Positions 1-64,000 of a DNA stretch of 64,000 nt are shown here, piece by piece. The notes beneath the pieces are model-generated. The model worked only from the letters and a program-made list of their open reading frames with translations, ran no database searches and was not told the origin of the DNA. The stretch is from assembly GCA_002104985.1 (NCBI GenBank), contig MCGO01000104.1:1-64000 (forward strand), read 5' to 3'. Each line of letters begins with the position of its first letter. Position 1 is the stretch's first letter. The stretch is from Rhizoclosmatium globosum. Its lineage: Eukaryota > Chytridiomycota > Chytridiomycetes > Chytridiales > Chytriomycetaceae. The position numbers were made by a program, and so were the translations under genes.

Positions 1-439
1 ACGCGGCTTTCGAGGGCTCAACTTCAATTCGATTCAATTCGATTCGATCAAAGAAACAAACCAATCTCGGCTTTCTCATCCGCCGCTGCTTCAACTATCC
101 CACACATCGATTCAAGATGCCTATCTCATCAGACAAGGTGTCGTCAGTGAAGGAGAACTGCCCAAGTTGTAGTGCTTGGCTGGCTGCAAACATTCGAACA
201 AGAACAAGAGAACAAGATGAAATGGATCAAGAACTTTAATACGCGTTCGAGAATACACTCTTTTTATTGGATGCTTTGTTATTTGTATAATGGTGCGTAC
301 GTTGGAGTTGGCATTGTCCACTAATGAAGTAGTGTATTTGTTTTATTTCGGAATATTCCCAGTCTCTATCCACTCTTCCCAAATTGCGCAGTGCGCAGTG
401 CAAAAGACGATTCTAAGCCAATCAGCAGCCAGGGAAAAA

Positions 440-950
440 AAAGGCTCGAGGTATAAAAGAAACGCGTCCCCACACCAAACAAAGCCAAAAATCTCTCCTC
501 CAAACATTCAAACCTGCCCCCTCCCTTCCCCTCCCTCCCTCCTATTAAGCCACGCATGATGGCTATATCTGTGTACGACACACTCGCGTACTGAGGGATT
601 CTACTGCAGCAGTGCACTTCCGTCTGAGCGTATACCCACGCGTCTCAAGGTTTGTGACGGGAGCAATCCCCGATCTTCGGCCGTCGCGGCGAGTCTGCAG
701 TGATAGAATATAAAGACTCTTGATCCATTTAGACCATCAACGATCTGTGGGCCTAGCGGTGAAAGGCTTCGGCCGGAGCAGCTTTGCCAAAGAGAGTCAA
801 ATCGTGTCAAAACACAAACTTCCTCTTCCTCCTTCATGTCTATTTTCTTTACTTCCTTTGTGAATTATACAAGTCGAGAGTTTTTAATGCCGCGGCACCT
901 TGTGTGCTCAAAGCTTTTCTCTCAAAATAAAAAGAATAAGAAAGATGTAC
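440..950 (+). repeat. Dispersed element, copy A
   Basis: Starts with a TATA-like ATAAAAGAAACGCGTC block (about 455-470) and ends with a block reading GAGAGTTTTTAATGCCGCGG (876-896), then CTCAAAGCTTTTCTCTCAA and an A-rich tail. Both blocks recur in the same order and orientation at about 14790 and 15029. The middle (about 480-870) is not shared. It has no coding capacity. It could be a small non-autonomous element or a duplicated promoter and 3' end of an unrecognised RNA gene. Confidence 0.5.
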
Positions 951-1237
951 TTGTTTGTTTGTATGTTCCCTTACCTCCAAAGTGATATTGGTTCTCGTAT
1001 TCGTATCCTCAGTTTCGCCCACCTTAAGACGATGGTGCATCATTCGTGACTTCATACTTCCAACTTGAGTATTTGCAGAGGGAAGAATACTGAATCAGTT
1101 GTTTAAAAAACAAAGTGCTCATCCATTCGAACCATCCACGATCTGTATCATTTAGCTTGCATATTATGTGCAATCGCGCTCTTAGATCTTAGCCTTTTGT
1201 TATTCAATACGATTCCAGTATTCATTTTACTTTTTAT

Positions 1238-1306
1238 TACCTCGCCTGTAGGTGAGTCTCCCGGACCCTTTATTTCCTCGCCTGTAGGTGAGGTCTCCGG
1301 ACGGTT
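1238..1306. repeat. Two 36-bp tandem units with an inner palindrome
   Basis: CCTCGCCTGTAGGTGAG occurs twice, about 36 bases apart. Each is followed by a TCTCCGGAC-like stretch and TTTATT. The core CCTCGCCTGTAGGTGAGG is a near-perfect palindrome that could form a hairpin. Function unknown. Confidence 0.6.
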
Positions 1307-1727
1307 TATTCGGGATCCATGAAACTGCCAAACTTAAGGAATCACCCTTAAAACAGTTTCACGGACTGTTCCTCACTCCTTCTTCCGTCTCGTCAGTCCA
1401 GGAGTCACTCCATCAAAAGTCCGCTCAGGCCAAGACTTTGCCCAGTTTTTCCCCCTTCTCGTTTCCGATTCCATTTCTTTCAGATCTTAATTATTTGTAT
1501 GTAATCTTCCTTTGTAATGAAATGTAACCCTTGCTTTGTAATCGTATTTGTAATGAAATCATTTACTTCAAACTTTACGTATTTCTATTAATGCCTTCAA
1601 AACGAAAAAACGAAAAACAAAAGACTTCCATTGATTGTCTTCTTCTTTTCAATAACAAAAACCGTTCTCCACTCTCATACCCTACATCTTGCACTCATTT
1701 TTAGTTTCTAATTTTAGACATAAAAGA

Positions 1728-2100
1728 AGGGATGATGGGCGAGGGAGCGAAGCGACCGAGCCCATGCAGGAGTAATCCTCCTGTCTCTCCTTTTGCCATT
1801 ACCGCTCTCTTTTCCCATCTCTCTATTTCTGTAAATAAAACCGAAACACAAAATCATAACTTTCTTTCGTTCTTTTCTTTATTTCTCATTTTAGACGTGA
1901 AAAAAGAGGGTGTGATGGGCGAGGGAGGGAAGCGACCGAGCCCATGCAGCAGTATTCCTCGTGTCTCTCTTGATTACTGCTCTATTTTCCCGTGGAGAAG
2001 TCTCCTCTCTCACTCTCCTTCCGGCTTATTTTTCCTTCTGGTTTATTGTAAAGTGTAATGAGTGCGAGGAATATACGAAGAAACTTGTTTGGAGACATGA
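1728..2100. repeat. Two tandem copies of an about 185-bp repeat carrying a GATGGGCGAGG hairpin
   Basis: A block beginning GATGATGGGCGAGGGAGCG and ending CGACCGAGCCCATGCAG lies at about 1731 and again at about 1914. Similar CT-rich sequence follows each. ATGGGC at one end and GCCCAT at the other make a hairpin of about 31 nt. The same hairpin recurs at 3278. Another short block, ATGAAACTGCCAAACTTA, is shared between about 1318 and 2097. Confidence 0.6.
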
Positions 2101-2673
2101 AACTGCCAAACTTACGGAATCACCCTCAAAACAGTTTCAAGCCTCTTTCCTCACTCCTCTCTCTGTCTCATCTTTTCGGAGTCACCCCAACCAATTGCCC
2201 AGTTTTCCCCCCTTTCTTGTTTCCGATTCCTTTTCTTTCAGATCTTACTGACTTCTTTTTGATATGAAGATTGTAATGAAAACCCTGACTTCATTTTGGA
2301 ATCATTTGTAAAGTTAACGTACAACAGTAAGGATAAACTTAAACAGTAAACGTACAACGGTAAGGATAAACTTAAACAGTAAACGTAAACAGTAACCAGT
2401 AAACTGTAATTGAGAAAATAAGACAAGTAAACAACAGAAAAAAGTAAACAGTAAGGATAAACGGTAACCATTGAATGCTAAGCGTAAACAGTACCCGGTA
2501 AACAGTAAACGCGAAAATCAAACAGTGAACATAAGCAGTACCCGGTGAACAGTAAATGCGAAAATAATAGTGAACGTAAGCAGTAACCGTGAACAGTAAA
2601 CATAGACAAAGAATGTAAAAACCTTTGTACCTTCCCTCTCTTTCCCTCTCTAAACCCCATTCAAAAATACATA

Positions 2674-3380
2674 AGGTGATGATGGGCTCGGTTGCATTCT
2701 CTCCCCCGTCTCTAACTGTTTCTCTTTCTTTGCGTTTGTATATTCAAAAACAGTGTGCTACTTAACAAACAGTAAATGGTAAACGATGAAACAATTAAAC
2801 AATTAAACACTAAACACTAAACGTATGTTGTAAAGGTGCTCAAAAGTCTCTCCTCTTGTTCCTCTATCCCATTCAAAAGGGCAAGCGAAACCACATAAAA
2901 CACGTCGCGGAAATCTACGTAAGCTTCTACTTTTCTTCTTCCCTTTCCTCTACCCCATTCAAGACGTAAGGTGATGATGGGCGAGTTCTCTCCCCCGTCT
3001 CTAACTGTTTATCTTTCTTTACATTTGTTTATTTGAAAACAGTGTGCTACATAACAAACAGTAAACGGTAAACGATGAAACAATTAAACAATTAAACAAT
3101 TAAACACTAAACACTAAACGAATGTGGTAAAGGTGATCAAAAGTCATATCCCTTGTTCCTCTATCCTATTCAAAAATACGTAAGGGCAAGCGAAGCCATG
3201 TAAAACACGTCGCGGAAATCTACGTAAGCCTCTTCTTTTCTTCTTCCCTTTCCTCTACCCCATTCAAGACGTGAGGTGATGATGGGCGAGGGAGCGGAGC
3301 GACCGAGCCCATGCCAGTCTCTCCCCCGTCTCTATGTTTTTGTGTCTTATGTTTGTTTATTCAAAAACAGTGCGAGGTTA
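2674..3380. repeat. Tandem repeat, two and a third copies of an about 300-bp unit
   Basis: The unit starts with GGTGATGATGGGC at about 2674, 2970 and 3275, giving periods of about 296 and 305. Within each copy lie TCTCTCCCCCGTCTCTA, an AACAAACAGTAAAYGGTAAACG tract, a short (AATTAAAC)n run and ACACGTCGCGGAAATCTACG in the same order. The third copy is truncated and runs into the COX20 upstream region. Copies differ by scattered substitutions and by the number of AATTAAAC units. Confidence 0.75.
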
Positions 3381-3411
3381 ATTAAAAAAACTTGTTTATC
3401 GTTTTTTTGGT

Positions 3412-4099
3412 ATGGCACCGCCTCAGTCAACCACCTTAACAAACGCCGTCCCATTCGATCCATCAAAGGACCAACCAACAGTGACAGACGTTGTCAAAGT
3501 ATAGTTTCTCCTATGGGCCTGTGGCTCACACTCACCTTGTTCAAATATCAGAACTTGGAACTCAGGGAACTTTGGCTCGGAAACATCGCCAAACTGCCGT
3601 GTGCAAAGAACGCACTGCTTTATGGAATCTCAGGAGGACTGACAGTTTCGCTCGCCCGGTTTCTGGCTCGAAGTACGTTGTGTGAAGGCATCACCAGAAC
3701 TGACACACACTATTTAACCTATCCAGAAAACTTACGCTCCGCGGGAAACTGGGGAATTCTGGCGTTTAGTGCGATTGCAGTAGCTTCATGGTGATTGTCC
3801 GCTCTTTGGTCATTCGGGGCCTTTGCACTCGATGTCCGTTGCCTTTGGATCGCGTTGAACTGAAGTACCTACGGACTCACGTAGCATCGTGTTGTAGATA
3901 CTAGAATCTAGGAGTGTTCTTTAGACGAGATGGGCGTTCCGATTATCCTCCAAACCCATTCAGCTTTCTCTCAACCTGAGTATAACTAAGACAAACTTAC
4001 AGGGAGACATGCCGGCTTCAGCGTCGTTTAGTTCAAGAGCAGCTCTCACAACTCGCGGTTGAACAGCAACGGCAACAGTTGGAGCAGCCTCAAAAATAA
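3412..4099 (+). CDS. COX20: Cytochrome c oxidase assembly protein COX20
   Basis: Four exons (3412-3498, 3552-3672, 3727-3790, 4003-4099) join in frame to a 122-aa protein. COX20 is an inner mitochondrial membrane chaperone that stabilises newly made Cox2 during complex IV assembly. The recognisable parts are a Pro-Cys-Ala-Lys-Asn-Ala-Leu-Leu segment, a first hydrophobic helix rich in Gly (YGISGGL), a second helix starting SAGNWG, and a charged, Gln-rich C-terminal tail starting TCRLQRRL. This is the family's order, and the length fits. The start chosen is the ATG at 3412 (MAPPQST). The longer open frame that begins upstream at 3276 runs through repeat sequence and through the 53- and 54-nt introns. 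Introns have GT-AG ends and a TAACTAA-like branch point in the last one. Confidence 0.8.
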
Positions 4100-4332
4100 A
4101 GGAACCAAATCCAGACGATCTTCAATAAACTTCAGTAATATCATTTGGCTGTCTGTTTCTGCATTGTTCACTACAAACAATGGCTTGTCCTCGCACTTCC
4201 GCTTCTGTGGAGTCATGCATTGTTCTTAACCCGTCATTGTAATTGAAACTCATTGTTGTAAGCCCTGTTCGCATCCTGTCCAAATCTCTCTTCAAAAAAG
4301 CAACTGTTCCCAGAACTCTCATCTAGACTAGC

Positions 4333-7178
4333 ATGATAGCTCTTCGCTCACAAAATATGCAACATTTGGTCATTTCATTGATAGCGGCTCTTGTAATTCC
4401 AGTGATGGGGGTATCTATTCCCAAGATGGCAAACATGAAAGGTGGAGGTGCAACATTTCCTTTACAGCCCTATTCTTCGGCGATGCTTGACTTCAGCCAA
4501 ATGTATAGTGAGTATACTAATACACCAAGTGGAATTACTAATATTGGGAATTTAAGTGGGTTTCCAGGTCACGCCATACATTGAATCCAATTCTGTGGCT
4601 GGTCAGCATGGCGTGGCGGCAGGACAACTCAACTGGGCTGGAAGCGACGTCGGAATACGATCTGATTTGGTGAGCAAGGGGCTCGCAGTTCTTCCGTCCA
4701 TCGCTGGTGGCTTGCTTATCACGTACAATATTCCTGGAATCGCCGCACCTCTGAAGCTTAGTCGAAAAGTACTACCTCGAATCTTCGATGGCAAAATCAA
4801 AACTTGGAAAGACCCTCGGATTCTGAAAGACAATCCGTTTCTCGCGAACTACTCCAGTCAAGCCAGAATTCGAGTCATTCGCCAAAGTCCTACGTCTGGG
4901 GCGACAATTAATCTGCACTCCTACTTGACTCAACTCGATATTGAAAACGGAGTTGTTCCTTCACCCTACCTGAACTCATCATACTTACAGTCCCTTAATA
5001 CTTCTCTTCTTGCTAAAAATCCAGCGGCAGCCGTCATTATAATTGGTGCTATTCCAAACACAATCACCTATTTGAATCAATTTAATGCCAAGGAAGCTAT
5101 GGACGCGCCAGATTCAACTGTAGATTCAGCGTGGCTCCAACACATCGATGGATCGTTCATCAATTGGTCGGTCAAGTCTGTAAAGGCCGCTGTGGATGGA
5201 ATCCCTGAGGCCATAATTCAGAACAGATCTCTTCAAACCGGAATCGACGCGCTTAATTCTCCAGCTACAGGTGCTTATCCACTTACGTTAATTTCAAACT
5301 TTGTCATCAATCCAAAGAACGTGTCAGCCAGTTCAGTGGAAACAATTGCGACCCTAAAGTTCCTTTGGCTATTTCTTACAACTCCTAGTGTAAGATTTTA
5401 CCTCAATTTTGATGTTCCTTTCTAATTTATAAACTCATCAGTTTGCGACAAAGTTCAACTTTGTTTCGTTGTATAACACCTCTGCTGGTCTGCAATCACT
5501 CAACTACCTCAAAACAATCACGTATTCGGATGGTCTCACACCAGTTTATGGTCAGTCTATTTGCGACGTTGATGTGGATGGAAGTTACAAGAACCCTTGT
5601 ATACATGGAACCTGTGGAGATCCTTACCCTTTCCAGGAAGCAACCGAAGTATGTATCTGCGAATTCGGATATCAAAATGTCCACAAAAACGACTGTTCTG
5701 AACCTACTCCGATATTTGTTCCTGGTTTCATAAGCAAGATTCAAATCGCCCTATTTGTGATTGGCCTCATCATTGTTCTTGGTATTGGATATTTCATAGT
5801 CGTGAAGAGAAACGAGCCAGATATAAAAGCAATGTCTCCGTACTGTTGTCTCTACATCTTGGGAGGATGCTTACTAGGTACAATTGGAGTCCTCACTCAA
5901 GGTCTTTCAACATCAGATGCAGTGTGTCACGCAAATGCCGTGCTTCCCGCCATTGCGTTTGGTATGATCTTCAGTATGATTCTTGCAAAAGCGATTCGAA
6001 TCTTTTTGATCTTTGGATATGCCAAGATTGCTCGTTCCCGACTTCTGAAGGATGATTTCTTGATTGCCTGTTGTTCGATCATCATTATTGTGGAAGGAGT
6101 GTTTGCGGACAGGTTCCTCGATGTTTCTGAGATTGAACCTGCATTGCTATCATTTGAAGGAACGACAGATACAGTTTGGGATTGTGCAGCCTCACCTGAA
6201 AATGCGGATACCGCGAATAGATTATTCGGTGGACTGATTGGCTTCAATGCTATTATTCTTGCACTTTGTATCGTTATGGGACTATTGACAAGAAAGGCGA
6301 GCGAAAAATTCGACGAAAGTAAGAAAGTAAGTGTAGTGGTTGCCATTAGCACTCTGTTTGTGGTACTTGACCTGGTATGTTGATAACGAAACCAGAACAA
6401 ATATAAAACTAAGACAATTTGCTTCAGGGAATCAACTTTGGAATACCGCAAAACACACAAACTATGTACAGTGTTCGTGGATTATTTGATTCGATCACAA
6501 TTTTCATCATATCCACTTCGACTCCCGTGATTCTGTTTTCCAAAGCATTTGGCTGGGATAACAAGAAACAGCAAGGAAACATGTCTCACAACACTAGCGA
6601 CATACATTCATCACATACGGACCAACACGATGGCCTTGTCAGAACTTTTATGGTACGGACACACTTGTTTCCAAGCTTAAATAATCTGATTCAACTTTCA
6701 TTAGTTCCACACAGGTCTTAAACTCAATCGACCCACTTCGCTGTGGAAATCAGCAGTATTTATGGTGATGCCCGACCTTGATATGCTCATCATTCTCAGC
6801 GAAGGAAACAATGGAACCTACACATTCTCGCAATCAAATATCAAGATTCAAGAAAAAACTACAAAGGCTGCTAAATCTAGGACTGAAGAATGTATTGAGT
6901 TTTTGCTTGGATCCGCTAAAACAAGTTACTTGGTTGAGTTCCCGCATAAGGAGAAGATGGACGAATTTCGCTCTCTGAGATCACAGGCGGGTATGAAAAA
7001 AGCTGAGCATCCAGCAAGTTCTGGACCTGGTAGTATGAATCGATTAGATCGAGGTTCACAATCTGGGTTGAATACGAACAGCCTGGGCCGTACATCAAAC
7101 AAAGAAAACGATGAAACCAAATCAAGCACAAATCTTGCTTCATTCGCCGTGTCGCGTTTGAAGAAGGGAGAGATTTAA
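4333..7178 (+). CDS. PstS-EGF-7TM class C-like receptor, paralog 1
   Basis: Exons 4333-4507, 4557-5389, 5442-6374, 6428-6652 and 6705-7178 give 879 aa with no frame break. Residues 1-27 are a signal peptide. About 30-335 match bacterial phosphate-binding PstS: GGGATFP at the N-terminus, NWAGSD, IAGGLLITYNIPG, RIFDGKIKTWKDP and RQSPTSGAT follow in the family order. About 377-421 form a six-cysteine EGF-like module. Seven hydrophobic helices follow (about 435-690). Helix 3 runs into KAIRIFLIFGYAKIARS, a GABA-B receptor/class C-like feature. The tail has a conserved block (about 728-835) that includes MPDLDMLIILSEGNNGTYTF and VEFPHKEKMDEF. The likely role is a plasma-membrane G-protein-coupled sensor of a small extracellular anion. 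Ligand and coupling are inferred. The ATG at 4357 is an alternative start. Confidence 0.85.
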
Positions 7179-7331
7179 TCTCTGGCTTTATGGGTTGCTT
7201 TATCCAAATAAATCAAGTTAAGAATCGCATATCTATCACATATTAATTAATAGTTGGGGTCTTTGCGAATTTTCGGCTCGAAACAATGGTATCCGTTCAC
7301 TTATTGTTCAAAACGCGTGTTGCAAACGTCT

Positions 7332-10034
7332 ATGAAACAAATGAAGAGCATATTTACATTGAGCATCCTGGGTTTTTTGGCCTTGGTCAATGGTCAAACC
7401 GATAGCGACGTCATAAGTTCAGGTGGAGCATCTTTTCCAGAGGAAGCATATTCTGCAGCAATGACGGACTTTGGAGCTACATATTCTTCCGAATATCGAT
7501 TGAAACTGTACGACACGACTGATTCCACAACAGGCCAGCGAAATGTTGTAAACGGACAGTACAATTGGGGTGGAAGTGACTTTGGTGTTAATCCCGCCCT
7601 TACTACACCCAATGCTCCTATTGTGGCTTTACCGGCCATTGCTGGTGGTCTTGTTATCACATGCAATCTACCTGGAATCAAGGATCAAGTAAAACTGTCG
7701 CGTACGGTGCTTCCAAGAATCTTTGACGGAACAATCACCCTTTGGAATGACCCTCTACTCATCCGCGACAATCCGTTCTTGGCGTCTCTCAACTCAACTC
7801 AAGCCAAAATTAAAGTGATTCAAAGAAGTGCTACCTCCGGCTCCTCAAAGGCTTTGATTTCAATTCTGAAACTTATGGATGCGTCGACTGGTTTCAATCC
7901 GTCGCCATACAGTTCTCCAACATTCCAGTTGAACGTTGCAAATTCGGCGACTGCTAAAACTACGATAGCTGCTGGAATTATGGTCGCGGGATTTCCTTTT
8001 ACAATCACGTACTTGAATCAGATTGAGGCTCAAGATGCGGTAAACACTGTTGCATCCACAACTCAAATGGCTCTCATTCAGCATATTGATGGATCTTTTA
8101 TCGCGTGGTCACCAACATCTGTCAGAACTGCAATTTCCAACATTGATGCCAACAAAATCCAGAGCTTGAATATGTCTACTGGGAGTGTTGAGGCATTTGA
8201 TATTCCAACAGTCGGGGCTTATCCCATCACCATGGTTTCAAACTTTATCATCAATCCTCAGCACATCTCATCAGAACCACACGTCACAATTGGAACCTTA
8301 AAATTTCTATGGATGTTTCTTCAAAACCCAAAGGTAACATTCTATAGAAGTTCAGTGATTTTGTCTAAAAGTATTGTTATAGTACGCCCAGCTTTATAAT
8401 TTCTCATCATTGTACAACACAACTCTCGCCGCGAAAACATTGAGCTACCTCCAAACCATCTCACTGGACGGAACTACCCCAATTTACGGCCAATCAGTCT
8501 GCGACGTCCAAATCGATGGAACCTACAAAATACCCTGCGTCCACGGAACTTGCAAAGACCTTCTCCCATTCCAAAACGCGGCTGTCCAATGTCAATGCGA
8601 GTACGGATACCAAAACATCCATCAAAGCGATTGCAGCGAGAAGACCCCGATATTCATGCCTGGCTCTGCGACAGCAGCCCGGTTCGTGTTATTTGGATTT
8701 GGGATTTGCGTTTTGATGTGGGTTGGGTACCGAGTCTTTTCGAAACGCGACGAGCCAGATATAAAAGCCATTTCGCCGCCATGTTGTTTGTGGATTCTGG
8801 TTGGTTGTATACTTGGAGTCATATCCATTATTATTCAGTCTCTTTCGACGACGGAGTCTGTGTGTCAAGCAAGCGCCGTGATCCCCACGTTAGCATTCGG
8901 AATGGTGTTCAGCATGATCTTCTTCAAAGGGTTCCGTATTTACTTGATCTTTGGGTACTCCAAGGTTGCGCGGTCTCGTTTCCTGAAGGATGACGTTTTG
9001 ATTGCTTGTTCTACCATTGTAGGAATTATAGACGCGAGTATTGCTTCGTGGTCTGTCAGTTCAAACCAAATTCAACCCATATTGAAGACGTTTACTTCGT
9101 ATTCTGATACGTTTTGGGATTGTGCGTCAGGTTCTCAAGATCCAACTACAGCCGCCGAGGCTTATGCTGTTTTGTTTGGATTCAACGGACTCTTGTTGCT
9201 GCTGTGCATCATTATCTCAATACTTACAAAGAAAGCAAGCGGCAAATTCAACGAAACCAAGAACGTCGGGGCTGTTATATCACTGAGCACCATGTTGATT
9301 GGTCTGAATTTGGCAGTGACGTTTGGGCTTTCTCAAAGCAGTCCATCGATGTATCACGTAAAGGGTCTAGTTCTTTCTGCTACCATGTTTATCATTTCCA
9401 TCGTGTCGCCACTTACGTTGTTTGCAAAGGCTTTGAAAGGAGCTGTTGGAGAAAACATGTCATTTGAGAGCAGTGGTGGCTTGACTTCAGGTGACCTGAA
9501 TGACGGACTCGTAAAAGCCTACTTGGTGAGTAACTTGTTTGGTTTTCATTCACGAAACTGATGATGTTCACTCCTGCAGTTTCACACTGGCTTGAAATTG
9601 AACCGCCCAGCAGCCTTTTGGAAATCTGCGGTTCTCATTATCATGCCAGATCTCGATATGATCATAATTCTCAGTGACGGAAACAACGGAACTCACAGAT
9701 TCTCAAAGACATTCCTTCAAGTCCAACACAAAACTGCCGCCTCTGCAAAGAAACAAGAAGAAGAGTATCTTGAAATTACTGTTGGTTCTGCCAAAACGTG
9801 CTACGTTCTTGAGTTTCCTCATAAGGAGAAAATGGATGAGTTCAGGCCTTGAGAACGTCGATGGGAATGAAAAAGCTAGGTACCAACAGTAGAGGGATGG
9901 CATCACAAATGCTTGCTGGAAGTAGAGCAGACTTAGCGGGCGCCAGCTTGAAGGGGGATGTCTCTCAAAGAATTGGAACACGAAGTTTGGGTAATCTTGC
10001 AGCATCGTACGCCAAAAATCATGATCTTTCATAA
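7332..10034 (+). CDS. PstS-EGF-7TM class C-like receptor, paralog 2
   Basis: Exons 7332-8333, 8383-9525 and 9580-10034, about 866 aa after allowing one missing base near 9848. There the frame falls into a stop right after MDEFRP, while LRTSMGMKK continues in the next frame. The architecture is the same as paralog 1, 150 bp upstream. The order is signal peptide (MKQMKSIFTLSILGFLALV), PstS-like domain (GGASFP, NWGGSDFG, RSATSGSS), EGF-like cysteines, 7TM and conserved tail. It is the most divergent copy and lacks two of the four introns of the other paralogs (the first, in the PstS domain, and the one in helix 6). The pocket is altered: TFP becomes SFP and the serine-glycine loop reads TSGSS, so its ligand may differ. 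The start was chosen at the ATG giving a clean signal peptide. Confidence 0.82.
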
Positions 10035-10159
10035 CTTATTTTCCTATTTGATACTTATTCAATCAATACTCTTCAATTTCATTTAATAAAGACCATTGGA
10101 ATTTTTGATTGAAAAGAGTTTATTTTGAACCAGGTTCTGCTCGACAAAACATAAAATGC

Positions 10160-11746
10160 TTAATGGAAACGCGTAATATCTCTTCCAAAAATCCAAGTCA
10201 AGAACCAATACATTGGAATCATAATCTTGTTTTTGGTCGAGACACTCATTGTAAAGTAAGCGGATCTCCAGAACAACCATGCACTGATTCCAGACTTTGG
10301 AACAAGTTCCTTCAAAGTATCAATTACGTCGCTTGACTCAGTGGTTTTTGAGGTAGACTTGGGAGAAGACATGTCAACCACGGCTCTCCATTTCCCAATG
10401 TACGCCAAACTACCCATATGATTGTATTCGAATGGTTTTACACCGACTGATTCGAAAGTAGAGAGACCGTCCGGGCTTGCCTTGATTGACTTGTTGAGAG
10501 CTAAATTGATTGTTTATGGTCAGTGTCACATTCATTTTCTAAGTACCTTTAAAAAAAACAAACAAAGACGGACAGACGTACCTTTCAATAGCCATGCACC
10601 TTTTTGGTTTGCAACTTGAGCAGTACAAGGCAATTGACGATCTTGGATGGTGGCACAGTCTCCCAACGCATAGACACGATCAACAGGTTTCAGATTTGCG
10701 TCCAAGACTCTACAATGATTGTCGGTGATAATTCGCCCCATAGTTTTGTCGCGTGCCAATGCACTTGAAGTAAGATCCTTGACCAAATCAACAGGTCCAA
10801 CACCAGTAGACCACACCAACATGCCGTAATCCACCTTTGTCCCACTTTGAAGCACGAAATGGGACTTGTGAACTTCTTTGACACCTTCACCTAAACGGAG
10901 GGTGATTCCCTTTCTGGTGAAACGGTCACGCGCATAGGTACTCAGTTTTTCGTCGAAAGCTCCAAGAATCTTTTTGCCAACATCATAGATTGTCATTGAG
11001 ACATGGGGCTTCAAGTTTGGATACAGTTTGAGAATGTCTTCAGTGATAAAGTCGTGGAGTTCCTGGTTGATGTTGATGTGTTTTAGAGAGGTGTGTTTTT
11101 TGGCTGACGAGTGACAAGTGAAAACGTCCATACCGCCATAAATTCAACACCAGTGGGACCGCCTCCGACGACGGCAAAGTGAAGTAGCTTTGAGCGATCG
11201 GACTCTGAAATGTTTGGTTGAGAGGCATGTTCAAAGCATCCATGATCTTTGAACGAATCTTTCTCGCGTCAGTCACGTCCTTCCTAAATTTAATAAAAGC
11301 TTAGTACTGTGTTCGTATAGAATGGCGCACAGGACTCACAGGAAGAGAGCGTGTTCCTTGACACCTGGAATGTTGAAAGTATTCGAGATAGCGCCAGTAG
11401 CAATCACAAGCGAGTCGTAGTTCACGGCAAACGAGTCGCCCTTGAAAGCCTCCAGGGCGAGGCGCATTCAATGATCTGTTGAGCAAGTCGATTCAGTGCA
11501 CGTTGCCTCGAAGAAAGCGAGGTTCGGCACGCGCTTGACTGGCTCGGTGACGCATCTGAATTCGAGAGTTCCGACGGCGGACGACGCGAGCAACGGCGTG
11601 AATGTGAAGTGGTTCTTCGGCGACACGACAGTCACTTCGAACAAAGACGTGTCAAGGCCCTGGATCAGTCGGAAGCCCGCCCAGCCTGACCCGAGAACGA
11701 CGAGTCGGTGGCGTCGCGTGGCTAGAGCGCCGCCTGAAAGTGACAT
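10160..11746 (-). CDS. NDE1: Alternative (type II) NADH dehydrogenase, NDE/NDI type
   Basis: This single-polypeptide FAD enzyme passes electrons from NADH to ubiquinone without pumping protons, on the mitochondrial inner membrane. The N-terminus has the FAD-binding dinucleotide fold ([13 protein letters not shown]), then [15 protein letters not shown] second dinucleotide fold ([12 protein letters not shown]) binds [13 protein letters not shown] is the second FAD contact. The C-terminus, with a membrane-binding helix region ending in [15 protein letters not shown], is typical. Several short introns are visible, for example after GPTGVEFMA and after GAWLLK. The frame is broken near 11480 (an in-frame TGA in the stretch after EATCT) and near 11210 (one base missing before [11 protein letters not shown]). 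I take both as sequence errors because all functional motifs survive. It lies tail-to-head below ALG8 (ALG8 stop to this start about 125 bp). Confidence 0.85.
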
Positions 11747-11870
11747 TGTTGCGCTTTTTGGTGAAGAGGTTCAATGCTTCACCTTGCTCTTTTCCACCGA
11801 CCTCACTCACTCACTCGATGACAAATTTCAGCCCCCCCAGTAATTCGAATCACATCTGACGTAACACTCT

Positions 11871-13861
11871 TTACTCTATCAAGAACGACAATGCGACAAA
11901 TGAGTACAGCACTCCTACAGAGCAATACACTGACACAAGCATCAACGGCAAAAACTCTAACCTGCTCCCAAATACAAACGGATGAACCAACTCCGCATAA
12001 ATATAGAGAGGTCCCATTCCGTACACATACAATCTTTCAAGAATATTTAACTGAAGTCCTCGTTCCGACTTGTTTGCGGCCGTTCTATTGAAACTTTAGC
12101 TATAAATCCCACACACACCAAGACTTACTCTTTCGTTAGGAATGCCAAAAAGTGGATGAGGTCATGGCGTACAATAAAAACACGATCACTTTGGTTGGGG
12201 TTTCTGGGGACAGAGGGAAATTTGAGTGCTGCTGTTAAAACAAGTAACAGCATACCAGTCGCTTTGAAAATCAATGGAAACAATGACAAATATCCTGCAC
12301 AACTCAGAATATAAAAGATTTGTGCGTGGCGCCTTGTTCTTGTTGCAACGAGACTAATATCAAAATATTAACTTGTGTCACAACACAAACCTGTTCACTA
12401 TCTTACCTCAAAGGAATAAGAACAAGCAAAATCGCTTTCTCGTGGACATGCCAACCAAATAAGAATGAACTGAAACCACAGAGAACAAAGAATCAACAAA
12501 GGCATCTTTTGTAGGCCGCTTCCACAAACTGTACAAGCTGGGCTATTTCCATACAAAATAAGTAAGAACATTCCTGACCATTATATTGTTGCGCAACAAA
12601 CCAGCTGGAAAACCACAGTCAGAATCAAAGTATGAATAGGCTCAATGTTTGGCAAGACTGCAAACACCGAGTTGCCAACCAGGCCTCGCGTCAATGACGG
12701 CACCTCTCCAAGTTCAGCACCTTTTCCAGCGAGTTTGAGGCCTATGTTCATTGTTAATTAAACTGTCAATGTCATATCCCTTTCATACCCTGAATGGCAA
12801 CACGATCCGCAAAGGAATACAGTGCCCAAAAGTTGGGTGCCCAATACGCGTGACACAATCCTCGTTTGAACGGAAACAGACGCGACAACACTTGTGGGAT
12901 GTGTTGAATGAACGGACCAAATGATACCAAGAATACGGAAATAACAGAGATTCCAATCTTGACGAATCGCAGGAACGAGAAAGAGACTGAATTTGGTTTG
13001 AATTTCGTTGTGGTGAATTCAAAGTGCAGAGAGCAATGTCGGACAGAACTTACACGATCCATTCGTTTCGATGAAGCAATATCGACTTAACAAGTACACG
13101 AAATAGGCTGGCGCTTGGTACAAGTAAATGTGCTTGAAGTTCATGGTGACGGCAAACAGGACTCCCCCAAGAAGGTACCGTTCCTGCACATCGATCAGCG
13201 TCCATAAGATACATACTACAGTAATCCACCTTCCACAATGCATGAATGGAAAGCAACTGGATCCCATACAAGAACCCATTATATTGAAAATGGATATTGT
13301 CCACAAACAACAACCCAGGATCAGAACACCAATGCCGTCAGTATGATCCTCTTTCTCGCATCTGCAACATCCGCAAAGATGCTAACTCATCCAGTCAGTT
13401 CACTTCCCATCATCCAACCCAAAACCACAAACACAAACCTCACAACAGCGTAAAACAAAACCGCCTCCGTGACCACAACACTCGCCCGCTGAAACAAGAT
13501 CGTAGCATCACTCGCATACCCCAAGTTCTCAACCACAACCATCGCGGGATCAACCCACTTCGCAATATGTGACATTGTCCATTCGAACCAGGCAAAGAAG
13601 GGCGGGTAGTCCAGCGTCCATTCAGATGTCTCTTCGTAGTACCATTTGGAGAGCGGGAGGGAGTTTGTGAGGGCGAGCCAGTTGCGGTGGACTTCAAAGT
13701 CGGTTGAATGGCTGGTTTCGATAGACGCTTGTTCAGAGATTGGAGAGACGAGTGGGGGATGCAGTGCTTACTAGGAGTAGAAGAGGAGGTTTTGAGGATC
13801 GCGGATGTCAGGAAGAGGACGGCGTTGGGACCTGTAGGAACGTGGATATGATAGTGCTCAT
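11871..13861 (-). CDS. ALG8: Dolichyl-P-Glc:Glc1Man9GlcNAc2-PP-dolichol alpha-1,3-glucosyltransferase
   Basis: ALG8 adds the second glucose to the lipid-linked N-glycan precursor in the ER lumen. The protein is polytopic and split by many short introns. Diagnostic segments run in order: [12 protein letters not shown], then [20 protein letters not shown] (the ALG8 rather than ALG6 version), [66 protein letters not shown], and a C-terminus reading [20 protein letters not shown]. The stop is at 11871. The start ATG at 13861 gives MSTIISTFL and then needs one extra base near 13831 to join [13 protein letters not shown]. An unseen upstream exon cannot be excluded, so the start is uncertain. Confidence 0.85.
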
Positions 13862-15513
13862 TTCAACAACAAAACAAAGATTAAACGGAGTTAGAGCTTT
13901 GAACTCATTTTATAATCCCTTCTCGCTGCTTTTCGTACCTATTTAATTTGAACAAGAATAAGCCAAATTTCTGAGTTGCTAATTGACTCAGAACCAGCAT
14001 CATAACAAATTATAGAATGCTGTTTATTTATTGTAAATACTTGTCTGCGAGGAAGTAAACCCCTGAATGTTGAAAGTTACAGGAAAGAGTTTCTTCAGTG
14101 TTTGCTAATTCATGGAATACATTGGACAGCAAAATCAAAAGTATAACTTCCAGGAGAACTCACACTCCAGGGACTCTGGAGATACCCACTCCATGGATGG
14201 CAACGGATCTCATTCCTTCCTCCCGTATAGCAGAGGGTATATGGCGTTAAAGAAGTATAGGATTTTTTGCCCAAGTCGTTGAGGATGGAGGAATGTTTTC
14301 TCCAAGCTCTGAGATAGCCACAGTGTGGAATGGCGACTTTTTTCAGGAATTATCTACAGATGTCTTTTTCGTTGATGGTTTTGGGGAACTCGGGCATTTT
14401 GCGGTTCATCAACAATGCTCAGAATATGCAAGTTCATTGTAAATTATCAGACTCAAGCGTTTTTCATGCGATCAACGCAAAAGAGGTGGCAGTAATAAAG
14501 ATGGAAAGGCAGGGATAAAGCGCGTGAGGCACAATAAATAACCTGCTGTGTGTTGATTAAATAATATTTATTGTCAGTTCTTCTGAGGGTGTCAGCGCTA
14601 TAAGTAGAAAATGATACTTATTAATCCAATTCTCACCAAAGACTCAAAAGCTCTATTATGACATATGTAAAGCATCGGCAAGTGTTGCTTTGTTATGACT
14701 GGGAGTGAAAAAAAATCTTGTCACAGCCATCTCCACGCGCACTTTGATTGGCTGTGAATTTTGCACCCCATGTGCAAACCAAAACCGCAAATAAAAGAAA
14801 CGCGTCGCCAGGCGAGAAAGATCCAAAAATCTCACCATCAGACTTCAAACTTGATCCCCATCACAGCAGAGATGCCCCCCTCGTTTGGACATAGTCGTAA
14901 GCCGAGCAGATTGAAATAGACTATTCGGTGGACTGGTTAGTGTGCAGGTCCCACACCTTGTCGAACGAGTATTCCTATGCTGTGATTGCCCCAACTCCCC
15001 GCCCACTCACACTTTTAAACTTTATAACGCTCGAGAGTTTTTAATGCCGCGGCCTTTGATTTGCTCAACGCTTTTCTCTCAATAAAAAAAGAATAAGAAT
15101 GATCTTTTCAATACTTGTTGTGTTTATTTGGTGTAGAACAGTGGGTATCGCTTCCAAATCCACACTCCTGACAGGCTCTGACGTCAGAGTTAACGAAGAA
15201 TCTCTCCTAGTTTCTTAACCTCGTGAAAGCCTTCGATTCAGGCGCGTCTAGATCTGACATCAGGGCGAAACATTCAACCCTGTGACTCGGAACGTGAAGA
15301 CTATAGCACTCGATTAAACTGACTCCTCGATTTATTTTAGATCGTCATCGATCAGTTTCAGTTGAAGGTGTTGACCTGAAAGTCTCCCTCTCCCTTCCTC
15401 CTCATAATATAAAAGCTAGGAGGATTCAATCTTTGAGCCATCTGTGTTCAAAGCCTTTCTCTGTTAAACAAAGAAGAAAAAGAACTGTTATATATCTAGT
15501 TTTTTCCATCCAA
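13862..15513. other. Intergenic region between ALG8 and CSN4
   Basis: No credible gene is seen in this 1.6-kb gap between divergent genes. It contains the second copy of the dispersed element (about 14780-15110, listed separately). A promoter-like stretch upstream of CSN4 has TATAAAAG near 15410 and an AAAGAAGAAAAAG purine tract just before the start codon. Confidence 0.5.
14780..15112 (+). repeat. Dispersed element, copy B
   Basis: Shares with copy A (440-950) an ATAAAAGAAACGCGTC start block (about 14791), a CCAAAAATCTC stretch, and an end block GAGAGTTTTTAATGCCGCGG (about 15030-15050). CGCTTTTCTCTCAATAAAAA and AGAATAAGAA follow. The middle is about 200 bp shorter than in copy A and unrelated. 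No open frame is shared. Confidence 0.5.
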
Positions 15514-16881
15514 ATGGACCGCGAAGCTCTTGCAGCATCACTCTCGACTTCCCTTGCATCGCCCACCGTTTCCGGCCTTCAAAAACACGTAACGCTTGTA
15601 CTCGATGAAGGACTCGGACTTGTTCTTTCGCGAGCTGCGCTTGGCGACTTTGTGTCATCGTTTACATCGAGTTACTCGTCGTTGTTGAGTGGCGATTCGA
15701 TGGCAGACGAGGCGGCGGAGAAGACGCTTTCTGAGGCGGTTGAAGTTTGGCGATTTGTTCTTGAACGAACGAGTGGAAGACAAGTTGCCTTTGAGGAGCA
15801 GGTACTCGTGGCAGTGGACAGTGGATTTAAAACAACTTCAACTTCAACTAAGAACTGCAACAACAGATCTCACTCGCCCGATTCAGTCTCGCGGCAATCC
15901 TCGAATTCAACGAAGAATGGTCTGAGGCCGCCAAGGTCCTGATGCAGATCCCACTTGACTCGGGCCACAGACACGTTGACGACCTCCAAAAGGCTGCTGT
16001 CTATGTGCGCATCGTACGCCTCCTTCTCGAAGACGAGGACTCGGTCTCGGCGGAATCCTACTTGAACAGAGCATCGCTGGTTGTCAACAAACCGGAATTC
16101 GAGGCAAACAAGTCAGACGAGGCTCTGGTCCTCACCCTGCAATTCAAGGCCGCCCAGGCCCGTCTCCTCGACTTTAAGCGCATGTTCCAACTGGCTGCCA
16201 CAAAGTACCACCAGCTGTCGTACTTGGTGCAGATGGCTGAGTCGGAACGTATTACGTGTCTCGTTCAAGCCGTTGTCTGTGCCATCCTGGCTCCTGCCGG
16301 TCCTGGCCGTTCTCGTTTGCTCGCCACTCTATGTAAGTTGAAGTTCGAGACATCATGTGTATGGACTTAAACCCCAAAATAATTATTCAGACAAGGACGA
16401 ACGGACTCGTGAATCTCCTGAATGCTCCACACTCTACTACCCCATCCTCTCCAAAATGTACCTAGACCGTATCCTCCGTGTCTCGGAAGTTGCCGAATTC
16501 CGTGAAACATTGCGTCCACATCAACTTGCGCGTCTCAGTGACGGTATGACAGTCCTTGACCGTGCCGTCATTGAACACAATGTCGTGGCGGCCTCCAAAA
16601 TTTATACAAGTATCAAGTTTTCTCAGTTGAGTGGTCTTTTAGGAGTACCCACTGCTGAAGCCGCTGAAAGTGTCGTTGCAAGAATGGTTGGGGAAGGGAG
16701 AGTGGATGGAACTATTGATCAGATGGAAGGCATGGTGTATTTTGAGGAGAGCACGTCCAGTAGTGCTGATGCCATGTCCCTTGGTATTCGTGGAGTCTGT
16801 GAGCAAGTCGATGGAGTGGTGGAGGAAGTAATGAACCGCAATCCTGAATGGGTTCAGCGTATTCTGAGTGCTAGTGCATGA
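15514..16881 (+). CDS. CSN4: COP9 signalosome subunit 4
   Basis: Exons 15514-15801, 15867-16332 and 16391-16881 give 414 aa, close to the usual 400-410. CSN4 is a PCI-domain scaffold subunit of the COP9 signalosome, which removes NEDD8 from cullins. The central helical repeats show EFNEEWSEAAKVLMQIPLDS and the GHRHVDD segment. The PCI region has AAGPGRS-like and LATLYKDER segments, then MYLDRIL, LDRAVIEHNVVAASKIY and the winged-helix stretch ending VDGTIDQMEGMVYFEE. All three exons join without frame breaks, and the stop lies shortly after a C-terminal helix. A purine-rich tract precedes the start. Confidence 0.9.
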
Positions 16882-17148
16882 AATTAGTGTGCTTGAAATA
16901 TATGAAAATAGCGATGTATCTATGCATTTTGAAAATATTAGATACAACGAATTACATTAACGTGAAACTAAAAAATAGTTCCTTTGCAAATCTCTTTCAG
17001 TATCGAGGAGAGATATACATTGGTGAGCAAGTGATTAAGGGTCCAATGGATTATCTCTGGGATTTTCATGGGATTATCTTTGGAAAATCCTTTTCGGTTG
17101 ATTCTGATGCTTTGTCGGGGATCTACACAATTCAAGAAAAAAGACCTA

Positions 17149-19880
17149 ATGAGCGTAGTGACCTTCGCTCTCTGCATTTTGGTGGTGTTCGTCAGCGCAG
17201 ACCCAAAAGATGCCATCGTTAAAGGAGGAGGCTCCTCATTTCCGCTCCAGCCATATTCTGCTGCCTTGACCGACTTTAATCAGATTTATCGTGAGTATCA
17301 TCGAAGCAAATGTTAGTTAACCCAATATGGTCAAACAGAGGGCGTTCAAGCAGCTCCCTACTTATCTGGGACTTCGATTTCTGCTCAACAAAGTGTAACT
17401 TTAGGTACATTAAACTGGGCCGGAAGCGACGTTGCAATACAGCCTGGAAATCCAGGAATCATAGCCCTTCCAGCAATCGCTGGAGGAATGGTTGTAGTAT
17501 ACAACCTACCAGGAATCTCCACACGAGTCAAATTGAACCGCAAGATACTTCCCCGTATTTTTGACGGAACCATCGTTGAATGGAATGACGCTCGTTTACT
17601 TCAAGACAACCCTTTTTTAGCCAACATTACGTCCAGAATCCGAATAGTTAGACAAGGACCAACCTCTGGAGGAACGATTAACGTTTCCAAGTTTCTTGCT
17701 CAGATTGACATACAACATGGAATCAACCCATCTCCATTTTCAAATTCCAAGGTCCTGCAATCGGTTGCAAACTCTCTCCTTGGAAAGAATGCTCCTGCTG
17801 TTAGTATTATGGTTGGGGCAATTCCATATACAATTGGATACCTGAATCAGCTTGATGGTCAAGATGCTATACCCACCGCCGGTTCCACTGTTCAATCTGC
17901 GTTGATTCAGCACCAAGACGGTTCATTTGTTGGCTGGTCCATGGAAGCCGTTAATATCGCTGTTCGAAGCATCTCAACAGATACAGCTCAAACCTCATCA
18001 GTTCAAGATAGCAACCTTATCGCGTATGACTCTCCAGCGCCTGGCGCATATCCTTTAGCTGTTATTTCAAACTTTGTCATAAATCCGACGAACATTTCAA
18101 TGAATGTTATGGAAACCATTGCAACTCTCAAATTTCTGTGGATATTCATTCAAAACCCTCTGGTAACCTTTTTTCCCCATGAATCTAAACAATTACCTTA
18201 AAACTCTAAACTCATGATATTTTTAGTATGCAACCAACTATACGTATGGTTCCATCGCAAACACGGCTGCAGGCTTGAAGACTTTGAACTATCTCAAGAC
18301 CATCACATACCCAGATGGAGTCACTCCAATCTATGGTCAATCAATCTGCGATATTGATGTCGACGGAACCTACAAGAACCCCTGCGTGCACGGACACTGT
18401 ATTGATCCGTACCCATTTCAGCAACCGTTCCAGGTCTGCATCTGCGACTACGGCTACCAAAACGTATACAAAAACGACTGCTCAGAACCAACACCCTTAA
18501 TCATTCCTGGCTTTGTGAGCAAAATCCAAATCACTCTTTTTCTCCTCGCTTTAGTGATTGTTCTCGGATTTTCATACCTCATTGTCACGAGGCGAAATGA
18601 GCCAGATGTAAAAGCGCTTTCACCTTTGTGTTGTCTCTACATTTTGGTTGGATCCTTGGTGGGATGTGTCGCAGTGTTAACACAAGGCCTTTCTACATCG
18701 GACGCTGTGTGTCGCGCGAATATTGTACTTCCTGCCGTCGCATTTGGAATGATATTTAGTATGATTCTCGCAAAAGCGGTTCGAATATTCCTCATCTTTG
18801 GGTATTCCAAAGTTGCACGGTCGCATTTTTTGAAGGACGCTTTTCTCATTGCCTGTTGCACAGTGGTTGCGATCGTTGAAGGTGTTTTGGCGTGGCATAT
18901 GTTTACTGCAGCCAATATACAGCCAGCCTTGGCAACCTTTGATCAGTCGTCGAACACAATTTGGGATTGTGCGGCCCCAGCCTCTGATACTAATACTGCA
19001 AATCAAGAATTTGGTGGGCTCATAGGATTTAATGCGATAATATTGGCACTGTGCATTGCGATGGGGCTTCTTACTAGGAAGGCATCGCAAAAGTTTGATG
19101 AAAGCAAGAAAGTTGGCATTGTAATTTCGATCAGTACGTTGTTTGTAGTGCTTGATTTGGTGAGGTGTTAGACATGAGAATCATTTTATACTAACTATTT
19201 GATATAGGGAGTGAACTTTGGTATTCCTCATACCACGCAGAGCATGTTCTACATTCGTCGATTGTTTGACTCCATCACTATATTTTTGATTACAACAGCT
19301 ACCCCTGTTATACTATTTTCTGCCGTTTTGGGATGGGGTAATGGACACCATGGAAGTAACTTGTCCCACACAAAGAGTGAAGTCGACTCCGCCCACCTAG
19401 ATCAAAATGATGGCCTTGTAAGAACATTTATGGTAAGGCATCACTAACAGTCTTTTTTTTGTTATTAATTGTAAATACTGCCAGTTCCACGTTGGCATGA
19501 AACTGAATCGTCCGGCATCTCTTTGGAAATCCACAGTCTTCCTTATCATGCCAGACCTAGATATGCTCATCACTCTTGGAGAAGGCAACAATGGAACATA
19601 CACTTTCTCGCAATCTAACATCAAGATTCAAGAAAAGACCACAAAAGCCGCGAAAGCTAAAACCGAAGAATGCATCGAACTCTTGCTCGGCACTGCAAAG
19701 ATAGCCTATTTGGTGGAGTTTCCACACAAGGAAAAAATGGACGAGTTCAGAACATTACGTTCTCAATCTGGAATCAAGAAATCATCGCTTGGAAACTCAT
19801 TGACTCTGACAACAGCGACAGCGACATCTCGTTCTGAAGGGAAGTCATCCCAAGCTGGTCTCTCTGTTCCGAATAGATAA
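17149..19880 (+). CDS. PstS-EGF-7TM class C-like receptor, paralog 3
   Basis: Exons 17149-17290, 17339-18162, 18227-19159, 19208-19432 and 19485-19880 give 839 aa with no frame break. The four introns sit at the same positions and phases as in paralogs 1 and 4. The start at 17149 gives a clean signal peptide (MSVVTFALCILVVFVSA). The PstS-like domain shows GGGSSFPLQPYSAAL, NWAGSDVAI, RIFDGTIVEWNDA and RQGPTSGGT. The EGF-like module includes NPCVHGHC and CICDYGYQN. The 7TM helices include KAVRIFLIFGYSKVARS. The conserved tail carries MPDLDMLITLGEGNNGTY and is followed by a short Ser/Thr-rich end. It starts about 270 bp downstream of CSN4. Confidence 0.85.
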
Positions 19881-20009
19881 GTATTTGATCATCAGTTATT
19901 CCATTCTTCTTCCGTTTCGTTTCTTGCAGTGGTAGAATAAACAGTGATTTTGCGATAAGCTTGAATTGTTTTCTTTTGTGGGATTCCCTGCTTTGTCTGT
20001 CTGGCTGGG

Positions 20010-21957
20010 ATGGAGGTCCGAACGACAAGCTTTGTGATACTGTCTGTGGCTCTGGGTCTCTTTGCCTTTCTGCATCCGTATGCGCACATGTTCAGTCGCT
20101 GGAGCCCAGGACTTGACAGTTGCGGCGATCCTCTGAACATTTCGGGGATAGTTCCGTTCGCCGATCGCTTCAGCTGTGTGTTTTTCAGTGCGGCGGACGA
20201 GGTTTCGAGTGGTCTTGTTCCGTCTTTGTCGTTTGAAAGCGGCAGTTGGACGACGAGTGCGCTGGTTTGGGACTGGTCGCTGTTCTCGTCGCTCGGACTT
20301 CCGGTTGCTGTGTTTGCTGCCGTTGAAGGAACGCGGAGCAGGTGGCTGGGCAGTACGATGTCGTTCTTTGTGCTGGTGACACTGGCTCAGTTGGTGGTGA
20401 GTTGTTGTTTGTTGGTTGGTGTTGTTGATAACTGAGCACTGACGCTATCACAAAGACTCTGTCTGTTGCGATTCCCCTGCTCTGGCTTCCATTCATCTTT
20501 GCCCTTTCAACTGCTTCCTCAAACCTCACTCGAAAACTTGTTCTGCCGTCAATTGAGCGAATCAACAGAATTGGGTTGGCTGCAGTGATTCTTGTTCTCA
20601 TCTCTGCTTTCCTCGACTGGACACCATCATCAGAATACTATTACACAAAAACTATACTAGCTGAATACGTTCCGTCATTTTTGCCACTCTTGTGGACCTC
20701 ATATTCCTTCTTTCGGAAGCCTGAACGTCATTCAAATACTCTCATCCGCGCTCAAGCCTCATTCGCTCGAACAGCAAAATTATACAATTTAATGGCAGTG
20801 GCGAGCTTTCTTGAGTTTTCAATGAAGTCGCTGATTCCATACGCAATCAAATCAAGTCCAACCGACTCAATTCCTCCTCTATTGAGCCTCATGAAGTCAG
20901 TACCCACGAAAGGCAATCTAGTGCTTTGGTTCTTACTCTGGGAAGGAGCGTGTTTGACAACTGCAATGAGTTTATTTGTGATTCATGAGGGTTGGATTCT
21001 TGGTGAGGATCTGATTCTGTATTTTCATTGAGATCGCATTATTAACAAATCGCTTTATTAGATTACAATCCGCTGTCATCCGTCCTTTCATTCTTGGCAC
21101 GCAGTGCTGTGATCGGGCCTGGTGCTTCCTTAATGGTCTTTGCTGTGTGGCGAGAAGAGCGAATCCTGAATCGACTGATTCAAATCGTAGAAAAGGCGTC
21201 AATCGAATTGGAAGAACGTGCTTTGTTAGATTCTTTCCACTCTGCCGCGGAATTCTCTACCAGCCCATCGTCACCACTACAAGCAGCACGCGTTGAAATA
21301 TCTGCACAAAAGCAGTCGAGCTCGTTGAGGAAAAGAAAATCTAAGGCTAAAGCTGTTTCCTTCCAACAACAATCAGACCCAAAGTCTCAGTCTCGGTACC
21401 AAACGCCCAACCCTGCCACAGATGTACTCGTCACCACAAACACAGCCACATCACTTTATCCTACTAGCACTGTTTCTACCACTGAAATTGAAATTATCTT
21501 TGCCAGACCATCATACATTGAAAGGTTACGAAGGATTACAGAGTACTTGATTTTGACAGCATTCCTGCTCTCCCTATTAATGTGGTATCTAGAAGTTGGA
21601 TATAATATTCAATACTGCGATGCATCATCTACAATGAATTCGCACTTGTTTCCAACATGCGTCCCTTGTCCAAATCAAGCCATTTGTAATCAGGATCAAG
21701 TGATTGGATGTAAAATCGATGGCTATTCAGTATTTGGAGAAGAAGGATTTGGACCATTAGGCTCATACATTGGCCTTGGGCCAGTTTGTTTACCAGACTC
21801 GGATGAGATGGTTCAGCCCCATTTGAATCCTCGAATCAAAGGTCGCACTTTGTCTCTTCGCAGAAGATTTGAAGTTGTAGTCATGGATGGGTGGTTGAAT
21901 GATGTATGGTTTTGGATTGTACGAACGAGCGTTGAAGTATATCACCTGGTTCTCTGA
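20010..21957 (+). CDS. Polytopic membrane protein with an SRC1/MAN1-like cysteine-rich luminal domain
   Basis: Exons 20010-20396, 20456-21002 and 21062-21957 give 609 aa. The first two exons encode about seven or eight hydrophobic helices of no family I recognise. A basic, Ser-rich linker follows, with an RKRKSKAK cluster that could be a nuclear-localisation signal. Then comes a last helix (YLILTAFLLSLLMWYLEVGY) and a cysteine-rich tail. That tail matches the SRC1 gene at 52.7-55.2 kb: NIQYC, CVPCPNQAICNQDQVIGC, GEEGFGPLGSYIGL and HLNPRIKGR all have close counterparts there. Known MAN1/SRC1 proteins have a comparable luminal cysteine pattern. An inner nuclear membrane or ER location is therefore likely, but this is inference. 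There is no LEM/HeH domain. Confidence 0.7.
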
Positions 21958-22076
21958 CAGTCATAACGTTGTACCATACGTGGTTACATTACACAAATTC
22001 TTTATTCATAATAATGACAATGGAACCTCATAAAACATACTGATTTGTTTGGTATCAAAACTTTTTTCGGGAAGAA

Positions 22077-22896
22077 TCAGTAGTCATCAGGTTGGAATCC
22101 AAAGTTGGCGGCCAAGAATGCCCTCATGTCAAGAGATTCGCTTGGAATATTAGTCAGCTGCAGAGTTCCAAACTGGCTGTTTCTTCCAAACACGAGCAGG
22201 TTTCCAAGAGATTTGGACCGCTCAAACAAAGACTTTGTGTGTGCTGTGGGTTCGCAATACCCATTCCTGAAAATTAAGGCTTCCATTTCCTCAAACGTGA
22301 GAATATCTACTGTTGGAGTCACGCCCGACAAATCTACAGAGACCGTCAAGTTCTTGTAAGTCATTCTTTTCTCCACCAACAACATTGAAATATCACTCCG
22401 CTTGTTTTTCACAGTCTCGAGCATGAGTTTGATGAGGGCTTGGTAACTTCCCGACGACCGCGAGTCTCCCATACTTGGGCGCAATCTGGTTCACGGCCAA
22501 CGGATCCCGCGCCAAATTCATCAGCGCGACAAGAGAAAGATGCTGGAACTTGGTTGGAACAAGGACAAAGAGAACGTCGAGGCCGCCGTGAGTCACGAGC
22601 CGCTTCGTGAACGACGCGTCGCCGCACAGGTTCATCAGCGCATTCACAGACGACACGCTTGGACTGCGTTTGACTGTTGTCAGGAACTGCGGGAGGTTCG
22701 ACCGTGCGAGCCGCGTCTGTCGCTGGAGCTCTTCAATGATTGCTGGATTCATTCAAAGAAAAAACAAAATATAATATTATCTCTCAGTCTTTCTATATCA
22801 ATAGATAATGCTTACCGAGTTTTGTGGTCCCGCTTAACAAATCGCTGATTGAGGAATCTCTGCCCCCTCATAAAATCCTCTTTCATTCGTCATCAT
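22077..22896 (-). CDS. Armadillo-like helical repeat protein, function unknown
   Basis: The protein is about 225-235 aa after repair. Exon 1 (from the ATG at 22896, MMTNERGFYEGG) and exon 2 (from about 22740) are separated by an intron of about 60 nt. The exon 1 frame needs one more G in a run near 22868. In exon 2 the frame shifts once more near 22478, where one G too many follows NQIAPKY. The middle has armadillo-type helices (SSVNALMNLCGD, LSLVALMNLARDPLAV, YQALIKLML). The C-terminus ends NFGFQPDDY. No specific family recognised. It is divergent from the bZIP gene (start codons about 150 bp apart) and convergent with the polytopic gene. Confidence 0.5.
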
Positions 22897-23048
22897 CGTT
22901 ATTCAATCAAACTTCTGCGCAAAATCCAGATAATATGGTATGTGGAGGTGTCAAAATGATGAGAATAGAGATTTCAGCTTGGAGTCCATCAGGAGGGAAA
23001 TGAGGCTGTGGCTGTGCTTTACCATCCAGAAATTCAATCCAAAACGCA

Positions 23049-24489
23049 ATGCTTGACGATGATAACTCATCTGGCAGTAACGGTGTTGGAAGTTCAAGAG
23101 GCCGCAAGACAAAGAATGTGTCACATGAGGAGCGATCTAGAAGAAACTTGGAGAACCAACGGTGAGGCCCAATATACAAAAGCGCTTTGTCATTGCCTGT
23201 TACTAATTCTCCACTAAGCGCTTTCCGCCAACGCAAAGAAGAGTACATTAAGTCTATACAGCAAGAGAACGAATCTTTGAAGGCACAGTTGGCAGGACAA
23301 GGACAGATGGTTTCAGATCCCAGGATTTCAGTCCTTGAGAACCGAATCCTTGCTTTAGAAACTGAAAACACACTTCTCCGAGAATGTGGAGTCTCTGTTG
23401 ATCTAAAGGCATCGTTTGGCCCCAAGGCAGTGAATATCTGTTCAAGTTGTGCAAGTGAGAAGGTCAAGACATTAGTGATTGGTGGCCATCTCCAACGTCT
23501 CCAAGAAGAACTTAAGCAAATTAAAACCGAATGTGATCAGCTACGTACTGCGAATGGTTTGCTAGGAAGTAGCGTGGCTCCTCAAAGTACTTTACACTCA
23601 AACTTCACAATGGCTTATTTCCCCCATACTCAAAACAATCGTGAAAGTCCTGCCACTTCAAGATCTACAGCGTCTCTTCCACGCACTTCTCAAACACCTC
23701 AAGGCTGTTCCCCGCAGATCCTTTGCTAACTCACATGAACTGGTGGGAACAACTTGCACCAACAAGAAACAACCTCTTAACATCGGCATCACAACAACTG
23801 CAAGATGATTCTTCGTACCTAGCCTCCACCAGCATTTATGGTCCACCCGAGACAAGCCGTATCCGACGCGCATTGAGGAGCATTCCTTCAATTTCTCAAT
23901 CACCACTTGTTGATAGTGTCATCACACTATTTGAAACAGTGTGTGCATCTTCCGATCCAAACGAAGTTCAGCGTCTCCATATTCAAACAACAACCACTAG
24001 AGGCCAACTATTTGATCAATGCACACTCCTCGACAGACGGAAGGCAATCGAAGAATGGACACTGCATCTAACGAGGAATTGGGACCACGTGAAACACAAG
24101 TATTCTTGTTTTGAGTATACCTTAAGGGAACCTGTGGTTCGTGAAAGGCCTCTCCCAGAACTTGGGCTCTTGATGCGGGAAAAGTTGTTGTCGATTCCAG
24201 TTCTGAGAGATTGTATTGGACACGTGGACGACTTTTTGACCCTATTTTATGTGAGACCATTTACGTTTACTGATTCGTTTTTAACCTATTTTTGCAGAAC
24301 CCACACGTGAAGGGGACAGGAGAACTTACACTGCTGAAAATGTTAGCAATTGCACATAAAATGGAGACTGTTCTCCGCGGTAATTTAGAAGACTACATCA
24401 AGTATAGTTTGATTGTTGAAATGGGGAGGGAAAGTGGAAAAGGAAGAATGGATGAATTGCTTGAGGACATAACGTTCTTGCGTAGTTAA
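23049..24489 (+). CDS. bZIP transcription factor of AP-1/YAP-like type
   Basis: Exon 1 (23049-23161) joins exon 2 (from 23219) to give RSRRNLENQRAFRQRKEEYI, a basic region. A leucine-zipper-like coiled coil follows (IQQENESLKAQL and further heptads). The QRAFRQRK core matches fungal PAP1/YAP proteins, although the usual Ala-Gln before it is Asn-Gln. A frame break near 23703 (one base missing; PQG continues as LFPADPLLTHM) links the coiled coil to a C-terminal helical domain. That domain includes LVDSVITLFETVCASSDP and CTLLDRRKAIEEWTLHL. A last intron (about 24250-24297) precedes NPHVKGTGELTLLKML and the stop at 24489. Probable nuclear DNA-binding regulator; targets unknown. Confidence 0.7.
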
Positions 24490-25170
24490 TATTAAAATAA
24501 TTGAAAACACAAAAATTCCATCTAAAATGGCTGAGGAGCTGAGTCATACCTTACAGTCAATTTGCCAACATTTGTTGTGGCCCAGTTCTCTTGACTGTTG
24601 TCCACTAGTTCACCTTTCTATTTCTTTTTAATTGTGTCTGCGATACTACTCGCCATCCAGTCTGCAGGTTGTGCGTCTTTTTGAAGTCCACGTTCACTTT
24701 GAGTTACAAACTCCCAAAACTGCTGTGGTCGTCTTCTGGTTCGTCCTCTTGACTGTTTTCGAAATATTCCCTATAATTTTGTGTATCTTTTTCATTTTCT
24801 TGATCTAGGGCTTGGTCTGCGTCTTTTTCGCCTCCTTCAAGTTCGTTGCCCTTTTCTTTGTCTCCAATCTCCTCCCAGTCATTGCCTTGCTCTAAGTTCT
24901 CGCTGCAATTGGTGTTTGGCCGTGACGGGCCCGACGGCAGCGAGAGCCATCCAGTTTCACGCGTTTATTCTTTGAATTCGATCGCCCTATTACCCTTGTA
25001 TTAGGTCCTTAGTTTGTCAAGTTAATTTTTGAGTTGATATTTAGTTTCAAACAGTGTATGGGTGTGAATCACAAAATGAGCTGATCAAAATCAAGGGTGT
25101 TCCAGTTTAGGATTTGGCGAGTTTATGAGTAGGGTCTCTACCTGTCTTTTATGCACAAAAATTAAAAGAT
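24490..25170. other. Intergenic region between the bZIP gene and the acidic-protein gene
   Basis: No gene is supported here. Short open frames have no family features. The sequence is moderately T-rich around 24590-24850. Confidence 0.4.
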
Positions 25171-25745
25171 TTAACGCCTGGCGCGTTTCGCGGTCCCGCC
25201 TGGCGAATCCGTAGAACGTTTGTTGTCAATAAACATCTTCCAATCTTCATCATTTCTTCCAATCATTAGCGATTCTTCCGAAATTCCAAATTCCGTCCCA
25301 TCCAAATCGTCAACCTCCCGCCCTTGTGAATCCCTAATGTTCTTGTCCGCAATTTCTAAATATTTGGCATTTTCTTTGGTTTCTACGTTGTCGTCATTGC
25401 CGTCGTTGCCAACGTAGCCGTCACCACTGTTATCGGTATCTGAGTCGTTTGTGTCCGAGTTCTTGCTAGCTTCGCCGTCTTCGTTGTCATCGTCATCATC
25501 GTCATCTTCATCATCTTCATCATCTTCATCATCTTCATCATCTTCATCACCTTCATCATCTTCATCATCTTCGCCATTTTCGGATGCATTGGCTTGTTCG
25601 TCACTGCTCTCAACTTTTACAGCGTTTTCCTCAAGTTCGCCGTCCTCTAACTTGGGTCGTCGAAACAACCCAAAACTTCGTTCACAGCAAAACCCTCCAT
25701 GAATTCATCATGAAGAAATTCTTCGATACCTTCAGGCATCATCAT
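25171..25745 (-). CDS. Very acidic Asp/Glu-repeat protein, function unknown
   Basis: About 191 aa. The start at 25745 (MMMPEGIEEFLHDEFMEGF) reads for about 30 codons and then needs one extra base near 25652. This joins DDP to KLEDGELEEN and the long frame below it. The centre is an Asp/Glu tract encoded by a (CATCTT)n microsatellite, followed by an Asp/Asn/Ser-rich stretch. The C-terminus (GRNDEDWKMFIDNK, then GGTAKRARR) carries a short basic cluster. Such acidic tails occur in histone chaperones and nucleolar proteins, but I see no defining domain and give no function. Confidence 0.5.
25494..25575. repeat. (CATCTT)n microsatellite inside a coding region
   Basis: Runs of TCATCTTCATCATC-type units encode the Asp-Asp-Glu repeats of the acidic protein on the minus strand. 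Length variation would stay in frame, because the unit is a multiple of three. Confidence 0.75.
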
Positions 25746-26059
25746 GTTGGCCCTGTATTTAAGTCCGTTAAAACATGAATGATACACAACGTTAATTTAC
25801 TCTTCTGCTGCCAACGCAGCCATTCTGCGGGCCGATCGAACTCTTCTTGCGTTTTTCCTGTTTACCAGACGATGTGGCTCAGCCGCCAGAGTTGAGTTTC
25901 GCAAGTCAAGTGTCAGGGCTGGACGCAAGGATGCTCAGAACATTAGGGTTCGTGAAAAAAGCCTATTCTCACAAGTTTCTCCAGTTTCAAGCTTTTGCGG
26001 GAGGCTCCAAGGATGTGGCAACTGATGACTCATCGCTGTGGGTCTCGTTATGTCAGTAA

Positions 26060-27172
26060 AACGTTTGTATGACCGAGACTCACGTGCAAAGTAGATTTCT
26101 TAGGTACTTTTTGAGCGGGATATCTCGGCAACGACGAAGGGAAAGCCGTTCGGACAAACGACCAGGGTACAGCAAGATCACATTGCAATCAATTTCTGCA
26201 TAAGTCGCAGAATCTTTTGCATCGAACTCGATGAGTGAATATTAAACTCATACATGTTGCGCTCGAACAATAAAGTCAAAATACAGGTCTTCATCTGAAG
26301 AATCAATTCTCACAACCAAAGAACCGAAGCATCTCTTTGAAATATTCAATTGAAAAGGTGCTAGAGATGAGAATAAACTCTGACGTCAGCTCACCCGAAT
26401 TCATTTGCCCAAAAATCAACAAGCTGCGGATACTAATATTGTTTTCGATCTCATCTACTGTGTCAGTCTTTGCTCCCACCACTCTTTGGCTTGTTTTTGC
26501 TGAGATAGCACCCCCTATTTCAGTGTAACATGGACTGCGCAAGATTTGCCGAAATTTTCTATAAAATGCACACCCCACATCTTCCCAGTATTTCCAACCT
26601 CCAACACCTCTTCCAATGAAAAAAACTTGTACCTAGCACATGTAGACGAGTGCTGTTCAGCGCACGGAATCGCAGAGACAATGCCTTAATTGGCCATCGA
26701 CGTTGACAGCTCAAGTCCCATCCACTCTGCTGTCAATTCTCGCGATGGGCAGGACACTTCGGTCCTGGGTCCTGGATCACTCGGCGTCTCTTCATAGAGT
26801 CGAGGTCAGGCGGAAGGGAAATGCTATGTTTTGATCACGACTTGTTGTATCTCAATCAACATGTTCACAAGAGATTTGTGGTGACATCTTGTTCCTGTTG
26901 GAGCGTTGTCATTTCGTGATTAGTTACATCGGAAACTTTGTCACAGATTAGTTGGCTCCCACCTACCATCTTCCTCTTCCCTTTGAGAGACAGCTCAATA
27001 CCATCTCTTGAAGGGGCAGGGACTCGACGCTGCCAGAAGTGTTGGGTCCCTGTTCCAATATTTTTAATATCAAATGATGAAACTTGAACGAGAAACTTTC
27101 CTTTTATTCTTGAAGTTATTGGGTAATAAAAGTAATTCTCTTGCATAACACCTTACCATGTTCAATACTGAT
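26060..27172. other. Region without a recognised gene
   Basis: Only short frames occur, none recognised. A minus-strand frame at 26303-26578 (91 codons) and another at 26865-27146 (93 codons) are open but show no family features or clear introns. They could be exons of an unknown gene. The region separates the acidic-protein gene from the 3' end of the nucleoporin gene. Confidence 0.35.
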
Positions 27173-29600
27173 TCAAACCCGATATTCCAACGGCACATAC
27201 TCTGGAATCAGCTTCCCATTCTCTCGACCCCCAAACTCATCCGCCGCCAGCTCATCCAAATCTTCTTGATGCAATTCAACCATCGCAGGGTACTTGAGAT
27301 TCCACTTCTCCGCCATTTCGAGAAGCTTGGGGTCGATTTCTCGCTGGATTACTGTCGGCACTGATTGCTGTTGTTGCTGCGGTGGCGCAACCGTAACAGG
27401 TTTGAGTTTTGATGCCTTCTTAGATGCTGAAGGTGCAGCTGTAGGTATAGGTGCAGGAGCTGGCTCTGGCTTGGGCTGAGTGAATGAAAACCCGGTTGCT
27501 TGCGTCGGTGCAGCGTTTGGTGCAGGAGTTGCTGATGATGGAATTGGTTGTGTGGTTGATGAGTTGGATGATGCTGGTATAATGGGCCCCCCTGTTCCAA
27601 ATGCAACATGATTTGTGACTGGAACCAAAGGAAGCGATTTGATTTTTTCGGAAACAAGCGAACTGATTTGACTTGGAACTAGAGTTCCATGTCGCATGGC
27701 AACATGCTGGGCGTGGGGATCTGCGAGCAACTTTTGAGATTCTTGAGATGCTTGGGAAACGGCTTGTTGGTAATATTGGATCTAGTTATCAAGTATGATT
27801 AAAACGATAATCCTACAATATCAATCCTCACATATTGATTCGCATTCCCAGTTGTGCGCATCTCATGACAGTACAGCACGCGAGCTTCTTCGAAAGAAAC
27901 GTCGCATCCGGAAAGAATACAAGGGTCTTCTTTAGTAAGTCCGTAAGATGAAAGCGGCCAAAGAGGACGTTCTGTTGCCGTGAATTCTTTACGAACAACA
28001 TCAGCTGCATTTCTGAGTAGTAAAAATGGTAAGAAAAGGATCAAAGGAAGCTAAGACATACGGTGGAGTAGGAATATTACTGGTTGCTTTTTTAGGAGGA
28101 GAACTAATTGTTTGGCCACCAAAGATAGGGTTTGGAACAGGAGCTACTGATGTTGATGACGGTGTTACTCCAAAAGCAGATGGCTGGTTGAATTGGGCTG
28201 TTGACGTGGGAGGAATGGGAGACGAGCCAAAAGCGTTGGTCGAAGGCGGGACTGGAGTTGTAAAACCTGAGGCAAGTGGATTGCCGGAAGTATTGTTTCC
28301 CGTTGATGCTGCTCCAAACGCATTGGAGGGAGCGGCCCCAAATGCTGATGCATTTGAGTTTCCAAATGCACTTCCAGTTGTTGCTGATTGACCAAAAGCA
28401 CTTCCACCAAAAACGCTTGGTGTATTGGTAGATCCAAAAGCAGATGATGCATTGCTTGCTGTACCAAAAGCTGATCCTCCAGTGCTTGTACCAAATGCAC
28501 TGGATGTCGAACCACCAAATGCACTTGCGTTGTTTCCACTTCCGCCTCCAAAAACGCTACCACTTGTTCCACCGAAAGCACTCTTCGTTGCGTTTGCACC
28601 TCCAAACACACTCGTGGAATTTCCCGCCACAGCTCCAAAGGCACTCGCAGTATTATTCGCGCCTCCAAAAACGCTAGTGGTAGTTCCCGAACCTCCAAAT
28701 GCACTTGCGGTATTAGCTGTACCGTTGCTAAACACGCTGGTGCCAGCTGCGTTACTCGCACCTCCAAACGCGCTAACACTCGTCCCACCAAACGCACTCG
28801 CCGTTGTACTTCCAAACGCACTTGGCGCTGCTGAACTTCCAAACGCACTTGGCGCTGCTGTACTTCCAAAAGCACTTGGTGCTGTACTTCCAAAGGCACT
28901 GCTCGATGAGTTCCCAAACGCGCTCGCAGTTTTGTTAGCGCTTCCAAAAACGCTTGCCGAGCTTCCTCCAGTTCCAAAAGCGCTCGCAGTGTTTGTACCA
29001 AACGCGGATACAGTATTTCCAGTTCCTCCAAAGGCATTATTACCAGAACCGCCAAAGGCCGAAGTCGTTCCAGTTCCAAACGCACTCGCAGTACTATTCC
29101 CTCCAGCAGCACCACCAAATACGCTTGAAGTAGGATTTCCAAAAGCACTAGAGTACTTCCAAACGCGGTTGGGTTAGCAGGCTGAACAGAAGCTCCAAAC
29201 ACGCCTGAAGTCTGAGCTGGAGCGCCAAAGGCACTTGCAGGAGCAGCCGTGTTTCCAAAGGCACTAGTTGGGTTTGACGCAGCCGCCCCAAACACACTTG
29301 TTGATGCAGCAGGCGGAGCACCGAACGCACTCTGACCAAACGCATTTTGTGGCTGAGCAGAGCCTCCGAACACCGAACCGAAGGCTGTCCAGTTGCGGCG
29401 CCAAACGTTGTTGTTGTTGCCGCGGCCGAACCGAAGCTGCCAAAGCCGGACCCAGTCGCTGTCGAGCCCGCGCCAAACACTGACGACGAGTTGACATTTG
29501 CCGGTGCTCCGAACGCGGTCCGTTGCTGCTGCTGCTGCTGCGCCTGGCCTTGGGGTTGTGCGGTTTGCCCAAACCCAGACGATCCAAATCCACCAAACAT
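27173..29600 (-). CDS. NUP42: FG-repeat nucleoporin, NUP42/Amo1-like
   Basis: Begins MFGGFGSSGFGQTAQ and continues for roughly 500 residues of Ser-Ala-Phe-Gly and Ser-Val-Phe-Gly repeats. These natively unfolded FG segments line the nuclear pore channel. After an intron (about 28065-28016) comes a folded segment: TERPLWPLSSYG, GCDVSFEEARVLYCHEMR and NANQYIQYYQQAV. After a second intron, a Pro/Gln-rich linker leads to a C-terminal helix ending GKLIPEYVPLEYRV. Repeat type and C-terminal end resemble fungal NUP42, which docks mRNA-export factors at the cytoplasmic face of the pore. No CCCH zinc finger is seen. Two single-base losses (near 29388 and 29155) shift the frame inside the repeats. Because the repeat codons stay open in several frames, long false ORFs result on both strands. 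Confidence 0.65.
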
Positions 29601-29754
29601 TTCTTGTTATATTATTGTACTCTCTCTTCTTCTTTATGAGAACTAAACTAAACTTCTGATATTCTTTATTCCTTTTCTATTTGACTGTTCTACATACGTC
29701 CTTTCTTTCTTTTTCTTTCCAACAAACCAAACCTCAACCTCCCAAATTACATCG

Positions 29755-30353
29755 ATGTCCACAACTGAATCAACGATTACGCTCACTATCCGCCTCATCA
29801 AGTCATTTGAATTCAGGAACTTAAGAATCTTGTCGTTCATGTTGATCCTGCGACAACAACTCCACAGGATCTTGCGGAACTGGTTAAGCAAAGTAAGTCT
29901 TCGCTCTCAATAGATTCTATCCAACTGTTTGAACACTTAAATTATGTAGAGGTCGCCAGTGATAGTGCTTTCAAGGTGTACAGAACTGTTGACTTTGGTT
30001 TGTTCAGTTGATAGGCACTCGACGAATTGTTCTGACTCCTCCTTGTCCCCATTTCTTCTTCCAGATACATTTAAGCTTTACACAAAAGCCTTTGGCGCCA
30101 AGGTACTGTCTTGAGTTGACAACCACTCTGTCTCCCAACATCCAACACACTTCGCTGACATATCACATCACAAACAATCTTTTAGACTCAAAATCTTATC
30201 ATCAATCTCGACCATGATGAAGATTGGATCATGGATCCTGCTATTCCACTGTCGTCCCAACCAATGCCTGCCATCGAAAACGAGACTGAGATTTCGTACT
30301 TCAACAAAGCCATGTACGATGCCTACAAAGCTCACCCAGAGACGAAATGGTAG
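29755..30353 (+). CDS. UPF0538 family protein (C2orf76-like)
   Basis: Exons 29755-29892, 29950-29997, 30065-30102 and 30186-30353 give 130 aa after adding one base near 29820. There RLIKSFEFRN continues as LKNLVVHVDPATTTPQDLA in the next frame. The family signature is clear at both ends: an N-terminal ITLTIRLIKSFEFRN and a C-terminal NETEISYFNKAMYDAYKAHP. The family is conserved in eukaryotes, has a ubiquitin-like fold size, and has no established biochemical role. It lies 154 bp from the nucleoporin start (divergent) and 68 bp upstream of the prolidase start (same strand). Confidence 0.8.
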
Positions 30354-30421
30354 TGGGAAATATTATACGAAGAACGAATCACTTGTATTTTACTTTTGAG
30401 CCTACAATAAACCTATTCCGG

Positions 30422-32081
30422 ATGAATCCGTTTGACCCGTTCCCCCTTCGCAGCCTCGCCGTCGACAACCGCCAGCGCACTCTCGCGCGTCTCCTTCCAA
30501 AGGCGTCCACCGGAGTTGTCTTCATTACATCTTCCACGCGCGAGTTCTTTTACTATCTGACTGGCCTGACTCCGCTCGACTCGGACCATCCATTTGCCTT
30601 GTTGCTCGAGCTTCCGTCTGGCCGAACAACGCTCTTCTCGCCCGAATACGACGATGAATTCAGGCTCTGGAATGCAACGCCAAAGACATTTGATGAGCTC
30701 AGAGCCGAAGTTGGAGTTGACTCGGTCGTTGCAGCTGGTCAATTGGGTGGCGTGCTGGAGAAGGTGTGGCCTTGGTCCAATCTTGCGAGTCGATCTTTAT
30801 TGATGGTTTCAATGTTTGCAGATACTGGGCCCTGTAGGTGCTGGCGGCATTGTGCATATCCTTGACTCCACACTGGAAGCCATTCCTGACGAAGTCAAAA
30901 GGTACAACTTGAAGCGGAAAGAGTTTACGCACGCGATCACTGAATCTCGCGTCTTCAAGTCAACCGCTGAAATAAGCCTTCTGCGTCAGGTAAACATCTT
31001 GTTCACACCCTCCCATCTCGCAACCATGTGATGCATATATTGATATGTACACCGAAAAGGCAGCTGAAATTACTTCCAAAGCACACATCCAGCTTATGAA
31101 AACCGCGTCAACATACACATACGAAAAGCAACTTGAAGCAGAATACGTATACTCTATTTCCATGTCTGGCGCCCGCAATGAAAACTGTATTGTAGCTGGC
31201 GGGAGAAACGCAAGTGTCCTTCACTACTCTGCAAATAACTCTCGTCTGCCCGCTCCCGTAAGCCCCGAATTAATTCTGGTGGATTCTGGTGTCGTATTAC
31301 ATGGATACGTTAGCGACGTGTCTCGCACGTTTCCACGCTCTGGTCGCTTCGTGGGAGATTGGAAACTCGTTTATGAAGCAGTCTTGGATGCGCACAAGGC
31401 AGTTTGCAGGCAATGAGACCAGGCGTCGAGTGGGAAGACATGCATCGACTTGCAGATCGCGTCATGTTGGGACATCTTGTCAAAATAGGGGTTTGTAAGG
31501 GTGATTTTGAAGAGCTTGTGAGGAATCATGTGGGCGCCTTGTTTTTCCCGCATGGTGTTGGGCACTTGATTGGGCTGGAAGGGCATGACGTTGGTGGATA
31601 TCCTGACGGTGTGGAACCTATCGATGAGCCTGGAATCGATAAACTGAGAATGCGAAGAAAATTGGAGGCGGGCATGGTTGTTACTGTTGAGCCGGGATTG
31701 TACTTCAACTCGAATTTGATTCAAAAAGCGGTTAAAGGTGGTGTGCTAACCAAGTTTTTGGATCTTAAAAGAGTGAAAGAGATTGAGGAACACGTCGGGG
31801 GTGTTAGGATTGAAGATATGGTTTTAGTTACTGAGGAAGGATGTGAGGTTTTGTCGAAGGATGTACCCAAAGAAGTAGCAGACATCGAAAAGATCATGAA
31901 AGGAGCGATGAACGAAAAAGGCGTCATGATGAACTTTATGAATCCCTTGAAGGATGTAGAAGAAGGTGTTGCAACATTGAAGGAATTATGGAAGCAGGAG
32001 TACATGAACATCGCACGCCGTATATGGACAGAGCGTTTAATTCTGTTCTTGATCTTCTTTTGCCTCTACTTGACGAAATAA
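30422..32081 (+). CDS. PEPD: Xaa-Pro dipeptidase (prolidase), peptidase family M24
   Basis: Exons 30422-30763, 30822-30989 and 31060-32081 give 510 aa after adding one T near 31402 (DAHKAV continues LQAMRPGVEW). Prolidase splits dipeptides with a C-terminal proline, using two metal ions in a pita-bread fold. The metal ligands are visible: Asp in ILVDSG, Asp in YVSDVSRTFP, His in HGVGHLIGLEGHDVGGYP, Glu in TVEPGLYF and Glu in VRIEDMVLV. The N-terminal domain (STREFFYYLTGLTP, LEAIPDEVKRYN) is also typical. Unusually, about 60 residues follow the normal end and finish in a hydrophobic helix, TERLILFLIFFCLYLTK. This could make it a tail-anchored protein. The gene converges on receptor paralog 4, with stops 58 bp apart. 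Confidence 0.9.
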
Positions 32082-32139
32082 AAATAAAATATTTATTTCA
32101 TATCTTTCGATATACGATGTGTCGCTTTATTCTTCAATA

Positions 32140-34940
32140 TTAAATCTCTCCTGCCTTCATTCGTGATATTGCGAAGGACGCGAGGTTCGTGGTTGAGGAG
32201 GTTTCCTCCTTTCCTTGGTTTGGCGCACGAGTTGTGTTGTTCAGCCCAGATTGGGAGCCTTTATCTAGTCGGTTAGTACTATTACTTGGACCAGAACCTC
32301 CATGCTCAATCTTTTTCATTCCTGCCTGGGATCTTAAAGTCCGAAATTCGTCCATCTTTTCCTTGTGCGGAAACTCAACCAAGTAACTTGTTTTAGCGGA
32401 TCCAAGCAAAAGTTCAATGCATTCCTCAGTCTTTGCTTTAGCTGCCTTTGTTGTCTTTTCTTGGATCTTGATGTTGGAATGTGAGAAAGTATAGGTCCCA
32501 TTGTTTCCTTCACTCAGGATGATGAGCATATCGATATCGGGCATGACCATAAAGACCGCAGATTTCCAGAGAGAAGTGGCACGGTTTAATTTAAGGCCTG
32601 TGTGAAACTGTGGATAATAAGTGTTGGTTTTCCCTTTAGGATATGAATGTTCCTTACCATAAATGTTCTAACGAGGCCATCGTTTTGATCCGCGTGGGAA
32701 GAGGATAATTCGCCTGTTTGGTGAGACATATTTCCTTGTTGTTTGCTGTCACCCCATCCCAACGCTTTTAAAAACAGAATCAATGGAGTGACGGTCGAGA
32801 TAAGGAAAATGGTAATTGAATCAAACATTCGTCGAACGTTGTACATAGTCTGGGTGTTTTGTGGTATTCCAAAGTTAATTGCCTATTGTGAACATAGTCA
32901 GGTTTTGCATTTGCTTAAATAGATCTTACTAGGTCAAGTACCACAAACAGCGTACTGATAGAGATTACGACACTGACTTTTTTACTCTCATCGAATTTTT
33001 CGCTTGCCTTTCTCGTCAACACTCCCATCACGATGCAAAGAGCCAGATAATTGCATTGAAACCAATCAATCCACCAAATAGCCTATTGGCGGTATCGACG
33101 TTTTCAGGTTTAGCAGCACAATCCCAAAATGTATCGGAACTGCCTTCAAAGGACATTAAAACTGGGTCGATTTCAGAAAGATGTAGAAATCGATCAGCAA
33201 ATACTCCTTCAACAACAATTACAACAGAGCTACACGCAATCAAAAAATCGTCTTTCAGGAATCTTGAACGTGCAATTTTTGAGTACCCAAAGATCAAAAA
33301 TATTCGAATCGCCTTTGCGAGAATCATGCTAAATATCATGCCAAAAGCAATTGATGGAAGAATAACGTTTGCGTGACACACTGTGTCTGTAGTCGAAAGG
33401 CCTTGGGTTATTACTGCTAAGCTACCAAGCAAGCATCCTCCCAATATGTAGAGACAGCAGTATGGCGACATTGCTTTTACATCTGGCTCATTCCTTTTCA
33501 TTATAATCATGTATCCGATTCCAAGAATAACAATTAGACCCAACACGAACAGAACTATTTGGACCTTGCTTACAATTCCAGGCATAAATATCGGGGTCGG
33601 TTCCGAACAATCGTTTTTGTTGACGTTTTGATACCCGAATTCGCAGATACACACTTCGGTTTCTTCTTGAAAAGGATATGGGTCACTGCAGGTTCCATGT
33701 ACACAAGGATTTTTATACGTTCCATCAACATCAGCGTCGCAGATAGATTGACCGTAGACGGGAGTCGAGCTGTCTGGGTAAGTGATGGTTTTTAGGTAGT
33801 TGAGAGTTCTCAAACCAATTGGGGTGTTGTACAGGGATACAAAATCATATCTCGTAGCATACTAAAAACTAAAATAAACAATTTGAGTTTGATAAATGTG
33901 TGACTTACACTGGGAGTGATCAAAAATAACCAAAGAAACTTCAACGTGGCAATTATTTCTGTGGAGCTGTTTGAAATACCTCTGGGATTAATTACAAAGT
34001 TTGAAACTAGGGTGAGAGGGTAGGCTCCTTTGGCAGGAGAGTTGTAAGCAATAAGTTCGTCTTGAAACGACAAGTTTTGGACAATTGCTGGTGAAATTCC
34101 GTCGATGGCGGCTTTAACTGATTTAATTGACCAGGGAATGTATGACCCGTCTTTATGCTCAAGCCAAGCTGAGCCTACTGTAGAATCTGAGCCTGCAGTG
34201 ATGTCGTGAGCATCATATTGGTTCAAATATGTTATGGTATTCGGAATAGCTCCGATCATAATCACAGCCGCTGAGGGACTTTTTGCCAAGAGAGTATTAT
34301 TAGCAGTCTGTAGAGAGGAGCTGTTTTGATGTGGTGATGGAATAATTCCATTCTCCACATCAAGTTGAGTCAAAAAAGTTCTTAAATTGATTGTAGCTCC
34401 TGATGACGTGCTTTGACGGATAATTCGGATCCTTCCGGCGTAATTGGCGAGGAATGGGTTGTCTTTGACGATTCGAGGATCTTTCCACATAAAGATTGTT
34501 CCATCGAAAATTCGAGGAAGAATAGTGCGGCTGAGTTTGAGTGGTGTTGGAATATTAGGAATATTGTAAGTGATAAGCAGACCACCAGCAACGGCGGGTA
34601 GGACGACTAATCCTTGGTTTGCTAAATCTGGAGTGATACTGACGTCACTGCCTCCCCAGTTAAACTTTCCAGACGCGACATTTTGCTGTCCTGTCAAAGA
34701 ATTTGATGGATCATACGGTGTTACTTGGAATCCCTCTAATCCAGTTATAAGTTTAGCAAGGTGAAAAAAAGGAGCTGAAGGATACTTACGATACATTTGG
34801 CCGAAATCCAAAGAAGCAGACGAATATGGCTGCAAAGAAAACGTGGATCCACCTCCTTTTATGTTTGCAACTTGATGATTTGTTGCGAGCACGACACGGC
34901 AGAGTAAAATAGAAAGAACAACTAGTGACGATGAAGTCAT
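32140..34940 (-). CDS. PstS-EGF-7TM class C-like receptor, paralog 4
   Basis: Exons on the minus strand: 34940-34790, 34735-33909, 33861-32930, 32882-32658 and 32607-32140. They give 867 aa after adding one C near 33045, where FNAII must continue as LALCIVMGVLTRK. Intron positions and phases equal those of paralogs 1 and 3. The signal peptide is MTSSSLVVLSILLCRVVLA; an in-frame upstream ATG at 35054 would add 38 residues. The PstS domain has GGGSTFSLQPYSSAS, NWGGSDVSI, RIFDGTIFMWKDP and RQSTSSGAT. The EGF-like module has NPCVHGTC and CICEFGYQN. The 7TM part has KAIRIFLIFGYSKIARS. The tail block (MPDIDMLIILSEGNNGTYTF, VEFPHKEKMDEF) is nearly the same as in paralog 1, its closest relative here. 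Confidence 0.85.
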
Positions 34941-35156
34941 GCTTCGCGGCGAGATTGTGCGAGTCAGAGAATGCCCTTTTGAAAACAATGAAGAAAGGGC
35001 TCGACGCAAAAAGGTAATCCGCACAATGTAATTAAATACAATGGATGAACTCACACAATGTCAGACAATGGAGTTGGTCTGATGAGGACTTCAAAAATTT
35101 GACGAGAAGAGAAACAAAGGTTGTGCATTTGCAGAAATACCATGGCGTTATTCGAT

Positions 35157-36053
35157 TTACTCAAAATTTAAATCACATCCAGTAACTTTCTTTGTCCAAG
35201 ATGATGTCTGAGCTCCTTCAACTTCATCAAATCCCATTGCTCCCCACGCCCGGTCCGCCTCATTCGACCATCCAATAACGACCACCATCTCATAACCTCT
35301 TTCTTTCGCTCTCTTAATTCCATATTCCTCTACCAAATGGCGCGTAAACCCCTTTCTTCGAACACGTTCCGAAACTCCCGCTCCCTGCACATATGCGAGC
35401 CCGTAGCGGTATCGCATCGTCAAGTAGCCCACACAGTCTCCAGAAGAGTCTTCTTTGATGATAAAATGTTCATCAGCGCCAAGATCTGAAAGTACTGACA
35501 GTTGCAGGTTGAACCATTCGATATGAGCCGGAGAGTACGAAAACAGAGTTGTTTCAAACTGAATACGGTTCGGCCAGTCTGGATGGGTTGGTGTAACTTG
35601 GATGATGGAGAATCCAGGTGGTAGAGGGACTTGACCACAAGTGTTTGATTCAGCGACAAGGTTGCGGCAACGGATCTTTCCAGCAGCTCCGCCTCGAGAT
35701 TGTGTGAAACCAAGAGCTTCAAGCTGCTGCGGACTCGGATGGAAGGTTCCCGGGGAGAATCCATAAACCTCGATTACAATATCTTTAGCCTCGTTTACAG
35801 CAACAAATGCAGCAAGATCACGATTGAAGTCTTCCTGTGATGCATTCTTTTGAATGTAATCAAGGACCGTGATGCGCTTTGGTCGAGACAGATACAGGAA
35901 GTTGTTAGCAGTTGTAAGGTTGCGGTCTGACGAATCCAACGGATAAATCATTTCATCCCAAGTGCTCGTTCTTGTCCAGCACGATAGGAATGCGGTATCC
36001 AAAGGATTGATAAGCTTGGGATACGCTTCTTGATCTGCAAGATGGATAGACAT
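35157..36053 (-). CDS. GNAT-like N-acetyltransferase
   Basis: Single-exon gene of 298 aa. The C-terminal half carries the GNAT acetyl-CoA-binding region: VGYLTMRYRYGLAYVQGAGV (beta strands 4-5), then the pyrophosphate loop VRRKGFTRHLVEEYGIKRAK. VVVIGWSNEADRAWGAMGF is the end strand. The N-terminal half is not recognised and may hold a second, degenerate GNAT fold. The substrate cannot be told. It lies 3' to 3' of nothing: it is codirectional with ELP3 downstream of it (63 bp between ELP3's stop and this start), so transcription units are tightly packed. Confidence 0.65.
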   Translation of the reverse strand: MSIHLADQEAYPKLINPLDTAFLSCWTRTSTWDEMIYPLDSSDRNLTTANNFLYLSRPKRITVLDYIQKNASQEDFNRDLAAFVAVNEAKDIVIEVYGFSPGTFHPSPQQLEALGFTQSRGGAAGKIRCRNLVAESNTCGQVPLPPGFSIIQVTPTHPDWPNRIQFETTLFSYSPAHIEWFNLQLSVLSDLGADEHFIIKEDSSGDCVGYLTMRYRYGLAYVQGAGVSERVRRKGFTRHLVEEYGIKRAKERGYEMVVVIGWSNEADRAWGAMGFDEVEGAQTSSWTKKVTGCDLNFE

Positions 36054-36115
36054 GATTTCTTCAAAGATTTTCTTGAATCACCTTTCATTGATTTAACATT
36101 TCGTATTTATTAGCA

Positions 36116-38000
<1,885 letters not shown>

Positions 38001-38061
38001 TTGAGATGCAGTTTTGCTTTTGAGAGTTAAAAAAGAAAGAAGAAGAGGAAAGAGAAAAGAG
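38001..38061. promoter_or_regulatory. 61-bp bidirectional promoter, ELP3/GID7
   Basis: The whole space between the two divergent start codons is 61 bp. It is purine-rich on the plus strand (AAGAAAGAAGAAGAGGAAAG). Both 5' UTRs and the shared promoter must fit here or overlap coding sequence. Confidence 0.6.
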
Positions 38062-40218
38062 ATGCACGAATCCGAGCCACCGCCAACCAACTTGAACTCT
38101 CTTTGTTCACTCGGCCAAGTCCAGCGCAACGAGCGAGTTCGTCTTGTTGCGCAGATGTTGCGGGACCTTGGCTTCAGGTGCGTGCGTGGCTGTCTGGATG
38201 TGTTTGTTTGCGAGGTACAGTGTGGAGGACTAACGACGTGCCTTCGAATCCAGCGAATCCGTCGACGCGCTGCTTCGCGAATCCGGCGTTGTTCTGGAAT
38301 CCGCGGACGCCACTCGTTTGCGCCAACTGTTTCTCGATGGAAATTGGGATGCTGCGGAGTCGCTCGTGTCTGCAATTTGTTCAAGTGGAGGCGATGCTGC
38401 CGATCGCCTCAAGGTTCAGTTGCATTCGTTCACATAATATGAAGTCTTTTAACAATGTATATTCTACTCGATATAGGATTCCTTGTTCGCCATTCGGCTT
38501 CAAAAGTTCTTGGAGTTATTGGAGGCGAACAAACCAAAAGAGGCTTTGCTCACTTTACGCTCGGAAATCTCTTTAGTTTGCTCAGACCATTCTTTCTTGC
38601 ATAAGTTGTCTAGTTTGATGATGTGCTCGTCCATCCAAGATGTGAAGAGGAAGGCCGATTGGGATGGTGCAAATGGTCGATCTCGTACAGACTTGTTGAC
38701 AAGGCTGCAGAGTAAGAAAGAATCGTATCCTTTCAGATAATTACCGTACTAAAACTTACTTTATAATTAGATAATTTATCGAGTGGAACCATGCTGCCAG
38801 AAAATAGATTGGAAACTTTACTCAGCCAAGCCATTGAACATCAGAAACGCAAATGTCTCTACCATAATATTCCTACTCAAGATATTTCTCTGCTCAATGA
38901 CCACTGCTGTAGTAGGTTCGTCGATTGTTCGAAAAAATGGGAACGCGGCGAATTGGGCTTTTTGTGAAGCGATTTGTGTAGCGAGTACAAGAGCGAACAG
39001 CTCGATGCCGTGACTGCAAAAAATGATATGAGGCGCAGCGAATGAGTTTTTCCGAAGCTATTGGAGCGTGTCCGGCTTAGAATTATTCTCACAGTACCCA
39101 CGCTCCAGGGCATCCTTTCCAGGAAAATGCCGACAAGTCCTAGACGGACATTCCGATGAAGTTTGGTTCGTCGCGTTCTCTCCAAACGGTCAATATCTTG
39201 CGTCTGCATCAAAGGACTGTACTTGCATCATCTGGGATGCTACCGTTAGTTCCTTATTTCAAGTGACCAACATAGCTCTAAACTACTGATTCACCAGACA
39301 TTTAAACCTGTTCATGTTTTGCGAGGTCATTCAGATCATGTGTCGGTACTGGCATGGAGCTCAGATAGTGCAGCTTTGGTGACTGGATCAAATGATAACT
39401 CTATAAAACTATGGAATGTTCAAGTAAGAATACGATCTTTTGGTAATTGTAATTTCCTTACCCCCCCCCCCCCCCCCCCCCCCCACCTACAGACAGGGAC
39501 ATGCTCACAGACTTTCGCTCTACATACAGAGAGTGTTACATCTCTTGCATTTATTCCTGGATCCACCATATCATTTGTTTCAAGTTCAGTTGATAAGAAT
39601 ATTCTTTTGTGGTCAGTTGAGGGACACGTGCTTCATAAATGGAATGGTGTCCGTGTGACGGACCTGAACATCACAAGCGATGGTAAAAAGATGGTCACTA
39701 TTTCTGATAAACGCGTAAGAGTCTTTGACTTGGTCTCAAAGGAAGAAATTGCGTGCGTAATTACTTTTCCCTTAACATATTGTCATACTCATCACTCTCA
39801 CAGCTCACTACAAGAGCATGATGCAATTACTTCCATCTGTGTCGCTCAAAATGGAAGGTTCGCGCTTGTCAATGTGTCTGCCTGCCAAGAGATTCACTTG
39901 TGGGATATGGAAGAGAACCGTGTCTTGAGAAAGTTTATGGGACATAAGCAAAGTCGTTTTGTGATTCGTTCTACATTTGGAGGGTTGGACCAGAATTTCG
40001 TATTGAGTGGAAGCGAAGGTATGGTTTCTTTCATGCGAAGAGTACTAAGAAAACCTTAAGATTCCAACATATACGTTTGGAATCGCGAACACGGTGTTTT
40101 GCTGGAATCACTCGAGGGCCACACCGCAACCGTAAACTCAATTTCATGGAATACGCGTTTGAATATATTTGCAAGTGCTTCAGATGACCGAACCATCAGA
40201 ATTTGGGGTTGTCCATAA
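38062..40218 (+). CDS. GID7: WDR26/GID7-type subunit of the GID/CTLH E3 ubiquitin ligase
   Basis: Nine exons (38062-38177, 38254-38413, 38477-38711, 38771-38915, 39109-39244, 39298-39423, 39493-39752, 39804-40018, 40061-40218) join in frame to 516 aa. A LisH/CTLH N-terminus (VRLVAQMLRDLGF, ESGVVLESADATRLRQLFLD, GNWDAAESLV) precedes MLPENRLETLLSQAIEHQ. Seven or so WD40 blades follow, including FPGKCRQVLDGHSDEVWF, VLRGHSDHVSVLAWS, SCQEIHLWDMEE-like and GRFVIRSTFGG-like segments, and DRTIRIWG at the end. This matches WDR26 in vertebrates and Gid7 in yeast, which help assemble the supramolecular ligase that degrades gluconeogenic enzymes. A 24-base poly-C lies in the intron before exon 7. Confidence 0.92.
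39461..39484 (+). repeat. 24-base poly-C run in a GID7 intron
   Basis: An uninterrupted C24 lies eight bases before the AG acceptor of exon 7, in place of the usual U-rich polypyrimidine tract. Its true length in the genome may differ, since such runs are often miscounted. Confidence 0.9.
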
Positions 40219-40310
40219 TTTTGTGTTTTCAATAAATGACGTGAAACTACCGGTTTTTATTTACTGCTACATTGTTCACCACAAATCAATCTTTCCTTTC
40301 TTCCACTTGA

Positions 40311-41072
40311 TCAGTTAATTTGAGCAAGGTAAGCCTCTTTACCCAAAAACGTTTCAAGAACGGATTCGCGTGTAGTCACAGCATTGAGCCACTCATGGAA
40401 ACGAGCAAACTTGTCTGAGTCAGGCAAAGCAACGCCCTTCTTCTCCAATGCCAAAGATAAACGAAGTGCGAATGGGGCAGTGATCACCTCAGCAAGACTA
40501 GCATTTATTAGAGGCATTACTTATTGAGAAAACGACTTACCTGAACTTGCTTCCCAACAAAAATGGTCCGTCGTCAGATAAGGTTAAAGCCGTCAAACTG
40601 TTCTGGACAGTTGTAACGAACTTTGTAACGACAGCAAGAGCCTCATCATCAACAGGGCCACGTGCATACTTGAATGCAGGACTGATTGCGTCTTGGAACT
40701 GTTGAATAAAGAGTCGGATCTTTGCACGAACCAGCGGGTTTGATGGAAGGAGCTCTGGTCCAACGCCTTCGAAGTTCTCAATGAAGAATTCCGCAATAAT
40801 GGCGGATTCAGGAAGGAATGTGTCCTTGATCTGGATCGCAGGGACTTTTCCAATAGGGTAGAGTTGCAAATACCATTCAGGCTTGTTCTTAAGATCTATG
40901 TGTTTCTTGAAGTTTCAAGTTAGGAGTTGTAAGGGAGTTGAGCGCAAACCTTTTCAATCTTGTCCCAGAGACCTTTCTCATGAAGGACAATAGAAGAGCG
41001 GTGAACGTATGGGCAACCGTTGTGCCAGAAGTAAGTGATCTCGGATACAGGAATGGAGTCTGTAACAGTCAT
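40311..41072 (-). CDS. Glutathione S-transferase, omega-like
   Basis: Exons 41072-40950, 40905-40541 and 40497-40311 give 224 aa. The N-terminal thioredoxin-like domain has YFWHNGCPYVHRSSIVLHEK, with a Cys-Pro motif as in omega-class enzymes (Cys rather than Tyr/Ser catalysis). NKPEWYLQLYPIGKVPAIQI (the cis-Pro loop) and LPESAIIAEFFIENF, with the glutathione-contacting Glu-Ser, follow. The C-terminal helical domain ends ETFLGKEAYLAQIN. A role in thiol redox chemistry or dehydroascorbate reduction is probable, and the exact substrate unknown. It converges on GID7, with 92 bp between stops. Confidence 0.85.
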
Positions 41073-41297
41073 TTGGATGGTAATTTTGATTTGATTTGAT
41101 TTATGGAACAAGCGGAACGAGGGTGGCTTTTATCCTCTCGCATTGCGTGATTTGCACGTTATGACTATTAAATAAACAACATTAAACCAACAAATAAACT
41201 ATGCAAAACATATCATTCAAATTGCAACATATATTTCCTCACACCATGGCGCATATCCAGCCACACTAAACAACAAATAAACAAACAGATTAGAGGC

Positions 41298-42860
41298 TCA
41301 AATAAGATCAGCGATGTTGAGTGGCATCTCGTCGATCTGAGTGCTGTAGAAAGTTTCAATGTCACGGAGCATACGAGCGTCATCACCAGCAACAAAGTTG
41401 ATGGCAACACCCTTACGACCGAAACGACCACCACGACCGATACGGTGAATGTAGTTCTCACGGTTGGATGGGAGGTCGTAGTTGATAACCAAAGAGACGT
41501 GCTGAACGTCGATACCACGAGCAAGCAAGTCAGTGGTGATGAGGACACGGGAAGATCCAGAACGGAACTCCTTCATGATAACCTCACGCTCCTGTTGAGT
41601 CATCTCTCCGTGCTAAAGTGCAAAAGATTAGGAGGAGAGCTTTGAAGCAAGCAGGTTACGTACCAAAGCAGAGACAGTGAATTCACGAGAGTGCATCTTC
41701 TCAGTGAGCCACTCGACCTTTCTACGAGTGTTACAGAAGATAACGGCCTGGGTAATAGTAACAGTCTCGTACAAGTCGCACAAGGTGTCAAGCTTCCAGT
41801 CCTCCTTCTCAACGGCAACGTAGAACTGCTTAATACCTTCAAGGGTGAGTTCGTCACGCTTGACAAGAATACGGACAGGGTCACGCATGAACTTCTTGGT
41901 AACTTCAAGAACCTCAGCAGGCATGGTAGCAGAAAGAAGAACAACCTGAGTGCTGCTTGGGAGGGTCTGGAAAACGTCGTAAATCTGGTCCTTGAAACCA
42001 CGGGACAACATTTCATCGGCTTCGTCCAAAATGAACATCTTAATGTCATCGGTTCTGAACAATCCACGGTTGATCATGTCGAAAACACGACCTGGGGTTC
42101 CAACGACAACCTGGGCACCGTCCTGCAACTTGCGCATGTCGTCCTTAATGCTGGTACCACCAATACAGGCGTGGCAGTCAACGTTGAGGTAGTCTCCGAG
42201 AGCGAGGACAACCTTTTGAATTTGCTGAGCCAACTCACGGGTTGGGGCAAGGATAAGAGCCTGAGTCTTCTTGACGTTCAAGTCAATGGACTGGAGGGCG
42301 GAAATAGAGAAAGTAGCAGTCTTTCCAGTACCAGACTGGGCTTGGGCAATCACATCGTGTCCCTTAACGACTGGGAGAATGGCTCTCTGCTGAATGGCGG
42401 ATGGCTTTTCGAAACTAGAGTGTGGAAGGGGGGATCAGCAAGAATGCACAATGTAAAAGCGGCCCAACTTACCCGTAAGAGTAAATACCACGGAGGAGCT
42501 CTTCCTTCAACTGCATGTCGTCGAACTTGTCGACAACAGTGTCCCAGTTGGACTGCACAGACAGTTAGCTCTTAATTGACAGCTTGGGCCAGGCCCTTAG
42601 TCCGAAACATACCTCGATTTCGCCCTCAGGCACGTCGCTAAGCCCGACGTTGGCTTCGTTTTCACTGGAAAGAGAAAGAGGTGGTCAGAATCATCTGTTT
42701 CACATTCACTCAAGCGGAAGTCCTGGTCAAGTACATTCCCCCGTCCAATTGAGCTCCATCTATCTCATCTTACTACTGCAAGATAACCTTATGCGCTGTC
42801 CAGCCAGAATCCAAGGGGAAAGAGGAGTGCATCCAGGGCATAAACTCACTTTCTGCTCAT
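41298..42860 (-). CDS. TIF1: Translation initiation factor eIF4A, DEAD-box RNA helicase
   Basis: Exons 42860-42850, 42664-42613, 42552-42473, 42414-41664 and 41612-41298 give 402 aa, the family length. The first exon holds only 11 coding bases. eIF4A unwinds mRNA 5' leaders within eIF4F. All helicase motifs are present: Q-motif region ([12 protein letters not shown]), [11 protein letters not shown] (I), PTRELAQQ (Ia), TPGRVFDM (Ib), DEAD (II), SATMP (III), [13 protein letters not shown] (IV), [18 protein letters not shown] (V) and [13 protein letters not shown] (VI). The C-terminus ends MPLNIADLI. No frame breaks. Confidence 0.96.
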
Positions 42861-43320
42861 GTTTTTGGTCTGCGAAAAAGAAGAAAATCAGGATACTGAC
42901 GAAATTTTCCGAGGGTCTGTTTCACTATTGTTCGAAGCTGAATGTATGGTAGACGCATGAAGCAAGAGTGATGAAATGGCTAGTGAAGACTGGTAAAGAT
43001 AGCTGCCGACGCATCTGCAGTGTTTGAGTTGAGGTTGGAATGAGTTCAAAACCAGTGGATCTTGCACTTGAATGCAGCTAACAATACAAATCAACTGTTA
43101 AACCTTTGGCGGTGAATGAGACAAGAATAGATTTCGTTGAATACCACCACGAATTGCAACTATGAATTAACAATCGCCCGACGCCAACCCTAATCATCCC
43201 CAAGCGAGCTGAAAAGCCATGTCCATTTGAACTAACCTTTCTCCTCCCCCGATTATATTTGGAAGGAAAGGAAGAGGAGAAGTCAACGTGGAACTCTTTT
43301 TTCACAACCACTTCCAAAAA

Positions 43321-44538
43321 ATGACCCAAGAATAGTTGAGTGGCAACCTCCTCCTAACCGCCTGTACCCCACACACCTGCTTTACCTCCCTCTATCGCTT
43401 TTCCACTAGTTGGTTGAATCGATGGACCGCTGGAGGATCGTCTCCGTTTCCTCTTGAATATTTTGGCCTCTTTCAAAGCAACGCAACTAACCCCAACCCA
43501 AATTAGCGATTACCTCTTCAAGCTCCTTCTTATCGGTGACTCCGGTGTCGGAAAGTCCTGTTTGCTCCTGCGTTTCGCCGACGACACTTACACAGAGAGC
43601 TACATCAGTACTATTGGTGTTGATTTCAAGATTCGCACAATCGAACTCGAAGGAAAGACTGTCAAATTGCAGATTGTAAATATCAAAACATTATCCCTTG
43701 CCTCGCTTCTGTGACTCAGCTGTCTATCTTTGCTGGATTATCTCGTCACTTTATGGATTTTGGAGGGATGGATTGTCGTGGTGTCAGGCCATTAGTGCCT
43801 CCCTGTCCCAACGTCATGGAGTCTCGCGGTATCAAGATGTTCAATATGATATGAGAGTTGAAGATCGGCTGTTTTTGTGGGGCTGTTGAGGTGTATCTTT
43901 GGGATTGGGCACTGTTAGCTTTCTACTGTCGATTTTATGGCTATCCATGTGGCTCGAATCACTAACCTCAATTACTCTAATAGTGGGACACTGCTGGACA
44001 AGAGCGTTTCCGGACCATCACATCATCCTACTACCGTGGGGCTCACGGTATCATTGTCGTTTACGATGTGACTGACCAGGACACATTCAACAACGTGAAG
44101 CAATGGTTGCAGGAAATTGACAGATACGCAGTGGAGGGTGTGAACAAGCTGCTGGTTGGAAACAAGAGCGACTTGAAGGACAAGAAGGTTGTTGACTTCA
44201 ATGCTGCAAAGGTGAGACCATGACAAGAAATACGGGTCAACCCCGATTACCGTTTTTGTAACTGTTTCCTCCTGTAGGAATTTGCCGATACTCTTGAGAT
44301 TCCATTCTTGGAGACCTCTGCCAAAAACTCTTCCAACGTCGAACAGGCTTTCTTGACAATGGCGAAGCAAATTAAAGATAGGTATGTATAGTTTGTACTC
44401 ATGTTTCTATCAGTGTAATGTTTAATGGCTGATTTTGTTGCTAGAATGGGATCTGCAACTGCTGCTGCACCAAACAAAGCCGCGATCAAGGTTACTCAAG
44501 GTTCCGCTGTTCAGGCGCAATCTGGAGGCTGCTGTTAA
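43321..44538 (+). CDS. YPT1: Rab GTPase YPT1/Rab1
   Basis: Exons 43321-43334, 43507-43675, 43984-44211, 44278-44381 and 44445-44538 give 202 aa. YPT1 controls ER-to-Golgi vesicle traffic and autophagy. The 14-base first exon gives MTQEY, completing [16 protein letters not shown]. Motifs are GDSGVGKS (P-loop), [13 protein letters not shown] (switch I), [20 protein letters not shown] (switch II), NKSDL and ETSAKN (guanine specificity), with a C-terminal SGGCC for double geranylgeranylation. The first intron starts GTTGAG, a weak donor, so the first exon is less certain. The second intron (308 nt) is long for this genome. Confidence 0.93.
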
Positions 44539-44738
44539 GAAAGCTGGTTGGGAGAGCTGAATTGTATTTTGAGAAAGAGTACGGGGTTTCGTGAATGCAT
44601 GTTGAAATTGGTTTCTTTTACTTTTCACACTTTATCTTGTTTTTTCGCCTCTGTGCTTTAGTGAAGAATTCTTTGAAACTCTACCATTTCTTGTCTTTCT
44701 GTCTGCTGGCGGGGAAAGAATCTCTAGTTGAAAAACAG

Positions 44739-45181
44739 ATGAACGCACAAACTAACTCCTTCAAATCCCTGGTAGACCAAAAGCTCGTTCGCAGCGGTGA
44801 AAAAGACAAGTAAGTTTCTTTGACTGTAATTCTCGAAAGGGCTGACAGCAGTTTACTTGTGCAGAGTGAAGGAGATGCTTCGAACACGACTTGTTGAATG
44901 TGGATGGAGGGACGAACTTAAGGCGCTCTGCAAAGGTATTCCATTCAAAAGACAGCCAACAGCATAGTTGATGTGTATGCTTTCTCAGAGGTCATTCAAT
45001 CAAAGGGTCTTGAGCACATTACAGTTGAACAACTGGTCCTTGAAATCACCCCGAAAGGCCGAGGTAAAGTCCCAGTCTAATGCTCCAATATCATATTCTT
45101 ACAAATTTGATAGCTATGGTGCCCGACACTGTCCGAGCAGAAGTCTTACAAAAGATACGAAAGGTGCTCTCTGACGCATAG
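44739..45181 (+). CDS. SUS1: SUS1/ENY2, SAGA and TREX-2 subunit
   Basis: Exons 44739-44809, 44865-44935, 44989-45063 and 45114-45181 give 94 aa, exactly the family size. SUS1 is a small helical protein shared by the SAGA histone-deubiquitinating module and the TREX-2 mRNA-export complex at the nuclear pore. Landmarks are [56 protein letters not shown] and [14 protein letters not shown]. As in yeast SUS1, this tiny gene is split by several introns. It starts about 200 bp after YPT1 on the same strand. Confidence 0.93.
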
Positions 45182-45365
45182 TGCAACAAACAGTCCCAAT
45201 AAACTCATCATACATCAATTGTACAATACCATAATCGTTTTAATCTTATAATATACGTGATCACAATCCAAACAATCAAAAAACACTCTGTAACCCCAAA
45301 ACAGTAAACATACATAAGAATGAGCAAACAAATAACAATAGAAGGCGCAGGTACTTCCTCCATCA

Positions 45366-47906
45366 TTATTTCAATTCAAACAACTTTACAATGCCGTCTG
45401 CTCCACCACTCGCCAGGCATTCTGCATCAGTTGGGTGATATGCCACATCCCAAATCCCTTCATCATTCTTTTGCCTGTGCGTGCTGTACTCTTGAACGCA
45501 AGACCGTGTCCCAATATCCCACCATCGGATCGAACAGTCGTGACCAGACGAAGCAAATGTTAAACCAGACGACGGTGGAACAGATAAGGAAGTAACTGCA
45601 TTTTGATGACCGAGCATAGAGTGGATACAGAACCTAGTAATGAAGATTTAGCGAAATGAACTTCATATCTGCAAACTGTTTACCTGTATTAATATCAAAG
45701 AACCGAATGAATCGATCTTCATGCGCAGTTATCAGAAGCGGCAGTGTTGGGTGTGCGATAATCTTGTTGATTTGGGTATTCAAAGAACCATCTGTAAACC
45801 AATTTCGTCGAAAAACGTGAGTAAGCCTGAGAGTTGAATATGATACTCACCATATGAAGCCATACTATCGATATCCAACACAACTTTTCCTGTCTCCACA
45901 TCAAAAATCCGTCCTAGTGCATTCTGATAGACAACAGAAATCCACCGACCCCCATTTGCAGGCATCCACGCAATACTAGTCGGATTCAAGTCAAACTCGC
46001 CTCCAAATCCATCTCGTAGTGTTGCAAGCAGTCGATGCCCTGCACCCCCTCGTGCATCGAAAATCTTGACTGTCCCATCTGCAGAGGCAGTCGCAAGACA
46101 TGCTGATGTTTGAGTGATTCCATCGCTCAGTTGCATATCCCAAACAGTGTCAGTATGAGAAACGATGAGTTGTCGTTGAGGGTTCTTGCCTGAGGTATAT
46201 GATCAGTATAAACAAATGAAGCGTACATAAATGAGGAGGAATCAGTACCATAACTAGAATATGTGTCTCGATCTACCAAATTCGCCCCATTTCCATCTTT
46301 CAGGTTCCATACTCGAATACTCGAATCAGTGCCTCCAGTGTAAAATAAGCTTCCATCTCGAGAGACTGCCAATGATGTAACAGGACCAGCATGTCCACGG
46401 AATGTGACTATCGGTTCAGTATCGGATTTAGGTGTAATTGTCTTCCGAAAATCCTGGTTGGTTGAAGATGATGGTAAAGAGTCAAGGGCCCACAGTTTGG
46501 TGGTTCCATCTTCCGAGCAGGAGAGCAAAGACTTTCGAGAAGTGTTTGGGATAAATGCAACAGCGCGAACAGAATCCAGATGACTGGTTAGGGAAGCTTT
46601 TGGTTTCCAAATTCTAGGTGAATCGTTTTCATCTGAGATTGACTGAATAGAAATATTTTGTGAGATAATGATATGATGGTACAAAAGAAAAAAACTCTTA
46701 CCAATTCGCTTTGGCTGTTGGTGATGCAGAGGAGATGGGAGGTTATTCAATATCCTTTACAGAAAACAAACCGACATACCCATTGATTCCGCCAATATCA
46801 TCCAAATCAGTAGCATCGGATCAGAAGAAGAAGATCTTCTACCGTTCCTTCATTTGATTCGTTACGATTAGGCGGTTGCTTTCGCTTTCCAGTACCCATA
46901 GATGATGTATTCTGAGATGTAGCCTTTTTGAGAATAGAAAATTGCTGCGATGGTTGATGATGATTACTATTTTGATGCTCGTGCTGTTGCAATTGAGTTT
47001 GCGGCTGAGGTGTTAAAGAAGTGGCTCCTCGTGCTCTGAACCGCAGCTCATTTTCCTCTTCCTCTTCACGATCCGCTTCTTCGTCATCAATTAAATTTCC
47101 TACAGTGGATTGTTGCCTGATTCCAGTTGTCGTCGTCGTTGGCGGTACAGTAGAGATGCCGGGGACAAGCGAAGGATGTGGAGTAGACAAAGCAGGCATA
47201 GCAGAGTGTGCAAGAAGATAATTTGCTTCCGTAAATAATTTTTGAGTATTTCACGCGACCTAGTTTGTCCAAGTCCTTTTGAGTAGGAAAGCACAGCACC
47301 TGTGGCTGCTACTGCTGAGCTCACAGGAAGGGTAGTCGCAGTGGAGGTAAGAGGTACAGCTGAAGAGGATTATTTGCCCAATTTGAAGCTGCAACAGGAT
47401 TTTGAGCAGCAGGGCATCAAGAGAATCTTGAATGTTGTTTGTCGTTGACTGAGGTGCAACGACCGAACCTGGAACATGGGAGGCATCACCATTTGGAGCA
47501 GAAGAAGGTGTGTTATTTGAGGCCAGCTGTAGTTGCAAGTCCTGGTATCGCTTTCTGTGTTGGGACGCGGGGCAAATTAAGCAATGACTAGTTTGGATTT
47601 GAACGGGGGACAGACCGTTCCGTCTTAAGAGCGAATTCGAGCATGTTCGAGCGTCTCAGCAGATCCGTGTTTAGTGTTTCGAGTGCGCGCTTTTCGCCGT
47701 TGAGCAGAGCGAGCTGGGCCTAAGAACGGCGGTCAGCGAAGGACACGCAACCCACCAACAGTCCAACACACCCTCAACGCCTCTTTATCGACGGTCCACT
47801 CGTTTCGTTCGCGTTCGAAGCGTCGCCATTCTGAATTGAGAAAGTGGAGGACCTGGGGCAGCGACACGTTCTCAGTCGAGGATGTCGTTTGTGTCGTTGA
47901 TGCCAT
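45366..47906 (-). CDS. STRN: Striatin-family scaffold of the STRIPAK complex
   Basis: Multi-exon gene on the minus strand. The N-terminus, from the ATG at 47906, shows LPQVLHFLNSEWRRFERERN, the caveolin-binding and start-of-coiled-coil segment of striatins. After an intron it continues AQLALLNGEKRALETLNTDL and LRRSNMLEFALKTER. A disordered middle precedes WD40 blades: WKPKASLTSHLDSVRAVAF, FRGHAGPVTSLAVSRDGSL, TASADGTVKIFDARG, LLITAHEDRFIRFFDI, GHQNAVTSLSV and GHDCSIRWWDIGTRSCVQEY. Striatins bind PP2A and kinases in STRIPAK, which controls cell fusion and septation in fungi. The middle exons (about 46.8-47.6 kb) are hard to join by eye and probably contain indel errors. Its start is 34 bp from that of UPF3. 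Confidence 0.85.
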
Positions 47907-47940
47907 CTTTTTCTTGTGCTCCAACAATATTGAGAACCCA
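47907..47940. promoter_or_regulatory. 34-bp bidirectional promoter, striatin/UPF3
   Basis: Only 34 bases separate the divergent start codons, the shortest such gap in the window. There is no obvious TATA box. Either the 5' UTRs are extremely short or transcription starts inside the neighbouring coding region. Confidence 0.6.
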
Positions 47941-50109
47941 ATGAGCTCAAAACAACAACAACAACCACAGCAACCACACACCAGAACCAGAACACGTGGT
48001 GGTGGCGGTGGCTCAAGAAAGACCGACAAAGAGAAGGAGGTCCGCTCTCCAGAATTCAAAGTGGTCGTGCGAAGACTGCCCCAAATCTTCCAAGTGATGT
48101 CTTTGACCAGACCGTGGCTCAGTGGGCTCATTTGGTCACTTGGTCAAAGTACTTTGCTGGAAAGATCTCAAAGAAGTACCTGCTTGTGTGTCTCTAGGAG
48201 CATCGCATCTGACTTCTGTTTTATTCAGCACAACTGCGAAACCACACACTCTTTCGCGTGCGTACCTCTCCTTTACTTCCCTGGATCACCTTGCCGAATT
48301 TGCCCAAGCTTATAATGGCTGGCTCTTCAAGGAGGAGAAGTGTGAGTGAAGAACTCACACATTCAACCAAACTTACTACTTGAATATCCAACAGCTGGAA
48401 CTGAATACAGAGCTTCAGTCGAAATGGCACCATTTCAAAAGGTTCCAAGACGAAAACCTCGCGTTGATTACAGAGTGAACACGCTCGAGACTGGTCAGTT
48501 CATTCATTTATATTGCTCACACTAATACAGGCAACGTTAGATCCGAATACTTGGAATTTATTGAATCTCTCAAACAAGACCCGAAGGAAGCAGCCGTGGC
48601 TGCCGCTGCTGCTGCGGCTGCTCAAGCCGCTGAAGCCATTTCTCCAACCCACTTGGCAGATCAACCCAAATCAACTCCACTTCTAGATGATTTGCGTGCA
48701 AAGAAGGCTGCTGTTCGTGAAGCACAGGAAAGGAAGAAGGAGGCTGTTCTCAAAGCCCGAAAGGCGGCCCAAGAAGCTGCATTTGCTGCTAAACAATTGA
48801 AAGGAAAGGGTGGAAGAAAATCAAAAAGCGCTGCTACAGCTGCGGACGGAGTTTTGGGACAAGTTGCGGCTGCTCGTTCTGGACAATCGTCAGCTTCTTC
48901 TGCTACTCGCCCGCCAAGAGGTGGAGCAAAAGACAACAGGCCTGATATATCATCTGGACGCGCTGTTCCCATCACATCATCTACTGGTGGTGCTCCGTCT
49001 GTGCCTCCATCGGAGAAGAAGGAACGTAAAAAGAAGGAACGCAAAGAACGAAATACTACTATTCCCTCTGTTGTGGCCCCAATTCCTGTTCCTGCAGTAC
49101 AACCAATGATGATTCAAAGAAAGGAACCACCAACACAGCAGCCATCTGGCACATCGTCCTCTATCCATCAACCTTCACCAAACCAGAAACCACAGCAAAT
49201 GCAACCTCAACGTCAACAACCTTCCCCCAATCAGAAACCCCAACAGATGGCACAAAAGCAGCAGAAACCTCCGAAAAATCAAAGAAATTCACAACAGGAG
49301 GGTCCATCCCAACAAACTACCCCACAATCTTCTGTGCAGCAATCTCAAGGATGGCAACCACAACCTCCTAAACAATTTGTTGCCAACCCACAGCAGCAAC
49401 AACAAGAAAGAAATCTGCCACCACAAGGTAATAACCCCCGGCGGTCGTGGTGGGCGTGGTGGTGCAAGAGGTGGATCCAATGGACGCGGTGGTGGTCGCG
49501 GAGGCCATGCATCTAATGCTCCACAGTGGCAATCAGAACTTCAACAACAACCACAATGGCAATCTGAACAAGAACCAACATCATCAACTACTTCTCAACG
49601 TGGTCAGCAATCAAAACCTCAATGGAATGCACCTGAATTCCAACCACAACAATCTCTCCCATTGCGTCATCAACAACCTCATTGGCAAGCACCGGAGTTC
49701 CAACCGCAGCAACCACAATGGCAACCTCCTGAATTTCAGCCACAGCAACCACAGTGGCAAGAACTTTCCAAGCTGGATCATGGCAACAAGGTGGTGGATA
49801 CCAGGATTATGGTTATGCCGATCAGCAGCAAGGATATGGCGCTCGTATGGAGAGCAAGATTATTACAGTGGTTATGGTGGAGCTACAGGTTACTCACCAC
49901 AACCACAACAAAGTCAGTTTACAGGAGGTTATGCAGGAAGTTATGGAAACACAGGATATGGTCAGGCACCTGTCAGCATTGCTGCCCCAACTGCTGGGAG
50001 GTCGAAAGTATGTGGGAAGTGGAAGTAGACAACCTCAAGCCCCTGCAGTACAATCAGGTGGATATGTTCCTCAGGTCACGATGGTGAAGAAGCCTGATGG
50101 ATCTTTATA
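47941..50109 (+). CDS. UPF3: Nonsense-mediated decay factor UPF3 (Smg4/UPF3 domain)
   Basis: Starts MSSKQQQQPQQP. The RRM-like Smg4/UPF3 domain reads EFKVVVRRLPPNLPSDVFDQ after adding a C near 48082. It continues WSKYFAGKISK, SRAYLSFTSLDHLAEFAQAY and GTEYRASVEMAPFQKVPRRK over short introns near 48170-48230 and 48345-48393, and ends with PEYLEFIESLKQ-like sequence. UPF3 bridges the exon-junction complex to UPF2. A long low-complexity C-terminus follows: an Ala/Lys-rich helix (AAAAAAAAQAAEAI), Lys/Arg clusters, Gln/Pro-rich repeats (FQPQQPQWQ units), an RGG box (GGRGGRGGARGG) and a Gly/Tyr-rich end. Further single-base shifts near 49435, 49842 and 50000 must be undone to read it through to KKPDGSL. 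Confidence 0.82.
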
Positions 50110-50431
50110 ATTTGTTGGATTCCTTTGTTCTGAAAACTATCCAAAAAAAACGCAACAAATGACTGAAGCTGCAGAACTCACCTTACCCCATACTTTCCTC
50201 TTAAGCTGAAAAAGTGTGCTGACGTCAGTGATTCCTTCTTCGATTGCTTTGATTTCAACTCTGCTCCGAATGGGGTGAGGACCAGTACCTGTTGAAAGTT
50301 GACTCACTCATACCAGGACAGAGATGTTGGCCGTCAAGCCTCATTAAGTGCGGTACACAACTCAAATTGTATAAGGAATGCATGGACAAGTTCAAAGGAT
50401 CAACGAAAGCTGAGCGAAAGCAGTAGAGCGT

Positions 50432-51069
50432 TTATTTCTTTAATACATGCTTGTTGGGCTCTAAACACTCGGCTACGGTATAATTAAAGTCAATAAACCA
50501 TCCAAATTTGCATCAAAGTGTTACCTTGCATCTGAGGGTCGTTGTCCCCCAGAAAGTCCACAACAATCCCCCTCTCCTTCAACATCTTCTCGCCCACACA
50601 TTCAGTCACAAAAACATTACCAGGCTCACTATAAGAATCTAAGAAACTAGTTTGTAACTATGCGAACAGTTCACGTACCGAATCCCGACCACAACACGTT
50701 TGATCACACCTGCCTCTAACAACCTCTGTGCACAAGTCTTGCGACCACTCAATCGCAGTCCACACGGCTCCATAGTCGTATACATAGTATGCACCTAGTC
50801 GTCCGTCAGTCTCCAGAACACTTCAACTCCAATTTCGAATCAACAACCTTCAACTGCTCCCTGGGTGAGAGTTTCGTCAAACAAGTCTCCTCTGCATGGC
50901 GATTCCCCGGCAGTTCACGTGAATAACCTGTGGATAAGATTTGTCCGTCTTCCGCTACTGCCACTGCCCCGACACAGAAGGCTGTGTCGACGGGAGGGGA
51001 GAGGAACGCCATTTGAATGGCAAGGCGCATCAATTCAACATCGCGTTCTTTTTGAAACATTTTCTTCAT
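50432..51069 (-). CDS. RIB2: RIB2-type deaminase (cytidine-deaminase fold; riboflavin pathway)
   Basis: About 190-200 aa in at least four exons. The N-terminal exon (51069-50806) has LAIQMAFLSPPVDTAFCVGA, ILSTGYSRELPGNRHAEE, where HAE supplies the zinc His and the catalytic Glu. The next exon has TTMEPCGLRLSGRKTCAQRL, with the two zinc cysteines. It then reads VVVGIREPGNVFV, GIVVDFLGDNDPQMQ and a short last exon ending NKHVLKK. This pattern is that of fungal pyrimidine deaminases that act in riboflavin synthesis (DRAP deaminase), but substrate assignment is by resemblance only. The junction between the first two exons (about 50800) cannot be read cleanly and may hold an indel. Confidence 0.7.
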
Positions 51070-51095
51070 GATATTATTTGTATAAAATTAATCGA

Positions 51096-52677
51096 TTACT
51101 TTGATCCTTTCGGCGCTTTTTTCTCCTTCCCTTCCCCCTCCCTCTCCTTGGTCAAAGTTTCTTGCGAAGAAAGCGAATCCCGCAAGGGCTCAATAATGAA
51201 TATACCGTCATTAACAGGCGTAGGAGCCGTTGTGAAACCCTGGGATTCACCAGTAGTATCTTTCACAAATATGAAAGTAAACATTCCAAAGAAGAAGCAT
51301 GACACGACACATGGCATAACCATAACCCAGTATTGAGTCGTTCTTGACAATGCATTCCCATTTTCAGACGTGAACACAAATCCATTCAAGGCCCAAGAGA
51401 TACTCCTGCAAATGACTGTGTCCCTTTATAGAATCCAGAATATCGGGAGAGAACTTCAGAGTCATTGGATATTGCTCCAATAAGGTAGTTTACATATACT
51501 TGGAAGAACGCGTCATACAATCCGAAGCTGATATACAAAATCCAGGGTCCAACAAAGCGACTAAAACTAGATTCGGCATCAATTAGGTCTTGGTCATAGT
51601 TTCTGGACTCTGCTACATATTGAAATGCAGCTCCTCCTCCAAAGAATACCAATGTGCACAACGTCATAATACCACAGCCAATCCATGCACGTTGTGTTCG
51701 TGGAAATCGTGGATTATCCAAAAATATGTTTCCCAGTACCCAGCCCCTCCGGCTTGTGCCAACCAGTAAAAAATGGCTTTTAGGCCGTTTGTTCTTCCTG
51801 AAAAGTATTTGGCGAACGGGCCAAACTGATAGGTGTAAAACCAGTTGGATGACATACAGGGAATCAGCTAGTAATAATTTAGGGTGTAAGAATCATTAGT
51901 TTTTACACTTACGATTGTCAGCATAGCCGGATTGGTAAAAAGCTTGATAATTTCAACAAACTCGCGAAGAACGTTCGTTGGTGGTGTTTCAATTTGGCTT
52001 TGATCTTCACGAATAATGGTTCCAGGAGGTTGAATTAAGAGGGCTACAACTGAGCCGCAAGCCATTAAAACAATGAAAATCAAGTACATCGCATCATTCA
52101 TAGCATCTACTTGGCATGAGTGGAATACCACCTGAAAACGTAACTCACATCCATCAGATCCAGTATGCCAAGCCAAAGCAGTGCCAATGGCGTTTCCAAG
52201 AACAGCCCCAAGATTGAATACAATCCAAAATGTGGCGAAGAAAGTACCCTTCTGAGACTCAGTTGGGTATGTCAAGCAAATTTGACCCTGTGCTGCCCAT
52301 AACATTCCCGCACAGATACCAAGGTAAGCACCAGAAAAAATAGAGAAAGCATTTGCCGAATTTGATATATCAGATTTGGAACCGGCATCCTGTTGTTTGA
52401 ACACGTTGTACTGTGCGGACGCGTAAATAGCATATCCAGTTCCACCAATCATTGTGAGAACACGTGGACCCAAGATATTATTGAGTCCACCAGCGAGTAG
52501 GCCCATAATGGAGAAGCAAAAGTACAAGGCCGCATTTTGTTGGTCTTTCACTTGTTGGGCAGAAGGAGAGGCAGTTGGGAGGGCATTGAGCGCGTTAAAC
52601 ATTCCTGGACACAAGAAGCACACAAATGATATGACATAGAGTTGTGTCCGAGCGTGGTGGATGGATTTGGGCAACAT
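51096..52677 (-). CDS. UNC93-like major facilitator superfamily membrane protein
   Basis: About 11-12 membrane helices, start MLPKSIHHARTQLYVISFVC. Landmarks include CPGMFNALNALPTASPSAQQ, LYFCFSIMGLLAGGLNNILG, GMLWAAQGQICLTYPTES, FFATFWIVFNLGAVLGNAIG, and WFYTYQFGPFAKYFSGRTNG then KAIFYWLAQ. These are hallmarks of the fungal UNC93/DUF895 branch, transporters of unknown substrate (the animal member regulates K+ channels and TLR traffic). Introns lie near 52100-52145 and 51868-51912. Two missing bases, near 51744 (before GWVLGNIFLDNPRF) and near 51405 (before SISWALNGFVF), break the frame. A charged C-terminal tail ends KKAPKGSK. Its start is 44 bp from that of SRC1. Confidence 0.8.
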
Positions 52678-52721
52678 TTTTTGACACGAAACCACCAACA
52701 AACAAAGTTCAAACGCCGCCC
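52678..52721. promoter_or_regulatory. 44-bp bidirectional promoter, UNC93-like/SRC1
   Basis: The space between the two divergent start codons is 44 bp and A/C-rich (ACCACCAACAAACAAAG). No TATA box. Confidence 0.6.
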
Positions 52722-55180
52722 ATGACCACAGAAGAAGCTGAGAGCGGTGTCTCCACTGCCACAGCACCACCCTACTACATGGATGCTACATTTGACCCGC
52801 ATCGTGCAACGGTACGATGCGAAAGTAACTAAATGTCAAGGCCTGCTTTGACTCAAAATGTTGTACAGATTGCTGAGCTCAAGACGATTCTCAGCAAGCA
52901 TAATGTTAGTCTTCCAACTGGACGCGTGCTGAAGGAGGAATATGTGTCGCTCTGTAAGTTTTATGAGTGGGTACGCAAATGACTGAATAGTCCTTGCAGT
53001 CAGGGATATGACTCGAGTGCTTCAACAACAACTAGATGTTCAAAATGGCGAGGAAAGTGAAGATTCGCATGTGGCTCTTGCGGCAGAGCCAGAAGCTGAA
53101 TTGTTCAAGGAGAAGGATTGGCCCAAGCATTCGAAAACATTAGGCCTGACGCACCTCCATCATGCACTAAAAATGAGTTGAAAGAAGATATCCAAGACGT
53201 ACAAGAGCCTGTTAATACGCTCATTTCGAAGTTTACTGAACTTGCACCTCCTCCCTCTCCTCACACGGAATCTCAGATTGAGTACATGACGACCGCCATT
53301 GCAAATGCTGTCCAAGATCGTAAAAAAAAGCTGATGGAGTTTGGAAAGGGCATTCGCTCCTCCTTTGGATTTGCCGTTAGTCTCAATTCCTTACTCACGA
53401 AACTGGTGCTGATTCCCCAAATAGAGACGGACTGTATTCGACCCTAACCCGATCCCGGCTCCAAGACCCGAAAAACTTCGTCGTTCAGGCCCTCCACCAC
53501 TTCCACCTCCGCCTGCCAATCCTCAGCAAAATTTGCGCCATTTGTCGTCCCCAGACCGTCCAGACTTTGTCGTTCCTGTTGTTCCGCCAACGTTCATATC
53601 TCAAACTGGTCTTTCTCCCCCCGTCTCCGTCATACAGAAATCTGTACGAAGAGCAGTTCAAGGAAGTCCAAAGAGTCCAACAAACACAACGCCTCGTGCT
53701 GGATCCCATGGCCAAAAAATGTCTCCACTTGGGTTGAGATCAACTGGTCCCAGACGTGTTCCCCAGAAAGTATCAAGAGATCAAGTAATCGTCACCCGAA
53801 CTCCACCATTTAATCCTCATCGTATTCCATCGTCTGTTTTGAAACGAGACAGCAGCTTGAGTATTACTGGAGAGCAGGGAGGAGGAGAAGATTTGGACGA
53901 CAATGTTGACGAGAATGGAGAAAACACCCAACCTCCTCTACAGCCGTCTTCACACTACAAAAGCAACAACCCTCTCATTCTAGACGCTGAATTCAAGAGA
54001 AAGTATGACTTGGATGAATTCAGCGATGAAGAGGTCGAAGCAGAGACGCTCAGAAACCAAATCAGCCCGAAACGTAGAAAAAGTGTGGCAGGGTCTGAGT
54101 TGGAGAAGGGTTTGAAAGAAATGGACGTTCCGCGTGTTTTGCCTCGTGAGCTGTACCTCAAAGAAGTTGGTGCAAGTCCTGGCAGGTATAATTTGAGGAC
54201 AAGAACTCACGGTGGTTCTCTACTTGTTACGGACAGTTCTACAGCAACACGAAAGGAGGTTTTCCCAGAAGACGACAATGTTGTTGCCTCAAATGGGCTT
54301 GAGGGTGATGCATTGGAAGAAAATGAGTATGGCATGAAATCAAATGAGACAGAGGAGGAAGAAGAAGTAGAAATTGAAATTATCCTGAAGCCTGACGCTC
54401 TTCGACGTGTTTGCGTACATTTGGATGGATTTTCTCAGTTGCACTTGTTGTTCCTGCCATCTTTGCTTTCTCGTGTTGGTGGGTGGATGTGGGCTCAAAA
54501 ATTCAGTATTGTTTTCCAGGACAAGATATGCAATGGATTACCCCTGTTCAAGGGAGTGTTAATGGATTGGCAAAGGATTTTTGGGGTCAGATTTTACCAT
54601 CATGTGTTGCCTGCCCTTCTGGCGCAATTTGCACAGGTGCAAAAGTAATTGGATGCGAAAACCAAGGAAAAGTAGTTGTTGGTGATGAAGGTTTTGGACC
54701 CCTAAGTGAGTATGTTGGGCTTCCAATTATGTGCATGGACAAAGATCAAGTAACCTGGAATGCGGAATTTGAAAAGGTATGTACTTTCTTTGTAAAGTTG
54801 AAAGTAAATTAAATTTTATTATATATATACAGAGCAACATTGAGGACCATGTAAATCCACGCATCAAGGGAGTCCCACTTCCACTGACTAAACGCATTAA
54901 ATTCTGGAACCAATTGATACAAAACAAAAAGGAATATTTTAATTCTTTGGTTGCTCAGGCATGCCAATATGTTGTGTCTGGTAAGGCTGCAAAAGAAGTG
55001 AAAGATGTCTTGTTGTCCATTCACTCTGGCTTTGTTGCTTTTGCAGACACCTGGATTGAGCAAGTGCAGGGCATTAAAATGATAAGGTGGGAATTCTTTG
55101 ATGAGAAACAACGTCAAACAAGGGTTGCTTTGTCATGGGCCAAGATGAAAATTGTTAAGCTTTTGTACAAAAAGGCTTGA
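52722..55180 (+). CDS. SRC1: Inner nuclear membrane protein SRC1/HEH (HeH/LEM-like and MSC-type luminal domain)
   Basis: Exons 52722-52811 and 52869-52953 encode the HeH/LEM-like helix-extension-helix (FDPHRATIAELKTILSKHNV, SLPTGRVLKEEYVSLFRDM). It binds chromatin or adaptor proteins under the inner nuclear membrane. A long disordered, Pro/Ser-rich and acidic region with basic clusters (SPKRRKS) follows. One membrane helix (GWIFSVALVVPAIFAFSCWW) and a cysteine-rich luminal domain (PSCVACPSGAICTGAKVIGC, GDEGFGPLSEYVGL, DHVNPRIKGVPL) come next. A last intron lies at about 54778-54832. A helical C-terminus ends KLLYKKA. No second membrane helix is evident, unlike yeast Src1/Heh2. Frame breaks near 53117 and 54411 are single-base losses. 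Confidence 0.82.
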
Positions 55181-56840
55181 AATAATTGAGTATTATTTTT
55201 TAAGAAAATCATTTTTCAAAAGAAAGGATAAGAATCCTCTTTATTTAGTGTGGAAAAGCAAATAAAATAATAAAAAAGGGTTTCTTTGAAAAGCTTAAGA
55301 TAACGACAAAGAGGATTAAGTGAGTCAATTCACATTACAACAACTAATATATTTGGTAACAGAGAGACAACGAGAAGGAAGCATTCTTTGGGAGAGGCTT
55401 CCAAGGGAAAATGTTCTGGTGTAGCTGCACTAACATTTGCTGGCCCACTGATGACACAGGACCTCAAGAGAGAAATTACCAGAATGGCATATGAGAACAA
55501 CAATAGACAAAGATAATTCAGTATAATCAAAAAGTTGAGCAAGAAAATTGATCTAGCAACAACGTTTACAGTTATACAATGTTGACACAACATATTGTCC
55601 TTCTATATCAGTGAAGGGCTCAGCAAGCATAAAAGATATCTGAAAAAATTAATGAAATTAAGATGAAACTGTAGAATCTGTAACACAGAAACAGAACAAA
55701 TAAAAACATTAGGTCTTCTGTAAACTGGAATGCTTGAGAGTGTGTTGGTTGGATTCACTTGGTTGAATGTGAGTTCAGTATATAATGTGAGATTAGAAGG
55801 AAAAATACATTTCAAATGAACACTGACCATATTGCCGTCAAACATGCAAAACACTGGTTTAAACAGCTACTTTTGATATTGGTAATGAACTGTGGCCTGC
55901 ATAGAATTTGTACCAGGCTCCTGCATATATTCCAATGATTCAAGCATTTTCTTTTTGGGGAAATATGTCACATAACCGAGTGTAAAATGATTCGATTTGC
56001 TGACACAATCATGGCAGAGTCAGCACAGCCACATTTAGGTCGTAGTAAGTAGTGTTGCTAATGTGTTGACGGATTTTTCTTTCCTTGTGAGTGTTTTCAT
56101 GGAGGAAAAGTGGCCATCCATTTTTTTAAGTAAAAGAGTAAAGCTCTTGAGCAAAAGGCCAGGAAGGAAAATTGGTATTTCTTTCCCGAAAACAATGCGA
56201 AGTGTTGAGAATTACCGAGTGCCGCCTCTTCCCCATCCTTCCACCCTTGAAAAACCCAGCATTCCATTGGAGTCTTGCTGCAACCTTGCATCTCTTAAGT
56301 TATTAAAGGTATATCTCCTTTTATTTGACAAACTAACAAGAGGGTTGCAACCCTCATTTTATGCCATTCATGTTCACATTGGGTTTGACTCCCAATGGAA
56401 TGGCGTAGGTTTTCTGATACACGTTTCGTGGGAGGAGCGGGCCTTCTAGGCTCCCTTTTCTTGCGGGCGTGTTGATCCCATTACTGAACATTTGACTTTT
56501 GGGTCTCTTTGTGACCACCCCCAGGAAGAAAAATCCCCACCTCCCAAACAAAAATCCGAATAGCGAAACCTCCTTAATGCATACGTTTATTCAATAGAAC
56601 TTTTCGTTTATTATTACTTTGTAAGCGGATGTCAGAACTTGAAAAAGTAGGATTTATTGAGAATATACTGCCAGAACGTTACTGTTGGAGAAGTAGCAAC
56701 TTAAGATTGAACTGGTAGTTACGCTGCTATCTGTTGCCATTCCTGAGTGGGGTGAGGGTCCTGAACAATGTAAGGAGAACGGTAAATTGAGGCCTATTCT
56801 GAGAATGTGGTGTGGGTAAATGTTTAGATTTTAAAGCAGG
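55181..56840. other. Gene-poor region downstream of SRC1
   Basis: AT-rich sequence without a gene I can support. A 128-codon frame (56063-56449, plus) has no family features. This is the start of a 7-kb stretch (55.2-62 kb) whose sparse coding content contrasts with the dense block before it. Confidence 0.45.
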
Positions 56841-57400
56841 TTGGATCTCAAAAACAAGCCTCCGGAAACCAAACGTGTTTCCCACAAAGACCGTACACTT
56901 TTCTTCTACCTGACTGAATTCATCTGCCTATCTATTGTCCTCACCTTAGCAAATGCATACCTCAACAACCATCCCTTCTCAAAAACCCCACACTACATTC
57001 TTTGCGCAACTCTACTGCATAATTGACCTCTGCTACACAATGGGAACCCTCGCCCTCTACACACTCCTCCTCACAACGTACACACCCGTAATGGACTCCC
57101 CCTTCCTCTCCACATCCCTTCGCAACTTTTGGAGCATTAAGTGGAACCAAGGCATTAAAATAACGATCAACAGGATCGTGTTCTTGAGACGTGGGATTCG
57201 AGGAAGGAGGTGAGGGAGTGGAGGAATCCAGGGGCAACCATGGCGGTGTTTGGGGTGAGTGCTGTTTTGCATTAGTTTGCAGTGAGTACATTGGTTGTCC
57301 CGGGGCAGTGGATTCCTGGGAGCAGAGTTTGTATTTCGTGATTGGCGTTGAGTTTGTTGTGGTTGAGTGGGTGAAGAGGAGGACGGGTTTGTAGCCTGCC
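56841..57400 (+). pseudogene. Broken wax-synthase-like (MBOAT_2) acyltransferase
   Basis: Reading three frames in turn gives RTLFFYLTEFICLSIVLTLA, then LALYTLLLTTYTPVMDSPFL with STSLRNFWSIKWNQ, then MAVFGVSAVLH followed by a stop and VSTLVVPGQWIPGS. The PF-STSL-FWS-KWNQ run and the later LH are the two signature blocks of the MBOAT_2/wax synthase domain, which esterifies fatty alcohols or sterols in the ER. At least two frameshifts and an in-frame TAG interrupt it. Given how common indel errors are in this window it could be an intact gene, but the stop and gene-poor setting favour a relic. Confidence 0.45.
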
Positions 57401-57715
57401 ATGAGCTCCTGTAATTTTTGAGGCACAGTGATCACACGCCGTTGAAAGAAGCGTATGTTTATTTGACTCATGGCAGCACCTTTAAGCCTTTCTCTCATGT
57501 CTGAATTGTCTATATAAATTTGATCTTTCATAAAGACATTAGTTTCATGTAAATAAAGGAAGATAGTATCTTTATTTGGGCCTCAATCTCAACCATTATG
57601 GCTTCCTTAATTTCTCTTTCAATTTTTTAGCTACTGGTTCTAGACTAAGAAACGCCTTTCTTTCAAGATCCGGTGTTACTTTTTAAGCACGTATCAATAG
57701 TTTTGGTTTTGACCA

Positions 57716-58015
57716 AAGAAAACACATCGTCACAGTTTGTCTCCCACCGCCGCCACCACTGCCCGCCCATCCTTTAAGGCCATGAGTGGCCTAATTTTGG
57801 CCAAATCACAGTCATCATTTTCTGTTTAACCCCATGCAAAAAAAAGGCAACTGACATAAGGGCAATGGCGGTGATCCCTTACATCACATCACTGAAAGTT
57901 AAAGGAACTGATGACTATAATTGATTAGGCCATGAGTTTTGTGCAAAAGGATTGGCAGGGGGAGCACCGTGGCAGTGGCAGCAGCAGTGGGAGACAACCT
58001 TGTGTTCATATATTG
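57716..58015. repeat. MITE-like imperfect inverted repeat
   Basis: The left arm from about 57733 (GTTTGTCTCCCACCGCCGCC, then CCATCCTTTAAGG and CATGAGTGGCCTAAT) matches the reverse complement of the right arm ending about 57997. That arm reads GTTGTCTCCCACTGCTGCTG, then CCAATCCTTTTG and CTCATGGCCTAATC. The arms are about 100 bp each with a short centre holding a purine run. There is no coding capacity. This has the size and structure of a non-autonomous terminal-inverted-repeat element; I could not define a clear target-site duplication. Confidence 0.5.
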
Positions 58016-58330
58016 AGCTGTAAAATGCTTCAGCTCATTTTATTGAATCAATTGTATGAATAACACCAATTTCGCGCTGATTATCCTTTCAACAAGTCAT
58101 TACACATGGTTCTTGTGCCTTGAAGTAACTGTTGGATCAAAGTCTCCATTGATGACAGAGAACACATTATGCAAAATCACTGAAAGCTTGTGCCTCTGCT
58201 CGCTGGAAAAACCAAGATTAAAGAAGGAAGAGCATACCAACATTGTGAAGCAACAAAATAAGAAAGTAGCAATGCAAAGGGAAAGTAGAAGCAAGGAGGA
58301 AGGTGATACAAACACACATAAACAACAGGA

Positions 58331-58361
58331 TAAGAGTGGGTTGTTGTGAGTGATGGGTGAT
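58331..58361 (+). repeat. Flanking direct repeat, left copy
   Basis: TAAGAGTGGGTTGTTGTGAG followed by TGATGGGTGAT. The same 31 bases, with one difference, occur at 60485-60515. The pair encloses the copia-like fragment. Confidence 0.75.
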
Positions 58362-58619
58362 TGACGTTGTTGTGATTTTTTGGGATTGGTTGTCGTTTTC
58401 CTGTTACGTGAGTACCAATTCCAGAATTTGATGGTTTTTCCTGAGTTAATTCAGTTGGGACAATTTTGTTGTTCCAGACTCCATTCATTTCCGGGATTGA
58501 AGCGTGCACTTCAGCAAATCCCGTGGGTTCCCCGTTGGTATCCCTTTGAAATTTTCCAATGTGCTTTGTCATGGTTTGAGAGTCGTTCCAAATATCCAAT
58601 TTGTTTTTGCTTATAATTG

Positions 58620-60408
58620 AGATTCCGCAATTAGTCCGCGGGATGGGTTGGTACTTCCTCCACGTTTGTTACAATGATTGGTATGTTTGAGTCCAGCATT
58701 TGTTTTCCATAACTTTCGGTTCCAGTAATGAATAATGTGGAAGAAGATGTTATACTTATCATGCATAGTGGATGCATCCGGAAGTAGGTGATTATTGCAT
58801 CCGCTATCTAAAAGCATTGTTTGCTCTGTAGTTGTGGGGTGAGAGTATGCTGTGTCTAAAGGTAAGGTAGTTTGACAACTCACATTGTGTGAGTTGTCGA
58901 GGTCAGCCCCCTGCTGTCTGTGCATGATACAACTGGAGTTGTCACCGCTACAGGGGCCTCCCTCACAACTCTCGACAGCGGAGCACAACTCCAGCCGACA
59001 CCATTCTGCGGATTTTTGGTAGGAGTTGAGGCTTGAGGTACTAGTAAGTTTTGGTCTTCAGAGGTGCTGCTGTCTGATAGAAGTTCAGTGTCTGTTTCGC
59101 TGGGTGACCGTTTTGGTTTTTTTGAGATTGGCGTGTAGTAGTTGGATGGCTGCAACTGTTTCGGTGGCAGTGGTGCCTTTACTGTTTTTGTTGGTACTTC
59201 CTAGTCATCCATATCTGAGTCTGTCTCAGATGGTGAGTTGGAGTTTGAAGGAAAAGAGTGGTAGATGGTAGATGGTTTATTAATAGTAGACTCCTTTCTC
59301 GCCTTCATTCCTTTCAACTTCTCCTGCTACTTGGCAATTTTGAGTGGAGTGCAGGGGTATAAGTGTCCAAAGCATGGTCATTTAACTCCTTCTGCATCAC
59401 CTGGACATGGTGGGCATTCCTTTCCAGCTTGAAGGAATCCACACAAAGCTGCACCACATTTGTCACATGGGAACATCTTGTAGGGAGGCTTTGTGTTTTT
59501 AGTCCCCACTTTGGTTGTTACGTTTGCAGTTCGACTCCATTAACTACATTATTCCCGTTCCCGTTGTTAACTTTTGGGCAACCTCCTTCGGGCCATTTCA
59601 AAATAAACTCTTGCAGCGCCATATCAGTACGAGTTTCTTTACGTTGAATAGCTGAGGACTTGTATTTGTCAAATATGGCGTTGAAATAGTGTTTGATGTC
59701 GTCCATGGTGGGATTGTTGATATCTTTAGGCACAACCTTCATGATATGTTCCTGATTGTAGATGGTGAATCTGGTCACAACTGTGTCGTATACCTCCTTG
59801 TCGGTTTTGGGACTGGAGTGCGCCTTCATATTGAAGTTTTTTGGAACGATCCAGATAATTATGACATGTCTCGCAGGTTGGTAATAGTGAGAGTGAACTC
59901 TTGACAAAGATACTTCTCTGTGGATCCAGGAATATGTGGAGCTTGGCCATAAGTAGATTGTAGGTTTGGTGCACCAATTCTCCAGTGATAATGTCTTTGA
60001 AGAGTTTGTCGGTGACTGATTCAAGGATGTGGTTGTTGATAACTCCATCAATGTAGCTGTTTGTGTTGGAGCATTCACGCTGCTTCTGGAGGTCGTCGAA
60101 GTCCCCAGTGGGAAACTTTCCCAATGAGTCCGGTTTTTGGAAGAACGTGACCTGTGGATTGTTGTAGCCAAATTGGATGTGGTCCCAAAGGGTGATTGAG
60201 ACTGTACTTACGGAGGTGGACACCTTAAATCCGCAGGTATCCGCTTCCTTCCTTGCATAGATCGCGTAACCATTGATTGGTTTGACAGTCTTGACTTTGT
60301 TCATTAATTGGGCTTTCCAGATAGGCATGTCCTGGCTGGCACGGGCCTTGGATAGTTTGATCATAGCGCTCATAGTGTGCAGAGTTGTACTGTGCTGGAT
60401 TGGGCAAT
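58620..60408 (-). mobile_element. Ty1/copia-like retroelement fragment (gag and protease)
   Basis: Minus-strand open frames interrupted by stops and shifts. The gag-like part (from about 60373) reads MSAMIKLSKARASQDMPIWK and WDHIQFGYNNPQVTFFQKP, then FVKSSLSLLPTCETCHNYLD. After a shift it gives MALQEFILKWPEGGCPKVNN. A cysteine-rich segment (FPCDKCGAALCGF, CPPCPG) follows, then a charged linker. The segment TMLLDSGCNNHLLPDAS, at about 58800, is a copia-type aspartic protease active-site motif. Integrase and reverse transcriptase are absent, so it is a truncated, non-autonomous relic. It is bounded by 31-bp direct repeats. Family assignment rests on the protease motif and domain order. Confidence 0.5.
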
Positions 60409-60484
60409 GGGCTGTTTGGTCAAGTGCTTGGGTAGTGCACGGGTGCTGCTTTGCCGCATTCGTAGAGCAGGAGAACGATTAATC

Positions 60485-60515
60485 TAAGAGTGGGTTGTTG
60501 TGAGTAATGGGTGAT
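60485..60515 (+). repeat. Flanking direct repeat, right copy
   Basis: Second copy of the 31-bp sequence starting TAAGAGTGGGTTGTTGTGAG; it differs from the left copy by one base (TAATGGGTGAT). It is too long for a retroelement target-site duplication and may be an LTR remnant or a recombination footprint. Confidence 0.75.
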
Positions 60516-62051
60516 CACAGCAACGCCAATAAAGAATAAAAACCAAAATCCTTCTCCACCGCGCCTTTTACACTGTGGTTAATTGCTGAAGGGGAAGTAA
60601 TATTTTTAGAGGGATGGTTTAGGTTCATACAGGAAGGGTGTAAAAAAGATGATACAGGGTGGAACATAAGCAAAACATGTATGATGACAGCAACTTGATT
60701 ATTTGTAGTAATGTCTGAAGTGACATAGAAGTACCAAAACAAGTTGTAGGACTCAAACCATTAGATGCTGGACACAGAAGGACATGCAGGAAGTTGCAGA
60801 AAACAAAAAGCTTCCTAAAAAACTTACGGTTACTGAAGGGCCTCCTTTCAGCATTCAAATCTGATGAAATGGCGTCAAACTTAAGGAACAAAAGAGAAGT
60901 ATGAGGATTGTGAACAGTTCGTGGAGGTGTGCTTGATTGGGACTTGAATGCGAAGCTGCCAATGCTCCAGTATGTTGTGCATTCAATCTATTCGATTGAA
61001 AAGCTTATTTAACCTTGTCAAACCTCGTCAATTGGATATTTGCAGCTCATTCATTGATGGAAACAATCTGTCACAAGTACAGTTTTCAAACTGCACTGTA
61101 GTTTTGAGAAAGCATTCAGCAGGATGTTTGGTACCTCTTCCAAACTTAGCATTATGTTTGAGGAGCTGATTCTCATCGGGCAACTCTGTCCTCAGTTAGG
61201 TATAAGAGATTGTCAACATGATATGCCATCTGTATTGTGTTGACAGGTTCAGAATTGATTGTAGAGGCAATCTCCTGAATCATTTGACAAGTGTCAGACT
61301 GGTTCATTTCAAACCCAAGAGATTTATGAAAAGCAACAAATGTTTCAAACAGATACAACTGATTTGATGCATTTCATACAACCTTTTCATGAGCCTACAG
61401 AAAATCTATTTTCCATGAAGGTTTACTTAGTTGAAACCATGAGGAGCCAAGTTCCCCTTTTTCAAAGTTTGAGTTGGAACCAGGCTTGGAACCGGTTTGA
61501 ACCAAGTAATCCATCCTGCAAGAAATTAGATGGAGCAGAATCAGTGTTTGATTCAGCTTGTGTTCAGTTTCAGAACTTTCTGACACCAAACAGTCAAATG
61601 AGTCACCTACATCAAATAGATGGTTGTAGTTTTTCTCTCTGATTTGAATGAGATTCTCCTCAAATATCCAATGACTCAAGAGGGTGGCTGGCCTTGGCTA
61701 ACTGAAAGATACAATTGCTTGAAACCGTTTCCTTCTCGAGACGTTTTAAGAGCGCAATTTTCTTTCTTACTCTTCTGGCCTGTAATTCGAAAAAGGATTA
61801 AAGAAGGGTCAAATTTTATTTCCGATACAATCATATCCACAATCCAGCTATCTACTTGGTGTGTTGGTAACGCAGCTTTCCTGGGGAATACTTGAAGTTC
61901 GACGAGTCTGTTTGTGATGGATTAGCATTTGAATGCAGATGGCTCGCTCTTTATAATACGACAGTCATTCCATGGGATTCTCGTTCCGCCAACGACACAA
62001 CTAACTATCACAAATTTCAATCCAACCATTTCCATTTGAAGGCTTCAAAAC
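60516..62051. other. Gene-free region
   Basis: Only short frames, none recognised. A TTTGAGTTGGAACCAGGCTT-type repetitive stretch occurs around 61460-61510. Nothing more can be said from inspection. Confidence 0.4.
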
Positions 62052-62871
62052 TTAATCCACCCTGATCCATGTCCGTTCTACCACTGTTTCGTAATCTCCG
62101 AAAGGTTCTAGGGATTTCAAAGCAACACATACATTGCTTCACCTTGAATCCAGACTCCTTTGGCAAGTCAACCCAGTAATCGTAACCCTGTCTCTCAGCA
62201 AACAAGATGGCATCTTCCTTTGTCAAGAACTTGAGCGACAGAGCCTGAACAGGATCAGCGCTTGTTTTGAACGAGTTAGTTGCGTGTCGCACAGAGTTAG
62301 ATGAGGTCCTTCGTTGCCAGCATAACACCCGTATCCTCCTTGCCACTCGCTTCGATCGTTACACCTGTCTCCGACCAAATATATCTGTGGCGATCAATCG
62401 ACATTTGATCCATTATCGATTGATAAACCTCTTGATACATTGTACTGACCGACTCCTCCTCCTCCTCCTCCTCCTCCTCACCCAGTCGCTACATAACCTA
62501 CGTCTACGAGCATACCTTGAAGCCCAGCCCATCAAGCTGTTCTCCCACTTGTCTTGGGTATCAAAGTCAATGCGCCAGTGGTTTGCGCGGGCAGATCCGT
62601 TTTGGGTAGGAGTGTTTGCTGGTCTGAAGATGCGGACAGCGTGTTGCTGAAGCGAAGGAGGGGCACCTTGTGGGATAAGACAGGGTTAAGACAGGGTTAA
62701 ATCAGGCCATTGGTTGGGGTTAAACGTACCAGAAAGCAGCTCAGCCTGGAACACGCGGCGGTCGTCCGTGGCCGCAGCAACCGCAGTCGACGCTGTTGAA
62801 GCAGCGGCAGAGTTCGAAGCAGCGACGCGCGTGGTCGAAGAAAGAAGGCGGCGTTGCGCAACTGAGAACAT
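62052..62871 (-). CDS. NDUFS4: NADH dehydrogenase (complex I) 18-kDa-type subunit NDUFS4
   Basis: Complex I accessory subunit of the N-module in the mitochondrial matrix arm. Exon 1 (ATG at 62871) gives a mitochondrial presequence (MFSVAQRRLLSSTTRVAASN). The following exons give AVRIFRP, ANHWRIDFDTQDKWENSLMG, then SADPVQALSLKFLTKEDAIL and FAERQGYDYWVD. These are the conserved ETC complex I subunit segments. The C-terminal end (FGDYETVVERTWIRVD, stop at 62052) is reached only by assuming a very short intron and one missing base near 62085, so it is uncertain. An intron contains a nine-unit CTC microsatellite. The start codon is 58 bp from that of the TMEM62-like gene. Confidence 0.85.
62453..62479. 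repeat. (CTC)9 microsatellite in an NDUFS4 intron
   Basis: Nine perfect CTC units on the plus strand. Confidence 0.9.
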
Positions 62872-62929
62872 TGGTTTGGAACTGGAACTTTTAAACGGAA
62901 AAGGAAAAGAGAAAAGGAGAAGAGAAAAG
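62872..62929. promoter_or_regulatory. 58-bp bidirectional promoter, NDUFS4/TMEM62-like
   Basis: Divergent start codons are 58 bp apart. The half next to the plus-strand gene is purine-rich (GGAAAAGGAAAAGAGAAAAG), much like the ELP3/GID7 spacer. Confidence 0.6.
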
Positions 62930-64000
62930 ATGATTTACTTGATCATTTCTCTGATTTCATGGCTTTATTCGATCCAATTGTACCTTGATTCAACCAAAGT
63001 ACTCTCTCATTCAGCTTCTACTTTGGCGGAATACTCGAAGGATCCTTCGTTGTCCTCTGTCTCAGGCTCTTCAGAACACTCAAATGACCCGTACCCACTC
63101 ACAGACTCACCCGATGCCATCTTCACCGCCATCCAAATATCTGACATTCACATCTCACGTTCCAATTCACATGGTGGAATCCAGCACTTTGCATTCTTTC
63201 TTCAACAAGAACTGCCAACTATTGCCCCATCCCTCCTTCTACTCACGGGCGACCTCGTCGATGCAAAGTCTCCTTCAAAACTGCTTTCGCTTCAGTTTCA
63301 TGATGAATGGGTGGGTTTTTGTGTCGGAAAGACTCTGTCAGGATTGAGCGAAGCTTGTGTCCATCATTCACAAAGGATCAATCAATTGGATTATCCATTC
63401 AAGTGATACCATAACTTTTAAGAACTCGCAGCCGAATGATGCAATCCTCTGACAGGACCCAAATGAACATCTACCTTACAAAACATTTACACAACACGTA
63501 CCATAGGTTGCATATTCGTCTTTAATCAACGCTTCGTCTCTTGCCAGCCGTAAGAACTTCTATTATGACCAACGAGGAAATCATGACTGCTTCAATGTGC
63601 CTCCTTTTGAGGATTCAGAATTCCGGAAGTGGAGTGCATCAAAAAGCGAAGGATATGTCGCGCATTTGCGCAAAGAGTTCGGTACATACACGTTTGGTGC
63701 TCTCGATGCATGTCCACGAGGTGAGATTAGAGTTTGTTAGAAAACGTGATGAGTTTACTGACACAATGCAATAGCCGGAATGTCCCGACCCATCAACTTC
63801 TTTGGAACACTTGATTCATCGGATATGGACGCGTTAGCATCAATAGTAGATGTCTCGTTAGAAGGTTCTCACAACCACACATTCATAGCGACACATTACC
63901 CGACATCAACACTTATAACTGGGCGATCCACCGATGGCCGGACATTTTCTCAACTCTCACCCTCTATAACTCTTTGGATCTCTGGCCATCTGCACAAACT
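62930..64000 (+). CDS. TMEM62-like metallophosphoesterase, partial at window end
   Basis: Start MIYLIISLISWLYSIQLYLD, a signal anchor. The calcineurin-like phosphoesterase motifs are visible: SDIHIS (motif 1), LLTGDLVDAKSP (motif 2), RGNHDCFNVPPF (motif 3), ATHYPTSTL (His motif) and SGHLHK (motif 5) right at the window end. The Asp, Asn and His residues of the two-metal centre are therefore complete in the visible part. The lumen-facing enzyme family with a C-terminal membrane domain (TMEM62) is the nearest match; the rest lies outside the window. The exon or exons between about 63310 and 63545 were not resolved. An intron at about 63721-63775 is clear. Confidence 0.8.

Follow-up and report, generated by a model that had tools for sequence, protein, structure and literature searches.

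Four paralogous receptor genes, g1 to g4, lie between positions 4333 and 34940 of the window, a 64,000-nt stretch of the Rhizoclosmatium globosum genome (MCGO01000104.1). Exon models built with GT..AG introns 47-64 bp long start g1 with an ATG at 4333 and g4 with an ATG at 34940 on the minus strand, exactly where an earlier sequence-only reading of this DNA had placed them. The g4 model extends up to a frame break (603 aa), and its later exons were assigned by reading the sequence. The genes and their parts are as follows.

4333..7178, plus strand: g1 receptor gene, exons 4333-4507, 4557-5389, 5442-6374, 6428-6652 and 6705-7178, 879 aa (exon model, Pfam)
4438..5519, plus strand: g1 PstS-type domain, across exons 1-3 (Pfam, NCBIfam and PDB matches)
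5562..5696, plus strand: g1 EGF-like module, cysteine 1 to cysteine 6 (cysteine spacing; no Pfam EGF model over cut-off)
5745..6538, plus strand: g1 class C-like 7TM, PF00003 at residues 438-684, exons 3-4
6705..7178, plus strand: g1 tail exon, cytoplasmic and family-specific (conservation; no Pfam or PDB match)
7332..9852, plus strand: g2 receptor gene, exons 7332-8333, 8383-9525 and 9580-9852, 805 aa, tail shortened by a frame break near 9850
7416..8460, plus strand: g2 PstS-type domain, which alone among the four has Arg in the E. coli Arg135 position
8500..8634, plus strand: g2 EGF-like module (cysteine spacing)
8683..9411, plus strand: g2 class C-like 7TM, inside a single exon (Pfam)
17149..19880, plus strand: g3 receptor gene, exons 17149-17290, 17339-18162, 18227-19159, 19208-19432 and 19485-19880, 839 aa (exon model, Pfam, seven clean helices)
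17221..18304, plus strand: g3 PstS-type domain (Pfam, TIGR00975 genome matches, pocket alignment)
18347..18481, plus strand: g3 EGF-like module (cysteine spacing)
18530..19318, plus strand: g3 class C-like 7TM (Pfam)
19485..19880, plus strand: g3 tail exon (conservation)
32140..34940, minus strand: g4 receptor gene, exons 34940-34790, 34735-33909, 33861 to approximately 32930 (containing the frame break near 33041), 32882-32658 and 32607-32140
33784..34859, minus strand: g4 PstS-type domain (Pfam, TIGR00975 genome matches, pocket alignment)
33607..33741, minus strand: g4 EGF-like module (cysteine spacing)
33040..33561, minus strand: g4 class C-like 7TM, portion ahead of the frame break (Pfam)
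32140..32607, minus strand: g4 tail exon, 81% identical to the g1 tail exon

The domain order PstS, EGF-like module, 7TM and tail, which the sequence-only reading had proposed for all four paralogues, was borne out by Pfam, cysteine spacing and the exon models. That reading had called for an HMM check with PF12849 and PF00003, and both families were found over their cut-offs in all four genes. PBP_like_2 (PF12849, cut-off 27 bits) matched the heads at 31-48 bits (g1 41.2, g2 48.0, g3 30.8), with E-values of 2e-10, 2e-12, 3e-7 and 2e-11 for g1 to g4. When the g1 and g2 heads were submitted to NCBIfam, PstS was the only name returned; the PstS model TIGR00975 scored 121 bits (E 5.5e-35) and 108 bits (E 6e-31), respectively. 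Neither head attains the equivalog cut-off of 205 bits, nor does any of the 45 matches in the genome, and just 4 of the 12 control genomes having a match attain it. PstS chains topped the PDB searches with both heads and accounted for every match below E 1e-4. For g1, 19 of 21 matches were phosphate-binding proteins, all at E 3.2e-5 or better, with the other two at E 0.22 and 1.3; for g2 it was 17 of 17. The fungal heads are thus homologous to bacterial PstS over most of their length. Bacterial PstS, however, is a soluble partner of an ABC importer, whereas the fungal heads score below the equivalog cut-off and have an altered pocket. A type I Venus-flytrap head (ANF_receptor) is typical of mGlu, CaSR and GABA-B receptors. 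It was considered for g1 to g4 and rejected, because PF01094 matched none of them up to E 1 and PF12849 matched instead; the earlier preference for a PstS-type head is therefore upheld. A structure model of the g2 head from a four-row alignment had very low confidence (mean pLDDT 31.5) and was unusable.

Between head and helices, each gene has six cysteines with EGF-like spacing, which agrees with the module proposed earlier, though no EGF model reached the Pfam cut-off in g1 to g4 (the best was EGF_Mua-3, E 0.32, in g2 only). A Pfam search to E 1 found no nine-cysteine domain NCD3G in the four genes, which have the six cysteines instead. To our knowledge, NCD3G is missing from GABA-B and from the known non-animal class C members.

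The class C-like nature of the 7TM domain, also part of the sequence-only reading, is supported by PF00003 (7tm_3, cut-off 33.5 bits), which scored 87.0, 86.5, 79.7 and 64.1 bits in g1 to g4 (E 2e-24, 3e-24, 4e-22 and 2e-17). A profile of this domain found mGlu1 in the PDB at E 7.2e-10, together with mGlu2, mGlu4, mGlu7 and GABA-B2. In the alignment with mGlu1, both usual class C bridge cysteines and the F-[ND]-E-x-K segment were matched. The KAIRIFLIFGY-type segment that had been pointed out was confirmed after helix 3, and it aligns with the corresponding stretch of mGlu1. In a simple hydropathy scan, the g3 N-terminus was hydrophobic and the region downstream of the EGF-like module had seven helices, no more and no fewer. 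For g1 and g2, a single helix was called as two overlapping ones and a marginal extra segment appeared in the tail; the g2 N-terminus was below the threshold, and g4 was scanned up to its break.

The tail is specific to the family. Four tail sequences matched no Pfam model at E up to 10, no PDB chain matched the tail profile, and all 25 tail matches in the genome lay at PstS-7TM loci or deleted copies of them. The tail structure model (four-row alignment, mean pLDDT 47.0) was of very low confidence and unusable, so that the Foldseek result with it, 76 matches up to E 10 of which none reached E 0.001, is uninformative. A PH-like fold, considered from the strand-strand-...-strand-helix pattern, is not claimed given the lack of a Pfam or PDB match.

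Head, six-cysteine module, 7TM and family-only tail are on one polypeptide and were duplicated together. Uninterrupted frames of 727 aa on contig C90 and 746 aa on contig C160 each contain PstS, EGF-like module, 7TM and tail, on which ground separate genes for the head and the 7TM are rejected, the result that the sequence-only reading had named as fatal to it. In the C90 frame, 7tm_3 scored 87.3 bits; its head, which lacks the first third, scored 18.3 bits, under the PBP_like_2 cut-off of 27, and matched TIGR00975 at E 1.5e-14. The reading of paralogue frames left out C7:83.7 kb (L023). The main groups agree between the head tree and the 7TM tree; the latter omitted L001 (best piece <150 residues), included 4 of the 5 non-PstS loci tried, and represented g4 by just the 190 residues ahead of its break. 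Bacterial DNA contamination is rejected on account of the introns, the 7tm_3 and G-alpha context, and near-identical copies on several contigs.

The genome contains 141 G-alpha exon matches, only 2 SPX-family matches and, as fits a fungus, the chitin synthase family. No phosphate-uptake gene was found among the ten neighbouring window frames run through Pfam; this and the scarcity of SPX matches speak against the reading favored below, and the G-alpha matches for it. Radial_spoke_3 had no match in the genome and none in the controls either, and is uninformative on flagella. A scan of a genome-contig collection with the head alignment and a scan of viral contigs with the EGF-7TM alignment each yielded 34 pattern-matched stretches, of which 0 were confirmed; because the motifs were family-specific, these scans exclude close relatives only. 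A second membrane family in the genome also has PstS heads; its multi-helix part has no match in Pfam, and some of its members keep the classical Arg135-Asp137 pair.

The phosphate-contact residues, which we take to be T10, F11, S38, D56, R135, S139, G140 and T141 in E. coli PstS numbering, were compared across the family in 12 rows (row F2_C388 stands for a fragment of locus L040, on contig C384). In bacterial PstS, D56 takes the proton of phosphate and excludes sulfate. Equivalents of T/S10, F11, S38, D56, S139 and G140 are kept in g1 to g4, and g2 keeps all eight positions, with Ser replacing Thr at two. The Arg135 equivalent is Arg in g2 alone of the four and Gln in g1, g3 and g4, as in 9 of the 12 rows. 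Position 141 is Ala or Gly in g1, g3 and g4. An Asp137 equivalent is missing in all four window genes and kept in one of the 12 rows. Ser139 is replaced by Lys in 4 rows, and D56 is kept in 9 and lost in 3. Both g2 and the C90 paralogue retain D56, R135, S139 and G140. Since the pocket differs from copy to copy, only some copies may sense phosphate, and the earlier suggestion of a plain phosphate sensor is not supported for all four genes. The best candidates for a phosphate sensor are g2 and the C90 paralogue, in which the main features of the phosphate pocket are kept; there is about an even chance that free phosphate is the ligand of g2. It is doubtful as the ligand of g1, g3 and g4: with Gln for Arg135 and no Asp137, these probably have a lower affinity for phosphate or else bind a different anion or a phosphate ester. 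Paralogues with Lys139 or without Asp56 probably do not sense free phosphate.

A lesser but appreciable chance is that the proteins are receptors of which no copy senses free phosphate, the ligands being phosphate esters, polyphosphate, nucleotides, arsenate, sulfate or a cell-surface molecule. The substitutions at positions 135, 139 and 56 favor such a shift, and so do the rates of change: among g1 to g4, replacement change increases from 0.035 in the tail through 0.103 in the 7TM to 0.184 in the head (synonymous 0.63-0.83), and a head evolving faster than 7TM or tail is expected under shifting specificity. However, the residues retained in g2 and the C90 paralogue, and D56 in most rows, argue against its extension to every copy.

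Bacterial PstS works in an uptake system. By this analogy g1 to g4 could be nutrient transporters, with the PstS-type head as the phosphate-capturing part and the seven helices as the route across the membrane; in Plasmodiophora brassicae, as far as the consulted part of that paper goes, transport was indeed inferred from the homology of the head (PMC4815078). This is improbable for g1 to g4, since the helices match the receptor family 7tm_3 over cut-off in all four genes and not a permease. Among the 60 PDB matches listed for the 7TM profile, mGlu and GABA-B receptors were at the top and one was a transporter (7cyk, E 0.09). Pfam, searched to E 1, matched neither an ATPase nor a permease model to g1 to g4. 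Moreover, ANF is the partner of most other 7tm_3 loci with an identifiable head in this genome: of 120 merged loci, 57 have this receptor-type domain and 20 have PstS. The four proteins are thus very probably receptors rather than transporters.

In this assembly, one frame break each is present in g2 (near 9850, tail) and g4 (near 33041, 7TM exon). Contig C385, which is nearly identical, has neither of these breaks and is broken elsewhere, so the breaks are allelic differences or assembly indels. Between paralogues, pN is 0.035-0.37 against pS of 0.63-0.89, indicating purifying selection; because synonymous sites are near saturation and replacement sites are not, the likeness within the family is not due to chance. 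It is thus very unlikely that the genes are decaying duplicates without present function, a reading to which these breaks and the copies with internal deletions on C368, C379 and C48 could lend support, but which does not fit the selection, the intact frames of g1 and g3, or the state of C385.

The reading that we favor, and consider likely from the sequence comparisons, is that g1 to g4 are class C-like GPCRs with PstS-type type II heads, ancestrally for phosphate or a related oxyanion, whose specificity is diverging. The ancestral pocket would have been a phosphate pocket. The head would close around a small oxyanion, and the cysteine-rich module would relay this movement to the 7TM, which would then act as the switch for one of the many G-alpha proteins of the genome. 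The strongly conserved tail may bind a partner common to the family.

The combination of a PstS-type head and a 7TM is already in print, so that its novelty is less than the sequence-only reading implied; copy-to-copy variation of the pocket is added here. In 2012, SPPG_06488 of Spizellomyces punctatus, likewise a zoosporic fungus, was described with a glutamate-family 7TM and PBP_like_2 (PF12849), the same two Pfam domains (PMC3251606), and it is almost certainly the same kind of receptor as g1 to g4. In the portion of that report available to us, neither a PstS or phosphate reading nor an EGF-like module, a tail or a pocket analysis is given. In 2016, 7tm3 fused to PBP_like_2 or SBP_bac_1, thus also a prokaryotic binding domain on one protein, was reported for P. 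brassicae (PMC4815078). The sections consulted call these proteins phosphate transporters, assign four fusions to phosphate by homology and support single coding regions by transcriptome. That organism is a rhizarian, and its fusions were termed species-unique; pocket and tail analyses are absent from those sections. About 100 class C receptors with type II binding-protein heads, some with EGF-like domains, appear in the accessible account of three gut fungi (PMC5168858). Those heads were read as sugar-binding, whereas the present genome has one short SBP_bac_1 match only. The animal receptors mGlyR and GPR179 have the same order of ligand-binding head, EGF-like module and class C 7TM, but their head is a Cache domain, according to the excerpt consulted (PMC12716839). 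A 2026 review, in the part seen, counts fungal members of the 7tm_3 class as uncharacterised (PMC13308352).

A wider picture can be drawn tentatively. A single PstS domain may have given rise to a chemoreceptor repertoire: joined once to a class C 7TM and spread to about a dozen loci, its pocket would have been re-tuned separately in each copy, through changes of Arg135 to Gln and Ser139 to Lys and the loss of Asp56, to suit a range of oxyanions or phosphate esters. The 7TM, and most of all the tail, would have been kept constant to serve a single output. The second, unrelated PstS-headed family may then be the true phosphate sensor.

Because the head belongs to a very well understood binding protein, predictions of its ligand can be made at the level of single residues and checked with the isolated domains. 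The receptor reading would correct the transporter label on the Plasmodiophora proteins. If phosphate or a relative is confirmed as the ligand, this would be a fungal cell-surface phosphate-sensing GPCR made from a bacterial-type domain, and its paralogues would offer a natural series in which to follow the re-tuning of a binding pocket.

The PstS-type head (a type II periplasmic-binding domain) and the class C-like seven-transmembrane (7TM) domain are physically joined in the receptor family to which the four paralogous window genes, g1 to g4, belong. The sequence-only reading had proposed such a fusion, and the possibility of two separate genes was checked against paralogues on other contigs of this genome (C numbers). 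Single intronless frames of 727 aa on C90 and 746 aa on C160 each continue without interruption from the head, of which two thirds are included, through the EGF-like module and the 7TM domain into the family-specific cytoplasmic tail, and thus bear out the fusion. In the C90 frame, Pfam 7tm_3 (PF00003) scored 87.3 bits; the incomplete head scored 18.3 bits, below the cut-off of PBP_like_2 (PF12849), and matched the NCBIfam PstS model TIGR00975 with an E-value of 1.5e-14. In a 482-aa frame on C223, the head and EGF-like module are followed by the first helices. This frame scored 51.7 bits with PBP_like_2 and 23.7 bits with 7tm_3, the latter being below the cut-off because the 7TM domain is partial there.

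The window genes were modelled with GT..AG introns of 47-64 bp, spliced out of the window sequence:

4333-7178, + strand: g1, exon model, 879 aa
7332-9852, + strand: g2, exon model, 805 aa, premature tail end with a break near 9850
17149-19880, + strand: g3, exon model, 839 aa
34940-32140, - strand: g4, exon model, 603 aa readable up to a break near 33041

There is one frame break each in the g2 tail and the g4 7TM exon. All four genes have near-identical counterparts on contig C385 that are intact at both of these sites but broken at other places, so allelic differences and assembly indels are both possible. Elsewhere in the window, 21046-21957 matches the Man1-Src1p-C-terminal (MSC) domain (35 bits). 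A frame at 54396-54812 has a cysteine-containing stretch that resembles it by eye and is possibly its paralogue.

Both parts are homologous to known families. In all four spliced window proteins, 7tm_3 and PBP_like_2, and no other family, were over the Pfam cut-off, as the sequence-only reading would predict. The two heads run against NCBIfam, g1 and g2, matched PstS models only (E-values of 5.5e-35 and 6e-31, respectively), with scores below the TIGR00975 equivalog cut-off. PDB matches were phosphate-binding proteins in 19 of 21 cases for the g1 head, the two exceptions having E-values of 0.22 and 1.3, and in 17 of 17 cases for the g2 head. A profile of the EGF-7TM region matched 63 PDB sequences at E ≤ 1, with mGlu1 at the top (E 7e-10); the best 60 of the 63 include one transporter (7cyk, E 0.09), and the other chains named among them are mGlu, GABA-B2, GPR156 and CaSR. 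In class C receptors, two cysteines form a bridge from helix 3 to the second outer loop. Both are paired in the alignment with mGlu1, as is an F-[ND]-E-x-K segment. The EGF-like module has six cysteines in all four genes, but none of the Pfam EGF models was significant for it in the four proteins. The tail, whose exons at 6705-7178, 19485-19880 and 32140-32607 are the best-conserved part of the receptors, has no match in Pfam or PDB.

Among g1 to g4, pS was 0.63-0.89, and pN was 0.18-0.37 in the head, 0.10-0.32 in the EGF-7TM region and 0.035-0.23 in the tail. Since pN is below pS and lowest in the tail, the genes are under purifying selection, which acts most strongly on the tail. Maximum-likelihood trees of the head and of the 7TM domain concur in grouping g1 with g4, in a C379/C403/C28/C368 group and in placing C82 with C90 as deep members. 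They conflict in the placement of g3 and in the branching order of g2 and C223, at nodes with support of 50-60 in the head tree and 76-99 in the 7TM tree. The 7TM tree separates the PstS-headed receptors from mGlu1 and a further four class C loci from the same genome (three ANF-headed), with support of 99. This separation and the agreement of the trees fit a history in which head and 7TM domain were joined once and the complete unit was then duplicated.

The phosphate contacts of E. coli PstS are T10, F11, S38, D56, R135, S139, G140 and T141, and D137 supports R135. Pocket residues were taken from the alignment in this numbering and compared over 12 family rows. Equivalents of T/S10, F11, S38, D56, S139 and G140 are present in all four window genes, and that of D137 is absent from all four. 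Arg135 is retained in g2, which has Ser at T141; g1, g3 and g4 have Gln at 135 and Ala or Gly at 141. Because the pocket differs in this way, the idea that all four sense phosphate alike is not sustained. Position 135 is Arg in three rows (g2, C82 and C90) and Gln in the other nine; D56 is present in 9/12, being absent from C82 and both C223 copies; and position 139 is Lys in 4/12. Arg135 is probably ancestral, since the rows that bear it include deep members. These residues give evidence for a pocket that would originally have been phosphate-like and has been altered since.

In a second membrane family, a PstS domain (TIGR00975, up to 143 bits) is preceded by an N-terminal helix and followed by about 7-8 helices, for which no Pfam model was over the cut-off and no PDB chain matched. 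Its member on C46 is one uninterrupted frame of 861 aa, and the R135-D137 pair is present in three of six rows. Its loci (L numbers) are:

L022:2789-5371, on C46
L017, on C157
L018, on C246
L021, on C8
L030 and L031, on C168
L035, on C385 at 130 kb
L040, on C384

Across the 56.9 Mb genome (420 contigs; the window is C7:1-64000), at least 139 matches to 7tm_3 were found, with 150 of 163 candidates scored, besides 45 to TIGR00975, 26 to PF12849, 66 to ANF_receptor and 41 to chitin synthase, the last of which mark the genome as fungal. Merged 7tm_3 loci number at least 120, contigs resembling haplotype copies each being counted on their own; within 2.5 kb upstream, 57 have an ANF domain, 20 PstS and 43 neither. 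Distinct full loci of the window type number about 12 when near-identical contigs are paired by us (window, 4; C368, 2; C223, 2; C28/C35, C403, C82 and C90/C160, 1 each). Every one of the 25 hits that the g1 tail has in the genome falls at one of these loci or at a copy with an internal deletion. In such copies, the first third of PstS is followed by the final quarter of the 7TM domain and the tail:

C368:254500-260000, L037
C379:48000-53500, L047
C48:47000-52000, L039

The G-alpha family gave 141 exon-level matches. Together with the number of merged 7tm_3 loci, this makes the receptor and G-protein system of this genome unusually large. The G-alpha matches cluster on few contigs (C366, C370, C310 and C65 among others). 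SPX is a known intracellular phosphate sensor domain; with one strong match (116 bits; G000:C360:167626-168657) and one weak match in the whole genome, it appears sparse here.

In the best-supported reading, the head would close upon a ligand, the EGF-like module would relay this closure to the 7TM domain, and the latter would activate G-alpha; the tail may dock a partner common to the receptor family. The fusion itself, the homologies and the pattern of selection are demonstrated; ligand, coupling and output are all putative.

The PBP_like_2-7tm_3 architecture is already known, since it is reported in PMC3251606 and PMC4815078, the two sources found for this pair in the open-licence literature. 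The former (2012) lists PBP_like_2 for Spizellomyces SPPG_06488, alongside other binding-protein heads in Allomyces, and the latter (2016) describes 7tm3 fusions in Plasmodiophora, four of them named phosphate transporters, with a transcriptome indicating single coding regions. Other papers describe about 100 class C receptors in gut fungi, about half with type II heads interpreted as sugar-binding (PMC5168858, 2016), count 918 fungal glutamate-class receptors (PMC12842992), give Cache-EGF-7TM as the domain order of mGlyR (PMC12716839) and list the fungal 7tm_3 class as uncharacterised (PMC13308352). Nothing was found in the open-licence literature on PstS with 7tm_3 in fungi, on a phosphate-binding domain with a class C GPCR or on a PstS-like GPCR. 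Within that literature, the explicit comparison with the PstS pocket, the tail and the copy-by-copy changes in the pocket are new here.
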